From: Ligustrum vulgare
Lineage: Eukaryota > Streptophyta > Magnoliopsida > Lamiales > Oleaceae
Assembly (NCBI GenBank): GCA_963555705.1
Contig: OY743190.1
Span: 18,173,491 to 18,237,490, forward strand
Length of the DNA stretch: 64,000 bases
Direction: 5' to 3'
Shown one piece after another: positions 1 through 64,000 of the stretch (within the stretch, counting starts at the first letter, position 1; each line of letters starts with the position of its first letter). The position numbers were made by a program, and so were the translations under genes. Under the pieces are notes generated by a model. It had not been told where the DNA came from and made no database searches. It worked only from the letters and a program-made list of their open reading frames with translations.

Positions 1-970
1 AATCCCAAAATTTTCTCCCCAACTTCTATCTTCATATTCAAGCATATTTTCCCCATTATCTCTACCCAATCCCTCACAATTAGCCATTCAACCTCGTTAC
101 ATCCCAAGTTTTCTTCTTTTCCACCCATTTCATCATCATCAATCACCATACTTTACACCACTTTCCATTTCATTTTCCACCTAATCCTCCACCACAAACC
201 TCCATTTATGAATCCACCAAGCCTCATTTGCAACCACATTCAGAACCATAGCCAAGAATGAAATAACCAAACCTCAATCCCAAAATTTCAGTCATCAATC
301 AGTCGAACTCCTCCCCCTTCATACGCCATCTGCACCAAATTAACCTCTCCTTCAGCCCCCTCAATCACAAATCAAGCAATTGCCAATTTTTTAATCCAAC
401 TCTATGTATATCTTTCCATCTCCACTTCATTCATTCAAACCACCACCAGCTCCATAGACGACCCACACCACAGACGCCATCTCCATCAACCATATACCTC
501 ATGGCCCCTAATCCAATCGATGGGTTTAAGGGGACAAGCATCACACAGACAAAACCATCGAGTCTGCAAAACCACCCTCACTGCCTCTTCACAAATCAAC
601 CACCATCGAGCCTCACATTGCAATCACCTTAGGAAACCAAACCTCGATCAAAACCACAACTTCCACCACCCTTGCTTAAGCTCAATCAACCCGAATCACC
701 ATGGTCCGCCCCCTTCCATCGCTCGTGACCGTGAACCACCACCAGCCAAACACCATTATAGCCCGAACCAAAAATCACACCAACAACCACCACCACCTAC
801 TAACCCAAAACAGCAGCCACATCCCACTTTCAACTCCAATCCCACAACCGCCATCACGACCGCACACCCCGCCAGCACGACCGCACCACCACCAACCACT
901 TCCCAACCTCAATCCACACCATTTTTGTCCCAAATCAAACCCAAAACCAAGTTAAAAGCAGTACCCATAA

Positions 971-1250
971 CTTACCTCAACCTTCACTGGAGTTCTACCG
1001 CCAGCGGAACCCCAAATCGCGAACTTGCAGCCCTGTCTTCGCACCCAAACGCCTACCAAAAAACCAGCCCAAATTCCTCCTGTTGAACCACACATACATC
1101 GGCACCACCTTGCGATGGTGGCTCCATCGCCGGCTTGGCCGGCGGCGTGGACCGGAGGAAGGGGATTTACCCCTCCCCGTCGCCTCCCTCTCGTCTCTCT
1201 CGGTTTTAGAGAGAGAGAAATGAAAGAAAATATATGTATATGTATTGTTA
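971..1250 (-). promoter_or_regulatory. Antisense promoter-like block with splice donor in T1
   Basis: Read on the minus strand (antisense to the LTR) there is a TATA-like stretch near 1,225-1,245, a CTCTCT tract, a GC-rich leader and then GAG followed by GTAAGT, with the donor GT at 975-974. The same order recurs in the other LTRs of this family. Exon-like GC content surrounded by AT-rich DNA supports a real transcription unit. That it is transcribed is inference. Confidence 0.4.
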
Positions 1251-1264
1251 TATTTTTGAGAACT

Positions 1265-1690
1265 TACATTTTAGTACCCAATTTTGAAAGTAACAAGTTT
1301 CAGTCCCTGTTTGTTTAAAATGTTTTATTTCAAGCCATAAGGTTTTAAATTATTTTTAAGTAAGCCCCTTAGTTTCAAAGTATTTGTTTCAGCCCTTATT
1401 TTAAAAGAGTTTTTATTAATTAGCCCTCATATTTTCAAAATCGTTTAATTCAGTCCTAAAACATTTAATTTCAGTCCCAAGTTTTAAAAGATATATATCT
1501 TTAGCCTAAATTTCAAAAGTTATCATTTAAGCCACATATTTTAAAAGTCTTTTAATTTTGTTCCTATTGATTTAAAAATGATATATATATTTATAAATCC
1601 CAAGTTTTAAAATAATCATTTTAGTCCCTAAAGTTCAAAGTCATTTAAATCAATTTTAAAGTATTAAATTGGACTTATTATTTTAAGTTA
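1265..1690 (+). repeat. Degenerate minisatellite of about 30 bp
   Basis: About a dozen loose copies of a unit of the form TTTCAGCCC plus about 10 nt plus TTTTAAAA follow one another every 27-33 bp. The same block occurs on the opposite strand at 11,330-11,660, 17,620-17,960 and 28,920-29,130, and on the same strand at 20,540-20,760, always next to the antisense promoter-like block. It is therefore part of the LTR structure and not a local satellite. Confidence 0.65.
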
Positions 1691-2408
1691 TGCTGGACGA
1701 GGCGCTTGGACATTTAGAAGAACAACGTGAACTTTCTTGCTCAACTTTCAGACTCGTGATTTGAGGTAGACTCGCCCCCACTAATTAGTTTAAATTATAA
1801 TTGCATGTCTTATGTGAAATTACGTGATTTACATGCTTTGATGCATGAGACGAGAAAAGAATATCTCTTATGAGATAAATGAGAAATGATGATGTTATGC
1901 ATAACTTATGTGCCTTAAGTGCACGAGACGAGACTACCCACACCCTATGATTTTTAAAGAGCCTTGATTTTGAAAGTAAAGTAGCCCAAGAATATGAGAA
2001 TGATGTCATTGTATGATTGCATAATTACGTGTTCAATTATTCTGTAAATTAATTATTGGCGATGAGTCTACTGAGTATTTCTTTCGAAATGCTCATTCCA
2101 ATTTTAACAGCTTTTGCAGATCTCGGAAATGGCGGCGAATGAAAGTGGCAGCGCTGGAAAATTGAATAAATGACGATGATATGAGAAAATTTTATGAATG
2201 TTACTCTTTAAATTAATTATCGCTAATTTCATTTAAATAATTGAGATTAAATTTTTATGAATTGTTCTATTTTTAAATTAATAAAGTTTCCGCTGAAGTT
2301 TTCAAAGGATGAATGTGATGCTTTGAATTAAATTTATTTTCCGCAATAAAGTCAGTTTTAAAGGACGAAGTGGCGTCCCGGGCTCCGCACGGAATTCAGG
2401 GCGTTACA

Positions 2409-2688
2409 TTGACAATCCAATACTCTGATGAGGTCTACAGCTACTCTTGATTATCGTTATTTTGATTTTGAATACTCTTTTTATTTTATACTTTTATTTG
2501 TTATATTTAGAAGTTTGAAATGTGAATTGTTTCTTACGTATAGCTCAAATTTATGTTCTCAAAACCTTTACTTCTTTGGTGTTAGGAAGTTGAATCAAAT
2601 TTTGCCACTAGGAAATCTCCACCAATGTGAAGCGGGTGCACAAAAAGTGTTCAGATGGAGGTATTATACTGTTATTCTCAAACATGTG
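2409..2688 (+). other. Host DNA between T1 and element N1, one candidate exon
   Basis: This 280-bp piece matches none of the repeats in the window. It holds a possible exon at 2,586-2,660, with an AG acceptor at 2,584-2,585 and GTATTA donor from 2,661. Only one frame is open, giving residues such as KLNQILPLGNLHQC. It lies on the same strand as the host exons at 46.6-47.5 kb and may be an upstream exon of that gene, pushed 44 kb away by insertions. The link is inference. Confidence 0.3.
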
Positions 2689-3484
2689 TGACACGATTCA
2701 AGATGCGCTGAATTAAACGCCGGAAAGTTCCGAACCCAGCCTGTGGATGGACGGTGGAATCTTGACCCAATATTCACGATGCGAAGATCGATGATGGGGA
2801 ATAAAGAACCAAGACTTTCGAAATGCCACAACGATCTGTCCAACGTCCTTGATAAGTTTTTGATTTGAACGCCACAAATACTCTCATGAATATTTGATAA
2901 GTTCGGGATGAACGCAACAAGAAATAATTCTTGGCCAAGTTCGAAGAAAATATAGGAATCCACCTATATATTTTATTGAATTCTTAATAAACTGTTAAAT
3001 AAAATCCAAAAATGTTTTACAATGAATGGAAATAACATATAAATAATGAAAACAACATAACAACTAGGGTAATCGCTAATGGGCTTAAAATAGAGTTCTA
3101 ATTAAACTAAAATAATTAAAATTGAAAAATGAAATAAAATTCTCGCAAAATCTTATCCCGCTGAGCAGTTACGGCCGTGAAGAGACACGACTGTAAGTGT
3201 ATTCCTGTTTGAAGGTTACGACCGTGACCTGAGACTTACGTCCGTAATTGTGAAAATCTTGGAATCCTGTGTTTTGGCCCGAGAGTGGATTACGACCATA
3301 ACATATGGCCCTTACGGCCGTAAATATGCTTCTAATCCTGAAAATTTGATCTTTCGACTCGGCTTGATCCCTTCGTCTTCTAGGCTCGACTCCAACATGA
3401 AACTTGTTCATTTTCCTATGTAGAATGTTGTTGCATTTCCCGTGTATTGATTTCTCCTTTAAACTCCTATCTCAGATCACATCA
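2689..3484 (-). mobile_element. 3' LTR of N1
   Basis: The minus-strand LTR starts TGATGTGATC at 3,484 and ends at 2,689 (TGACACG on the + strand). It aligns over its length with 21,534-22,202 and with 62,623-63,430. A TATA-like TATTTATAT lies on the minus strand at 3,045-3,037, about 130 bp downstream of the palindrome array. The purine tract at 3,485-3,500 precedes it, which marks it as the 3' LTR. Confidence 0.75.
3168..3323. repeat. TTACGGCCGTAA array in the N1 3' LTR
   Basis: Five or six copies or one- to two-base variants of the palindrome have centres near 3,174, 3,190 (poor), 3,221, 3,241, 3,295 and 3,317. The clear pairs are 20 and 22 bp apart. Most variants are C-to-T or G-to-A changes. 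The array lies about 160-315 bp from the U3 start of the LTR. Confidence 0.75.
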
Positions 3485-3500
3485 TCCTCCCTCTCTTGAT
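3485..3500 (-). other. Polypurine tract of N1
   Basis: The minus strand reads ATCAAGAGAGGGAGGA directly before the LTR start TGATGTG, the expected place for plus-strand priming. The second N copy has an equivalent tract at 63,431-63,445. Confidence 0.7.
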
Positions 3501-3536
3501 AAGGACTCGACCTTGAATCAATTTCTGACTTGCTCT

Positions 3537-4596
3537 TCAAACAGTTCCCGCTCTTGGGTTGATGTAAAAATACTCCACCTGGATCGAATAGAAAATTACT
3601 GCTTCCATGCCAGATGAATGACCAATAGTATTCCGTAACTTGGGTGGCATGGATGATCTAATCATAAGCTTCTTTAGCCATATGTGGTGTGGCTCAAACT
3701 CCCAAGCGTAACCAACCTGCAAAAGAGATTTAAATAAAATAGGGAGGGGAATGTTAGTTTCATGAGGTACATGGTATGAATCCTTGTATACGTGATGAAG
3801 CATCACTAACTCCTCTTTTTGAACCAGAGAATCTTCTCTTCGCCTCTTTCCTCCCTTGCAACTTCTTGTTCAATTTTTACTTTCAAACCCAACCACATCT
3901 TCTATCTCTACATTTTTATCACCATGTTCATGTACTACCTCATCACTGCCCAAATGTGGATCTTCAACTTCGAAGTTCAAAATTTACACTTCTACCCCCA
4001 ACCTCCAATTCATGCTTCTCATCAACAATATTAGTGTCAATCACTTCAACCTCACTATTATTTTTCTCCTCATGCCCCTTGTCAACAATTATATCTTTTT
4101 GTTCACCCATCTCTTCATTACCAAATTTTTCATCTTCCACCTCAAAATTTGGAGTTTCTTCGACCACTTCTAACCTCAATTCTAACTCACCCTCCTCCTC
4201 CACATCAACATCCTTAACCTAAGGCTCTACTATAATATATTTTTCACTCTCTTTCAACCATTTAACCATAACCTCTATTTTCTCCTCCTCCTTTTGCAAC
4301 CTAGCCAACCTTTTCCTTTCTACCTCTCGTTCACACCTCATTCTTTCCTCATAGATTTCTTTCTGAATATTCAAAATCACCTTCGGATCAATCTCTGCTC
4401 CCCTCTTAACACCAATTTCATCCATAGGTTTATGATCACGCCTATAATTCCTTTCATCACTTAGTTTGTTTGAGATCGCTCATTTTTCAATTTGGCCATG
4501 TTTTCATCTAGTTTATCCAACTTCATCCAAAAACCTCCACACACAATCTGTATCATTAACCCTCCTAGATGAAGATTTTTCTTTGGATTCAAACAT
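3537..4596 (-). pseudogene. Single ORF of family N: coiled-coil and acidic protein, decayed
   Basis: Translation starts at ATG 4,596-4,594, about 395 nt after the primer site once the solo LTR is removed. The N-terminus begins MFESKEKSSSRRVN. A charged helical segment rich in E, K and R follows (4,425-4,219), then a very acidic stretch (4,203-3,964), then a C-terminal part with LPILFKSLLQV (about 3,735-3,705). There is a short compensated frameshift near 4,520-4,460, one in-frame stop near 4,220 and a frameshift before 3,806. The second N copy shares the motifs ETPNF and LPILFKS. No zinc knuckle, protease or polymerase is visible. The protein could be a gag-like packaging partner or a captured gene; I do not recognise the family. 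Confidence 0.55.
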
Positions 4597-4605
4597 GGTG
4601 GAGTT

Positions 4606-7600
4606 TGTAACAACCCGAAAATTTAGTACCCTAGATAATTTATTTACAAAGTTAGAATCAAGTTTTTTCCCTTAGAGAAGAGACAATTTCACGTGTTGTA
4701 TGATGAGATAATATATCATTTATGAGAAAATGAGAGAAATTGACGTTATTGGTAACTTTGGAGATTAAATTGGCATAAAAGAAAGTTGTATATGATGTTT
4801 GAACTCAATCGGATGGAATTTCATAGCTGAGGACTAAGCTGAAAATTTTAGAAAGTCCTCTTAATTACATTTTTCCATTGTGATGAACATGATTTTGGGA
4901 TCATTTTGTGGATTATATAGTGATCTTTGGCCATTGCAAGTTATACCAATTTATAGTTCATGGTGAGATCCAAGTATTGGTATCAAGTTTGAGCACAATT
5001 GAGGTCGGGAAGTCTACAAATATCGAGTTGAAGTCGTGTACGTGAAATGGTAAGAATGCTGAAAATTTAGCTAAGTGTTGGGACTATTCGAGCAGCCGTT
5101 TTTGGATGACCGGCACGGGCGGCATAATGGTCCGTTTTCTTTGCATGTGTAACCGTTGCGAAGCTTGAAGTGTGAACTTTACAACAGTATAAATATTTGA
5201 CAAAACGGACCATCAAATATTAACCCGAAGGTGGCATCTTGAAAAGGGAAGTTTTGGAATTTTTGTATTAAAATAATACAAGTGAGGGACGCTTGTCATC
5301 ACACCTTAAGGGTGTGTTTGTCTTATGAACTTATTTTGGTTATAAGTAATTATTTATCATAAGTTATAGGGCTTGGATGATAGAAAGAAAAAGCTTCAAG
5401 GACTTAGTTTGTAATTACATAAGGACCAACTTGTACAAAATTGAAAATATGTGGCTGTTTTGTAAAACCTATCATATATGTTTTATATAGAACGACCTAG
5501 ACCCTTCTTCACTTCATCTTGTGAGTGAAAACCAGAGAAAAGAGAATGAGAGACCAAAAAGTGAGAGGAAAGGAGAGAAATCAAATGTGAAAATGGAAGA
5601 AAGGAAATTTTGCTGTACCGAGGATACTGGTAGCATCTGCAGAGGCAAAACGAAGGTTACTGGTAGCATTTTCGGTTCTGGACAGGATCTTTAAAATCAC
5701 GAAATTCTCAATTTTGGGCTTATTTTCTTAGTAATTCTTAGATTAAGAAGTAAGATTTTAGTATATTGAAGATACCCTAACACTTGGTTAAATGTATTGT
5801 AGGGGTAAAGGCTCAAAATCATCATTATAAGTTAGAAACTTGGTTTGTGTTTTAATTGAGTTAGTTTCTCATATGGTGTAGAAGATTTTTATATGATTTT
5901 ACTATTTGATGTAATTCTTATAAATGGGTGTTGAATTGATAACCAATATACCATGATTTATGTTAAAACCAAAAATCACCTTCTAAGTGTTTGATGAAAG
6001 GTGTGAGGGAGTGAAATATGTTTTAATGACTTATTTTAAAATCTGTGGAAAATAAAGTTTCTGTTTTTATGATAGAAGGGCTTAAATTACACTTCAAATT
6101 AAAGTTATTCATACCTAAAGTCCAATTTTTAAGTGGGGATGTTAGATAGGATTGAGGGTGTTCTCTTTCATGATTTAATCTTTGGTATGAAGCTACATGT
6201 ATTAGAATTCAGATTTAAATGTAGAATTAAGTTGCTGTTTTTATTTTTAAATGCCCTTAAATTGTCACTTTGAGTCAATTTACTAAGTTTTGAGACTTAA
6301 TTTTCATACAGAAGTATTAAACCATGATTTAAATTGATTTTTTGCACTAAATCATGTTCTCTCTTATGGCTTTAGCTTGTTTATGGGCTTCATGTATAAA
6401 AGTCCAGCTTTAAGTTGATTTAAAGACCAAAGATTATTAAGGTTATGGATATTGTTCTTATGAAAATGTTTTAGTGAAACAACAATGACTTTGTTGAATT
6501 ATGTTGATATTGTGCTATATTTTAGATATTAGGAATTATGTTTTTAGGATGATAACAACCATTAGATATATTTTGAGTATGATTACAAGTGGAGAAATGT
6601 TTGGATGAAGGTTAGGAAGTAATAGAAGTTGAACTTGGCGAAAAGTTTAAGTGCTGATTTTGAAACTTAAATGAAGGTAATTACATGTGTATATGGGAGT
6701 TATTGATGTTATAAATCTTATTTTTGAACGGGAATATTTAATTTTAATGTTGATGGCATTATGTGAAAGTTATGAGAAAAGAAGATGTGTTTTAAAGACT
6801 TCTTTTAAAGTTTGGTTGAAACTAAGTTGCTGTCCCTATAATAAATGAGCCTAAAACACCACTTTAAATTAAAGTTATTCATACCTTAAAGTTGATTTTA
6901 AGTTGGGATGTTGATTTAGGCTTGATGGTGAACTCTTGAGGTAGTTTATGCCATTTTTGGTTGGTTGTGATGATGTATAATGATTGAATAAATATTATGC
7001 CAAGACTAAGGTTAGAATTTCAAGTGCTTTCTAGGTGTTTGATGAAATGTGTAAATGAAGTATGCCTTAGAAAGACCTTATGGAATTTTATATACAAGTT
7101 AGATTTTTAACTTAAAGAATGTGAAGATGCAAAGATGAGGATTAGCATGAAGTTTTAAATTGCTGATTTTGTGTAAAGGATCTTATAATTTAAGTCTTCA
7201 TGTCAAGTATAATGGCATATGAAATCCTATTTTAAGTTAGTATGTTGGTATAAGAAAGAATTGAAGTTATGGACATTTAGTAATGAAGTTTCATGACTTA
7301 TTTCCATGCTTACAAAGTGTAAAATTCAGATTTGAAGATGTTTGTTCTTAAGCTATGAATCGTAGTTTGAGGTTTTGAATATATGATGTTGATATCTTAC
7401 TGATTAAACATGCTTTTGAGGTTGCATATATGTAAATTCAGATTTGGAGACATTATGTTTAAATATGAATCTGATTTTTTAAGGTTTTAGACATATGATA
7501 CTAATACTTTATGGTCTAAATATATTTTTGAGGTTGTATGTATAAGAATTTCAAATTTGAAGATAATAGCTATGGATATAAGAATATGAAATTATGAAAG

Positions 7601-9604
7601 TATGTTAAGATGAGACTTGTTGAAGTTTTTAGAAATGAATGGTAGTTAGATGTTATATCTATAACTTGTGAATTGATATGCCCTCTGTTTGAATCAATCT
7701 TTATGATTTTAAGTGTTCAAATATGTATACTTATGGATGAAAAATCTGTTGGGATTGATTTGGGTTTATGATGATTATAAGGATCTTAGAAATGGATTTT
7801 GGAGATTTTAAGTTACAATACTTATGATGAAACCTTGCTATAGGTTTAGAATATATTTTATGTCATTACACAATTGGGAAGTGTAGTAAAAAGTGACATA
7901 AGTGATGGAAAATCTGTTTGGGTTACTTTCTTAAGTTTGTGATCACCTACAAATTAGAATCAAGATTTTGATGAAGTTAAGGATTAAATTCGGCTTATAG
8001 GGTGTAACTCAAAGGTTGAGATTCTATGTATTAAACCCAGGAAACTTTATTCTATAGTGAAAGACTTGATCTTGATCCTTTATGTGTTAAACTAAAGATA
8101 AGATATTATGTTTCAATATGTGGTTGAATATTATTTTATGTAAAGTCCTTCATATTATATTTGATGAATAGCATTTCATCTCATCATCACAAGCATGCAT
8201 GATCATTTCACATAAAAGAGCAAATTATATGTTTTCAAAATGTGAAGAAATGATTATGTATAAGATCTTTCAAATGATGTTTTCAAGAAATAATTTTGAA
8301 ACTTTAAAGAATCCCTATTTAGGTTGTATACCTAGGGATAAAGTCCCTATTTGAGGTCACAGGCTATTAGATGCCCCTTATAGAAAGAAAGAAATATTCA
8401 TTTAAAGCAGACAACATTACTTTCGGTCTTGGTTACACTTAGGGTGTATGGGCGCTTATTTCACATGGACGCTGAGTCGAAAGTATTGTCTGTTATGGGA
8501 ATAAGTCCCATTCGAGCTAGCATGCTCGTGAGCTGAATGCTCTAGAAAAGAAAGAAGAAGAATCGAGTTAGCAAACTCATGAGTGTAAAAGAACACTCTT
8601 GTGATCTTGTACTATAGAAAGCACTTTTGCGCGCGGTGTACGACCCTAATATGGGAAGGGCCCCTAAAGAGAAAAGAGAAGAGATCTTTTGAAAAGAAAA
8701 ATATTATATTTCTCATTCATGTCTTTTTTCAAAGAAATAAAGATGAATTTCATATCATTTTGCATATCACACCATGCACTACATTCATTCCATAAATATG
8801 ATATTATTTATTTGAATGTAGTAATATGGAACTAAAGGTTGTGAATGTGATATGAGTTGATTATCAAATGATATGTTAATATGATTGTGAGTTCATTCAC
8901 TTATATGAAATATAATGTCCAAGTTAAGAGATAAAGTGTATTTTGACAAGAAAAGATTTAGAATGAAAGGAGGTTTTATGAACTTCTATACTTTATGTTG
9001 AAATTAACCTCTTATTACATTTATCAAGTTTTATTCATTGAACCACGTGGTTCACAGTTGTTTCATATCTCTTTTTATAGGCAATGGAGCATTAGTTCTT
9101 GTATGTGTGGATTCCCAATGGAGAATGCTGGTCGAGAATAAAGAGTACTCATTGGTAACCGAAGATAATGAGGGATTAAGTTTCTCTATAGCTTGAACTA
9201 ATTTTGGAATGTAAATATTATTCTCTTTATATTTATAAGTAAATTACTAGTTGGGGTTTTATTTTGAGATGTAAAGTGTATGAAAAGAATGGGTCTTGTA
9301 TTTTAAAGTTCCGCTTAAAGTTTTAAGTTTCACTCTTATGAAATATTGATACCGAAACTATTTTTACTCGATTATTATTAAAATGTTAAATCAAAGTAAG
9401 GATAATAATCCTAAATACATAATAGGGTAAACAAGTTTAGAAAGAATTTTTAGTAAATGTATTAAAGTTGCCCTATTTCTGAAAGTACGCTACTAGTATC
9501 CCCTTGTAGTTACGTTTTCAATTCATTTTATACTACTAGTAGCCAACAGCAGACTTGGAAAAATAAATAAAAATAATAATAGCCTGAAATTTTGTGTCGT
9601 GATA
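4606..9604 (+). mobile_element. 5.0-kb solo LTR inside N1
   Basis: It begins TGTAACAACCCG and ends GTGTCGTGATA, which fits a gypsy-type LTR end GTCGTGACA with one C-to-T change. Perfect pentamers GAGTT flank it at 4,601-4,605 and 9,605-9,609. No primer site, purine tract or coding region lies between, so this is a solo LTR left by LTR-LTR recombination. A TATA-like TTTTATATAG at about 5,482-5,491 is followed by a GA-rich leader. At 4,999 bp it is long for an LTR. The interior holds imperfect repeats about 750 bp apart. Apart from chance short frames I see no gene in it. Confidence 0.75.
5986..7100 (+). repeat. Imperfect internal repeats of the solo LTR
   Basis: A block at about 5,986-6,196 recurs at about 6,729-6,946. 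Both contain AAATTAAAGTTATTCATACC followed by a run ending in GGGATGTT. A partial third copy of the TGTTTGATGAAA part appears near 7,026. Such expansion partly explains the unusual LTR length. Confidence 0.5.
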
Positions 9605-9992
9605 GAGTTGATTGTGGAAAGGAACGAGAAAGATACGATAACAAGGAATTATGGAATTTAAGAAAGTGGTTCTTGAATTTTGGAATGACCCCCCTTTTTT
9701 TTGAATAATTGTTGAATTTTCCTAATAAAAAAATAATTTTTTTAAAGCCGGAAATTCGACACGAACGCAACAAAACAAACGAGACTTAAATTGAACGAAA
9801 AAATGGACACAAACAATTTTGGGATTTTTTTTTGTGGATTAAAGACTGGATAATTTTATTAGCATGAAGAACAAGACTCAACAAAAGAAAACAAGATATG
9901 AATGATTTACAAGTGACAGACTCGATGATAAACACGAGTAATCAAACTAGGATAGAGAAAACCTGAATTCAGAGTCCAGCTCTGATACCAAA
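9605..9992 (-). other. N1 leader with tRNA-iMet primer binding site
   Basis: This is the part of N1 between the solo LTR and the 5' LTR. The minus strand carries TGGTATCAGAGC at 9,990-9,979, two bases from the LTR end TGATAC (9,993-9,998 on the + strand). TGGTATCAGAGC pairs with the 3' end of initiator methionine tRNA. No open frame of note. Confidence 0.65.
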
Positions 9993-9998
9993 TGATAC

Positions 9999-10640
9999 TA
10001 TAGCGATCGAGAAATTTTCAAACTTAAAAGACTTGTTTTACCAAACTTGTCGCTACGACTCTCCAACCTTAACGATTATTATTCAAAACCAGCACTCTCG
10101 TCTAGTCATATTAATTATTTTAAGGTTTTAAAAAAAGAAATTTAAATTCTTTTAAATCTTTAACTCCAGATTTCAACTTTTAATAGATTATCCAAATTAT
10201 TTGATTTTATGTCCAAATCCATTATTTATTTTAAAATTCAATTTTCAAGTTATGGGATTCAAATTTATTTTTAAGTCTAAAATGCTTTAAATCCCCAATT
10301 CATGTTCCAAAGTTCCTCCCCAATTTCCATTTGCATATACAACACATTTATTTCCTATGATCACCCTCAATCCCCTTACATATGCACACAATTCTGGCCT
10401 ACACCAAAACCAGTCATAACTTACCAAAAAAAAATTGAGCCAATTACCAGCCAAGAATCCTCCCATTTTCACACTTTGTCTTCATCATCATCACTCCACG
10501 ATTTCTTCTTATCATTCACAGCCAAAAAATTCATTCAAATGTTCATTTCCTCTAACTAGTCAGCATCTCTAATCACTCTACAATTCCATAATTCTTTCCC
10601 CACTTTCCTCAAATTTTCCCTCACTCTAGCCTACCATTTC
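9999..10640 (+). mobile_element. Tekay-like LTR T3, left part
   Basis: The start TATAGCGATCGAG matches the family start TGTAGCGACCGAG with G-to-A and C-to-T changes, and similarity to the minus strand of 30,576-30,200 continues for several hundred bases. It sits six bases inside the end of the N1 5' LTR. It breaks off at 10,640, where the element at 10,641 is inserted, and resumes at 19,675. Confidence 0.7.
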
Positions 10641-13380
10641 GAGGAGCGCGGGAACGTCACTTTTCTAAATTCTTGAATAAACTTTGTTGCGAAAAATGAC
10701 TAAATATTAAATATCGCATTTATTAAATAAAAGTTTAACGATAATTTAATTGGAATAAGTAATTTCGTACAAATTTATAAAAATGAAATTTCTTGATAAA
10801 ATGAAATAATTATTTCAAAGTTCACGACTTAAAAAAAAATATCAAATTGCAATTTGCCGTCATTGCCCATCACTCGCCACCATTTCTGCAAAATTTTTAA
10901 AACAACGGGTTGAGCATTTCAAAATGAAATACTCAGTAGACTCATCGCCAATAATTAATCTACAAGATAATTGGACAAATAATTATCCAAATAATATAGT
11001 GACATTCTTTTCTTATTCATAGGCATCATATAGTGAACGCAAATGAACACTTTCTTTTCTTTTCTTGGCTAGCAGATAAGTTAGGCCCAGCATAACATAA
11101 TTCTTTATCTCAAAAGAGATATTCTTTTCTCATGCAATTAAGCATAAAATCACACAAATCCACATAACACATGCAATTATAATATAAATCAATTAGTGGG
11201 GGCGAGTCTACCTTAAACTTGATGAGTGTGGTTGAGCGGGAAACGACTTCAATTCTTTAATTCTCCGTACGCTTCGTCTAGCCCATATGTTAAATTTGTC
11301 TTTAGAAATTTATAGTTTATTACAATTTGAGGACTGAAATTGATGATTTGAAAGTTGAGGGACTAAAATGAATATTTTTTATAAAGTTGAGTCAAAGCTC
11401 AAAATGAATATTAAATTGTGGGGCTTGTAATAAGTGATTTTAAAAATAAAGGGCTTATTAAAATCATTTAGAACTTAAGGGGGACTGAAATAATAGGTTT
11501 TAAAACTATAGGGTCTGAATTAAACGGTTCATAAATCTTGTGACTAAAATAATAACTTTTGAAACTTAAAGTAAGATTTAAAATATTTAAACTGTAGGGA
11601 CTGAAATGAATAACTTTAAAAGTTTGGGACTAAAGTGTAATTTCTGAAAATTAAAGTATTAAAATCAAAATTTAATCTCTCTTTCACGCATTCGACTGAA
11701 GCAGAGGAGAGTAGGAGAGAGAGCTGCGGCGCGGCGAAATATGGAGGAAAAATCTCCAGCCGGCGGTTCGCCGGTGCAACGCATGTGTAAGGTGTGGCGA
11801 GCGGTGGGGCGTTGTAGACTAGGTTTTTTTGTGCGGTTTAGGTGCGAGAAATGGGTGCGAAATAGAAGTGAAATCGAGGCTTGGAGCTGCGATTTTCCGG
11901 CGGTGGTTGAGGTAAGTACCGGGCTTCGATTCTTCTCAGTTTTTGGGTTTTAATTTGGGTTTTGATTTTGGTTGATTTATGGGGATTTGGTGTTGTGCAC
12001 TAGGCCGGTTCATGTGGTGGTTGGTTCGGCCGGTGGTAGTTGTTGTGTGGATGTTGACTGCTGGTTTGGTGGATTGATGATGATGATGGTTATGCTGGAA
12101 GGTAGTGGTGATGGTGGCTGCTTGATTCAGTGAAGGTATTGAACGACTGCGGTGGTGTCAATGCGACGGTGATGATGGATGGTGGAGCTCTGCAGGTTTT
12201 GGGTTTGGTTTTGAGATAGTGAAGACAGTAATTGGTTGTGTAAAGGTTGCAGGCTATGGTGAATGGAGGTTGCTATGGTGGTAGGGAGATGACAATGGTT
12301 GTAGGTCTGGATGATTTGAAATTTGAGTTTTTTTGGTTGTCGTTGATGGATGTACGTGGTGGTTAGTGATGGAGCAGTGTTGGTGGTTGCGTGAGATGGT
12401 TTTGTGAAAATTGATTCTTGTATTGATTAGTGGATTGGCAGTGATGGTTGGTGATTATGATGAGGTTGATGAAGGGGTCGGTGATGAGGTTGGTGATGAA
12501 TGGAGGTTGAATGTGGTTGGATGATGAAAGTGGAGGTGGGAGGAAGATTACTTATATTGAAGAAGTGATGGGAAAAGGAAAAAATTGATCAATGGAAAAC
12601 ATCATGATTTGGGGGAAATCATTGAGTGGAATAATTGAGTGGATGAGAATGATGATGGAATTGGTGTAAAGATTAGTTGAAGATGCTTTGTGATTGGATA
12701 ATGAAGTGGAGAGAAGAAGAAAGAATGAGCAAATGTGGGAGAAAATTTGGTTTTGTGAACGTGAATTGTTATGAGGGAGAAGAGGAGTATATGTATTGAT
12801 TAGAAATTATAGGAGAGAATAGTGGGGAAATAGGTTGGAAATGAAGTGGAAAGTTAGGTAAAAGAAATGGAACATGGATATATCATCATTATGTTTTTGA
12901 GACATAATGATGGTTGAATTGTTAGAAAAGAAAAGAAAGAATGAGCAAAAACGTGGGAGGAAAAATTTTAGGTAGAATTAATTTAGGATAATTAACTAAA
13001 AATTTGACTAACTTCGATTTGGAAATGTATTTAAACTGATATATTTTGGACTGAAAATAAATTTGAGAATAAATAAACTTTGAGAAAAAAAATGATTTCC
13101 GTATATGGACTTAAAATATTTTAATAAGGAAAAATTTAGATATTTTTAATAAATTTGGAATTAAAAAATGATTTTGAAAATAATACTTTGAATAAATAAT
13201 TAAAATAATATAATTTTAGAAATTCGGAATTTAATCAAAATCGAATGAACTCGATATTTCTTGACTTGGCTAGACGTATACGTCGCGGCGTTAACTTAAA
13301 AATATGGGTGAAATAGCAGCGACATGATTTTCTAAATTTTAAAATAATTATTAAATGCGTAAAAATTCTTGGTTGCTACA
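10641..13380 (-). mobile_element. 3' LTR (left) of the LARD-type element
   Basis: It aligns along its length with 16,928-19,674. The terminal 18 bases of the other LTR (16,910-16,927, TGTAACGCC and on) are absent: the ATTTC duplication joins directly to GAGGAGCG. It contains the antisense promoter-like block (about 11,690-11,911), the minisatellite (11,330-11,660) and a G/T-rich, C-poor tract (11,940-12,560). It ends GGTTGCTACA. Confidence 0.85.
11690..11953 (+). promoter_or_regulatory. Antisense exon-like block in the left LTR
   Basis: A GC-rich island in AT-rich DNA holds a GAGAGA leader, an ATG at 11,741 and a frame running to GTTGAG followed by donor GTAAGT (GT at 11,912). The frame stays open to 11,953 past the donor. 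The LTR copy at 18,035-18,247 preserves the frame with very few changes. It is antisense to the element. It may be a spliced antisense leader; a functional protein is unlikely. Confidence 0.4.
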
Positions 13381-13399
13381 ACCTTACCTCCTTAAAATA
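13381..13399 (-). other. Polypurine tract of the LARD-type element
   Basis: The minus strand reads TTTTAAGGAGGTAAGGT next to the LTR start TGTAGCAACC. Just upstream is TTCGAGGACGGAA, the form of pol 3' end usual in Del/Tekay chromoviruses. Confidence 0.7.
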
Positions 13400-13469
13400 A
13401 TTCCGTCCTCGAAATTAAACTTACTCGATCTATGATTTTTGTATACTTGGCTAGGATCTCCTCTTCATT

Positions 13470-13785
13470 TCTCAAGTCTCGTCACTATTGTATCTAACCC
13501 ACTGGACTTTGACTAAAGGCATCTCTTTATTTCTTAAGATATGGACTTTTCTCTCTACTGTGCACATAGGTGTCTCTTCATAAGTCAAATCTTTCTGACT
13601 GCAATAAACTAATAATTCACCATGTGATTTGAATCATGAACATACTTTCTCAGTAGGTAAACATGAAAGACTTTGTGAACAGCTACAAGTTCTGGTGGCG
13701 AAGTCAAACAATAAGCCACATTACCTACTTTCTCCAATATTTCAAATGATCCGATAAAACGAGGTCTTAAATTTTCCTTTTCAAA
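13470..13785 (-). pseudogene. Relic of the pol C-terminus with chromodomain
   Basis: Translated on the minus strand across frames, this gives PRFIGSFEILEKVGNVAYCL, then VHKVFHVYLLRKYV, then DLTYEETP, then LRNKEMPLVKVQWVRYNSD. That is the order seen at the C-terminus of Del/Tekay-type integrase and its chromodomain (family knowledge). At least one frameshift separates the two halves. It assigns the whole LTR family to the Tekay/Del-like chromoviruses. Confidence 0.7.
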
Positions 13786-16700
13786 ATTGAAGAAAATTCA
13801 AACTTAAATCTTTTAAATCATGAATCAAGTACTCGGTATCACATACTCATTCTAACTGAAGGCTAAGATACTAACTTAAAACATCATAAGGATCAAATAT
13901 GATATTCTCAAACTTAAGAAACCTCACTAATTTCCCAATCTGAAGTTCAAGATTCAATTTTCCCAGTTCTCCCAAAACTTCAATTCATGTCACACTTATG
14001 AACAATACTCTGATTAAATATATCACCATTGAATAGGACTTCTATGAATCATATAGGATTTTTCATCAAGTTTGCTTAACCTAAAGATACAATCCCATTA
14101 TAAGTAAAAGTCACACAAATGATCTTCTCAAGTTTTCCATTATTGTAGCAAAATACTTTACTCACATCAAAAGTACAACCGATAATTTGTGACTCAAAAT
14201 CTTAAATAAATCTTAAATAAATCCATATATTATGACTCAAAATGAAAATTCTCAATCGTAGGTAATATTTCACCATAATGCAATAAACCATCAAAATGAG
14301 ATCAATTGACTCAATATATATTCACACAATTCTTCACTGGATAACCATAACATCCCTTAACCGTCTAGTCACCATATCTTGTAGTAATCATGTAACCTGT
14401 CACTTATCATCGTATCATATGACCTCAAATATTCATATCAATCTCTCTAAGATTTCAATATAATAACCTTCATACCTATCACGTCAATCTGCTCACTAAG
14501 ATTATATATCAATCTCTCAGACTAATAAGTCTTGGATTCTACCGTTGTCACTCTTCTGCACACCACTCCAAAAATAAGTCATCACTGTGAAGTCTTATCC
14601 CTATTTTCCATAAATTCTATCCACAAAGACAATTTCGTAAAATCTCATTTCTTATTTTCGAACCAAGATACCATCAATAACAATTTCCAAAATTTCAAGG
14701 TATAATCTTACCATAAACTTTCCTCCGATCAAATGCATTACTTCTGCAATACTTTTACAAAATCTAGGACTTAATAAAATTTTCTTTCATCAATTTCATC
14801 CAAAATTTTTCTCTCATTATCTTCTAGTATCATAGATGAAAACTTAACGTACATAAGTGAATCGTTCAAATTACGAGGAAACCTGATTTATTTTCCATGA
14901 CGAGATTCGTCATTCTTTGAATTCCACTTAGAACCAAATACAACATAACTTATTCATGGATGGTCAACTTATTTCATCATCTCAACACATCATCTCCTTA
15001 AATTCTCGACCTAAGAAAATCACATTATTCCTTATAATTATCTCTTGTACCTTTTGTATTCAAATGACCTTATGACCATCATCATTATCTCACATAATCC
15101 CAAATATTCAATCACATGTCCCTAATTTCTCACTTTGAATAAATGGTTACTCCTTTAAGGCATCTCACCATAAATTTTTTTCAATATCTCCCATTCATGA
15201 TAACTGACTATTCCCAATAATCATATTATATGTAAATTCAACAAACGGTAAATGGTTTTCCTAGCTATCACAAAGGTCTAAAATGCAAGCTCCCAACATA
15301 GCTTCTAAACTCTGTATAAAGAAATATTTTCTGACTACTTAATTCATTATTCAATAACCCAAATGACATTACGTCTCTTCACTAATCTCTGTAAACCCAT
15401 GAAAAAAAAAATTCTCTCCAAATTTCAATAAATCTTTACAATTTCTTTAAAAATCTATCAAGCCATAATAATTTGTCATCTCTAAAACTTCTTATCACCA
15501 AATATCACCAAAATAATTAAAACGATAGAAATTACCCGAATATTCTCTCTATGTAGTATACCCAATAACATATTATTCACAAATCAACATAATATCATCA
15601 GCTTATCTTTAACATATCTTCCCGATCAAATTCCAAAATAAATCAACAGTATTATCTCCTATCCTCATAATTTATAATATTCTCCAATACAAGTGATCAT
15701 TCCTTACTAGTGATCAATCCGTTCCCAAGAATAATTAAGATTCTTCCCAATAACGCCATAATACTTGTCTTCACTCATCTTTCAAAATATAACTTATCAT
15801 TTACTAAATCTCGCTTATGGTGTAAATGAACTTGTAATTCTAACCTCAATTCCCTTAGTGGTTACATATCATATTATGCTCTTAATTCCAAATGATAAAA
15901 TTCTAGGCAAAGTCTCCCTTGTAATTTGGACTTATCCAACCCGTAAGTATACTTCATAACCAACAATAACAAATAACTCCACATTTGTCCACAAAGATTT
16001 ATATATTGACAACAATTCCAACACTTTCAATATCATCAAGAATATCCCAGAAAATCAATTCATAATTCCTCAACATAAAAATTTCAAATCCTAGTTTCCA
16101 ATATCAATATCTCACGTCCTTCATTATATTAATTGACTCAAATGATCACCCATTAGTCATACTTATAAATATATGTCACAAATCATATTCCCAAAATTTA
16201 TTCACAAGGCCAAACTACATTATAAATTTCTCTCAAAATAGAGGAATAATTCACTTACTCAACATAATATCCATTTCTTAATTCCCAATAACTAAGAACC
16301 AAATCTTTAAACCTCTAATTTCATAATTCCCCTCATAAAAGTCTCAATAAAATCATATCACTTATAATCTCAACATCTCTTCACAACTTCATAAAACTGG
16401 CTTGCTATTTCTCGTTTAGTCTAAACGATAGATATTTCGAAATTATTGTTTAATCCTTCCTGTTAACTTCTCGTAAATGGTGCCATGTCTAAAATCAATT
16501 ATGCAAAGTCCAGGTGGGGTTCATCATTTCTAAATTCGAGGACAAATTTTTTTTATAAAATCATTCTTCAATTATATTATTCACATTATGCTCAACACTC
16601 GTTTTCTTTCTTTTCTTTTTTGAATTTTTTTTTTTTTTTTTTTTTTGTGCTTTAAAACTCATTTCTTTCTTTCTTTCTTTATTCGGATAAAATCTCATTC

Positions 16701-16890
16701 TCTTTCTTTTCATTTTTCCTCATAAATAAGTATCCGAAATATTGAAATAACGTTAAACATCATAAAATTCTTTACCTCGGTGTTGGTGGAACGATTGATG
16801 GCAGCGGAAATCTTCATCAATAATAATTTAATAGTGTAAAATGTTTCTTGAAATTTATTTTTGAAAATTTTCCAGTCTACAGAAACGCAG
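13786..16890 (-). other. Decayed interior of the LARD-type element
   Basis: No open frame longer than chance and no polymerase, integrase or gag motif is recognisable. The + strand is notably G-poor, so the coding (minus) strand is C-poor. The leader-side segment at 16,480-16,520 still matches the leader of the truncated Tekay-like element at 27,780-27,820 (shared CAATTATGCAAAGTCCA). A run of about 24 T with one interruption lies near 16,620-16,647. Confidence 0.6.
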
Positions 16891-16893
16891 ACT

Positions 16894-16906
16894 GGCTCTG
16901 ATACCA
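16894..16906 (-). other. tRNA-iMet primer binding site of the LARD-type element
   Basis: The minus strand reads TGGTATCAGAGCC, three bases from the LTR end GGGGCGTTACA. Confidence 0.8.
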
Positions 16907-16909
16907 TGC

Positions 16910-19674
16910 TGTAACGCCCCGAGTTTCGAGGAGCGCGGGAACGTCACTTTTCTAAATTCTTGAATAAACTTTGTTGCGAAAAATGACTAAATATTAAATA
17001 TCGCATTTATTAAATAAAATTTTAGCGATAATTTAATTGGAATAAGTAATTTCGTACAAATTTATAAAAATGAAAGTTCTTGATAAAATGAAATAATTAT
17101 TTCAAAGTTCACGAATTAAAAAAAAATATCAAATTGTAATTTTCCGTCATTGCCCATCACTCGCCACCGTCTCCGAAATCTGCAAATTTTTTTAAAACAG
17201 CGGGTTGAGCATTTCAAAATGAAATACTCAGTAGACTCATCGCCAATAATTAATCTACAAGATAATTGGACAAGTGATTATGCAAATAATGTAGTGACAT
17301 TCTTTTCTTATTCATAGGCATCACATAGTGAACGCAAATGGACACATTCTTTTCTTTTCTTGGCTAGCAGATAAGTTATGCCCAGCATAACATAATTCTT
17401 TATCTCAAAAGAGATATTCTTTTCTCATGCAATTAAGCATAAAATCACACAAATCCACATAACACATGCAATTATAATATAAATCAATTAGTGGGGGCGA
17501 GTCTACCTTAAACTTGACGAGTGTGGTTGAGCGGGAAACGACTTCAATTCTTTAATTCTCCGTACGCTTCGTCTAGCCCATATGTTAAATTTGTCTTTAG
17601 AAATTTATAGTTTATTACAATTTGAGGACTGAAATTGATGATTTGAAAGTTGAGGGACTAAAAATGAATATTTTTTATAAAGTTGAGTCAAAGCTCAAAA
17701 TGAATATTAAATTGTGGGGCTTGTAATAAGTGATTTTAAAAATAAAGGGCTTATTAAAATCATTTAGAACTTAAGGGGGACTGAAATAATAGGTTTTAAA
17801 ACTATAGGGTCTGAATTAAACGGTTCATAAATCTTGTGACTAAAATAATAACTTTTGAAACTTAAAGTAAGATTTAAAATATTTAAACTGTAGGGAGTGA
17901 AATGAATAACTTTAAAAGTTTGGGACTAAAGTGTAATTTCTGAAAATTAAAGTATTAAAATCAAAATTTACTCTCTTTCACGCATTCGACTGAAGCAGAG
18001 GAGAGTAGGAGAGAGAGCTGCGGCGCGGCGTAATATGGAGGAAAAATCTCCAGCCGGCGGTTCGCCGGTGCAACGCATGTGTAAGGTGTGGCGAGCGGTG
18101 GGGCGTTGTAGACTAGGTTTTTTTGTGCGGTTTAGGTGCGAGAAATGGGTGCGAAACCGAAGTGAAATCGAGGCTTGGAGCTGCGATTTTCCGGTGGTGG
18201 TTGAGGTAAGTACCGGGCTTCGATTCTTCTCAGTTTTTGGGTTTTAATTTGGGTTTTGATTTTGGTTGATTTATGGGGATTTGGTGTTGTGCACTAGGCC
18301 GGTTCGTGTGGTGGTTGGTTCGGTCGGTGGTAGTTGTTGTTTGGATGTTGACTGCTGGTTTGGTGGATTGATGATGATGATGGTTATGGTGGAAGGCAGT
18401 GGTGATGGTGGCTGCTTGATTCAGTGAAGGTATTGAACGACTCCAGTGGTGTTAATGCGACGGTGATGATGGATGGTGGAGCTCTGCAGGTTTTGGGTTT
18501 GGTTTTGAGATAGTGAAGACAGTAATTGGTTGTGTAAAGGTTGCAGGCTATGGTGAATGGAGGTTGCTATGGTGGTAGGGAGATGGCAGTGGTTGTAGGT
18601 CTGGATGATTTGAAATTTGAGTTTTTTTGGTTGTCGTTGATGGATGTACGTGGTGGTTAGTGATGGAGCAGTGTTGGTGGTTGCGTGAGATGGTTTTGTG
18701 AAAATTGATTCTTGTATTGATTAGTGGATTGGCAGTGATGGTTGGTGATTATGATGAGGTTGATGAAGGGGTCGGTGATGAGGTTGGTGATGAATGGAGG
18801 TTGAATGTGGTTGGATGATGAAAGTGGAGGTGGGAGGAAGATTACTTATATTGAAGAAGTGATGGGAAAAGGAAAAAATTGATCAATGGAAAACATCATG
18901 ATTTGGGGGAAATCATTGAGTGGAATAATTGAGTGGATGAGAATGATGATGGAATTGGTGTAAAGATTAGTTGAAGATGCTTTGTGATTGGATAATGAAG
19001 TGGAGAGAAGAAGAAAGAATGAACAAATGTGGGAGAAAATTTTGTTTTGTGAACGTGAATTGTTATGAGGGAGAAGAGGAGTATATGTATTGATTAGAAA
19101 TTATAGGAGAGAATAGTGGGGAAATAGGTTGGAAATGAAGTGGAAAGTTAGGTAAAAGAAATGGAACATGGATATATCATCATTATGTTTTTGAGACATA
19201 ATGATGGTTGAATTGTTAGAAAAGAAAAGAAAGAATGAGCAAAAACGTGGGAGGAAATTTTTTAGGTAGAATTAATTTAGGATAATTAACTAAAAATTTG
19301 ACTAACTTCGATTTGGAAATGTATTTAAACTGATATATTTTGGACTGAAAATAAATTTGAGAATAAATAAATTTTGAGAAAAAAAATGAATGCCGTATTT
19401 GGACTTAAAATAATTTAATAAGGAAAAATTTAGATATTTTTAATAAATTTGGAATTTAAAAATGATTTTGAAAATAATACTTTGAATAAATAATTAAAAT
19501 AATATAATTTTTGAAATTCGGAATTTAATCAAAATCGAATGAACTCGATATTTCTTGACTTGGCAAGACGTATACGTCGCGGAGTTACCTTAAAAATATG
19601 GGTGAAATAGCAGGGACATGATTTTCTAAATTTTAAAATAATTATTAAATGCGTAAAAATTCTTGGTCGCTACA
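16910..19674 (-). mobile_element. 5' LTR (right) of the LARD-type element
   Basis: A full-length 2,765-bp LTR with minus-strand start TGTAGCGACC and end GGGGCGTTACA. It carries the same antisense block (ATG 18,035, donor GT at 18,206) and minisatellite (17,620-17,960) as the left LTR. The primer site is immediately adjacent. Confidence 0.85.
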
Positions 19675-21533
19675 ATTTCACTCCCATAAACACACACACG
19701 AAAACTTCTAGGTATGAATTCATTTCCTAAAAATTGTTTAGTTATCAAATCACTGGAACTTCACATGTTGATGCCAGAAAAATCAATTTCTAGCCATGAA
19801 CAGGATGAAGATTTTTCCACACTGCATAATACACAAAACAAATCCTCAATCCAACCTCCATTAATAGACTGTTTCCTACAATCTGAAATCTCAGATTTCA
19901 TACACGCATACACCCCCACGCCATCACCCTCATTCGTTTCAAATTCAATTAATGGAATTTGGGGCAATTGAAGGTAGTTTCCTTCAATCTAAACAATGGA
20001 TTCAAAGAAGGCAAGAAATTCATACTTCGTATTTGCCCAACTACAATCACCTACATCAGCAACCACCATAACCGCGACCACCTACTGTCACTTCAACACC
20101 CCGTCACGCAGACTCCAAACCAACCTCGAGGCTCCAACTGTTAACCGTGAACAACCACCACACCTTCACTGCCTCACCCAAAATCCACAACCAAATCAAC
20201 CCACACAGCAACAAAAATCAAGAAATAAAATAAACCCAATACCTTACCTCAACCCTCAATCTATTTCTGGCCGGATTACCGCCGGGAAACCCAATGATCC
20301 TCCAAGCCTCGGCCCTTCCCGTAAAACCCGCACAAAAATCCGTCCAAGCACCCACTGGCGCCACCACGCGAAGGTGGCGCTGTCGTCAGTTCTGCCTTCA
20401 TGCGGCCGTGGTGGAACGGGCGAGCTAGTTCGCCCGTCGCGTCTCCTTCTCTCGTCTCCCTCTTCTCTGAATAACGACGATGAGAGAGAGAGAGATGGTT
20501 ATACATATATATTACTTTTAGATAATTTGGAAATTTAGTGTTTAAGCCCCAAACTTTGAAATTTGTCTAATTCAGTCCATTTGTTTTAGAAGTCCTTTAA
20601 TTTAATGCCTACACCTTTGAAATGAGTTAATCGAGCCCTAGTATTTTAAAATCCTATGAGTCAGCCCACTAATTTCGAAAAGTCCATTTCAGCCCCTACA
20701 CTTTTAAAATCCATGCTTTCTTTAAAATTTCAATTTAACCCCAAGTTTTATTTTGTACCTTTAATATATCAAAATACTAAATTCATTTAATTTTCTTTTG
20801 GCTAGACGATACACTTGGTTATTTAGAAGATTGACATGATATTTCTGCTCCACTTTCAAACTCACAAATTTAAAGTAGACTCGCCCCCACTAATTAGTTT
20901 AAATTATAATTTACGTGTCTTATGTGAAATCACGCGATTTATGTGCTTTGATGCATGAGACGAGAAAAGAATATCTCTTATGAGATAAGATGAAAAATGA
21001 TGTTATGCATAACTTACTTGCTTAAATGCATGAGACGAGATTACCCACACCCTATGATTTTTAAAGAGCCTTTGATTTTATTAAAATAGCCTATGATGAT
21101 GATGATGATGATGTCACTGTATGATTGCATAATTACATGTTAAATTATTCTGTAAATTAATTATTGGCGATGAGTCTACTGAGTATTTCTTTCGAAATGC
21201 TCATTCCATTTTTAACAGCTTTTGCAGATCTCGAAAATGGCGGCGAATGAATGGGCAGCGTTGGCAAAAATTAAATAAATGATTATGTTATTAGACCAAT
21301 TTTATGAATGTTACTCGTTAAATTATTTATCGTTAATTTCATTTAAATAATTGAGACACAAGTTTATGAATTGTTCTATGTTTAAATTATTCAAATTTTC
21401 CACTGAAGGTTTCAAATAATGAATGTGATGTTTTGAATTAAATTTATTTTTAAATTTTTATGAATTGTTCTATATTCCAATTAATTAAGTTTTCGCTAAG
21501 GTTTTCAAATGATGAATGTGATGCTTTGAATTA
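19675..21533 (+). mobile_element. Tekay-like LTR T3, right part, 3' end deleted
   Basis: This continues T3 after the nested element: an antisense block on the minus strand (TATA-like near 20,500-20,515, CT tract, donor GT at 20,247), the minisatellite at 20,540-20,760, then U5. A stretch near 21,300-21,530 is partly duplicated (AATGTGATG and TTTGAATTA recur). The final 80 or so bases, ending GGCGTTACA in T1, are missing; at about 21,534 the sequence switches to the N1 LTR. A deletion removed both ends of the junction. Confidence 0.7.
20248..20515 (-). promoter_or_regulatory. Antisense promoter-like block in T3
   Basis: On the minus strand a TATA-like ATATATATGTATAACC is followed by CTCTCTCTC, then about 230 bp of GC-rich leader, then TTGAG and donor GTAAGG. 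This is the clearest case of TATA plus pyrimidine tract plus donor in the family. Confidence 0.45.
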
Positions 21534-22202
21534 ATAAGTTTCCAACATCCTTACTAAGGTTTCCAACATCCTTAATAAGTTTCTGATTTGAACGCCACAA
21601 ATACTCTCGCGAATATTTGATAAGTTCTGGATGAACGACACAAGAAATAATTCTTGACAAGTTCGAAGAAAATATAGGAATCCACCTATATATTTTATCG
21701 AATTCTCAATAATCTATTTAATCAAATCCAAAACTGTTTTAAAATGAATGTAAATAACATATAACTAATGAAAATGACCTAACAACTAGGGTAGCCGCTA
21801 ATGAGTTCAAAATAGAGTTCTAATTAAACTAAAATAACTAAAATTGAAAAGGAAATAAAATTCTCACAAAATCTTATCACGCTGAGCAGTTACGCCTGTG
21901 AAGAGATACTTAAGTGTATTCCTGTTTAAATGTTACGGCCGTGACCTAAGACTTACGGCCGTAATTGTGAAAATTTTGGAATCCTGCGTTTTGGCCTGAG
22001 AGTGGATTACGACCGTGACATATGACCCTTACGGCCATAAATATGCTTATGATCCTGAAACTTTGATCTTTTGGACTCGGCTTGATCCGTTCGTCTTCTC
22101 GACTCGACTCCAACATGAAACTTGTTCATTTTCCTATGTAGAATGTTGTTGCATCGCCCGTGTCTTGATTTATCCTTTGAGCTCCTATCCCGAATCACAT
22201 CA
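21534..22202 (-). mobile_element. 5' LTR remnant of N1
   Basis: It aligns with 2,860-3,484 of the 3' LTR and with 62,790-63,430. It ends on the right at CACATCA (22,202), the common LTR border. Its left 170 bp or so are missing, and a short segment TCCAACATCCTTA is duplicated at the break. Its last six bases lie at 9,993-9,998. Confidence 0.7.
21889..22040. repeat. TTACGGCCGTAA array in the N1 5' LTR
   Basis: Five copies or near copies occur at about 21,890, 21,935, 21,955, 22,007 and 22,028, again with 20-22 bp between the members of each pair. Compared with the 3' LTR the individual motifs have different substitutions, as expected from independent decay after insertion. Confidence 0.7.
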
Positions 22203-22227
22203 ATATGTGTGTTCCTCTTTGTGGTAT

Positions 22228-23586
22228 TGATGCTTGTCACAATGCACCAAAATAATAATTAAATATCTTACTTGCAAATTAACAGATTTGATTGTAATAG
22301 CGGAAGTAAGAGTCGATCCCACGAGGAACGGGAACTAAAATAGTGCTTCGTCAGTTAAAATAGACGGGGGGTTTTCGAGTTCAAGAATTGTAAATAACGT
22401 GAAAATAAAGTAAAAACGTAGATTAGATAGAATAAAAGTCAAGTGGTTGCAAACCCTAGTTCTCAGGTTCAGTTGTATTCTATCGCAATGTTCTCACTTT
22501 CCAAGTAACGCGTGTTCAAATTCCCTATTTGATTTATCACCCGTAAATAGTTAATAAGCTCTAACTATTCCTATTCTTCCTTATTTGTATTTAATTAGAA
22601 TAAGCTTTCTAATCAAACATTAGCCATTGAATAACCTAAAACAAGCTCTTTAGATTTAAGACAACAACTATGTATTGTTTAAGAAGAATTAGGGTGAATT
22701 AGATTATTAATCACACAAGCTCGTGATAATTAACCCAAATTGGAATTCTTTATGAAAATATTAAATTTCCAATTGCTACTATGATTTGAATAAAAAGACA
22801 ATTACGGATCCAATCATTCAAAATAGCAAATCTCAACACAACAAATTAAATGATAAGGCCTTAATCAAATAAAGAATTGTATTGATTGAATTAAAAACGC
22901 ATAAGATTCCAACAAATCAAAATAAAGAACTTAGAACTACGTTACTAGTTTGGAAAAGCAATAACAAATTGATATGAAATACAACTTCCCCTTCGAACTA
23001 GGTATGGAAGCTTAGCCGAGCATAGTCATGAGGAATTCTATAATTTTTTGTCTTGATTCACCTTCTCGAATTTCTGAATTCTTCTTCCAAATCTTCAAGC
23101 AAGCCGTCCTCCTTTAAAAATAATAATCATCCCTTTTTCTTGTCATGAAACTCCCTTTTTATAGCTCCAATTTCGTGCCCTAGCTTTGGGAGCAAGAAAT
23201 CCCAAATTATGGAAAGAATTGAAATAAGGAAATTTTTGACTTGAATAGTTACGGCCGTAATTGAGTTGCTGCATATTTCCTTAAATTGGAGTTACGGCAG
23301 TAAAGATGTTTCTTACGGCCGTAACATCTTTTCTGCTTAATTTTGTCTGTTTCAATCATGCACTTACGGCCGTGATGATATTTGCTTGCGGCCGTAAAGA
23401 TATTTGCACCTAAGTCCCCAAACTTCAGTTTTTAGTGCAATTTGGTCCTTTTTTCTTCTTTTCTCCTCTTTTAGGATCCTATACAACATGAAACATAAAA
23501 TGCATTAATAATACTTAGATAGAATCACATTATGGTATATTCAAGGATATAAGTGTATAAAATAAACGTTAATATAACACTTATCA
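22228..23586 (-). mobile_element. 3' LTR of the Athila element
   Basis: The 1,359-bp repeat reads TGATAAGTG at its minus-strand start and ends GACAAGCATCA. A TATA box, TATAAAAA, lies at 23,163-23,156 on the minus strand, about 90 bp downstream of the palindrome array. The paired LTR is 37,203-38,562. Confidence 0.95.
23249..23397. repeat. TTACGGCCGTAA array in the Athila 3' LTR
   Basis: Five motifs have centres near 23,254, 23,297, 23,318, 23,369 and 23,391, with spacings 43, 21, 51 and 22 bp. They lie 190-340 bp from the U3 start, just upstream of the TATA box. Confidence 0.85.
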
Positions 23587-23602
23587 AATCCCCCCACACT
23601 TG
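23587..23602 (-). other. Polypurine tract of the Athila element
   Basis: The minus strand reads CAAGTGTGGGGGGATT immediately before the LTR start TGATAAGTG, a typical Athila arrangement. Confidence 0.85.
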
Positions 23603-25482
23603 AACCATTGTTCGTCCTCGAACAGATAAAAAGAGTAGGATTCCAACAGTAGATTACAGTTTAGAGACTTGAGGTTGCAACCCACTTGTCTTTAACAAAA
23701 AATGTTCCATTGCATGATCGGATTGTGTTAGTGTGTGCTAGAGATGCAACGCCCTTTATTTTCCATCCCAATCATGACTCGATATGGTTTATTTCCTTGC
23801 ACCTCTCGTGTTTGATCACATCCCAACCATGTATGAGTGACTACGAGGAGAATAATTTCGCCCAATTCTAGCGGAAATCAGTTACGTAAACTGAGCTGTT
23901 CATGACATGAATACAGTCAACACAGGACCCCCGACCACATTCATAGCACCAACCCTAGACCAAGCAATTCAAACCACTCATAAGCATATGTAATGGGTTT
24001 AACACCCTCACAAGATATTTCTCTCTTCGCACAAAGTGTATAAGGATTAGAATTTTCGCTCAGCTCTTTGCATGGATAAGTCAGTACCACAGATTGCCTA
24101 ACTGTCGTAACCGGAGCCAACAATAACACAAGTGCAAAGCGAAGGTCTTTATTTGGTTGTAACGGGGCTTTGGGTCAGGTAGGATAAAAGGATATATTTA
24201 GGCTGAGTCGAGAAGGAACTTCGCAAACTAAGTCGATTCAAAATAACATCACTTCCTTCACTCTTATTATGAACTTTATTGTTTCCCACTACCCAACTCT
24301 ATCCACACTTGAATATCTTCTCTTCTCTTTTTTTTTTTTTCAAGTTGAGTGTTTGACATCCTCAACTACTAATTTTCATGACTAACTTCCTTTTCATTGC
24401 TTTTTCTCTTTCTCTCTCTTTTTTTTTTGAGTATAGACTGCAACTTTTTTTTTTTTTTTTTTTACGCAGTCATCAATTTACACAAGATAGAATTACAATC
24501 CCCTGACTTCAGTCCATTACACAACCATCGCCCAACACAAGATAACTATTTCCACTAAATTAGATTTAAACCATAGCACAATCCTCAATCAACAAAAGCT
24601 TGCGAATCCCTTCTCTATAGGTTCAAAACAGAGACAATGTGAAAGAAAAGGTGTTCGTGGCTTGTAATGAGGCATAAAAATTCAAAGAAAGGCTTATGCT
24701 CAAACGGGCTTCTAATGGTCCATGTAGCAAGGTAGGCTCTTTTAGCAAGTCAAATTTGGTTTAACCTATTGCCTTTGTTATAAATTGCACTTGAATCAAG
24801 AAGCTACAACGGTATGCACAAGAAAGCACATCCAAGTATAACTCAACCATGCAGGACACACATCAAAGAATTACGAGCTTATAAGTATTGAAAATAGCTC
24901 TTAGGTTCACAAGCTCACAAATTATGGTTTTCATGTGTTTCTCCCATCCAATTATGAGTCATAGGTCATTGCTTGATCTTCATTCCAATCTAAGTCCATT
25001 GGTCGAGGGTCATGGTTAAAAGCATTCAAACCATTACTACTCACAAAGGTATAATAGTTTGGGACATTCAAGGTTATATATGAAAGGTTAATCTGTCTAT
25101 TGTAGGTTGGGTTAACTCGGTTGTAGATATTTGACAATTTTACTTTTCATTTCCAACCTATTGATGAAGTTTTGGACGAGATGATCTCTATGTGCTCACT
25201 TTACATCCAATCATGCAATGATTTTTCAAACAAAAGTGCACCAAAAGTGGGGTTGCTTCCTATCAAAATACGGTCAAGGACCTAAGTAGCATAGATAGGT
25301 AGCAAAAGCAGATAACAAGGTCAAAATGAGATTTACAGATTCGATTACAGAGAGAAAATAAATTAGATAAGCTTACAATCAAGTCAATCCCCCCCCACTT
25401 AGACAATTCAATGTCCTCATTGAAAATGGCAACAATAAAAGAGAAAACAATAAAAAGGGAAAAAAGAAGAAACTCCCTCGGT
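23603..25482 (-). other. Non-coding 3' region of the Athila element
   Basis: About 1.9 kb between the env-like stop and the 3' LTR. A second purine tract, GTGGGGGGGGATTG on the minus strand, lies at about 25,384-25,397 just after GAGGACATTGAA. There are long T runs at 24,330-24,341, 24,420-24,429 and 24,446-24,463. No open frame above chance. Confidence 0.7.
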
Positions 25483-26400
25483 CTATTGTGGAGGTTGATC
25501 ATCTCGAGCTCTCTGCAATTGCCGAATCTGATCCCGAATGGCCCTCTACTCCTCCAGTAGAAGCTGCTGATCCTCTTGCATAGCATTCAGCTGGGTTTGG
25601 AAGGCTTGCATCATGCCTAGCATCTGAAGCTCAAAAGGGGTAGGAGCATTTGGCTGTTGTGGCCCTTCCCGTGCTGCGGGTTCCTCGGCGCCCTGATCAT
25701 CATCGGAGTCCCCTGATCCATCATCTCCGTGACCCCGCTTCGTAATGATCTGCCTGTGAGCATTCTCCAAACTCGCCTTCGTGAGGCGATTCCGATGCCC
25801 CAAGGTGTCGTCACTTACTGCAACGGGAACACTTTGAGCCCGGCATAAGGCGGTGATTAAACATGGGAACGGCATGCCTCGCTTCTGCGGTATCAAGCTG
25901 GCGTATGTGGAAATCGTATCAAAGATGTGCTGCCCCAAGTCAAACTTGATTCCCATGGTGATGGTGTAGTAGACCCTGAGGTAGCGAACAGATACTGTAG
26001 TGAGGCTAGTGGATGGGAAGAGACTCCCCGACCCCCACTGGTGTAGGTACCAGGCGTCCCGCTGTAGATTCCGATTCTTGTAGTGCGGAAGGATGACATT
26101 CAGGGAGTCGTGGAGTTCAGGCTTCAAAGCCCAACGGAGCACCTCTTGGTCCAGAAAGAAAGCACCCGCATTAGACGACATGGGGACCGACCCAGTGCAA
26201 TTTAACCCCAAATAGTTATCCACCACTTCCTTATCAAACTTGATACGTTTCCCCGCCACCCTGGTGTGGTGATAGTCAAGGGAACCTTCGTCACCAATTT
26301 CTTTGTTGAACTGGGTGTAGAATTTGTACACCAGCGGGGGGTTCCCAAACGGTAGATCACTCACGAATTTGACCCATCCGAATTCAGCGAAGCGGGCCCA
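25483..26400 (-). pseudogene. Env-like-position ORF of Athila (putative plant transposon protein domain)
   Basis: The frame runs from the truncation junction near 26,400 to the stop at 25,483-25,485, with one in-frame stop at 25,546-25,548. Near its start it reads WVKFVSDLPFGNPPLVYKFY, then GKRIKFDKEVVDNYLGL, matching the putative plant transposon protein domain found downstream of integrase in many plant Athila-type elements. The middle holds a Q/P/E-rich linker and the end a heptad-like QMLGMMQAFQTQLNAMQ segment that could form a coiled coil. The N-terminal part was lost to the nested insertion and deletion. No membrane segment is visible in what remains, so envelope function is not supported. 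Confidence 0.65.
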
Positions 26401-26998
26401 AAATCAGAACCAACTATTTGACGAATATCAGAACGTATTCCTCGTTCGAAGCGACGAGCCTTTTTAGCCTCAGTTTCCACCAGATGTGGAACATATCGGG
26501 ATAATTCCTCGAACTTTCTCTCGTAATCCGTTATGTCCATCTCTCCCTGAGTCAAATGCAGAAACTCAGTCTCCTTATGGTCTCGAAGGGCTTGTGGGAA
26601 GAATTTATCTTTGATCTCGGCCTTAAATTCTTCCCAAGTTAGAGTTGCCTGTTCCACTTAAGTTCTGGTCCGCGATGCGGACTCCCACTAATAGCCGGCC
26701 CTTCCGACCAACATGAACTCAGCACATAAAACTTTCTTATCCTCAGGGCAGGATATGTGCTTGAAGATTCTCTCGATGGTCTGTAACCATTCCTCAATAG
26801 CTAGCGGACCATTTCCGCCATCGAAAGTGGGTGGACGGTACCTTCTAAATTGCTCTATCATCGGCACTGTGGAAACTGCAGGAGTTTGCCTCAAACTTTG
26901 TAATGCTTGGAGTAGGTCCCTGATAGCCGTGGATTGGGTTGTGGGGCCTGTTCTGGGTGAGCTTGTTCGGTTGTACTTCTGTTTCCGCGCCTCGACAT
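26400..26998 (-). pseudogene. Truncated gag of the Tekay-like element
   Basis: It starts at ATG 26,998 (MSRRGNRSTTEQ). After a frameshift it gives PMIEQFRRYRPPTFDGG, an IEEWLQTIERIFKHI helix, LTWEEFKAEIKDKFFPQALR and DITDYERKFEELSRYVPHL, the retrotransposon gag fold typical of Del/Tekay chromoviruses. In-frame stops lie at about 26,688 and near 26,665. It breaks off after DIRQIVGSD at the junction with Athila. The zinc knuckle that should follow is deleted. Confidence 0.85.
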
Positions 26999-27215
26999 TT
27001 CCTTAAGAAGAGGAGTAAAATATATTCAACTTCTCGGTATGTATATATATATATGCATATATTTTTAATCATAAACCAAATATTAAGATAAAGAGAAAAT
27101 GTTTTTATCAAAATAATATCTCGTTGATAATTCAACAATCCTTTAAGTGAGGATACAAAATAAGAGGGGTAAAATGCTACCATAGTCCAAAATAAATAGG
27201 GCCAATTATATTAAT

Positions 27216-27780
27216 CTATTGGGTAATACATGACTCGGCATTCGAGAATTCTTCTAGCACTGGCTCATCGTCTTCCTCTTCTGGGTCTTCTTCTTCTGGT
27301 TCTTCTTCTTCTTCTTCTGGATCTTCTTCGGGTTCTTCTTCAGGTTCTTCTTCCGGTTCTTCATCTGGGTCTTCTTCGGGATCACTCTCGGGCACCAACT
27401 CAGCTCCTTGCCCAAATTCGGGCTCGGGTGCTGGCGCCTCACCAGGAGAGAACTCCAAAAGGTCCTTGTGGTACATAGGCCAGTATGCCACAAGTTTCTC
27501 GCAGAACGAGTCGTAGTCGAGATCCACGTTAATGGAAGTATTCACGTCCATGTATATCAAGCGGGCTATATTTCGTGTATTATCCAGAAAGGACAAGATT
27601 AAATGATTGATCGACTGGAAGTCGTTGGTCACGTAGCCATGTTGTATTGCTTGATTACGTAAGTAGCTTTCTTGCCCAACATGCTGATTGATATTCCATT
27701 CCGGCCTAGGTTTTAAAATTGTCATAGTCCCTAGCGGCTATTTCTGCGTAACTAAATACGTTCTTGGAACTTGATGCCAT
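27216..27780 (-). pseudogene. Acidic leader ORF between LTR and gag
   Basis: An ORF precedes gag: ATG at 27,780 gives MASSSKNVFSYAEI, a frameshift near 27,720 joins it to an open frame from 27,725 to 27,216. The first 95 residues include RPEWNINQHVGQESYLRNQ. The rest is an E/D/P repeat tract (about residues 100-160) built from GAA-rich codons. A decayed trace of the start (ATGGCACCATTT on the minus strand, about 16,492) occurs in the LARD-type element, so the ORF belongs to the family. An extra ORF here is not part of the standard chromovirus plan. Function unknown. Confidence 0.5.
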
Positions 27781-28139
27781 GTCCTAAAATCAATTATGCA
27801 AAGTCCAATTAAGTGGGGTTTCATCTATTTCTCTTAGTTAAAAATTTATGAGGACATAAAAATTTTAAAAGATATTTCAAATTATGTTCAAACTCGTTTT
27901 CTTTCTTTCTTTCTTATTTCGGATACAAAATCTTTCTCATTCTTTCTCGTCTAAATATCAAAACCTTCATTTCTCATGCATCCGAAATTAAAATAAATAA
28001 ACTTCATAATAACAAATCATTTACCTTCGGAGTTGGCGGAGCGAAAGATGGCAGTGGCAAAAGTCGTCAAACATTATTTATTATTATTTTAGAAAGATTA
28101 TCTTTTAAAATTTTTGCAAGTCTACAGAAACGTAGACCC

Positions 28140-28151
28140 GCTCTGATACCA
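28140..28151 (-). other. tRNA-iMet primer site of the truncated Tekay-like element
   Basis: The minus strand reads TGGTATCAGAGC, three bases from the LTR end GGGGCGTTACA. Confidence 0.85.
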
Positions 28152-28154
28152 CGC

Positions 28155-30576
28155 TGTAACGCCCCGAATTCCGCGGAGCCCGGGACGCCACTTCGTCCTT
28201 TAAAATTGACTTTATTGCGGAAAATAAATTTAATTCAAAGCATCACATTCATCATTTGAAAACTTCAGCAGAAACTTAATTAATTTAAATAAAGAAAAAT
28301 TCGTAAAAATTTAATCCCAATTATTTAAATGAAATTAGCGATAAATAATTTTAAGAGTAACATTCATAAAATTTTCTAATAACATCATCATTTATTCAAT
28401 TTGCCAAAGCTGCCCCTTTCATTCGCCGCCATTTCCGAGATCTGCAAGAGCTGTTAAAATGGAGTGAGCATTTCGAAAGAAATACTCAGTAGACTTATCG
28501 CCAATAATTAATTTACAGAATAATTTAACATGTAATTATGCAATCATACAATGACATCATCATCATCATCATCATAGGCTATTTTAATAAAATCAAAGGC
28601 TCTTTAAAAATTATAGGGTGTGGGTAGTCTCGTCTCATGCATTTAAGCAAGTAAGTTATGCATAACATCATCATTTCTCATTTATCTCATAAGAGATATT
28701 CTTTTCTCATCTCATACATCAAGCATATAAATCACGTAATTTCACATAAGACACATAAATTATAATTTAAATTAATTAGTGGGGGCGAGTCTACCTTAAA
28801 TCACGAGTTTGAAAGTAAAGCTGAAATCACGTCAATCTTCTAAATCACCAAATGTATCGCTTAGCCAAAAGAAAATTAAATTAATTTAGTATTTCGAATT
28901 ATTAAAGTGACAAAATAAAACTTGGGGTTAAATTGAAATTTTAAAGAAAGCATGGATTTTAAAAGTGTAGGGGCTGAAATGGACTTTTCAAAATTAGTGG
29001 GCTGAACTAAACGATTTTTAAACCAAAAGAACTGAAATAAATACTTTTCAAAACTTGGGGTTGAAAATCGAAACTAAGCTGTAGGGACTAAATTAAAATC
29101 CTTTGAAAATCGTGGGACTAAAGGGAAATTTTACAAACAAAAAAAATATAAAATACAAATATATCTTATCTCTCTCTCTCTACAACCGGTCTCTCTACAA
29201 CCGGTAGAGAGAGAGGAAAGAAGAAAGGGCGACGAGGCCCTTCGCGGTCACGCCCACCGGCGTCCCTACGCCGGCTCGCAGGCGGCGACAGTGCCGCCAT
29301 TATTTGAAGACGACGGACATGGGTAGGGCATTGCGAAATAGAAGGTTTATTGGGGCTGATTTTGGGTGCAAGAAACCGCGACGGGAAGTTTGGGTTTCGA
29401 AGTTTTCCGGTGATCAATCCGGTCGTAGATTCGACCAACCAGGCGGCGGTCGAAGGTAAGGTATTTGGAGGGTTCATTCTTTGACTTTTGGGTTGATTTG
29501 TGTGTTAAGTTGATGGCGGATTGAGTGGCGTTATGCGGCGTGTGAGAAAAAGGGAGAAGATATATTGGGTGGTTTGGGGTGCGAAGAATTGAGGCAAACC
29601 GGGGCTTGGAGGCTCGAATTTGTGTGGCGGCTTGCGTTGGGCAATACGGTAATGATGGTGGTGTGATGGTGAAGGGCTGTCGTTTGGAAGTTGGTGTCTG
29701 CAAATTTTGGTTTGTGTGATGAGGTGCTAGATTTTGGTTTGGGAATGGGCCTTCTCGGTTGGGTTGGATGCGTGGTGGTGAAGGGGCAGTGGCGGCTGGT
29801 GGTCTGGATAGTAGGTGGTCGTCTGATTTTTGGGTTGAGATGATGAAGGTTTTCCTGCGGTTTGGGATTGAATGACGCACTGCTTAAACACAAATTTTCA
29901 GTTTGAGAAAAAGAGATTCATACCAGAGTAAAATTGTATTGCTGCAAATTGTTTGTGTGTGTGTGTGTCGTGAATGCAAGGGATAGGGATTTACTTAATG
30001 GTTGATTTAGGTGTTAAACATGGTAGTTTAGGTTAAATCTTGGTTTATGGAAAATTGTGAGAATTTTGGGAAGTGAATATGGTTGTGTAAGGAAATACTT
30101 GGAAAATAAGTTGTTGATTTAGTTGTGCCAAGAATTTATTGATTGGGTTGTTAAAAGGGCTTGAATGATCGGTAAAACATTTGGGCTCGAGTTGTTGGAT
30201 TGGATTAAAACAGTCGAAATTTGGACTTAATATAATTTGAATCCAAATAAATTGAAAATTGGACAAAAAAAAAAAAAAAAAAATTATCTTAGAATATTTT
30301 TGATAAGATTTGACTTTAAATTAAATAACGAACTTGGACATAAAATCAGAATAATTTGGATAATCTATTTAAAAATTGAAATCTGGACTTAAGGATAAAT
30401 ACTGAAAATGATTCACTTTAATTGGACTGGAATTTGACTAAGATAAATTTAAAATAAAATTTTACTTCGTTGGCTAGACGAACACGTGTTTTAAAATAAA
30501 CGGACAAAGTCGTAGCGACACATTTTTAAAATAATTATTTATTTAAATAAGTCATGGAAAATTCTCGGTCGCTACA
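28155..30576 (-). mobile_element. 5' LTR of the truncated Tekay-like element
   Basis: The 2,422-bp LTR starts TGTAGCGACCGAG at 30,576 and ends at 28,155. It carries the minisatellite (about 28,920-29,130) and, on the + strand, the antisense block: TATA-like ACAAATATATCTT at 29,155-29,167, CTCTCTC, a GC-rich leader and a donor GTAAGG (GT at 29,456). Frames at 29,166-29,893 overlap that block and are not supported as genes. Confidence 0.85.
29155..29460 (+). promoter_or_regulatory. Antisense promoter-like block in the Tekay-like 5' LTR
   Basis: Same architecture as at 971-1,250 and 20,248-20,515, in an LTR whose sense direction is fixed by its primer site and gag. Here the block points out of the 5' LTR into Athila DNA. 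Confidence 0.4.
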
Positions 30577-31305
30577 GCATAAGTACAAGGGTCTAACGTG
30601 ATTTCGTTGTATGGCATACATCAAGTGTAAGGTCATGCGATATTTGTCAACCCCATGTGACACTATCCAATATGACAAACCAAAATGAAGGTGCGGGGTC
30701 ACAACCTAGGCAATTGCGAAGATAAAAGTTGGCACTCATAACCAAAAGAACCATAAATAGATATATAGAAGAGAAAGAGGAGTATGCAATATATCCTAAG
30801 AAAGCAACAAGACCAACCACCACACTTACCCTACAAGTTCACTTCTACATGACGATAGTAAAATCAACTAGCATAATAGGTTGGTTCGAGTTGAAACTTG
30901 AGGCAAATAAACACTTGAAACTCTCCTAGACATTACATCAAACACTTGGAGTGCAAACCAAAATTGATGCCAAGGTAGGTAAAACAATCAAAATCTAAAC
31001 CCCAAATCACAAAACACAATCTCAAACAATGCAAATTCGTTTAGTGGACGGGGAAAAGTCGAGAACCCATTGGATAAAAACACACTACCACGCCACGAAG
31101 AGAAAAACAGAAAGAAAAAAACATACCTTGAAGAACTTGTGAGGAGGGAAGGTTGTAATGGATGAGGGCAATTAGGTTTCCTTAAGAATGAAAAGAAGGT
31201 GTGAAATGGGGAGAAGGTGCGTGAGAGAAAATTGGGAGAATGGCGAAGAAGAGGGGGAGAGTGGGGGTTATGCGCGAGTTCAACGTTTTAAATTTTGAAA
31301 AACAT
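30577..31305 (-). other. Athila env-like leader and candidate intron
   Basis: On the minus strand a pyrimidine-rich leader (31,280-31,130) ends in CTTCAAG followed by GTATGT (donor GT at 31,126-31,125), and T-rich intron-like DNA continues to the nested insertion at 30,577. A spliced leader for the downstream env-like gene is a known feature of some Athila-type elements; here the acceptor has been lost with the deleted segment. Confidence 0.4.
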
Positions 31306-31309
31306 AGAC

Positions 31310-31540
31310 TTACGGCCGTAAAATTATGACTTACGCCCGTAAGTCACATTCTGGAAAAAAAAATACAAAGAAACAATTACGGCCGTAAATATTTTAGTTA
31401 CGGCCGTAATAAGGCCACTGCATAAAAATAAGAAAATTGAGTTACGACCGTAAAATTTTAGTTACGGCCGTAATAAGGCTTCTGCAAAAAAAATAAAAAA
31501 ATTGAGTTACGGCCGTAAAATGCTATATTACGGCCGTAAC
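31310..31540. repeat. Internal TTACGGCCGTAA array of Athila
   Basis: Eight motifs have centres near 31,315, 31,336, 31,382, 31,403, 31,447, 31,467, 31,512 and 31,533. Spacings are 21, 46, 21, 44, 20, 45 and 21 bp, so the array is four pairs in a unit of about 66 bp. Six of the eight cores are perfect ACGGCCGT. It lies between the integrase stop and the env-like leader. Confidence 0.9.
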
Positions 31541-31739
31541 TAGGCCATTGGAAATTTTTTTTTTTTTGTTTTTTTTTGTTTTTATTTTTTTTTTGAAAGA
31601 AATGACTAAATAAACTAAAATTAACCAAAATGAAAATACGAAAATAAAAAGTCGAGGAGATAAAGAAACTCCCCTCTCGGGTTGCCTCCCGAACAGTGCC
31701 TTTGTTTACTGTCGTTGGCTCGACTGAGTCCGTGCGAGA

Positions 31740-32681
31740 CTATTGCCCTTTGTTGGCGTTTTCCAGTGCAATCACCTCCAAGTTCTCAGTTTGGAATCCC
31801 TCATAATATGGCTTGAGACGGTGCCCATTGACCTTGAACTGTTTATCCGTACGCAAGCTCCTAATATCGACTGCACCATGGGGAGATACATTAGTAACAA
31901 CAAAAGGACCGACCCGACGAGAACGAAGCTTACCAGGGTGTAATTTGAGCCGGGATTGAAACAGTAGCACTTTCTGGCCCTCAAAAAATCTCTTTCGAGA
32001 AATGCGTTGATCATGGAATGCTTTAGTTCGATCTTTGTAGATCATCACATTCTCATAAGCCTCATTCCGTATTTCATCCAATTCCTGCAATTGAAGCTTC
32101 CTATGGTCTCCAACTGCCTCCCAATCCATATTGCATTGCTTGATGGCCCAATAAGCTTTATGCTTGAGTTCCACCGGTAGGTGGCATGGCTTTCCAAATA
32201 TCAACCGGTAAGGAGACATACCAATTGGCGTTTTGTAAGCGGTTCGGTAAGCCCAAAGAGCATCATCAAGGCGAATGCTCCAATCCTTCCGGTCTGGTCG
32301 AATCGTCTTCTCTAAAATGGACTTCACTTCCCTATTGGAGATTTCAGCCTGCCCGCTAGTTTGGGGGTGGTACGCGGTTGATACCCGGTGCATCACTCCG
32401 TATTTCCGTAACAAGGCTTCAATGGTACGATTGCAGAAGTGCGTCCCTCTGTCACTGATCATAGCTCGGGGTATCCCAAACCTGCTAAAAATGTTAGCTT
32501 TTACAAAATCTGCAACAACTTTAGCGTCATTAGTACGGGTGGCCTTTGCCTCCACCCATTTTGAAACATAATCGACAGCTAAAAGGATGTAATTACAACC
32601 AAACGACGGGGGAAAGGGTCCCATGAAATCAATGCCCCAAACATCAAAAATCTCACATACAATAATGGGGTTTTGAGGCAT
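31740..32681 (-). pseudogene. Athila integrase core and C-terminus
   Basis: The open part of integrase. The catalytic triad is visible: D in WGIDFMGP, D in ISDRGTHF, and E in the segment [13 protein letters not shown]. The C-terminal part ends with [17 protein letters not shown] and GHRLKPYY, as in other Athila proteins, and stops at 31,740. The zinc-binding N-terminus lies upstream in another frame, because one base is missing near 32,775. The core itself has no stop. Confidence 0.9.
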
Positions 32682-34300
32682 TTGATCTCGTTGGGATAAG
32701 TTACCTGTTCTTTGGCAATTATCGCAAGACTTGCAAAAAATGTACGCATCCTTGAAAAGGGTCGGCCAAAGAACCCACTCTCCAATACCTTTCGCGCCGT
32801 CCTTCTAGGTCCAAAATGGCCACCGCATGCATATGAATGGCAAAAGGTGAGGATGGATTGATGTTCTGATTCCGGCACGCACCTTCTAATTATTTGGCCG
32901 GGGCATCTCTTCCACAGGTACGAGTCATCCCAAATATAATATTTAGCGTCGCTCCTCATCTTATGCTTTTGTGCCTGCGAAAAACCAGTAGGAATTAGTT
33001 TAGCAGTAATGTAATTTACCAAATCAGCATACCATGGGGGATTTGCTTCGATGGAAAATAAACCCTCGTCTGGGAAGGTTTCACGCAGAGGTAGGTTGTC
33101 CTCGGGCTTCACTACCCGTCTAAGATGGTCGGCAACTACATTTTCGGACCCCGCCTTATCTTTTATTTCCAAGTCAAATTCTTGTAATAGAAGTATCCAG
33201 CGGATGATTTTAGGCTTCGCATCCTTTTTAACAAATAAGTGCCGTAAAGCTGCATGATCTGTAAAAATAATCACTTTAGTACCCAATAAATAAGGATGAA
33301 ATTTTTCTAAAGAAAATACCACAGATAGAAGCTCCTTTTCAGTAGTGGTATAGTTGGCTTGAGCCTGATTCAGGGTTCGGGAGGCATAGGAAATCACATG
33401 GGCTGCTCTCCCAACCCGTTGCCCTAGAACTGCTCCCACTGCATAATCGCTAGCATCACACATTATTTCAAATGGAAGATCCCAGTTGGGTGGTTGAATG
33501 ATCGGGGGCGTAGTTAGCCGCTCCTTTAGTTGGTCAAAGGCTTTTTTGCATAGCTCGGTGAAATTAAATGGGACATCATTTTGCAACAGATTGCACAACT
33601 GTGACGCAATTTTGGAAAAGTCTTTGATGAACCTGCGATAGAAACCTGCATGCCCAAGAAAAGATCGTATATCCCGCACATTGGCGGGGTACGGTAATTC
33701 AGATATGATGTCCACCTTGGCCTTATCAACCTCTATTCCCTTTTCCGACACTACATGACCTAACACAATTCCCTTATCTACCATAAAATGGCATTTTTCC
33801 CAATTTAAAACTAGGTTAGTGTCAATGCAACGTTTCAAAATTAATGATAGATTGTCCAAACATGCATCAAATGAATCACCCCACACACTAAAATCGTCCA
33901 TAAACACTTCTATAATATGCCCTATGTATTCAGAAAAAATGCTCATCATACAACGTTGAAACGTTGCAGGAGCATTACACAAACCGAAGGGCATGCGTCT
34001 ATACGCAAACGTGCCAAATGGACAAGTGAAAGTGGTTTTCTCCTGATCTTCTGGAGTTATGGCTATTTGAAAATAACATGAGAAACCGTCTAAAAAACAA
34101 TAATGGGAATGACCAGCTAATTTCTCTAACATTTGATCCATGAAGGGAAGGGGAAAATGATCCTTACGAGTGTCAGCGTTTACCTTTCTGTAGTCGATGC
34201 ATACCCGGTATCCAGTTGGACCCTAATTGGTACAAGTTCTCCATCTTTGTTTTCCACCACAGTTACTCCAGATTTCTTTGGTACCACTTGGACTGGACTG
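32579..34300 (-). pseudogene. Athila reverse transcriptase and RNase H
   Basis: After a frameshift near 34,200 the frame reads [13 protein letters not shown], the RT palm with [11 protein letters not shown] (MDD catalytic motif, about 33,905-33,890), [15 protein letters not shown] in the connection, and RNase H from [16 protein letters not shown] (about 33,460) through [18 protein letters not shown]. The integrase zinc-finger region begins near 32,870 ([17 protein letters not shown]) and is broken by a single-base deletion near 32,775. There are no stops between 34,141 and 32,579, so decay is limited. Confidence 0.9.
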
Positions 34301-37050
34301 ATCCACTTGCTGTCTGAGATTGGGTAAATCATCCCTGCTCCTAGCAGTTTCAAAATTTCTTTCTTCACCACGTCCATCATTGCCGGGTTTAACCTTCGCT
34401 GGGCTTGTCTCGATGGTTGAGCACCTTCCTCAAGCAATATTCGATGCATGCAGATTGACGGGCTGATTCCTTTGATATCCGCGATGGTCCAACCAATCGC
34501 CTCCTTGTGCTCCCGAAGGACCCGAACAAGTTTGTCTTCTTCCAGATTGGTGAGGTTGGATGAAACAATTACGGGAAGCGATTCTTCATCACCAAGAAAC
34601 ACATATTTCAGATGGGCGGGGAGAGATTTCATTTCCACCACTGGGGCCTGCAAGATAGAAGGTAGCAATTTGTTAGGATAGTCTGTCAGTTGAATTGTTT
34701 TTACGGTGTACCTGCGTGGCGTAGGTCCTAGTGAATCAAGTGCAGTAATTCCATCCTGTAATTCCTTGCTTATACCCACGTCGCTGTCATCATCTTGCCT
34801 CAGCGACTCCACGATAGTTGTTTCTAGCTCGTCCCTGCAATTTAACCTGAAATTTTTCTGCACAGCAGGAGTAATGTCATTAATAGAATAAACAGCACAT
34901 ACATCATTTGGGTGTTTCATGGCATCGTAAATATTAAATTGCACTACTTCCCCATTGAGTTCCATAGTCAACACCCCTTTCCTTACATCAATAATGGTTT
35001 GGGAGGTCCACAAAAATGGTCTTCCTAGCAGTATAGGGGTAGAATTAGGGGAGTGATCATCATTCATATCTAATATGTAAAAGTCTGCCGGAAACACCAA
35101 CCCCCCTACTTGCACTAAGACGTCCTCGACTACCCCGTCTGGATATGCATTGGAACGGTCGGCTAGTTGGATGATAACATCTGTTTTAGTCATTTTGGTA
35201 AGATTTAATGCAATATAAGTGGATCTAGGCATGACATTAATGGATGCTCCTAAATCTATTAGTGCATGATTTACCTTGGTGTTACCTATTTGACATGGCG
35301 CAGTGAACATACCAGGATCCTTACCCTTTTGAGGCAATTTCCTTTGAAATAAGGCCGAAACGCTTTCCCCCATTCTTACCTTCTCGTTTCCCACCAGTTT
35401 CCGTTTGCTAGTGCATAAATCCTTTAAAAATTTTGCATACCGGGGGACTTGCTTGATGGCATCTAGTAGCGGGATATTTATTTCAACCTTTCTGAACATC
35501 TCCAGCATCTCCTTTTCTTTGCTCTCCTTGTTTGATTTTTCTAACCTGCTAGGAAAAGGTGGAGGTGTTAGTTTAACATTTAATTGGGGGTCAATTTTTA
35601 CCTCAGGTTTTTGCGAAGCGTCGTTTCTTTTCCCGACTCCTTCCTTTTCATCTCCCTCCATTTCGGGTGCAGCCGGTTCCAATTTCGGGTCCTCAATTTC
35701 TTTTCCACTTCGGAGAGTCATGGCACTCATGTTTTTAGGATTTATCTCGGGTTGAGATGGAAATTTACCTCCGGATTGTGAATCCAACCTATTTATGGCA
35801 GTGGCCATTTGGCTCATTTGATTTTCCAGGTTTTGTATGCTTGACTTGGTATCCTGTTGGAATTGCATCGTATTAGTTGCCAATGTCTTAACCATATCCT
35901 CAAGAGACATACCTGAATTTTGAGACTTTTGTTGATATTTCCCCTGTGGTTGGAAAGTCCCTTGCTGCTGGAATTGTCCTTGTGGCTTGTTTGAAGTAAA
36001 ACCCGGGGGTTTGTTATTTCCGTAGCTCAGGTTGGGGTGATCTCTCCACCCAGGATTGTACGTATTCGAGTATGGGTTGTATTGCTGCCTTTGGAAAGGA
36101 AAACCTCCAGCAGCATTTACCTGTTCATTGTTTTCTTCTTGCAATACCGGACATGTATCCGTTGGATGTCCAAAATTCGAACAGATTCCACAGGCCTTGG
36201 CTTGTTTCGAATTCCCTACAGCAAGTTGCTTAACAAGATTTGTTAGTTCATATAATTGACCTTCAATATTAGAACTACTTACCTCGTTCACTCGGCGGAC
36301 TTGGGAATCCCTACTCGAGTTGAATTGTTGAGTATTTTCCGCCATGTTGGATATTAAAGCCCGTGTTTGCTCTGGTGTCTTGTCCATTAGCGCACCTCCA
36401 CTTGCGTCGTCTATCATACTTCTGTCCATTGGCACCAGACCTTCGTAGAAGTACTGCACCAAAAGTTGTTCGCTAATCTGATGATGGGGGCAGCTGGAGA
36501 TGAGCTTCTTGAAACGCTCCCAATACTCATATAACGTTTCATTGTTGTTCTGGCGCACTCCACATATTTATTTTCGGATGGTACCAGCCCTCGAGGTAGG
36601 GAAGTATTTTTCCAAGAAGAGCCTTTTCATGTCGCTCCAAGTAGTAACCGTTCCCGATGGCAGACAATAGAGCCAGTCAGTGGCGGCATCCTTCAATGAG
36701 AATGGGAAGGCTCTCATTTTTATTTGTTCCTCGGTAATGCCCATGGGCCTCATACTGTCGTAAACCACGTGGAACTCCTTTAGGTGCCTATACGGATCTT
36801 CGCCGGGGTTTCCTCGAAAAGTTGGTAATAAGTGGATGAGCCCAGATTTAAGCTCGAAAGTTTTTCCTTCTTCCACTGTTGGAAATGTTATGCATAATGG
36901 CTGCTGAGCCACATCGGGGGTAGCCAGTTGCTTAAGAGTCCTGTTGTTAGCTGCCATTTGTCGTGCTGCTCTTCTCTGTTGTCGAAAAGTCCTCTCAATT
37001 TCTGGGTCAAGATAAAAAATTTCACAATTAGTTGACCGAGTTTTAAGCAT
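34180..37050 (-). pseudogene. Athila gag, zinc knuckle and protease
   Basis: The Athila gag core reads LKSGLIHLLPTFRGNPGEDP and KMRAFPFSLKDAATDWLY. There is one in-frame TAA at 36,568-36,570 (GTIRK stop ICGVRQ), then YEYWERFKKLISSCPHHQ. The zinc knuckle CGICSNFGHPTDTC lies at about 36,195-36,152. The aspartic protease motif ALIDLGASINVMP is near 35,265. The frame then enters RT (VPKKSGVTVV) and ends at the frameshift near 34,200. The real start may be MAANNRTLKQL (36,957) rather than 37,050. Apart from the single stop the region is open for 957 codons. Confidence 0.9.
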
Positions 37051-37174
37051 ATAAGCAAAGAAGCACAGCTAAGTATTATAATTTTTTTTTTTTGAAAAAT
37101 TATATAAATAAAATAGAAAATAAAATAAATGCAGAAAAATAAAATTCTAATTGATTAAACACTAAATTGGTTAA

Positions 37175-37196
37175 CCGTTCCCCGGCAACGGCGCCA
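37175..37196 (-). other. tRNA-Asp primer binding site of Athila
   Basis: The minus strand reads TGGCGCCGTTGCCGGGGA, complementary to the 3' end of plant tRNA-Asp, the usual Athila primer. It lies six bases from the LTR. Confidence 0.9.
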
Positions 37197-37202
37197 AAAA
37201 TT

Positions 37203-38562
37203 TGATGCTTGTCGCAATGCAGCATAATAATAATTAAATATCTTACTTGCAAATTAACAGATTTGATTGTAATAGCGGAAGTAAGAGTCGATCCCACGAG
37301 GAACGGGAACTAAAATAGTGCTTCGTCAGTTAAAATAGATGGGGGGTTTTCGAGTTCAAGAATTGTAAATAACGTGAAAATAAAGTAAAAACGTAGATTA
37401 GATAGAATAAAAGTCAAGTGGTTGCAAACCCCTAGTTCTCAGGTTTAGTTGTATTCTATCGTAATGTTCTCATTTTTCAAGTAACGCGTGTTCAAATTCC
37501 CTATTTGATTTATCACCCGTAAATAGTTAATAAGCTCTAACTATTCCTATTCTTCCTTATTTGTATTTAATTAGAATAAGCTTTCTAATCAAACATTAGC
37601 CATTGAATAACCTAAAACAAGCTCTTTAGATTTAAGACAACAACTATGTATTGTTTAAGAAGAATTAGGGTGAATTAGATTATTAATCACACAAGCTCGT
37701 GACAATTAACCCAAATTGGAATTCTCTATGAAAATATTAAATTTCCAATTGCTACTATGATTTGAATAAAAAGACAATTACAGATCCAATCATTCAAAAT
37801 AGCAAATCTCAACACAACAAATTAAATGATAAGGCCTTAATCAAATAAAGAATTGTATTGATTGAATTAAAAACGCATAAGAATCCAACAAATCAAAATA
37901 AAGAACTTAGAACTACGTTACTAGTTTGGAAAAGCAATAACAAATTGATATGAAATACAACTTCCCCTTCGAACTAGGTATGGAAGCTTAGCCGAGCATA
38001 GTCATGAGGAATTCAATAATTTTCTGTCTTGATTCACCTTCTCGAATTTCTGAATTCTTCTTCCAAATCTTCAAGCGAGCCGTCCTCCTTTAAAAATAAT
38101 AATCATCCCTTTTTCTTGCCATGAAACTCCCTTTTTATAGCTCCAATTTCATGCCCTAGCTTTGGGAGCAAGAAATCCCAAATTATGGAAAGAATTGAAA
38201 TAAGGAAATTTTTGACTTGAATAGTTACGGCCGTAATTGAGTTGCTGCATATTTCCTTAAATTGGAGTTACGGCCGTAAAGATGTTTCTTACAGCCGTAA
38301 CATCTTTTCTGCTTAATTTTGTCTGTTTCAATCATGCACTTACGGCCGTGATGATATTTGCTTGCGGCCGTAAAGATATTTGTACCTAAGTCCCCAAACT
38401 TCAGTTTTTAGTGCAATTTGGTCCTTTTTTCTTCTTTTCTCCTCTTTTAGGATCATATACAACATGAAACATAAAATGCATTAATAATACTTAGATAGAA
38501 TCACATTATGGTATATTTAAGGATATAAGTGTATAAAATAAACGTTAATATAACACTTATCA
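37203..38562 (-). mobile_element. 5' LTR of the Athila element
   Basis: A 1,360-bp repeat pairing with 22,228-23,586. TATA box TATAAAAA at 38,139-38,132 on the minus strand. Palindrome array at 38,224-38,374. Transcription should start shortly downstream (leftward) of the TATA box. Confidence 0.95.
38224..38374. repeat. TTACGGCCGTAA array in the Athila 5' LTR
   Basis: The same five positions as in the 3' LTR. The second motif is perfect here (ACGGCCGT) but ACGGCAGT in the 3' LTR, and the third is ACAGCCGT here but perfect there. The ancestral array therefore had at least four perfect cores. Confidence 0.85.
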
Positions 38563-39361
38563 GGTATTCAAATGCACGTGTTATTCTAATATAACAGGCT
38601 GTCCTATGATTTATTTATGGGGTTATGCTTATGTTGGTTAGTTTAGTCACTATTTCGTGAAATTCTTACACTGCCGAATATGGAAAAAGGACTCTGGAAA
38701 GGTTTAAACTCAAAAACGGCTTGTGCAATTAAATGTAGTAACTTTAGTTATGATAGTGTAAACTATTCCAGTTGCGATGAAGAAAACTTCTGAAAATAGA
38801 CAACAGTGCTCCCCATGAATGTTGATAACATTTCCCCTTAAACATGGTGTTGAGCGACTACAATTTAGCACTTCCGTCCACTCTAATACAATGCTGAACT
38901 ACCTGATCTAAAAAACTTAAACTATTATGAAAATCACATTTCATGTACTTTATTAAAAAATGCCCTTGCCACAATTCAAGCTCATGTGAAAGTTTAATAG
39001 AGAATTAAAAAAAAAAAAATTCACCAAATAACGATCGACCAACAAAATGAAGGCAATGCCAAAAAACTCATATTCTTTCTGGGTAGAGAAATTGTTTATA
39101 GTGATCACCAAGTAAATATAATGGTGCAACATCAAGTTTTTAATTCTATTTTTCCTCCCTTCCATTTCTCATGCTCCATATGTTCCTCTAATTTTAGTAA
39201 ATAGACATAAACATTAGTTTTGATTTTCTCCCTTCACAATCTAATGACTTAATATATTTATGAATTTGTTAGTGACCTTTAGCTTATCTGACATGGAAAG
39301 GTTGGTTACTTGAGATCTTATGTATTGGACAGTGATAAATAATGGAACCACATGCCTGAAA
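38563..39361 (+). other. Host DNA between Athila and the CRM-like element
   Basis: About 800 bp without similarity to the elements here and without a convincing exon; a run of 12 A lies near 39,009-39,020. Joined across the insertions it would continue 22,203-22,227 on the left and 45,749 on the right. Probably intronic or intergenic. Confidence 0.5.
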
Positions 39362-40196
39362 TGATGAGTACCTGAGTGACCCAACGAGTAAGGACCCGTT
39401 GCATGTACCAGTGGGACCAATAACGAGGCTGAGGGTTAAGAAGATCAAGCAAGCAATGCAGGGGTTTATGCAAGCTTGGGTGGATGAATATTCAAGTGCA
39501 AGGTCGAAGACTCAATTTTCAATGCATGACAAGATGGGAGATGCGCCAAAACCGTTACAATGCATTTGGGTCAAAGAAAAAGGAGAAAAGAAGTCAGAGG
39601 GCCTTTTACGGCCGTAAATTCTGGAGTTACGGCCGTAACTTTGTTATCGCACGGACGTAACTATCATTTTCACGTCCGTAATTGAGTTGTGTAATTTTAT
39701 TCAGTAGGTGACTTACGGTCGTAAGAACACATGTCACGGCCGTAAGAGTTAAAACAGTTTCTGGACCCGAGGGTCAATTACGGCCATAAGAACGATAGTT
39801 ACGGCCGTAAAAAGGCGCCGAGTTTTATTTTAAGAATTTTGCAGCTAGGGTTATTTTGGACGCATTTTTGCACTATATTAAGTTTTCTTTGTCATTGTAA
39901 AAACACAACTTTTATGATTAATGAGATTGCTTGAATTAGGTGAGTTTATCCCTATTCTTCTTCATTCTTGATTGAACCCCTTGAACTTATCAAATGATTT
40001 GACAACCTTTGTGGCGTTCACCCCTTTATGGTTCTTCATTCCGCATCTTAACGGGTCTTGGATTTGATACATCCTTGGTTCTTGAGTCGTGAGTGTCGGG
40101 TCATATTGTTATCGTCAATTAATCTGGATTTGGAACTTTCCAAGCATTTAAATAATTTTCGCGAGATCCCGTGATTCCCCAATAAGAATCACATCA
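39362..40196 (+). mobile_element. 5' LTR of the CRM-like element
   Basis: It starts TGATGAGTACC and ends AATCACATCA. TATA-like TATATTA at 39,874-39,880, about 70 bp after the last palindrome. Because pol overlaps the LTR, the first 240 bp still encode the protein tail (PVGPITRLRVKKIKQAM). Confidence 0.9.
39605..39811. repeat. TTACGGCCGTAA array in the CRM-like 5' LTR
   Basis: Eight motifs have centres near 39,611, 39,632, 39,654, 39,675, 39,718, 39,739, 39,783 and 39,804. Spacings are 21, 22, 21, 43, 21, 44 and 21 bp: every interval is one or two units of about 21.5 bp. This is the most regular array in the window. Confidence 0.9.
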
Positions 40197-40198
40197 TT

Positions 40199-40210
40199 TG
40201 GTATCAGAGC
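40199..40210 (+). other. tRNA-iMet primer site of the CRM-like element
   Basis: TGGTATCAGAGC begins two bases after the 5' LTR end. Confidence 0.9.
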
Positions 40211-40798
40211 TTGGCTCTAAATCCAGGTTTTTACATAATTCTTGTTTTGTTTCGTCTTCTTCATTAAATTCCATCGTTATTGAGTCATTGTTGAATCAAT
40301 ATTAGATTCTTGGGTTTCTTGAAATCCTTCACTATTTCAAGATTGGTCGTAGTTTCAATTCTTGTTATTATTGATTGTTCTTGATTAAAAAAAAAGTACA
40401 AAATTCAAAAAAAAAAAGTGATTATTATTGAAGAGCGAGATCAAGAACACAATTCCACATTCAAGAGGACCATTCTTGATACCTTTTTAAATTTTTCCAC
40501 ATTCTTGGTAGTTCCCGTCATCCATCACTACTTTCAAAATCTTTCATTCCTTTTTGCATCAACTTTCTTGTGTCCAATATTCCATCAAACTTCCTTGCAC
40601 CTTGGGTTAATTCCACAAGGACCAAGTCCGTGACTAGTTTGTTGGGTTCTTTGAGAACTTGAGAAAGGGATAGAGAGGAAAAATGCAGAGTGGTGAGATC
40701 AATAGAGGGAAAAAGCAGAATAGAGTGATACACGAGTGGTAAACACTTGAGGATATATTTTATTGCAAATTATTTCTTTTTCCTTTTGATCACTAACC
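40211..40798 (+). other. Leader of the CRM-like element
   Basis: About 590 bp between primer site and gag ATG, T-rich with short A runs. The small frame at 40,418-40,633 has no similarity that I recognise and is probably chance. Confidence 0.6.
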
Positions 40799-41652
40799 AT
40801 GTCACAGAAGGAAACATCATCGACAGGGGAGGATAACCAACAGTTCCACTTTCTTGCAATGCTGGAAAAACAATTCGAGAGGTGAGATGCGAAGTTGGGG
40901 GAGATTTAAAACTCCGTGGACACGCATAGTGCAGCAATTGCCCAACTACGTAGAGAGCATCCCCACACGGCTCCTAATATCCGGAGGCCGCAAAGGTATG
41001 ACCATAATCCTAGGAGTGGAGTTTGGGATGATGATGAAGTTGAGATAGGAGATAGTGTTGATGATGATAGTGAAAATGTATCAGTGGCTAGCTTGGGTAG
41101 GAGAAGAGGTCGTTGTGGTCGGCGTGGAAGGGGCAATAGGCGTGAATATAGGGATGATGATGGGATGGATAGAAGCCTGGGAAACATTAAAATGACTATA
41201 TCAGCTTTCCAGGGTAAAAGTACTCTTCGGGTTCCACTCCTTAGAAACCTACGTGGAGTGGAAATAACAAAAATAAAGGAGCTGCTCCAAAGGGGAAGCC
41301 AGAACCACCAAAGGCTCGAGAAGAATCTACCAATAAAGGTAAACCCGCTTCTAACTCTCAACCTCCTAGAAGTAGGGACATCAAATGTTTTAGGTGTATG
41401 GGAATCGGGCACATTGCATCACAATGCCCGAAAAAAAAGATAATGCTTGTGCGAAATGGGGTGGTGATGTCGGAGGATGAGGTTGAGGATGATGATGAGT
41501 TTAAGGATATGCCTGCCTTAGAAGAAGCTAGTGATTGTGGCGAAAGAGATTATGCAGTAGCTCAATCCCTTATTACTAGGCGTGCTCTTAGTACCCAAAT
41601 TAAGGTGGAGGAGTGGGGTGAGCAAAGGGAAAACATATTTCATACTAGATGA
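40799..41652 (+). pseudogene. gag of the CRM-like element with large internal deletion
   Basis: It starts at ATG 40,799 (MSQKETSSTGEDNQQ). Stops occur within the first 100 codons. An acidic region follows, then the capsid start IKMTISAFQGKS near 41,190. It jumps straight to the basic linker before the knuckle, so most of the capsid domain is deleted at about 41,215-41,220. The zinc knuckle CFRCMGIGHIASQC is at about 41,390-41,431 in the frame that continues through pol. TGA at 41,650 interrupts that frame. Confidence 0.85.
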
Positions 41653-42477
41653 TTTGTCAATAATAAAGTGTGTAGTTTGATAATTGATGGGGGGAGTTGT
41701 ACCAACGTGGTTAGTACCACTCTTGTTGAGAAATTGTGTTTACCTATAATCAAACACCCTAGACCTTACAAGTTACAATGGCCAAATGAGTCCGGTGAGA
41801 TCAAAGTGAATAAGCAGGTGTTAATCAACCTCTCTATCGGAAAGTATGAGGATGAGTTAATTTGTGATGTGGTTCCAATGCATGCTGGGCACATCCTGTT
41901 TGGTCGGCCATGGCAATATGACAGGAGGGTGGTACATGAAGGGTACAAGAATAGGTACAATTTTACAAAGGATGGGAAAAGTATCAGACTTATGCCATTA
42001 ACTCCACAACAAGTTTATGAAGATCAGTTGAAATTAAAGAGTGAGGAAGAGAAGACAAAGAGAGTTGGGACTACGATCCCAGAAAAAGGTGAGCTGAGAG
42101 AAAAACAGAGAGTTGGGAGTCCCGCCTCAGAAAAAGGAGAGGGAGTGACGAGTGCCAGAAAAGAAAGAGGAGAGAAAACCAAAGTGAGCTTCCTTGCCAA
42201 AAAGAGTGAGATCAAAAGAGCTGTCCTTGACCACCAACCAATGGTCTTACTAATGTAAAAGGATTCCTTCCTTGCACTCGATGACACTAACTCTTCCCTC
42301 CCCCATTTAGCTATTTCTCTTTTACAGGAATTTGATGATGTATTCCCGGAAGACATACCCAGTGGGCTGCCACCCATTCGGGGCATCGAGCACCAGATTA
42401 TTTTTTCACCAGGAGCTGTCATCCCAAATAGGCCTGCATATAAAAGCAATCCGGAGGAAGCAAAGGAGCTTCAGTGA
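41653..42477 (+). pseudogene. Protease region of the CRM-like polyprotein
   Basis: In the same frame as the zinc knuckle. The protease motif is IIDGGSCTNVVS, where the family has D-S-G; the serine is replaced by glycine. ILFGRPWQYDRRVVHEG marks the end of the protease fold. A K/E-rich linker then leads to FDDVFPEDIPSGLPPIRG, the usual RT entry. In-frame stops at 42,256-42,258 and 42,475-42,477. Confidence 0.85.
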
Positions 42478-45207
42478 CAAGTTGATGAGCTGTTGAGCAA
42501 TGGCTATGTCCGAGAAAGCATGAGCTCATGTGTTTTGCCGGTCTTATTGGTGCCCAAGAAGGATGGAACCTGGAGGATGTACGTGGATTGTAGGGCTATC
42601 AACAATATCACGGTAAAGTATCGCCATCCTATACCTAGGTTAGATGACATGCTTGATGAATTATATGGTTCATGTGTCTTTAGTAAAATTGACCTTAAGA
42701 GTGGATATCACCAAATACGCATGAAAGAGGGGGACGAATGGAAAACTGCATTCAAGACCAAATACGGGCTTTATGAATGGTTAGTTATGCCGTTTGGTCT
42801 CACCAATGCACCTAGTACATTGATGAGGTTGATGAACCATGTTTTACGAGCTTTCATTGGTAAATTTGTGGTCGTGTATTTTGATGACATTTTAATTTAT
42901 AGTAAGAATGTAGATGAGCATGTTGGACATTTGAGGTTTGTACTTGAGGTTTTACGCACTGAAAAATTGTATGCTAACTTTAAAAAGTGTACTTTTTGCA
43001 TCGATAAGGTCATATTCCTTGGTTATGTTGTTAGTAAGGATGGTATTGCGGTTGATGAGGAGAAAATCCGAGCTATTAGGGAATGGCCAACACCAAAGAG
43101 TGTAACTAAGGTAAGGAGTTTTCATGGGTTAGCAAGTTTTTATAGGAGGTTTGTAAAATATTTCAGTACAATCGCCACACCACTCACTGAGGTAATTAAA
43201 AAGAGTGTGGGTTTCCATTGGGGGGATGCACAGGAAAATGCCTTCAAGTTGCTTAAAGATGGGCTATGTTCTGCACTAATCTTAGCATTACCTGATTTTA
43301 ATCAGACTTTTGAGATTGAATGTGATGCACCAGGAATAGGAATTGGAGCTGTTCTTATGCAGGAAAAGAGGCCGATAGCTTATTTTAGTGAAAAGCTGAG
43401 CGGGGCAGCGTTGAACTATCCAACGTATGATAAGGAGCTTTATGCTCTTGTCAGGGCATTGGAGACTTGGCAGCATTACCTCTGGCCAAAAGAATTTGTC
43501 ATCCACACGGATCACGAGTCATTAAAGCACCTCAAGGAGCAAGGTAAGTTGAACAAAAGACATGCCCGATGGATGGAGTTTGTGGAGACTTTTCCTTATG
43601 TCATTCAATACAAACACGGTAAGGAAAATATAGTTGCAGATGCGTTGTCAAGAAGGTATGTGCTCCTTAATTCATTGAATGCTAAATTGTTGGGATTTGA
43701 ATATGTTCGAGACTTGTATGCTAACGATCATGATTTCTCCACTATATATGTCTCATGCGAAAAGGGAGCATTTGATAAATTTTATAGGCGTGATGGCTAT
43801 TTGTTTAAGGAAAATAAATTGTGTGTGCCTAACTGTTCTATGGGTGGTTTGATGGGTCATTTTGGTGTTTTAAAAATATTGGAAACATTAAAGAAACATT
43901 TTTATTGGCCTAGGATGAAACGCGATGTTCACCAAATTTGTGATAAATGCATAACTTGTAAACAGGCCAAGTCTAAGGTATTACCACATGGTTTGTACAC
44001 TCCCCTACCTGTTCCTAGTGGGCCTTGGGTAGATATACCCATGGATTTTGTGTTAGGATTGCCTAGGACAAAAAGAGGTCGGGATCCCATATTTTTGGTG
44101 GTGGACAGGTTTAGTAAAATGGCACACTTCATTCCTTGCCATAAAACTGATGATGTCGTGAACATAGCAGACTTATTCTTTAGGGAAGTTGTCAGACTAC
44201 ATGGGGTGCCTAGGAGTATAGTGTCTGACAGAGATGTCAAATTCCTTAGTTACTTCTGGAATGTTCTATGGGGGAAAATGGGTACTAAACTATTGTTTTC
44301 CACTACATGCCATCCTCAAACAGATGGTCAGACAGAAGTAATCAATAGGACGTTAACACAACTCTTGCGTGTTGTCATAAATAAAAATTTGAAGAGTTGG
44401 GAGGAATGTTTACCATTTGTGGAATTTGCATATAACAGGGCTATACATTCTACTACTATTACTTATTCTCCGTTTGAAATTGTGTATGGCTTCAATCCAC
44501 TAACCCCTATGGATTTAATTCCTTTGCCTGTAGATGACAGGAACAGTTTAGATGGCAAAATGAAAGCCGAGCTTGTGAAGTCACTCCATGAAAAGGTACG
44601 GCAACAAATAGAAAGAAAGAATGAGCACTATGCGTCCCATGCGAATAAGGGCAGAAAGCAGGTGATTTTTGAACCAGGCGATTGGGTGTAGGTTCACATG
44701 CGAAAGGAACGATTTCCAACACAACAGAAATCTAAGCTGCAGCCTAGAGGAGATGGGCCGTTTCAAGTCATTGAGAGAGTCAATGACAATGCTTATAAGT
44801 TGGATCTCCCAGGTGAGTATAATATATCTGCTACTTTCAATGTTGCTGATCTCTCTTTGTTTGATGCAGGTGATTATTCGAGGACGAATCCTTTTCAACG
44901 GGGAGGGAATGATGAGTACCTGAGTGATCCAACGAGTAAGGACCCGTTGCATGTACCAGTGGGACCAATAACAAGGCTGAGGGCTAAGAAGATCAAGCAA
45001 GCAATGCAGAGGTTTATGCAAGCTTGGGTGGATGAATATTCAAGTGCAAGGTCGAAGACTCCATTTTCAATGCATGACAAGATGGGAGATGCGCCAAAAC
45101 CGTACAATGCATTTGGGTCAAAGAACAAGGAGAAAAGAAGTAAGAGGGCCTTTTACGGCCGTACATTCTGGAGTTACGGCCGTAACTTTGTTATCGCACG
45201 GCCGTAA
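42478..45207 (+). pseudogene. RT, RNase H and integrase of the CRM-like element, overlapping the 3' LTR
   Basis: RT has [18 protein letters not shown] and the catalytic YFDDILIYS (about 42,876). RNase H starts at [16 protein letters not shown] (about 43,311) and has [11 protein letters not shown]. Integrase shows its zinc finger ([17 protein letters not shown] ... [11 protein letters not shown]), D in PMDFVLG, D in VSDRDVKF and E in [12 protein letters not shown] at 44,689-44,691 separates FEPGDWV from VHMRKERFP; the frame then continues through NPFQRGG and into the LTR, ending at 45,207. Apart from this one stop the 730 codons are open. Confidence 0.9.
44896..44909 (+). other. Polypurine tract of the CRM-like element
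   Basis: CAACGGGGAGGGAA directly precedes the LTR start TGATGAG. The tract lies inside the pol coding frame. Confidence 0.85.
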
Positions 45208-45743
45208 CTATCACTTTCACGGTCATAATTGAGTTGTGTAATTTTATTCAGTAGGTGACTTACGGCCGTAAGAACACATGTCACAGCCGTAAGAGTTAAA
45301 ACAGTTTTTGGACCCGAGGGTCAATTACGGCCGTAAGAACGATAGTTACGGCCGTAAAAAGGCGCCGAGTTTTATTTTAAGAATTTTGCGGCTAGGGTTA
45401 TTTTGGACGCGTTTTTGCACTATATTAAGTTTTCTTTGTCATTGTAAAAACACAACTTTTATGATTAATAAGATTGCTTGAATTAGGTGAGTTTATCCCT
45501 ATTCTTCTTCGTTCTTGATTGAACCCCTTGAACTTATCAAAGGATTTGACAACTTTTGTGGCGTTCACCCCTTTATGGTTCTTCATTCCGCATCTTAACG
45601 GGTCTTGGATTTGATACATCCTTGGTTCTTGAGTCGCGAGCGTCAGGTCATATTGTTATCGTCAATTAGTCTGGATTTGGAACTTTCCAAGCATTTACAT
45701 AATTTTCGCGAGATCCCGTGATTCCCCAACAAGAATCACATCA
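44910..45743 (+). mobile_element. 3' LTR of the CRM-like element
   Basis: Pairs with 39,362-40,196. The last 298 bp of the pol frame lie inside it, to 45,207. TATA-like TATATTA at 45,421-45,427. Confidence 0.9.
45154..45358. repeat. TTACGGCCGTAA array in the CRM-like 3' LTR
   Basis: The same eight positions as the 5' LTR array. Some motifs that are imperfect in one LTR are perfect in the other (ACGGCCGTAAC here against ACGGACGTAAC in the 5' LTR). The first two encode part of the pol tail as YGR. Confidence 0.85.
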
Positions 45744-46611
45744 GGAAATCTTTTTTATTGTACGTAATTTCCTGTTCGAAATTTTTGCCGTCTTTAATTG
45801 TTCAGAAATTTTTTATTTTCAGTTTATTTATTTATTTATTTTTTTTGTAAAAAAATTAAATTAACAGTTTGAAGATGTCTTGCTTCTTTTCTCTATTTTG
45901 TAAAAAAAGTTATGTAGCTGAAAGCTTGAGTTTTTATGGTCTTTATTTTCTAATAATGCATCATTAACCTCATAAATATTACACTTGAGAAGCATTAATT
46001 GCCAAGCCAATTCCAATTCTGATGTTGCACATTAAGGTTGTTAACTTATGAATTGTTCTATTATCATGATCACATCATATAGCCTTGATTTAAAATTGTT
46101 TTTTTCTTTCTTTGAAAGATTTTGAAGTTTGAGCTCATTTTTTCATCTTGTGTTTAGCTTGTTTCTGTCAATGAGTGTTTGTTGTTCCCCGTTTTCTTTG
46201 TTTCATCATGAAAGATTTTCTATTTGCTTAAGTAGTAGTAGTTCTTGCATATTATTTTATTTTATTTTTTTATGTAAATCACCTACGATTTAAATTGGTA
46301 TGGTTGTTAAAGTAGTTTCATATTTTCCTGTTTTGAAATTCTTCCTGTTCAAAAATTTTTACGACTTAAGACCTAATTCTGTCAACCACAAGCTGGTTTG
46401 CTGCTATTTAATGGGCAAGGCCTGAAGTTTTTGATAAATTAAATGTCGTTAAAGGACTGAATTTCAACAACTTGCTGGAAAGTGTGGTTTGTGAATTGTG
46501 TTGTGTCTGACAAATTGAAACAAATGAGGGTGGTTCTCAACAGGTTGGGACTCGATTTCATTTCTAAATTTTAGTTAAAAAATAATGACCATTTTTACTT
46601 CTTTCATGCAG
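45744..46611 (+). other. Host intron upstream of recognised exons
   Basis: T-rich, with a pyrimidine-rich end CTTTCATGCAG at 46,601-46,611. No coding potential seen. Confidence 0.5.
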
Positions 46612-47543
46612 GATAAAAGTGGTGTTGCACTGGTGGCACATGAAAAATTTCTGGAACCCAAAGAAGTGGAGGTTAACCTCCCCCCCCCCCCCCCCCCCCC
46701 CTATCTCTCTCTCACACACTAATGCGCACGTACATATGCTTCAATAATTTTCTTAATTGTTGAAACTAAATATCAAATGTTATTTTATCCTTTTCAGAAA
46801 CCTGTTATAGCTCCAGTGAAGAAAGAGCTGGGTCTTGCCTTCAAGGGTAATCAAAGGATGGTGGTGAAAGCATTGGAGGTAAAACCACCTTTGAATATTA
46901 GATGTGCTTTGGTTTCATGTCTTCTTTTGTGTTACATTTTTAATATTTTCTGGCTATGATTTTTGTTGTTAAATTAGGCATCTTTTGGATTTTTTTCCCC
47001 AGATTTGCGCAATTATTAGCTTAGTATTCAGCTTGCTTTATTTAATATTTTCTTCTCCCTTCTTCAAGGTTGAAAAATCATAGAATTATTATACGAGTTG
47101 ACCATCGTTTGAATGACAATGAAAAGAAAATTCTTGAGGTATGAGGTTGTTGAATCTTCATTTTTTCTTTTGAATCCTTGCGAGATATCTTTGTACTTAA
47201 GCAACCAAATTGTTTCACTTGGAGTCTATATTACAACAAGGCTTGGTATTCTGTGGCAAATTAAAACATTATCAATGCTTCCACTTAATGTAAAAAATGT
47301 CAACCTACTCACCATTTATTCATAAATTTATTGTAAACTATTTAAATTTTCCATAATTCTTTTAAAGACAACATTGCAACTAAATTGTATTATGCCCCAA
47401 ACTATGTTGATCTTTCCTCCAAAGATGTTTGTTAATAAATTAACTCTTGTTCTCTATGCAGGATGATGCTGGTATTAATTTTAATCTCGACATTCCCAAA
47501 TGGCTTAAAATCATACATTTGGATAGGCTAAACTCCTTTGTAG
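46612..47543 (+). CDS. Exons of an unrecognised host gene
   Basis: Exon 46,612-46,671 (DKSGVALVAHEKFLEPKEVE) and exon 46,798-46,878 (KPVIAPVKKELGLAFKGNQR, then MVVKALE) are both whole codons with clean AG and GT borders. A third candidate, 47,069-47,138, contains RIIIRVDHRLNDNEKKILE but is 70 nt long and reads through only if one A of the run at 47,072-47,076 is ignored. A fourth, 47,462-47,543, gives NFNLDIPKWLKIIHLDRL and ends one base into a codon. The gene continues beyond the hAT insertion. I do not recognise the protein. It may be a live gene with an assembly error, or an early pseudogene. Confidence 0.55.
46680..46701 (+). repeat. Run of 22 C in a host intron
   Basis: A homopolymer of C begins 9 bp after the exon end at 46,671 and is followed by CTCTCTC. 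It is by far the longest G/C run in the window. Confidence 0.95.
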
Positions 47544-47589
47544 GTAAATTTTACATCCTATTATGAGTTCATATGTAGAGGTAGCAAAC

Positions 47590-47800
47590 GGGTCGAGCCC
47601 CTCGTCGGCTCGACTCACGAAAACATGAGCCGAGGGCGGCTCGGCTCGTCTCGTCAAACTCACGAGATCATCCACGAGCCAATCGCCATTGTTGAACCAC
47701 GAGCTGAGGCTCGTGGTTTAACGAGCAGCTCTTCGGCTTGAGCCACTCGACTTGTGCCAACGAGCTTAACGAGCCGAGCGGCTCGCTAGCTTGTCAAAAA
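47590..47800. repeat. Left subterminal GGCTCG/CGAGCC cluster of the hAT element
   Basis: About 200 bp of GC-rich DNA in which CGAG, GAGCC and GGCTCG words recur in both orientations (CACGAG, GCTCGT, AACGAG). The right end has a matching cluster at 50,625-50,770. Subterminal short repeats bind transposase in Ac and related elements; binding here is inferred. Confidence 0.75.
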
Positions 47801-48359
47801 ACAGAAAAAAAATTTAAAAAAAAAAATTTGCATTGCATGCAACGGTCAATGCGCTGTTTATGTGACCAGAACAGTCAAAAAATTTGACCGCTCTGGTCAC
47901 ATTTTTTTTCTTGATTTTTTTTTCTTACACTATAAATGTTACACTAATTCTTATTTTACACACTACACAACACTCTTCCTCTCTACTACATTTACATATA
48001 CTCTATTTCCTACAATTCTACATTACAAATATACACTCTCAATATGTCATTAGTCATTAATTTACATCTCTCAATTACACATATTTCATTTTATATTTCA
48101 ATTTTTCACTCCACATCACATACAAAAAAATGGATCCCTGCAGCTGAAGATTTGTTAATGAATTGTTCGATGGTCTACCTGAATTTGGGAGGCATGATGA
48201 CTCAACGCCACAATCTCACGCTCATTTCGACAATCAATTTGTCGATTTCAACGACGTACCAGTTCTCGACAATATTGAAGAAGATCCATTAAATCAACGA
48301 ATCGATTGAGACGATATTGAAGAAGATCCGGATGTTCAAATCTTACAAAATGATCCCGA

Positions 48360-50097
48360 TATTTCCGACGAAATAGGAAAAATAAAAGTTAGAAAAGGTA
48401 AGAAGCCAACTTCAAAGTATTGGGATCACTTTAAATTAGTCACAACGGGAAAAAAATTGAAGGAGAAGATGAATTCAAAGTTGTGTGCAAATATTGTACA
48501 CAACAATTGGCATGGGCGAAGGAGATTGGTACTACACACCTCAACCGTCACTATATCGCAAGTGTCAACCCAAGCATGGGTTCGTTGAACCAAATCAAAG
48601 TCAACTACAATTTGGTTCATCGACCGCTAGTGGTTCTGGAGCGAGATCTACAACACTTTCAAATTTGATGTATTTCGAAGCAGAGAATCGAACTAGGATG
48701 GTTCAATTTGTTGCGGGGACGGAGTTGGCACTAAGCAAAGTGGACAACGAACACTTTGTTACATACATCAAGCGTTATCTTCAACCCAGGTACGTCGGTA
48801 TTACTTAAAGCACTCTACATTCTGATACAATACAATATTATCTTAAAACTAAGAAACAATTAATAGTCGATTCAAATAACTATGGTGGTGTTATTTCTTT
48901 TATTTCTGATCTTTGGGAAGGTATTAACAAAAAAAAGTTATATTGCTCCAACTGTACACTACATCGATCCACTTTGGGTTATGCATAAAAAAATTATTGC
49001 TTTTAAAATTCTAGAATTTCCTCATAATGCAATCAACATATTTAATGCTATACTTCATATTATTAGAGAATATGGGTTCGAAAGTAAAATTCGATCATTT
49101 ACTTTCGATAATTCTAGTGTAAATAAGCCTGTAGAAGATAAATTATGTAGAATTCTTAATCCGAATTTTGGTGATTTCTTATTCCATGTTAGATGTGTAT
49201 GTCATATTTTAAATTTAATTGTTCAAGACGGCTTGAAACATATTAAAGATGAAATTGATAAAATTAGAGATGTTATAGTGTACATAACCATATCACCGTG
49301 TAGAAAACAATTTTTTGAAAATATGTGTTTAGAATACAATTTAGATTCTAAGAAATTTATCACCGACGTAGGTCATAGATCGAACTCTATATACTTGTTA
49401 CTTAAATCATGCGAAGGTTATGAACACATAATAATGAAATATTATAATAGTAGGACACTTAAGAAAGACGATGATCCTCTATTAATAAAATCGGATTGGA
49501 AAACTACTTTTAAAGTGAAAAAAAATTTGACAAGTTTTTATGATTCAACCAATATATTATCTGGAGTATATTACCCAACTAGTTCAGGAGTTCTTGAACG
49601 TCTTTATATTATTGCAAGAACTTTTTATAGATATAGATATGACTCATTTTTTACTAAAATGATAATTGCTATAGAAATGAAATTTAGAAATGAGTCAAGC
49701 ACAAAGAACTTCTTCTTACAGTATGTCTTCTAGTACCAACGAATCAGGTTCACTTCAAATACCTGAAGAATTAAAAATTTATTTTGGACAAGATCTACTT
49801 AGAAATGTGGAGTCTACTAATTCTTTAGAATTTGATTTACTTCATTATTGGCGAATAAACGAACGAAAATATCCGATTGTTTCCGCCATAGAAAAAGATC
49901 TACTAATACCTCCGGTTAGCACGGTAGTTTCAAAGTCTGCTTTTAGTGCAGGTAAAAGGGTTTTATCAGAAGTCAGGAGCCGACTCAAAGAAGATATTTT
50001 GGAAGCGTTGATTGGTATTAAAGATTGGCAAGACGGTGATTTACGCATACAACATAAGTATGCCGAAATTACTTGTAGTCAGGTAAATGATATTTAA
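48360..50097 (+). pseudogene. hAT transposase relic (BED finger, RNase H-like core, dimerisation domain)
   Basis: A BED-type finger is split by a frameshift near 48,475: SKYWDHFKLV upstream, then VCKYCTQQLAWAKEIGTTHL and NRH. The core (48,882-49,690) has YIAPTVHYIDPLWVMHKKI, FTFDNSSVN and HVRCVCHILNLIVQDGLKHI. The hAT C-terminal dimerisation domain (49,750-50,060) reads EFDLLHYWRINERKYPIVSA and STVVSKSAFSAGKRVLSE. There are breaks at about 48,475, between 48,808 and 48,882, and at 49,690-49,733. Order and motifs fit plant RICESLEEPER-like transposases. Confidence 0.85.
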
Positions 50098-50624
50098 CTT
50101 TAAATTTTTAATTTCTTTATATATATAAAATAAAATATAATTTTGATTTCAAAACAAAAAATTGTACATGTAACAAATTGTTCGTGTACAATTTTAACTC
50201 CGCCTACTAGTACTAGAATATTAAATTATTCAATTAAGACTATTTAGTAGCCGGTCCCAAGCCCGAAAAAGGAGGAGGGTTTTATTTTATTTTTAAACTT
50301 TTAAATTTTAATTTATTTACTTAATTTTAGTTTTTGTTTTTTCAAATTATAATTGGATATTTCATTATTTTAACAAGTTTTTATTTGCATTATAAACTTA
50401 TAAATTATAATTAATCATTTCGACTTTCAATTTAATTCACTAATAACTAACAAACATTATTTTTTTACTTATTAAGTTATTAATAATTTATTTAATACAT
50501 AACTTATAACTAATTACAAATTTATATGATTATATCAATAATATTAATATTCAAGGCTTCAAGTATTTTATTTAACTATCGATTGTCGACTAAATCAACA
50601 TAAGAGGGGATTTTTAAAAAAAAA

Positions 50625-50770
50625 ATTCGAGCTGGACGAGCCGAGCTTGGCTCGTGGGCCAAGCCGAGCCTAAGCTCGGCTCGTTTGACACGAGCTCGTG
50701 GCTCGGCTCCTCCATTTGACGAGCCGAGCACACCGAGCCACGAGCCAAGCCGGATCGGCTCGGCCCACAG
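50625..50770. repeat. Right subterminal GGCTCG/CGAGCC cluster of the hAT element
   Basis: Words such as GAGCCGAGC, GGCTCGT and GCTCGG are packed into about 145 bp next to the right terminal repeat, mirroring the left end. Confidence 0.75.
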
Positions 50771-50787
50771 CCACCTCTATTCATGTG

Positions 50788-51050
50788 TATTCAGACACAT
50801 ATTTTAAAATTCTTTCATTTCAAATAATGGTTACAAAACAGAGACGATCATCTAACAACTCATTCTCGTTTATTTTTCCCCACTATTATATACTTCAACT
50901 TTCTACGTTGTATGGTCAAAACACAGGCACAGAACAAAAATATTTTTTTGCAAATACATACACACAATTCTTCATTTTTTTCAACCGCATTCAAACGCTA
51001 TCCTGACTTACAATTACTCCTCATTCGTGCAACGCACGTTCAAGACCTAG
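50788..51050 (+). mobile_element. Helitron-type 3' end
   Basis: The segment ends GTGCAACGCAC (short hairpin stem GTGC/GCAC), then about 9 nt, then CTAG at 51,047-51,050 followed by T. This is the canonical Helitron 3' terminus. The 5' end is not located and may lie left of the hAT insertion. Confidence 0.5.
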
Positions 51051-51356
51051 TATACCTAAAAAATTCTTGTAGTATAATTACTAATTATTAGTTAAATAAT
51101 TACAATTAAGAAGACGATTGTTGACATATTATTGAAATTTAAAACTAAATTGGAACTCAACGATCCAATTTGAATAATAATAATGAACAAGTTGATACAT
51201 TAAATTTCACTCAAAGTTGAGTGAAATTTAGCTTTGAGCTAAGATTGAATTGAAGTGTAAAAAAGTGGGGCTATTTCATTGATCACTTCTTTTTTCTTTG
51301 TGAATTATATCTATTAATATTGATGCAGTCTAATTGGCGCACTTTCATAATCTTAA
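51051..51356. other. AT-rich spacer
   Basis: No frame or repeat border recognised. A short inverted repeat around TTTCACTCAAAGTTGAGTGAAA (each arm about 9 bp) lies near 51,210-51,232. Confidence 0.4.
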
Positions 51357-53270
51357 TCTTTTATATATATATATAAAGTCTTTGTAAAAAATAACACACA
51401 CACACTTTCCCGTCAAAATTTACTTGCTAAATTTGGAAATGTTTTGCCCAAAAAACAAGAATTAAAAAATATAAATAAAAAATGATTGTATTTTGAAAAG
51501 TGTAATAATTGCAAATTTGAATTACACTTTTGAACACTACATGCATTTGTTCCCTAATAAATAAATAAAAAACATTTTGAGCACTGTTAAATTATATAAA
51601 AAAATAACGGTAGTTAAAATTTTTTGTTTAAAAGCAAATAATGTGATGTTTTTAAGGTAAAAATTAGTGATTGAAAGGTGGAGAGAAAAAATATGTGTGA
51701 TTAAAAAGTAGTTTAAAAAGTTAATTGTTTAAAAATATTTTATCAAACAGAGATGCCTCGTTCCAATTTCAAAAAATGGCAATTTAAAATTGTCTATAAT
51801 CTTATTATGAATCTTAACTTCAATTTTTTTTTTTTTGTGAAAAATGTGAAAAAAATTACATCAAAAGCATCATAAGTCTAATTTAAAAAATAAATAGGTA
51901 ATTCTCTATTGTTATAAAAAAGTATTCAAGATCCGTAATTTGGAAATTTTGTCAAATTAATTAAAAAAAATTATTCAAAAATATTTTGCTTAATTATAGT
52001 GTAACTAATTTGGTAAAGTAACATTAAATTATTTCTAAAGATATAAAATTATATTATTAAATGTATTGAAAAATACTTAAATAACCCGAAAATATTTTAC
52101 TTTAAAGAACGAAAAATGTTTTAGTTTAAAGAACTTAAGAACATTTCTTATATTGTGTATTTTTTTTATAAGTTTTCCAATTAGATTATATAAAAAAATA
52201 AAAAAATTAAATGACTAATCCAAAAATTTCTTTCAAATCGAATAATTTCATACTTGATTGTATATAATTTTCCGTCATATGTAATGACAATTAACAAGAG
52301 TTAGAAGTAATCACTCTCATATGTTGGAATGTATTTGAAAAATCCTATGAGTAACTATCAGTATTAAAATTATGTTTAAGCATGTGTTCGATAAACTTGT
52401 AAAAATGATTTATAAACCATTTTATAAATCACGTTTTTAATCATACACATTATTGTATTATTTTGAAGTCAAAAAATATATAATATAGACATCAAATCTA
52501 AGATGTCAACAAGAAGTTTAATACAATATAACAAGTGAGAGCAAACTGTAAAAATATTTTCTGTAAAATCGTTCAAAAGATCAAATGTCAAAGTTTTATT
52601 TTATATTTTTAACTTCATTTTAAATTATATCATTTAAGTTATATAATACTCCTTATTCAAAATATCTGAAATGGTTCAACTTGAAAGAGGCAACAGATCA
52701 AGGGTCAGAAGATTGAATCGGGTTGAACCGGGGTCGAATCGATTTTAATTAACAAATAAATAATTATTTCAAAGATCAGAAAAATTTCTAAAAAAAATTA
52801 TTTTAGAAATAAAACAACATTTACTCATTTGGAGTTAAATTAAATAAAAAAAAATATAACAACAGTATTCTTTACCAATTTAAAGCAAATATAGATTTAT
52901 GGTTGTAAATAATTTAATATATAACAAAAAGAGAGATAAAAATAACTTATTTTAAAAAAAGAAAGTTTAACAAACAATTAAATAGTAAATAAAACTATTT
53001 TTTTTTGAAGAGACAAACAATTTTAAAAAGAAAAGAAAAGAAAATCTTATAATGAACATAATTTCTTATTTTTTATTAGTTTTGTAAATGTTGCATTTCC
53101 TATTTTGATTATTTTTTTTTAAGTTTTGAATTTGATAATATTTTATATTAAAATGTTATTGTACTATTTTTTTATTTGATATGATTGTATAAATAATATA
53201 TTTTCATAATTTTGATTGAAATCACTATCAAAACTATATTCACGTGCATCGCACGGGTGAAAAATACTAG
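51357..53270 (+). mobile_element. Candidate non-autonomous Helitron of 1.9 kb
   Basis: The candidate 5' end TCTTTTATATATATATATAA at 51,357 follows an A. The 3' end has the hairpin CGTGCATCGCACG (53,243-53,255), then about 11 nt, then CTAG at 53,267-53,270 followed by T. Joining the flanks across it gives a sequence resembling the copy that starts near 53,720. The interior is AT-rich without coding potential. Confidence 0.5.
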
Positions 53271-53958
53271 TTATATATAAAAGTAGAATAGCCGTCACCA
53301 AAATACACGCATAGTTTCCCGCAAAAAAACTTTCTAAATTTAGAAATTTTTTGCTAAAAAGTGGTATATTAAAATTTGAGCAATTATTATTTTAAACGTG
53401 TCATTAATTGCATTGGCATCCGTACTATGCTGTTAATAACATCAAAATGTTATTTTTCTATTTTATTATTATTCTTTTAATAATTATTATATTGTTTTGA
53501 AATCGAAAAATATGTAATATGTGTGTCAAATTAAAGAGCATGGTGAGAAGTTTAATACAAGCTAACAAGTGAGCAAATTGTAAATATATTGTCCGTAAAA
53601 TCATATCAAAATTAAAAGTAAAGTTTTATTTTTTATTTTATATTTTTCCTCAATATCTAATTCATTTTAAATTTTATCATTTAAGTCCTATAATCTTATC
53701 TTATCTTAATCTTAATATATCTTATATAAAAGTAGAATAGCCGTCAGCAAAATATACACATAGTTTCTTGCCAAAAAAAAAAAATTCTAAATTTTGAAAT
53801 TTTTTGCTAAAAAATAGTATACTAAATGTTTTAGCAATTATTATTTTACATGTGTCATTGATTGCATTGACATCCGTATTATGCTATTAATAACATCAAA
53901 ATATTTTTTTTTTCTATTTTATTATCATTCTTTTAATAATTATTGTATTATTTCGAAA
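53271..53958 (+). repeat. Tandem copies of an AT-rich repeat starting AAAAGTAGAATAGCCGTC
   Basis: A first copy starts near 53,271 and a second at 53,720 (TCTTATATAAAAGTAG, itself a Helitron-like 5' end after A). A third, partial copy occurs at about 52,440-52,650 (shared AGTTTAATACAA and CAAGTGAGAGCAAA). The second copy is interrupted at 53,958 by the next element. Confidence 0.6.
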
Positions 53959-54784
53959 TCTATTACATATAAAAAAATAGAAATGAGGAGAGAGAAGCAT
54001 TTAATGTTATTTTCCCTCCAAAATACACTTACAATTTTTGAAAAAAAAAACTAAAATAAAATAAAAATTCGTGTATATAATATTTATTATCCTTTAAATA
54101 ATAAATAATATTTTCTAAAATATATATTATATATATTATTATCAACTATTTAATAAATTAAAACTTTCGTTCAAAGGCTTTGTTTTTTGTTTATGGATAT
54201 GAATGTCAATATTTTTAATCGTTCTTAATTTTAATAATTGGGTAAAAATTATATGGAATAAAGCTTTCGATATAATTTATTGATCTCTCATGTTATCCGA
54301 TTGTTATATAATGATAATAATTGAAGATTTTCATAATTATTATTTTAATTTCTTGATTTTGAAAATAAAAGTATAATTTTATTGATTAAATATTTACAAA
54401 TATTTACTTGGTTGAGAATAAACATACATTTATAATTATTTTGATAATTTTTTTTTTTTTAATGAAAGTTGAAAAAAATTGTTAAATACAAGAGGCAAAT
54501 GCAGAAATAATGTAAATTTGCATTTTCAATGAAGTAAATAATAACTCATAAAAATTATTGAAACCTACGATTGTTTATTATTTAAATATATAAATTGACA
54601 TTTTATTATTCCCTACCAAATAGGCATTGTTTTTTAAATTTTAATAATTATTGTAATAGAATAATATTATTTTATGCATTTTATATTTGTTTTGATTATG
54701 TAAAAGTAATAACATTTTATGAATACTTATCGAAATAGATATTATGGAAAACAATTTTTGTGCATCGCACTGGGTCAATACTAG
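53959..54784 (+). mobile_element. Non-autonomous Helitron of 826 bp, insertion proved by empty site
   Basis: It begins TCTATTACATAT and ends with hairpin GTGCATCGCAC (54,760-54,770), TGGGTCAATA and CTAG (54,781-54,784). It sits exactly between A and T with no target duplication. The flanks joined read CGAAA + TTGAAAAATATG; the sister copy near 53,503-53,516 reads CGAAATCGAAAAATATG without interruption. All features match non-autonomous plant Helitrons. No ORF. Confidence 0.85.
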
Positions 54785-55334
54785 TTGAAAAATATGTAAT
54801 ATGTGTGTCAAATTAAAGATCACAGTGAAAAATTTAATGCAAGCTAACAAGTGAGAGCAAATTTAAATAAATAATAACTATGCGAATTTTTAAGTCAAAT
54901 TCAATTAAGTTGGGTTAATTTTACAAACTTAAGATTTCTTCAATTCATTCATCATTTTCACATTATTTTTATTTATTTACTGATTCATGTTCATTTTTCT
55001 ATTTTTCATTATAAATTGAAATAAAAAACTATGCAAAAATATATTACAGATTTTAATAATTAGTTCACATAATTCCTATTAAACAATTGATAGTTAGTAA
55101 TTTTTATTAAAATAATAATGTAACAATATGAATAAAGAAATTGTCAGTATGAAGGAAGAAGATTCAATTAATGTAACAATATTTATTAAAATTAATGATT
55201 ATATTTTTGAAAAACACTTGAAATTAATTATTAATGTTTAAAATATCAAATTATACCAAAAAAGTCTATCATATACCTCTTTTTGGGAACAATATGCTGA
55301 AGAATAATATATGAAAAGTCTATCAGTATATTTT
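54785..55334. other. AT-rich DNA with the remainder of the interrupted repeat
   Basis: The first 90 bp complete the repeat copy split by the Helitron (AATATGTAATATGTGTGTCA and on). The rest is AT-rich without recognisable structure up to the LINE. Confidence 0.5.
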
Positions 55335-58300
55335 AGACTGACCATCTTAGTTTTGCTCGATCTAATCTGTTCATAACAACTTTTGGAGGTGAATTGGCCA
55401 GTAGGATTGAGCTTCCATACGATGATATCTTCAGATTTGTCAATAGGAATGCTTTCAATATTATTTACAATATACTGAGGGAGAAGCTGTCTAAGTTTTT
55501 CCAAATCCCATTCACTATCCACCATACAATCAGCAACTTTGATATTTTGGGAGGCATTTTGCGAGAATTCTTTAAGGTGTAGATTAGGAAGCCAATGATC
55601 AAGAAATAGATTGCATTCCCCTTTTCCAATGATCCATTGGATATGTTGATCTATAGAGTCTCTGATATGACAGAGTCTTTTCCAGATGGATGAAGCCGAC
55701 GTTTTCAAAGGAGAAATGTTAGGATGATATCTATCACAGTACTTAGCTTTAAGAACCTGACTCCAAAAGGATTTCTGCTCACGAAATGTCCACCACATCT
55801 TGAATGCAAAACATTTAGATATATCATATATCTTTCTGCAATTGATGCCTTCTTCCACATACGACAGGCATAAATTCTCCCAAGCACACCAATGAATAGT
55901 TTTATGTTGATCAGAATCTCCCCAAAAAAGCTGTTAAAATTTTTTGAAATGGTGTTCAAAATGGCTTTAGGAGGAAGTAAAGCTTGAAGCAGTTGCATGG
56001 GGATAGAGCTTAAAACATGTTTGATCAAGGTAAGTCTACCACCTGAAGATAAAAGCTTATTTTCCCAGCCAAAAACCCTCTTTCTAAGTTTCTGAATCAA
56101 CTCAACAGAGAGAAAGATGTTCTTCCTTCCTTTATGTAGTGGGACACCCAAGTATTGCATTGGCAGATGAACAAACGAAAATCCTGTGATATTCTAAATA
56201 ACTTGCTGATGATGGAGTTTAGGTGTATAAAAATTGCTCTTAGAGATGTTGATTTTTTGTCCAGAATTTTTGACATACAAATTCAAAAAGAGCATTATTT
56301 TTCTAATGTTGATCACCTGGCCATTAATAAAGATCATAACATCATCTGCAAACGCAAGATAAGTAACAGCTTAGGTCCGCCATAAACATAATACATAGCT
56401 GGATTTTGCTAGAATAGTTTATTTATGCCACGCGAAAGAGCTTCAGCCATTATGATGAAGAACGATGGAGAGATAGGATCCCCTTGTCTTAGTCCCCCTC
56501 TAGATTTGAAGTATCCCTTTAGTTCACCATTAATGAGGACTGAGAACCCTATAGAATTAATACATCTATGAATTTTGTTGACCCATGCTTCATTAAATCC
56601 AAATCTCCCGAGCACTTGCAATAAGAATCTCCAATTAGTTCTGTCATAGGCCTTTTGCATGTCCAATTTCGAAATAACATTTCCCCCTCTTATCTTCCTA
56701 TCCACTTGCTCTATAAGTTCCTGTGCTAGCAATATGTTATCAATGATATCCCTTCCCGGAGTAAATCCACTTTGGTTGTTTGAAATGATGTTAGGCAGTA
56801 AAAGATTTAATCTGCTACTCAAAATTTTGGTGATGATTTTGTTGCTGAAGTTACATAGACTTATAGGCCTTTAATCCTTCCACTGATCAGCATTGTCTTT
56901 CTTAGGAATGAGAACAATAGTGGTAGTTGAAATACCATTTGGAATGTCTCTTCCCTGAAAGAAATCAACAACAACATTCAACAAATCATCTTTGATTATA
57001 TCCCAACAGGCTTGATAAAAGGAGCCCCCAAATCCATCTGGTCCAGCCGCACTATTTTTATCCATGGAGAATACAACGTTTTTTTAGTTCAAGTAAAGTA
57101 GGAGTAGCATTGTGTTTGATGTTTTCCTCATCAGATATAAGTTGAGGGATGCAGTCAAGGAATTCTGTGGAAGGATCAGTTTCTTCATTGGCCAGTAGTT
57201 GCTGGAAGAGCTCAATGGCAAAAGCCTGAATCTCTTGCATATCTTCAAGAACCATTCCATGTTTAGTTTTTATATATTTGATGCTATTGGACCTCCTTTT
57301 ATTATTGACCATAGCATGAATGTATTTAGTGTTTTTATCCCCCTCAGCTAACTACTTAACACCTGCTTTTTGTTTCCAAAATATCTCCTCCCTCTTGTAG
57401 AGTAAATTTGAATGAGCATATGCCTTGTGTAACTCACTTCTGTTTTGGGGGCTTTGGTTGTCATCATAAATTTTTTCCAGCCTATAAGCTTTATTTTCAA
57501 CCTCCTTGATGGTAACAAATATTTTTCCAAAGCAGACTTTATTCCATTCCTTAAGTCTGGTTTTTAATCTCTTGAGTTTGAAGAAAAAACCAAACATCCC
57601 TTTAGAGTAAGGAATCAGAGGAGCCACCCAGGATTGTTTAACACAAGCATGAAAATCTTCATGAGAACACCACAATTCTTGAAATCTAAATGATGAGGCA
57701 GCTTTGAAAGACTTTGGTGAGATGCATTGCAGTAAGATGGGGTTATGATCCGAAGTGTCTCGATTGAGGAGTTGTGGTTTGAAGTCAGCAAAAGTAGAAC
57801 TCCAATGAACATTGATTAAGATTCTATCAAGCTTCTCCCATATTTTCCCATTAGTCCTAGTATATTGACCTCCATCAATGCAATATTCATTTACGCCACA
57901 TTTCAGTAACATATCACCAAACTCAGTCGTTGTATGAAGATTAGGGGGGTTACCACCTTTCTTTTTCTTAGGCCTAAGTATAGTGTTAAAATCTCCACCA
58001 ATCAACCAAGGACCATTAATGTAAGAAGAAAATTCTATCAAATCTCTCCATAAATTTCTTCTATCTATAATAGAACATTTAGCATATACCCATGTTATAT
58101 GGATACTCTGGTTATACCAGGATGTTTGAATAGTCAAATGCTGCTCTTTATCCTCAACAATGTTACAACTGAAAGAATCATCCGAAAAACACTATAATTT
58201 TCTAGAAGAATTAGAATAATGGTATCTGAGACCCAATTTGAGACCAAAATCTGAAATCTGTATGTAATTGACAATGGGTTCTGAAAGTAAAAGAAGCCCA

Positions 58301-58383
58301 ATTTTATATGATTTGATCAGCATATACAACCTACTCACAGAGGTACCAATTCCTCTTAAATTCCAAATAAGTATCGAATTCAT
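55335..58383 (-). pseudogene. LINE (L1-type) ORF2: endonuclease and reverse transcriptase
   Basis: It starts at ATG 58,383, six bases after the ORF1 stop, with ILIWNLRGIG. The endonuclease has IGGDFNTIL, KIWEKLDRIL and TSDHNPI. RT has NSAAGPDGFGGSFYQ, TIVLIPKKDN, ISNNQSGFTPGRDIIDNILL, KLDMQKAYDR, LRQGDPISPSFF and the catalytic AFADDVMIF (about 56,365-56,340). The zinc-finger RVT region follows (MQYLGVPLHKGRKN, then WWTFREQKSFWSQVLKAKY). Stops occur at 58,192, 57,352 and 56,871, with frameshifts near 57,070 and between 56,409 and 56,160. The 3' end is lost near 55,335; no poly-A tail or target duplication was found. Confidence 0.85.
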
Positions 58384-59243
58384 CAAGATTAGAAATATTT
58401 ACCTCCCTTGGGTCTCCATCCTCTTTTCTTCCTAACTGCCTTGGGTTCTTCATATGTATTTATATATTCTATCTCCTCATCCTGTGTGTTTTTATGGACA
58501 AAGCTTTCAATTAACTGAGGGGAGGTTGCACTTCTTTCAATAGGCACGTGATCAACTTCCTTAAGTGTGTCTTTATCTGAAATTTGTTGCAATTCCAGCA
58601 GTATTAATTCCATTGGGACATCCTGATTAACTCCTTGTTGCTCATTCACATTCAACTCATCATTGGCTTCCTTTAGGTCACTTTCAATCTCTTGAACTTC
58701 ATTAGCAGTAGCATCATTTGAAATATTATTTTCAACATATATCTCAGACACCTTAGGACCCATGTTCCCCTGTTGATCTTTTAGATTATCTTCTTCTCCC
58801 AATACTTCAAAAGAATTACGTATGTCAATTCTTTTAGCAGGAGACATAGATATAGTTGGATCTTCTCTGATATCAAGATTATTCAGTAATGCAGGTGGAT
58901 TGTATATTCTTTTCCCTTTGTTTTGAATCTGCTTTTCAGTCCAAATACCATCCTCTTTGTCAGTTTTGACTGGATTTTCCGATACCTTCTTAGCTGGTAA
59001 AGACTTCGACAATTTCACAGGGAGGTTATTTTCTTTCTTCCAATAACATTCCTTCTCTAAATGTAGCGTACCCGGTCCTCAAGGGATGCTGGCCGTCTAC
59101 TCATGATCTTTCCACTCCCCCCTTGGTCGTCCTGGTCCTCCAGGGCTGCCAGCCTCGTTTCTAAGAAGTGGATTTTTGCCTTCCGCAGGGATCGAACCTT
59201 GTACCTAGGGGTTTAGTACAATGATTCTTAGAATCCTGCTACA

Positions 59244-59308
59244 TGGTCTAATGGTAGCAGGATTCTAAGAATCATTGTACTAAACCCCTAGGTACAAGGT
59301 TCGATCCC
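59244..59308 (+). promoter_or_regulatory. tRNA-like pol III boxes, unit 1
   Basis: Box A-like at 59,244-59,257 and box B at 59,298-59,308. In this unit the tRNA-like block also occurs inverted on the left (box B complement GGGATCGAACC near 59,190), so the core itself is palindromic. It does not fold as a full cloverleaf, so I do not call a tRNA gene. Confidence 0.5.
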
Positions 59309-59563
59309 TGCGGAAGGCAAAAAATCTACTTCTTGGAAACGAGGCTGGCAGCCCTTGAGGACCAGGACGACCAAGGGGGGAGTGGAAAGACCATGAGTAG
59401 ACAGCCGGCAGCCCTTGAGGACCGGGTACGCTACAAAAAAAAAGGCGCCTTTTATTTTGTAGCGTACCCGGTCCTCAAGGGCTGCCGGCCGTCTATTCAT
59501 GGTCTTTCCACTCCCCCTTGGTCGTCCTGGTCCTCAAGGGCTTCCAGCCTCGTTTCCAAGAAG

Positions 59564-59628
59564 TGGTCTAATGGTAGCAGGGATTTAAGAATCTTTGTAC
59601 TTAACCCCTAGGTACAAGGTTCGATCCC
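59564..59628 (+). promoter_or_regulatory. tRNA-like pol III boxes, unit 2
   Basis: Box A-like at 59,564-59,577 and box B at 59,618-59,628. Here GCAGGGAT next to box A pairs perfectly with ATCCCTGC overlapping box B, giving one long hairpin in place of separate arms. Confidence 0.5.
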
Positions 59629-60505
59629 TGCGGAAGGCAAAAATCCACTTCTTGGAAACGAGGCTGGAAGCCCTTGAGGACCAGGACGACCAAGGGGGAG
59701 TGGAAAGACCATGAGTAGACGGCCGGCAGCCCTTGAGGACCGGGTACGCTACACTAAATGTCTCACATGATTACAGAATCTGCAATAAGAGAAGTTTGAT
59801 AATTTTGACTCATCTTCATACACAACTTTCTGCCATATACTAAATTCATCATGCCCAATCTTAATTCGATCAACTCTGTCCCTTGTAAGATCCACTTCCA
59901 CACATATTCTAGGAAGATATAGCCTGGACTTGGATGTTGTTGGCTCATCTACTTTTAGAGGTCTTCCAATAACTGAAGCAATTGAATACAATATGGCTTT
60001 ATAGTAATAGATCAGGGGCAGTTTTGGGAGAGATAACCACATTGGAACAATTGGGGATTCCTTACTGGATTCAAAATTGACTGTATATTTCATGATTCTC
60101 ATAGGATATCCTTTGATGTACCAAATAGGCTTAAGGAACAATCTCATATAGTCTTCTTCAAGCTGAAAATTAATGAGAACATGCTTTGGATCCAGTGATC
60201 CAATGGAAAATTCCCCTCAAAAACCAGAACTTATCAAGGATTGTTTGATTTCAACATTAGCTGGTTTCATATGTGATAATTTTTCCAATGAGAGCAAATG
60301 ATAATCAGTTGGATAATTTTGTTACTTCTTCTTTGGACACCAGAATAAAAGGTTCATTACACACAATTTCAAAACCTCGAACTGGAAAAATTTCAGAATT
60401 ACCTTCATAGGCAACTTGTTCGAAGGATTTCGCTTTAGCAGAGGCTGGGGGCTTCTTCACTTCAAGAATTTCAGCAAAAGTTCGCCCCAAAGGGGGTTGA
60501 TCCAT

Positions 60506-61661
60506 TTAGTCGACCTTCAATTTTGCCCTATGATATATAGAAAACACCAAGGATGATGGGGGTGGGGGTCACGCGCCACCACTCAGCACAGTTTCCAAAT
60601 TGGATTGGCGTAACAAACTTAACCGGAAAGGGCAACGACCTATTCAGGAAAGAACTTCCACCGCCTCTATTTTGGGAAACAACGGCTTTTTTAGCTGAAA
60701 TATTGAGATAATTTTGAGAATTATTGTAGTTAGTCTGCATTAAAACTATGAAGATAATGAAATAAATTTGAGGTTTTTAAGTTAGCGGTGCACTAGGTTA
60801 TTGAACTGATTTACCTTCAAGGCTAAGTAGATTATTGAAATAAATTTGGGAATTTACTATTAATATTTGACTGTTGAGAAAATTTGGAGTCGTTGATTAC
60901 TTGCAATAGAATACAAAAATAACATTTGCAACATTCACAATAGATTCATCCCCGTAGACAGTATAGTATTTGGCACTATGTTTCAATTTTCATTCCTCGG
61001 AATCCTATATTTTATGGTTCTCTTATCCAAAGTTTATATATCTACTAGTGAAAAGTCGTACTCCATACGAGAAATGTGTAGATGTTGTATTACTTAGCAT
61101 CATTGAATTAACGGAATCCTAATATAATCATATTATGTTTTTTCTATAAAGAATTATTAGCTGAAGAGACACAGTAAATCATAGAAGGCTATATAGTATC
61201 ATATAACAATTAATTAAGAATACATAAAATTTACAATTTTGGGAAGGGCCATGGAACTGTGCAACGCATTCGAACCTGGTGGTATGGAAAAACTGTTTGG
61301 GATATTATTTCCAAGCAATTCTGATACCACGTATCCAAAACTAGCTTGAACAGTATTAGGAAAGCTATTCGGGGACAGCAAGTACAATAACATTCCTATA
61401 TAATCGAGAAATAATAAATTCAGAAAGGTTCGCAATGATCAGACATCAATAATGTGATGCAAATTGTAGTAAATAAACAAGTGAAAAGAATGTATAAGGG
61501 GAAACAAACGAAATGCACTAACATGATGTAAATTATAGTAAACAATGACATACGAACGAATTAGCTTTAAACTTAATTAATACAGATAACAACCTATCTA
61601 CCATTAATTGGAGGTCTTTCACAATTTTTTTTATAAGCCAATTTTTTGCTAGCAAATTTGT
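60506..61661. other. LINE 5' region and unassigned DNA
   Basis: 60,506-60,740 is the probable LINE leader (a small minus-strand frame with GGGSSFLNRSLPFPVKF). From 60,741 the DNA is AT-rich. A minus-strand frame at 61,435-61,214 includes FGYVVSELLGNNIPNSFSI and looks compositionally coding, but I cannot assign it and see no splice context. Confidence 0.4.
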
Positions 61662-62622
61662 TGAGTGCATTTTACATGCATATTTCATATATTTTTAGTA
61701 ATACTTTTTGAGTAATTTGGACAAATACCTACTTAATTTTACATATTTTGTGGTTAAATAGGTCTAACAATCAACTTCATGGTGAAAGCACAAGAAAGAA
61801 GCTAAATGGATAAATACTTGAAGAAATTGAGGAGAAAAGAGTCAAATCCATCATAGATTCAAAGTTTGGGGATCAAATTGTCATTTTCAAAAAGTTGTGG
61901 ATCGCATGTGCAATTGATCGAAGGACTAAATTGCAAGTTTCCAAAGTTGACGGACTCAAATGCACTTTTGAAAGGGCTCAACTGAAAGAAATCAGAAACT
62001 TTGGGGACCAAGTTGATCTACACTGAAAGTTGGAGGACCCAATTGTTAATAATCAAATGACGAAGCTGCCAGGTCAACCAAGTGATCGTGTGGTTAATCA
62101 CAGGTCGCGTCCGCGAATCAAGACTAAAATCCAAGCCGAGAGTTTTCAAAGTCAACCACACGATCGCGTTGGGCCGACCCGGTGCGACCCGGTTCGGCCC
62201 AAAAGCTGTTATACGCGGATCTACGCGATTTTGGATGTATTTTTGAGATATTTTGGGTATTTTTGAATCACTTTTTCCCTCCTTTTGAAGCAAGAAACCC
62301 TAGCTCTCTTTCTCTCTTTGATTTTTCTTGCTTTTGTCTTGTAAGTTTCTCTTGCAATTATTAAGAAATTGTTGTGTATTCTAGATCAATACAATATTTG
62401 CTCTAGGTTCTTGTTTAGGATAGAGATATACCTAAAACCCTAGATGACCCATTGAGCTATTTTCACAAAGGTTTAATCGACATAGAGATATAGTAGGTTA
62501 ATGCCACTAATTAGGGTTGATTTCACTCGAGAGAGGTAATTGGCTAAGCTTGGAAAATCGGGTCTAACATGATTAATGAATTGCATTTCTATTTGCTTGT
62601 GATAATTCAATTAGGTAATTGA
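61662..62622 (+). mobile_element. LTR-like fragment, interrupted by N2
   Basis: It begins TGAGTGCATTTTACATGC and holds a GC-rich segment (62,090-62,230), a TATA-poor promoter region, AAACCCTAGC plus a CT-rich leader near 62,285-62,320, and then DNA typical of plant Ty3 LTR U5 (TTCACTCGAGAGAGG near 62,522). It is cut at 62,622 by the family-N LTR. The other end is not in the window. Confidence 0.4.
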
Positions 62623-63430
62623 TGAGATTCGAAGCGCGGAAGAAACGCCGGAAAGTTCCGAACCCAGGTTGTGGTCGGACGGATGAATCATGTCCCGATA
62701 TTCACGACGCGATGGCTTGACGATGCGGAATAAAGAACCACGACTTTCGAAACACCACAAGGATTTGCCCAATCTCCTTGATAAGTCTCTGATTTGAACG
62801 CCACAAATATTCTCGCGAATATTTGATAAATTCGGGATGAACGCCACAAGATAATCAATCTTGATAAGTTTGAGTTTGTAATGTGAATCCACACATTAAA
62901 CAATTGAAAAACATTCAATCTCTGTTTTATTTAATCATCAAAGTCTTTTTTACAATGAATGGAAAAAGCGTTTAAATAAGCACAAATAAAACCCTAGTCG
63001 CTAATCTACTCAAAATAGAATTCTAACTAACCTAAAATAGCTAAAAACTGATAAGGAAATAAAATATTTCGAAATCTTTAAACTCCACAGCGGCGCACGT
63101 CCAGAAGCAGTCTTACGGCCGTGAGTATCTTCATTTACGGCCGTAAATTGTGTAATTGAAATATGTTACGGCCGTGAATATTTTCGTTACGGCCGTAAGT
63201 CCCTTTTATCCGGTTTATGAAATATACAGAGAGCAGGTTACGGCCGTGAGCTTCAAAGTTACGGCCGTGACCAATTCCATCCATGGCCGTGATTTAATTT
63301 TTGGTTCTTTTCGATACGGTTTGATCTTCAAAGCTCGTCGAACCTGCTGAATTCTTGTTTTGGGTTGAATATTTAAATTTTCCCGTCAAGCCTGCTATGA
63401 CTCCTATTGTCGAGGGTCGGGATCACATCA
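62623..63430 (-). mobile_element. 3' LTR of a second family-N element (N2)
   Basis: An 808-bp LTR from TGATGTGATCCCG at 63,430 to 62,623. TATA-like TATTTAAA at 62,978-62,971 on the minus strand. It is followed on the right by a purine tract (AAAGAAGGAGGGTA on the minus strand, 63,444-63,431), which shows that it is the 3' LTR. Left flank ATTGA; the right end of the element is outside. Confidence 0.75.
63112..63292. repeat. TTACGGCCGTAA array in the N2 LTR
   Basis: Seven motifs have centres near 63,118, 63,140, 63,171, 63,192, 63,243, 63,264 and 63,286. Spacings are 22, 31, 21, 51, 21 and 22 bp. Several end GTGA instead of GTAA. The array lies 140-320 bp from the U3 start. Confidence 0.9.
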
Positions 63431-63535
63431 TACCCTCCTTCTTTAGGATGATTCGTCCCGAATCATAGCTTTGTTCCTGGTGTTTCACTTCACCACCTGG
63501 ATCAAACGGAAAATTTCTGCTTCCATGCCATAAGT

Positions 63536-64000
63536 TCAATAAATTGGAATCCTTTGATTTGCTAACACGGAAGAGTGGAGCTTGAACTTTCTTTGCCATT
63601 CGTAGTGTGGTTGAAGCTCCCAGTCATAATTAACCTGCAAAAAAGATTTAAACAAAATGGGGAGGGACATGTTAGCTTCATGAGGTACAAGGTATGGATC
63701 CTTGTATTCATGAAAAACCACCACCAACTCCACTTCTTGAACCACGAGGCTCTTCTCTTCGCCTCTTTCCTCCTTTGCAATTTCTTGTTCGATTTTTTTA
63801 TCTTCAAACTCAACCACATCTCCGACCTCCACATTTGAATCACCATGTTCATGTACTATCTCATCACTACCAAAATGTGGATCTTCCAATTCAAAGCTCA
63901 AAATTTGAACTTCTACCCCAACTTCTAATTCCTCATCATATTTTGGAGTTTGTTCACCTAACTCCATATTTTCAATTCCTACCACAAAGTTCGGGGTCTC
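63536..64000 (-). CDS. C-terminal part of the family-N ORF, open in N2
   Basis: The frame enters from the window edge (ETPNFVVGIENMELGE) and is open to the stop at 63,536. It is acidic for about 100 residues (for example DPHFGSDEIVHEHGDSNVEV), then has YLVPHEANMSLPILFKSFLQ and VNYDWELQPHYEWQRKFKL. The N1 copy shares ETPNF, HE.N..LPILFKS.LQV and the W/H spacing that follows. No known domain recognised. Openness here but decay in N1 suggests a younger copy. Confidence 0.55.
   Translation of the reverse strand, partial: ETPNFVVGIENMELGEQTPKYDEELEVGVEVQILSFELEDPHFGSDEIVHEHGDSNVEVGDVVEFEDKKIEQEIAKEERGEEKSLVVQEVELVVVFHEYKDPYLVPHEANMSLPILFKSFLQVNYDWELQPHYEWQRKFKLHSSVLANQRIPIY

Follow-up and report, generated by a model that had tools for sequence, protein, structure and literature searches.

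Arrays of a directional CGGCCG box shared by Athila-type and CRM-like Ty3/gypsy elements of Ligustrum vulgare as candidate activating sequences

Retroelements of the locus

The window, a 64,000-nt stretch of Ligustrum vulgare DNA from whose start all positions are counted, holds an Athila-type Ty3/gypsy element, a CRM-like chromovirus and arrays of a further LTR family, here called N (Table 1). In both elements the integrase follows RT and RNaseH, which is the Ty3/gypsy order. Pfam recognizes gag, protease, RT, RNaseH and integrase in the Athila-type element, which includes pieces repeated elsewhere in the window. A PBS-like stretch, TGGCGCCGTTGCCGGGGA, starts about 6 bases past its 5' LTR and may be the tRNA-Asp-complementary PBS found in the Athila lineage; in Diaspora/Calypso the PBS starts 5 bp beyond the LTR.

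The LTR of the CRM-like element starts with TGATG (TGATGAG) and ends with CATCA (CACATCA). Its PBS, TGGTATCAGAGC, is of the tRNA-Met type, a tRNA that we take it to fit, and the ORF holding the integrase end (44692-45207) extends into the 3' LTR, which begins at 44910. In these LTR ends, PBS and frame running into the LTR the element matches CRM group A, for which the available part of the source describes an LTR starting with TGATG and ending with T/CATCA, a tRNA-Met PBS and a reading frame into the 3' LTR (PMC3059260). Pfam gave no chromodomain match in this element. The 120 protein matches listed carry no lineage names. Translated boxes in the protein tails of relatives served as a stand-in for arrays at other loci (the boxes are described below): among 120 listed proteins none has YGR in its tail, and one has it at residue 181.

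Table 1. Elements, box arrays and candidate promoter features in the window
Feature	Position	Strand	Remarks
Array N1, 5 boxes, family-N LTR	3169..3323	-	box scan; strand from reverse-complement R/U5 alignment with CRM-like LTR
Array N2, 5 boxes (one with 3 mismatches), second family-N copy	21890..22040	-	
Athila-type Ty3/gypsy element	22228..38562	-	LTR identity 98.3%; GGTAT (5 bases) on both sides
Athila 3' LTR array, 5 boxes	23249..23397	-	
Post-pol ORF, Pfam PF20167 (putative plant transposon protein)	25546..26403	-	
Putative leader of internal transcript, 161 nt	31127..31287	-	putative
TATA-like ATTTAAA, 16 bp 3' of interior array	31287..31293	-	candidate, read from sequence
Athila interior array, 8 boxes, after pol and before downstream ORF	31310..31539	-	
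TATA-like TATAAA, 3' of Athila 5' LTR array	38134..38139	-	candidate, read from sequence
Athila 5' LTR array, 5 boxes	38225..38373	-	
CRM-like chromovirus	39362..45743	+	LTRs 39362-40196 and 44910-45743, identity 96.4%
CRM-like 5' LTR array, 8 boxes	39606..39810	+	
TATA-like TATATT, 3' of CRM-like 5' LTR array	39874..39879	+	candidate, read from sequence
CRM-like 3' LTR array, 8 boxes	45153..45357	+	
TATA-like TATTTAA, 3' of N3 array	62972..62978	-	candidate, read from sequence
Array N3, 6 boxes	63113..63270	-	

Copies, spacing and orientation of the box

A scan for TTACGGCCGTAA with at most two mismatches returned 47 matches where 100 dinucleotide-preserving shuffles averaged 1.18 and never exceeded 5, and the exact ACGGCCGT occurs 32 times in the window against 0.10 expected, which rules out a chance origin. 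All 47 matches fall within eight arrays lying between 3169 and 63270. Within these arrays the number rises to 50 once three mismatches are allowed, in agreement with the roughly 50 copies in eight arrays counted by eye in the initial annotation; the Athila LTR has one additional 3-mismatch match beyond its array. The core of the box is CGGCCG, with no bases between its halves. In five arrays (N1, N3, Athila 3' LTR, Athila interior and CRM-like 3' LTR), which together hold 32 copies, positions 6 and 8 are invariant and position 7 is C in 26 copies. An Rfam search gave nothing at gathering scores.

The spacings reported initially proved correct on recount. The same five arrays, which leave aside N2 and count each LTR pair once, provide 27 adjacent gaps, 16 of which measure 20-22 bp against 2.5 expected and a maximum of 8 in 2000 random placements. 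Seven of the 11 longer gaps measure 43-47 bp, three of those seven belonging to one tandem array, and the helical phase of the 11 is not significant (p = 0.17). The strong phasing originally claimed is thus retained for the 20-22 bp gaps and weakened for the longer ones.

The box had been described as a palindrome, a description that fits its CGG-CCG core and not its usage, which is asymmetric. When the boxes are read in sense, 10 of the 32 copies carry C at position 2, and none carries G at the mirror position 11 (p = 0.002, counted by copies); across all eight arrays the figures are 17 and 0 of 50. This asymmetry is present in seven of the eight arrays, and all of them point alike with respect to transcription, with the elements lying on opposite strands. 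The box is therefore directional relative to transcription. Counted by lineage or family instead of by copy, the agreement in orientation is not significant. It might be supposed that paired boxes act as RNA hairpins in the transcript, since boxes 9 nt apart could pair as a 12-bp stem; but in 25 adjacent pairs from the eight arrays, duplicated LTRs included, only 1 of 41 deviating stem positions is compensated, with 9 G-U, a result that disfavors this reading and leaves it scarcely credible.

Position and CpG content of the arrays

Candidate TATA-like strings lie 3' of the Athila 5' LTR, Athila interior, CRM-like 5' LTR and N3 arrays. By eye, the TATA-like stretch of N3 resembles the core promoter of the CRM-like element. 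TATA-like strings in N1 and N2 occur no closer than 167 bp past the array (positions 168, 199 and 215 for N1; 198 and 214 for N2) and were not accepted.

In seven of the eight arrays (N2 omitted) CpG observed/expected is 1.29-2.30, against 0.72-1.39 elsewhere, alongside a GC content of just 0.35-0.47. This richness in CpG would suit a reading in which the boxes are not activators but operators or targets of host silencing, recognized by a repressor, by methylation or by small-RNA targeting of palindromes. Such a role is rather improbable, as elements would be expected to shed silencing sites instead of multiplying them, and the boxes occupy an activator position with a common orientation.

The survival of CpGs in spite of methylation had been taken as a sign of maintenance, an argument that does not stand up to comparison of the LTR pairs. 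Between the two CRM-like LTRs the boxes differ at 8 of 96 positions against 21 of 738 elsewhere (p = 0.013, the boxes changing more), and between the Athila LTRs at 2 of 72 against 20 of 1288 (p = 0.33). After insertion the boxes have thus diverged at least as much as the rest, and their CpGs are no evidence that they are maintained where they now stand; the perfect copies appear young, and any selection on them would predate insertion.

Relationships between the arrays

It had also been proposed that the arrays belong to three unrelated LTR families with nothing alignable outside the motifs. The first part is contradicted by the R/U5 of family N, which aligns with that of the CRM-like LTR (z = 6.7 for N1 and 15.0 for N3; 0 of 200 shuffles each), so that family N is probably kin of the CRM-like LTR and the box carriers represent two lineages rather than three. 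Plain blastn between these R/U5 regions gave one 19-bp match only (E = 0.006 and 0.07). Within the family, the N2 copy is 89% identical to N1 across 647 bp and the downstream part of N3 is 75% identical to N1 across 471 bp; in U3, the array spacers of N1 and N3 are not alignable (score 14, null 15.5), with the boxes kept in both.

Array spacers were compared in register for 10 array pairs in two orientations (400 shuffles, floor p = 0.0025), and three of the 20 tests reached the floor. One of these pairs, Athila interior and CRM-like, matches in the same orientation and register over two neighboring spacers; the other two, Athila LTR with CRM-like and Athila interior with N1, match in opposite orientation. 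For Athila interior with N3 the value was p = 0.0125. For the Athila interior/CRM-like pair, the only one given further nulls, the match was equaled in 0 of 5000 base shuffles, with p = 0.001 for dinucleotide shuffles and p = 0.0003 for T-matched real sequence. Local alignment of the masked arrays disagrees: all nine pairs tested of the 10 possible, N1-N3 included, were not significant, and the score of the Athila interior/CRM-like pair was reached in 17 of 200 shuffles. Once the boxes were masked, blastn returned nothing between Athila and CRM at E <= 0.1. The absence of alignment outside the motifs consequently holds for most spacers, but not for the R/U5 of N and the CRM-like LTR or for some spacers. 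As the Athila interior and CRM-like spacers align in register, the two arrays are likely to share some ancestry or to have undergone some exchange.

Descent might then be thought to account for the arrays altogether, one ancestral array having spread through tandem duplication as well as recombination or template switching between elements, with the youth of the arrays making the boxes look conserved. The R/U5 common to CRM-like and N, the in-register matches and the LTR identities of 96-98%, which suggest young insertions, are in line with this explanation, as is the Athila interior array, partly an ordinary 65-bp tandem repeat (TRF, score 40). At the same score TRF reports a two-copy 22-bp stretch in each Athila LTR and no repeats in the CRM-like or N arrays, so simple tandem duplication is rejected as a full account. 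Both masked comparisons speak against the wider descent explanation, and descent alone leaves unexplained why the likeness of N1 and N3 is restricted to boxes within the arrays; we consider it unlikely, without being negligible.

The Athila interior array

The interior array may serve an internal promoter. From its candidate TATA-like string runs a putative leader without any ATG (3.1 expected; 9% of equal-length stretches also have none) and with 72% pyrimidine (99.5th percentile), figures to be read knowing that the stretch was picked after the sequence had been read. The leader ends in AAG followed by GTATGT, a possible splice donor. The PF20167 ORF is a possible product of such a transcript; its link to the internal promoter is weak, since some 5 kb, including pieces repeated elsewhere, separate it from the array upstream. 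No protein relatives of this ORF were found at E <= 0.001, and no envelope-like nature was seen.

A candidate shared activating sequence

The occurrence of the same box 5' of predicted promoters in different elements of one genome suggests a shared control protein. The reading that we favor, and consider reasonably probable, is that the arrays are upstream activating sequences for one plant factor, or factor family, used by two Ty3/gypsy lineages. This protein would bind the directional box T[T/C]ACGGCCGTAA[C/G], and the pairing of boxes 21 bp apart, two helical turns, would allow adjacent bound proteins to cooperate. Occupied arrays would boost RNA polymerase II transcription from the TATA box 3' of the array, the second array of Athila driving the post-pol ORF from an internal promoter. 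The box would be common to the Athila and the CRM-like/N chromovirus lineages, at least one array stretch looking as if copied between them, and selection acting on lineages that go on transposing would have preserved the remaining boxes as the U3 around them diverged. The shared binding site proposed in the initial annotation accordingly remains the best reading, helped by the promoter-proximal position and common orientation of the boxes, while four of the arguments first offered for it fail or weaken. For a LOB-domain factor, considered as a candidate binder, a literature search gave no support, and CGGCCG was absent from the papers listed.

If the activating-sequence reading is correct, retroelement lineages of one plant rely on the same host factor, and its identification would reveal what turns on Athila-type elements and CRM-type elements, the latter being known for centromeres. 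A bolder extension, possible but doubtful, is that the LTR retrotransposons of plants, Ty1/copia and Ty3/gypsy alike, obey one regulatory code made up of CGG-CCG box arrays. A single family of host factors would read this code, the arrays would persist at genomic and internal post-pol promoters, and Athila and CRM would have exchanged them as modules, the directional 12-mer being a local dialect.

Comparison with known systems

Motifs of similar look are known from cotton LTRs. By title, none of the eight papers found to contain ACGGCCGTAA deals with retroelements, and there was only a FISH probe paper for ACGGCCGT with retrotransposon LTRs; CGG-CCG palindromes in retrotransposons led to PMC2829016 only. 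The literature searched, which lacks most subscription journals, gave among the papers listed no account of boxes of this kind in Ty3/gypsy. For DNA relatives in viral contigs, two protein-guided scans confirmed none and the paired-box pattern gave none, and a scan of genome contigs gave a Spirochaetales bin only.

Arrays of short motifs are also a feature of VANDAL elements, which are DNA transposons. In Arabidopsis, according to the available portion of the source, dense same-orientation arrays in noncoding parts of these elements, evolved partly through tandem repeats, resemble those described here, but the motifs differ and the protein that binds them, VANC, is element-encoded (PMC5735166). 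A transposon-encoded anti-silencing protein could bind the present boxes in the same manner, and VANC6 does act on a motif-bearing non-VANDAL element (same portion of PMC5735166). This is very unlikely: two lineages would have to share the protein of one element, VANC motifs are different, and Pfam, a weak test here, gave no suggestive match for the 19 ORFs scanned of the 24 that reach 150 aa. The LTRs of Del (Tekay), likewise a Ty3/gypsy chromovirus, carry a CpG-rich variable block in their 5' part, but the text available to us leaves palindromes unmentioned and describes eudicot groups without the island (PMC4029996). For Grande, a title in the reference list of PMC11963269 points to an accessory gene of the 3' internal region that is transcribed from its own promoter.

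The closest layout is that of the RM boxes of Sireviruses, as described in the accessible part of Bousios et al. 2010 (PMC2829016). These are CpG-rich palindromes, 12 of 13 with a CGG-CCG core, present in 8-32 copies per element with divergent flanks and without a single factor identified. They occupy the upper half of the LTR in clusters close to the TATA box on its 5' side, as the CRM-like, Athila and N3 LTR arrays here precede candidate TATA strings by 63, 85 and 134 bp, respectively. An additional cluster lies 5' of the ENV gene, to which the eight boxes between pol and the PF20167 ORF may or may not correspond. The CGG-CCG box layout is already known from Sireviruses. What differs is that Sireviruses are Ty1/copia, the RM box being termed Sirevirus specific for its absence from the other Ty1/copia elements compared, whereas the carriers here, Athila-type and CRM-like, are Ty3/gypsy; that none of the 13 consensus boxes listed equals TTACGGCCGTAA; and that one directional box is common to two lineages in one genome. 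If the arrays do act as proposed, a layout reported as Sirevirus specific would extend to Ty3/gypsy, including the boxes before a post-pol gene, whose mode of expression would become directly testable.

Elements in the window and distribution of the boxes

The window is plant DNA that consists mostly of nested retroelements, which were delimited by self-comparison and domain searches. The LTR ends, the PBS type and a reading frame extending into the 3' LTR of the CRM-like chromovirus are features of the CRM clade or its group A according to passages of Neumann et al. 2011 (PMC3059260). Among the matches listed, the best organism-named relative of its pol protein is from Fagus, and those of the Athila-type pol protein are from Malus and Pyrus. 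The name Athila is provisional, taken from PBS position and domain order, and the putative placement of family N comes from LTR likeness. The gag-like fragment in the Athila post-pol region suggests a further nested insert.

Features of the window and their coordinates
Feature	Position	Strand	Description
Athila-type element	22228-38562	-	LTRs 98.3% identical; GGTAT on both flanks; PBS-like TGGCGCCGTTGCCGGGGA
CRM-like chromovirus	39362-45743	+	LTRs 96.4% identical; LTR ends TGATG/CATCA; tRNA-Met-type PBS
Family N (N1, N2, N3)		-	three LTR-bearing pieces; putative lineage from LTR likeness
N1 array	3169-3323		
N2 array	21890-22040		
N3 array	63113-63270		
Athila interior array	31310-31539		
Post-pol ORF	25546-26403	-	PF20167
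Gag-like reading frame fragment	26363-26657		by eye
Direct repeat pair	10637-13381 / 16924-19675		2.75 kb; 97.8% identical (self-comparison)
Pieces shared with or related to the 2.75-kb repeats	1609-2408, 20644-21534, 28155-29022		last piece within Athila-type element
Clustered direct and inverted repeats	59062-59753		86-96% identical; self-complementary stretch 59062-59435
AT-rich stretch	50001-56000		GC 21-27% per 2 kb vs 35% in whole window
TAGGGTT	39846-39852, 62990-62996		shortly upstream of TATA-like box in CRM-like and N3 LTRs

With up to two mismatches, TTACGGCCGTAA has 47 matches in the 64-kb window (1.18 expected), and ACGGCCGT has 32 (0.10 expected). All 47 lie in eight arrays (N1, N2, N3, both Athila LTRs, the Athila interior and both CRM-like LTRs), leaving none at this threshold in the rest of the window or in the 2.75-kb direct repeats at 10637-19675. 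The arrays contain 50 boxes when three mismatches are allowed.

For spacing, each family copy contributed a single array (N1, N3, Athila 3' LTR, Athila interior, CRM-like 3' LTR); N2 was omitted, as was the other LTR of each pair. Sixteen of the 27 adjacent gaps measure 20-22 bp, compared with 2.5 under random placement. Seven of the 11 longer gaps measure 43-47 bp, a number reached in 0/20,000 random draws, and three of these seven share one tandem array. The helical phase of the 11 longer gaps is not significant (p = 0.17).

Orientation of the box

In the direction of transcription, the box reads T[T/C]ACGGCCGTAA[C/G]. Of 32 copies, 10 have C at position 2 and none has G at the mirror position, 11 (p = 0.002 by copies), position 7 is altered in six versus none for mirror position 6 (p = 0.03), and C or G stands directly after the box in 25 and directly before it in 14 (p = 0.01). 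Over the 50 copies of all eight arrays the contrast between C at position 2 and G at position 11 is 17 to 0, the position 2 variant being present in seven arrays and absent from that of the Athila interior. Since the elements occupy both strands, box orientation tracks transcription and not the window strand; split by lineage, the cases are too few for significance.

Relatedness of the arrays and their carriers

The three families had been regarded as unrelated, a view contradicted downstream of the arrays, where alignments of the CRM-like LTR reach z = 6.7 with N1 and z = 15.0 with N3 (0/200 shuffles each). In this region N1 and N3 align with z = 112, the Athila LTR reaches at most z = 3.0 (with N3, 2/200), and plain blastn links CRM-like and N sequences by no more than a 19-bp match. 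Upstream, the CRM-like and Athila LTRs give z = 5.5 (0/200), a match that is purine-rich by eye and perhaps reflects low complexity, and N1 gives z = 2.6 with both N3 and the Athila LTR (4/200 each).

Local alignments of the array spacers with boxes masked were not significant for any of the nine pairs tested of 10 possible, N1-N3 included. Contrary to the statement that the spacers do not align, those of the Athila interior and CRM-like arrays match in register (score 33 versus 6.2 +- 3.9; 0/5000 base shuffles). This comparison, in the same orientation, is one of three in 20 in-register tests that reached the floor of p = 0.0025 set by 400 shuffles; the others, in opposite orientation, are Athila LTR versus CRM-like and Athila interior versus N1. 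Harsher nulls for the Athila interior and CRM-like spacers give p = 0.001 and 0.0003, or about 0.007-0.02 when corrected for 20 tests. This result counts against simple convergence, so a part of the array may have passed from one lineage to another. Masked blastn also yields an A/T-rich 45-bp match of the Athila interior with N2 (E = 7e-5) and N1 (0.003).

Change of the boxes since insertion

The boxes are unprotected since insertion. In the CRM-like LTR pair, 8/96 box positions differ versus 21/738 elsewhere (p = 0.013), with 3/33 versus 7/51 at CpG and 5/63 versus 14/687 at non-CpG positions. The Athila LTR pair differs at 2/72 box positions (one match outside the array included) versus 20/1288 (p = 0.33), and N1 and N2 at 7/60 versus 56/580. 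The boxes are well preserved because the insertions look young. Any selection would have acted within the transposing lineage, since N1 and N3 retain their boxes although the array sequence around them is no longer alignable.

Promoter-like context and possible function

TATA-like strings follow the CRM-like array (TATATT, 63 bp downstream), the Athila LTR array (TATAAA, 85 bp) and the N3 array (TATTTAA, 134 bp); those of N1 and N2, at least 167 bp past the array, were not accepted. The TAGGGTT of the CRM-like and N3 LTRs is telobox-like. Inside the Athila element, the interior array comes after pol and precedes ATTTAAA by 16 bp. The following 161 nt, picked by eye, lack ATG (against an expectation of 3.1; about 9% of stretches are free of it), are 72% pyrimidine (99.5th percentile) and end in AAG, followed by GTATGT. 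Together these look like a putative promoter that would serve the post-pol ORF, with a leader and a splice donor. This candidate ORF lies about 5 kb beyond the stretch, with pieces in between that recur elsewhere in the window, and no relatives were found for it at E <= 0.001.

The position and density of the boxes, their 21-bp pairs and their shared orientation fit a role as upstream activating sites, which would be bound by a single family of host factors. It is also possible that the boxes are silencing targets, or that a protein encoded by the elements binds them. Hairpins of paired boxes are disfavoured (41 deviating stem positions, 1 compensated, 9 G-U).

Comparison with known systems

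An array of ACGGCCGT boxes, by eye eight of them with one variant, is also present in a Spirochaetales metagenome bin (L001:2058-2230), upstream of a frame that by eye resembles a type I restriction-modification methyltransferase subunit; it is probably an unrelated bacterial operator array. Literature searches, in a library without most subscription journals, found no report of such boxes in Ty3/gypsy elements. According to Bousios et al. 2010 (PMC2829016), palindromic boxes occur in 13 Sireviruses and are built on a CGG-CCG core in 12 of them; they cluster upstream of a TATA box and, in ENV-bearing elements, also before ENV, and are termed Sirevirus specific within Ty1/copia. The present arrays resemble the boxes described there, but their carriers are Ty3/gypsy and not Ty1/copia elements.
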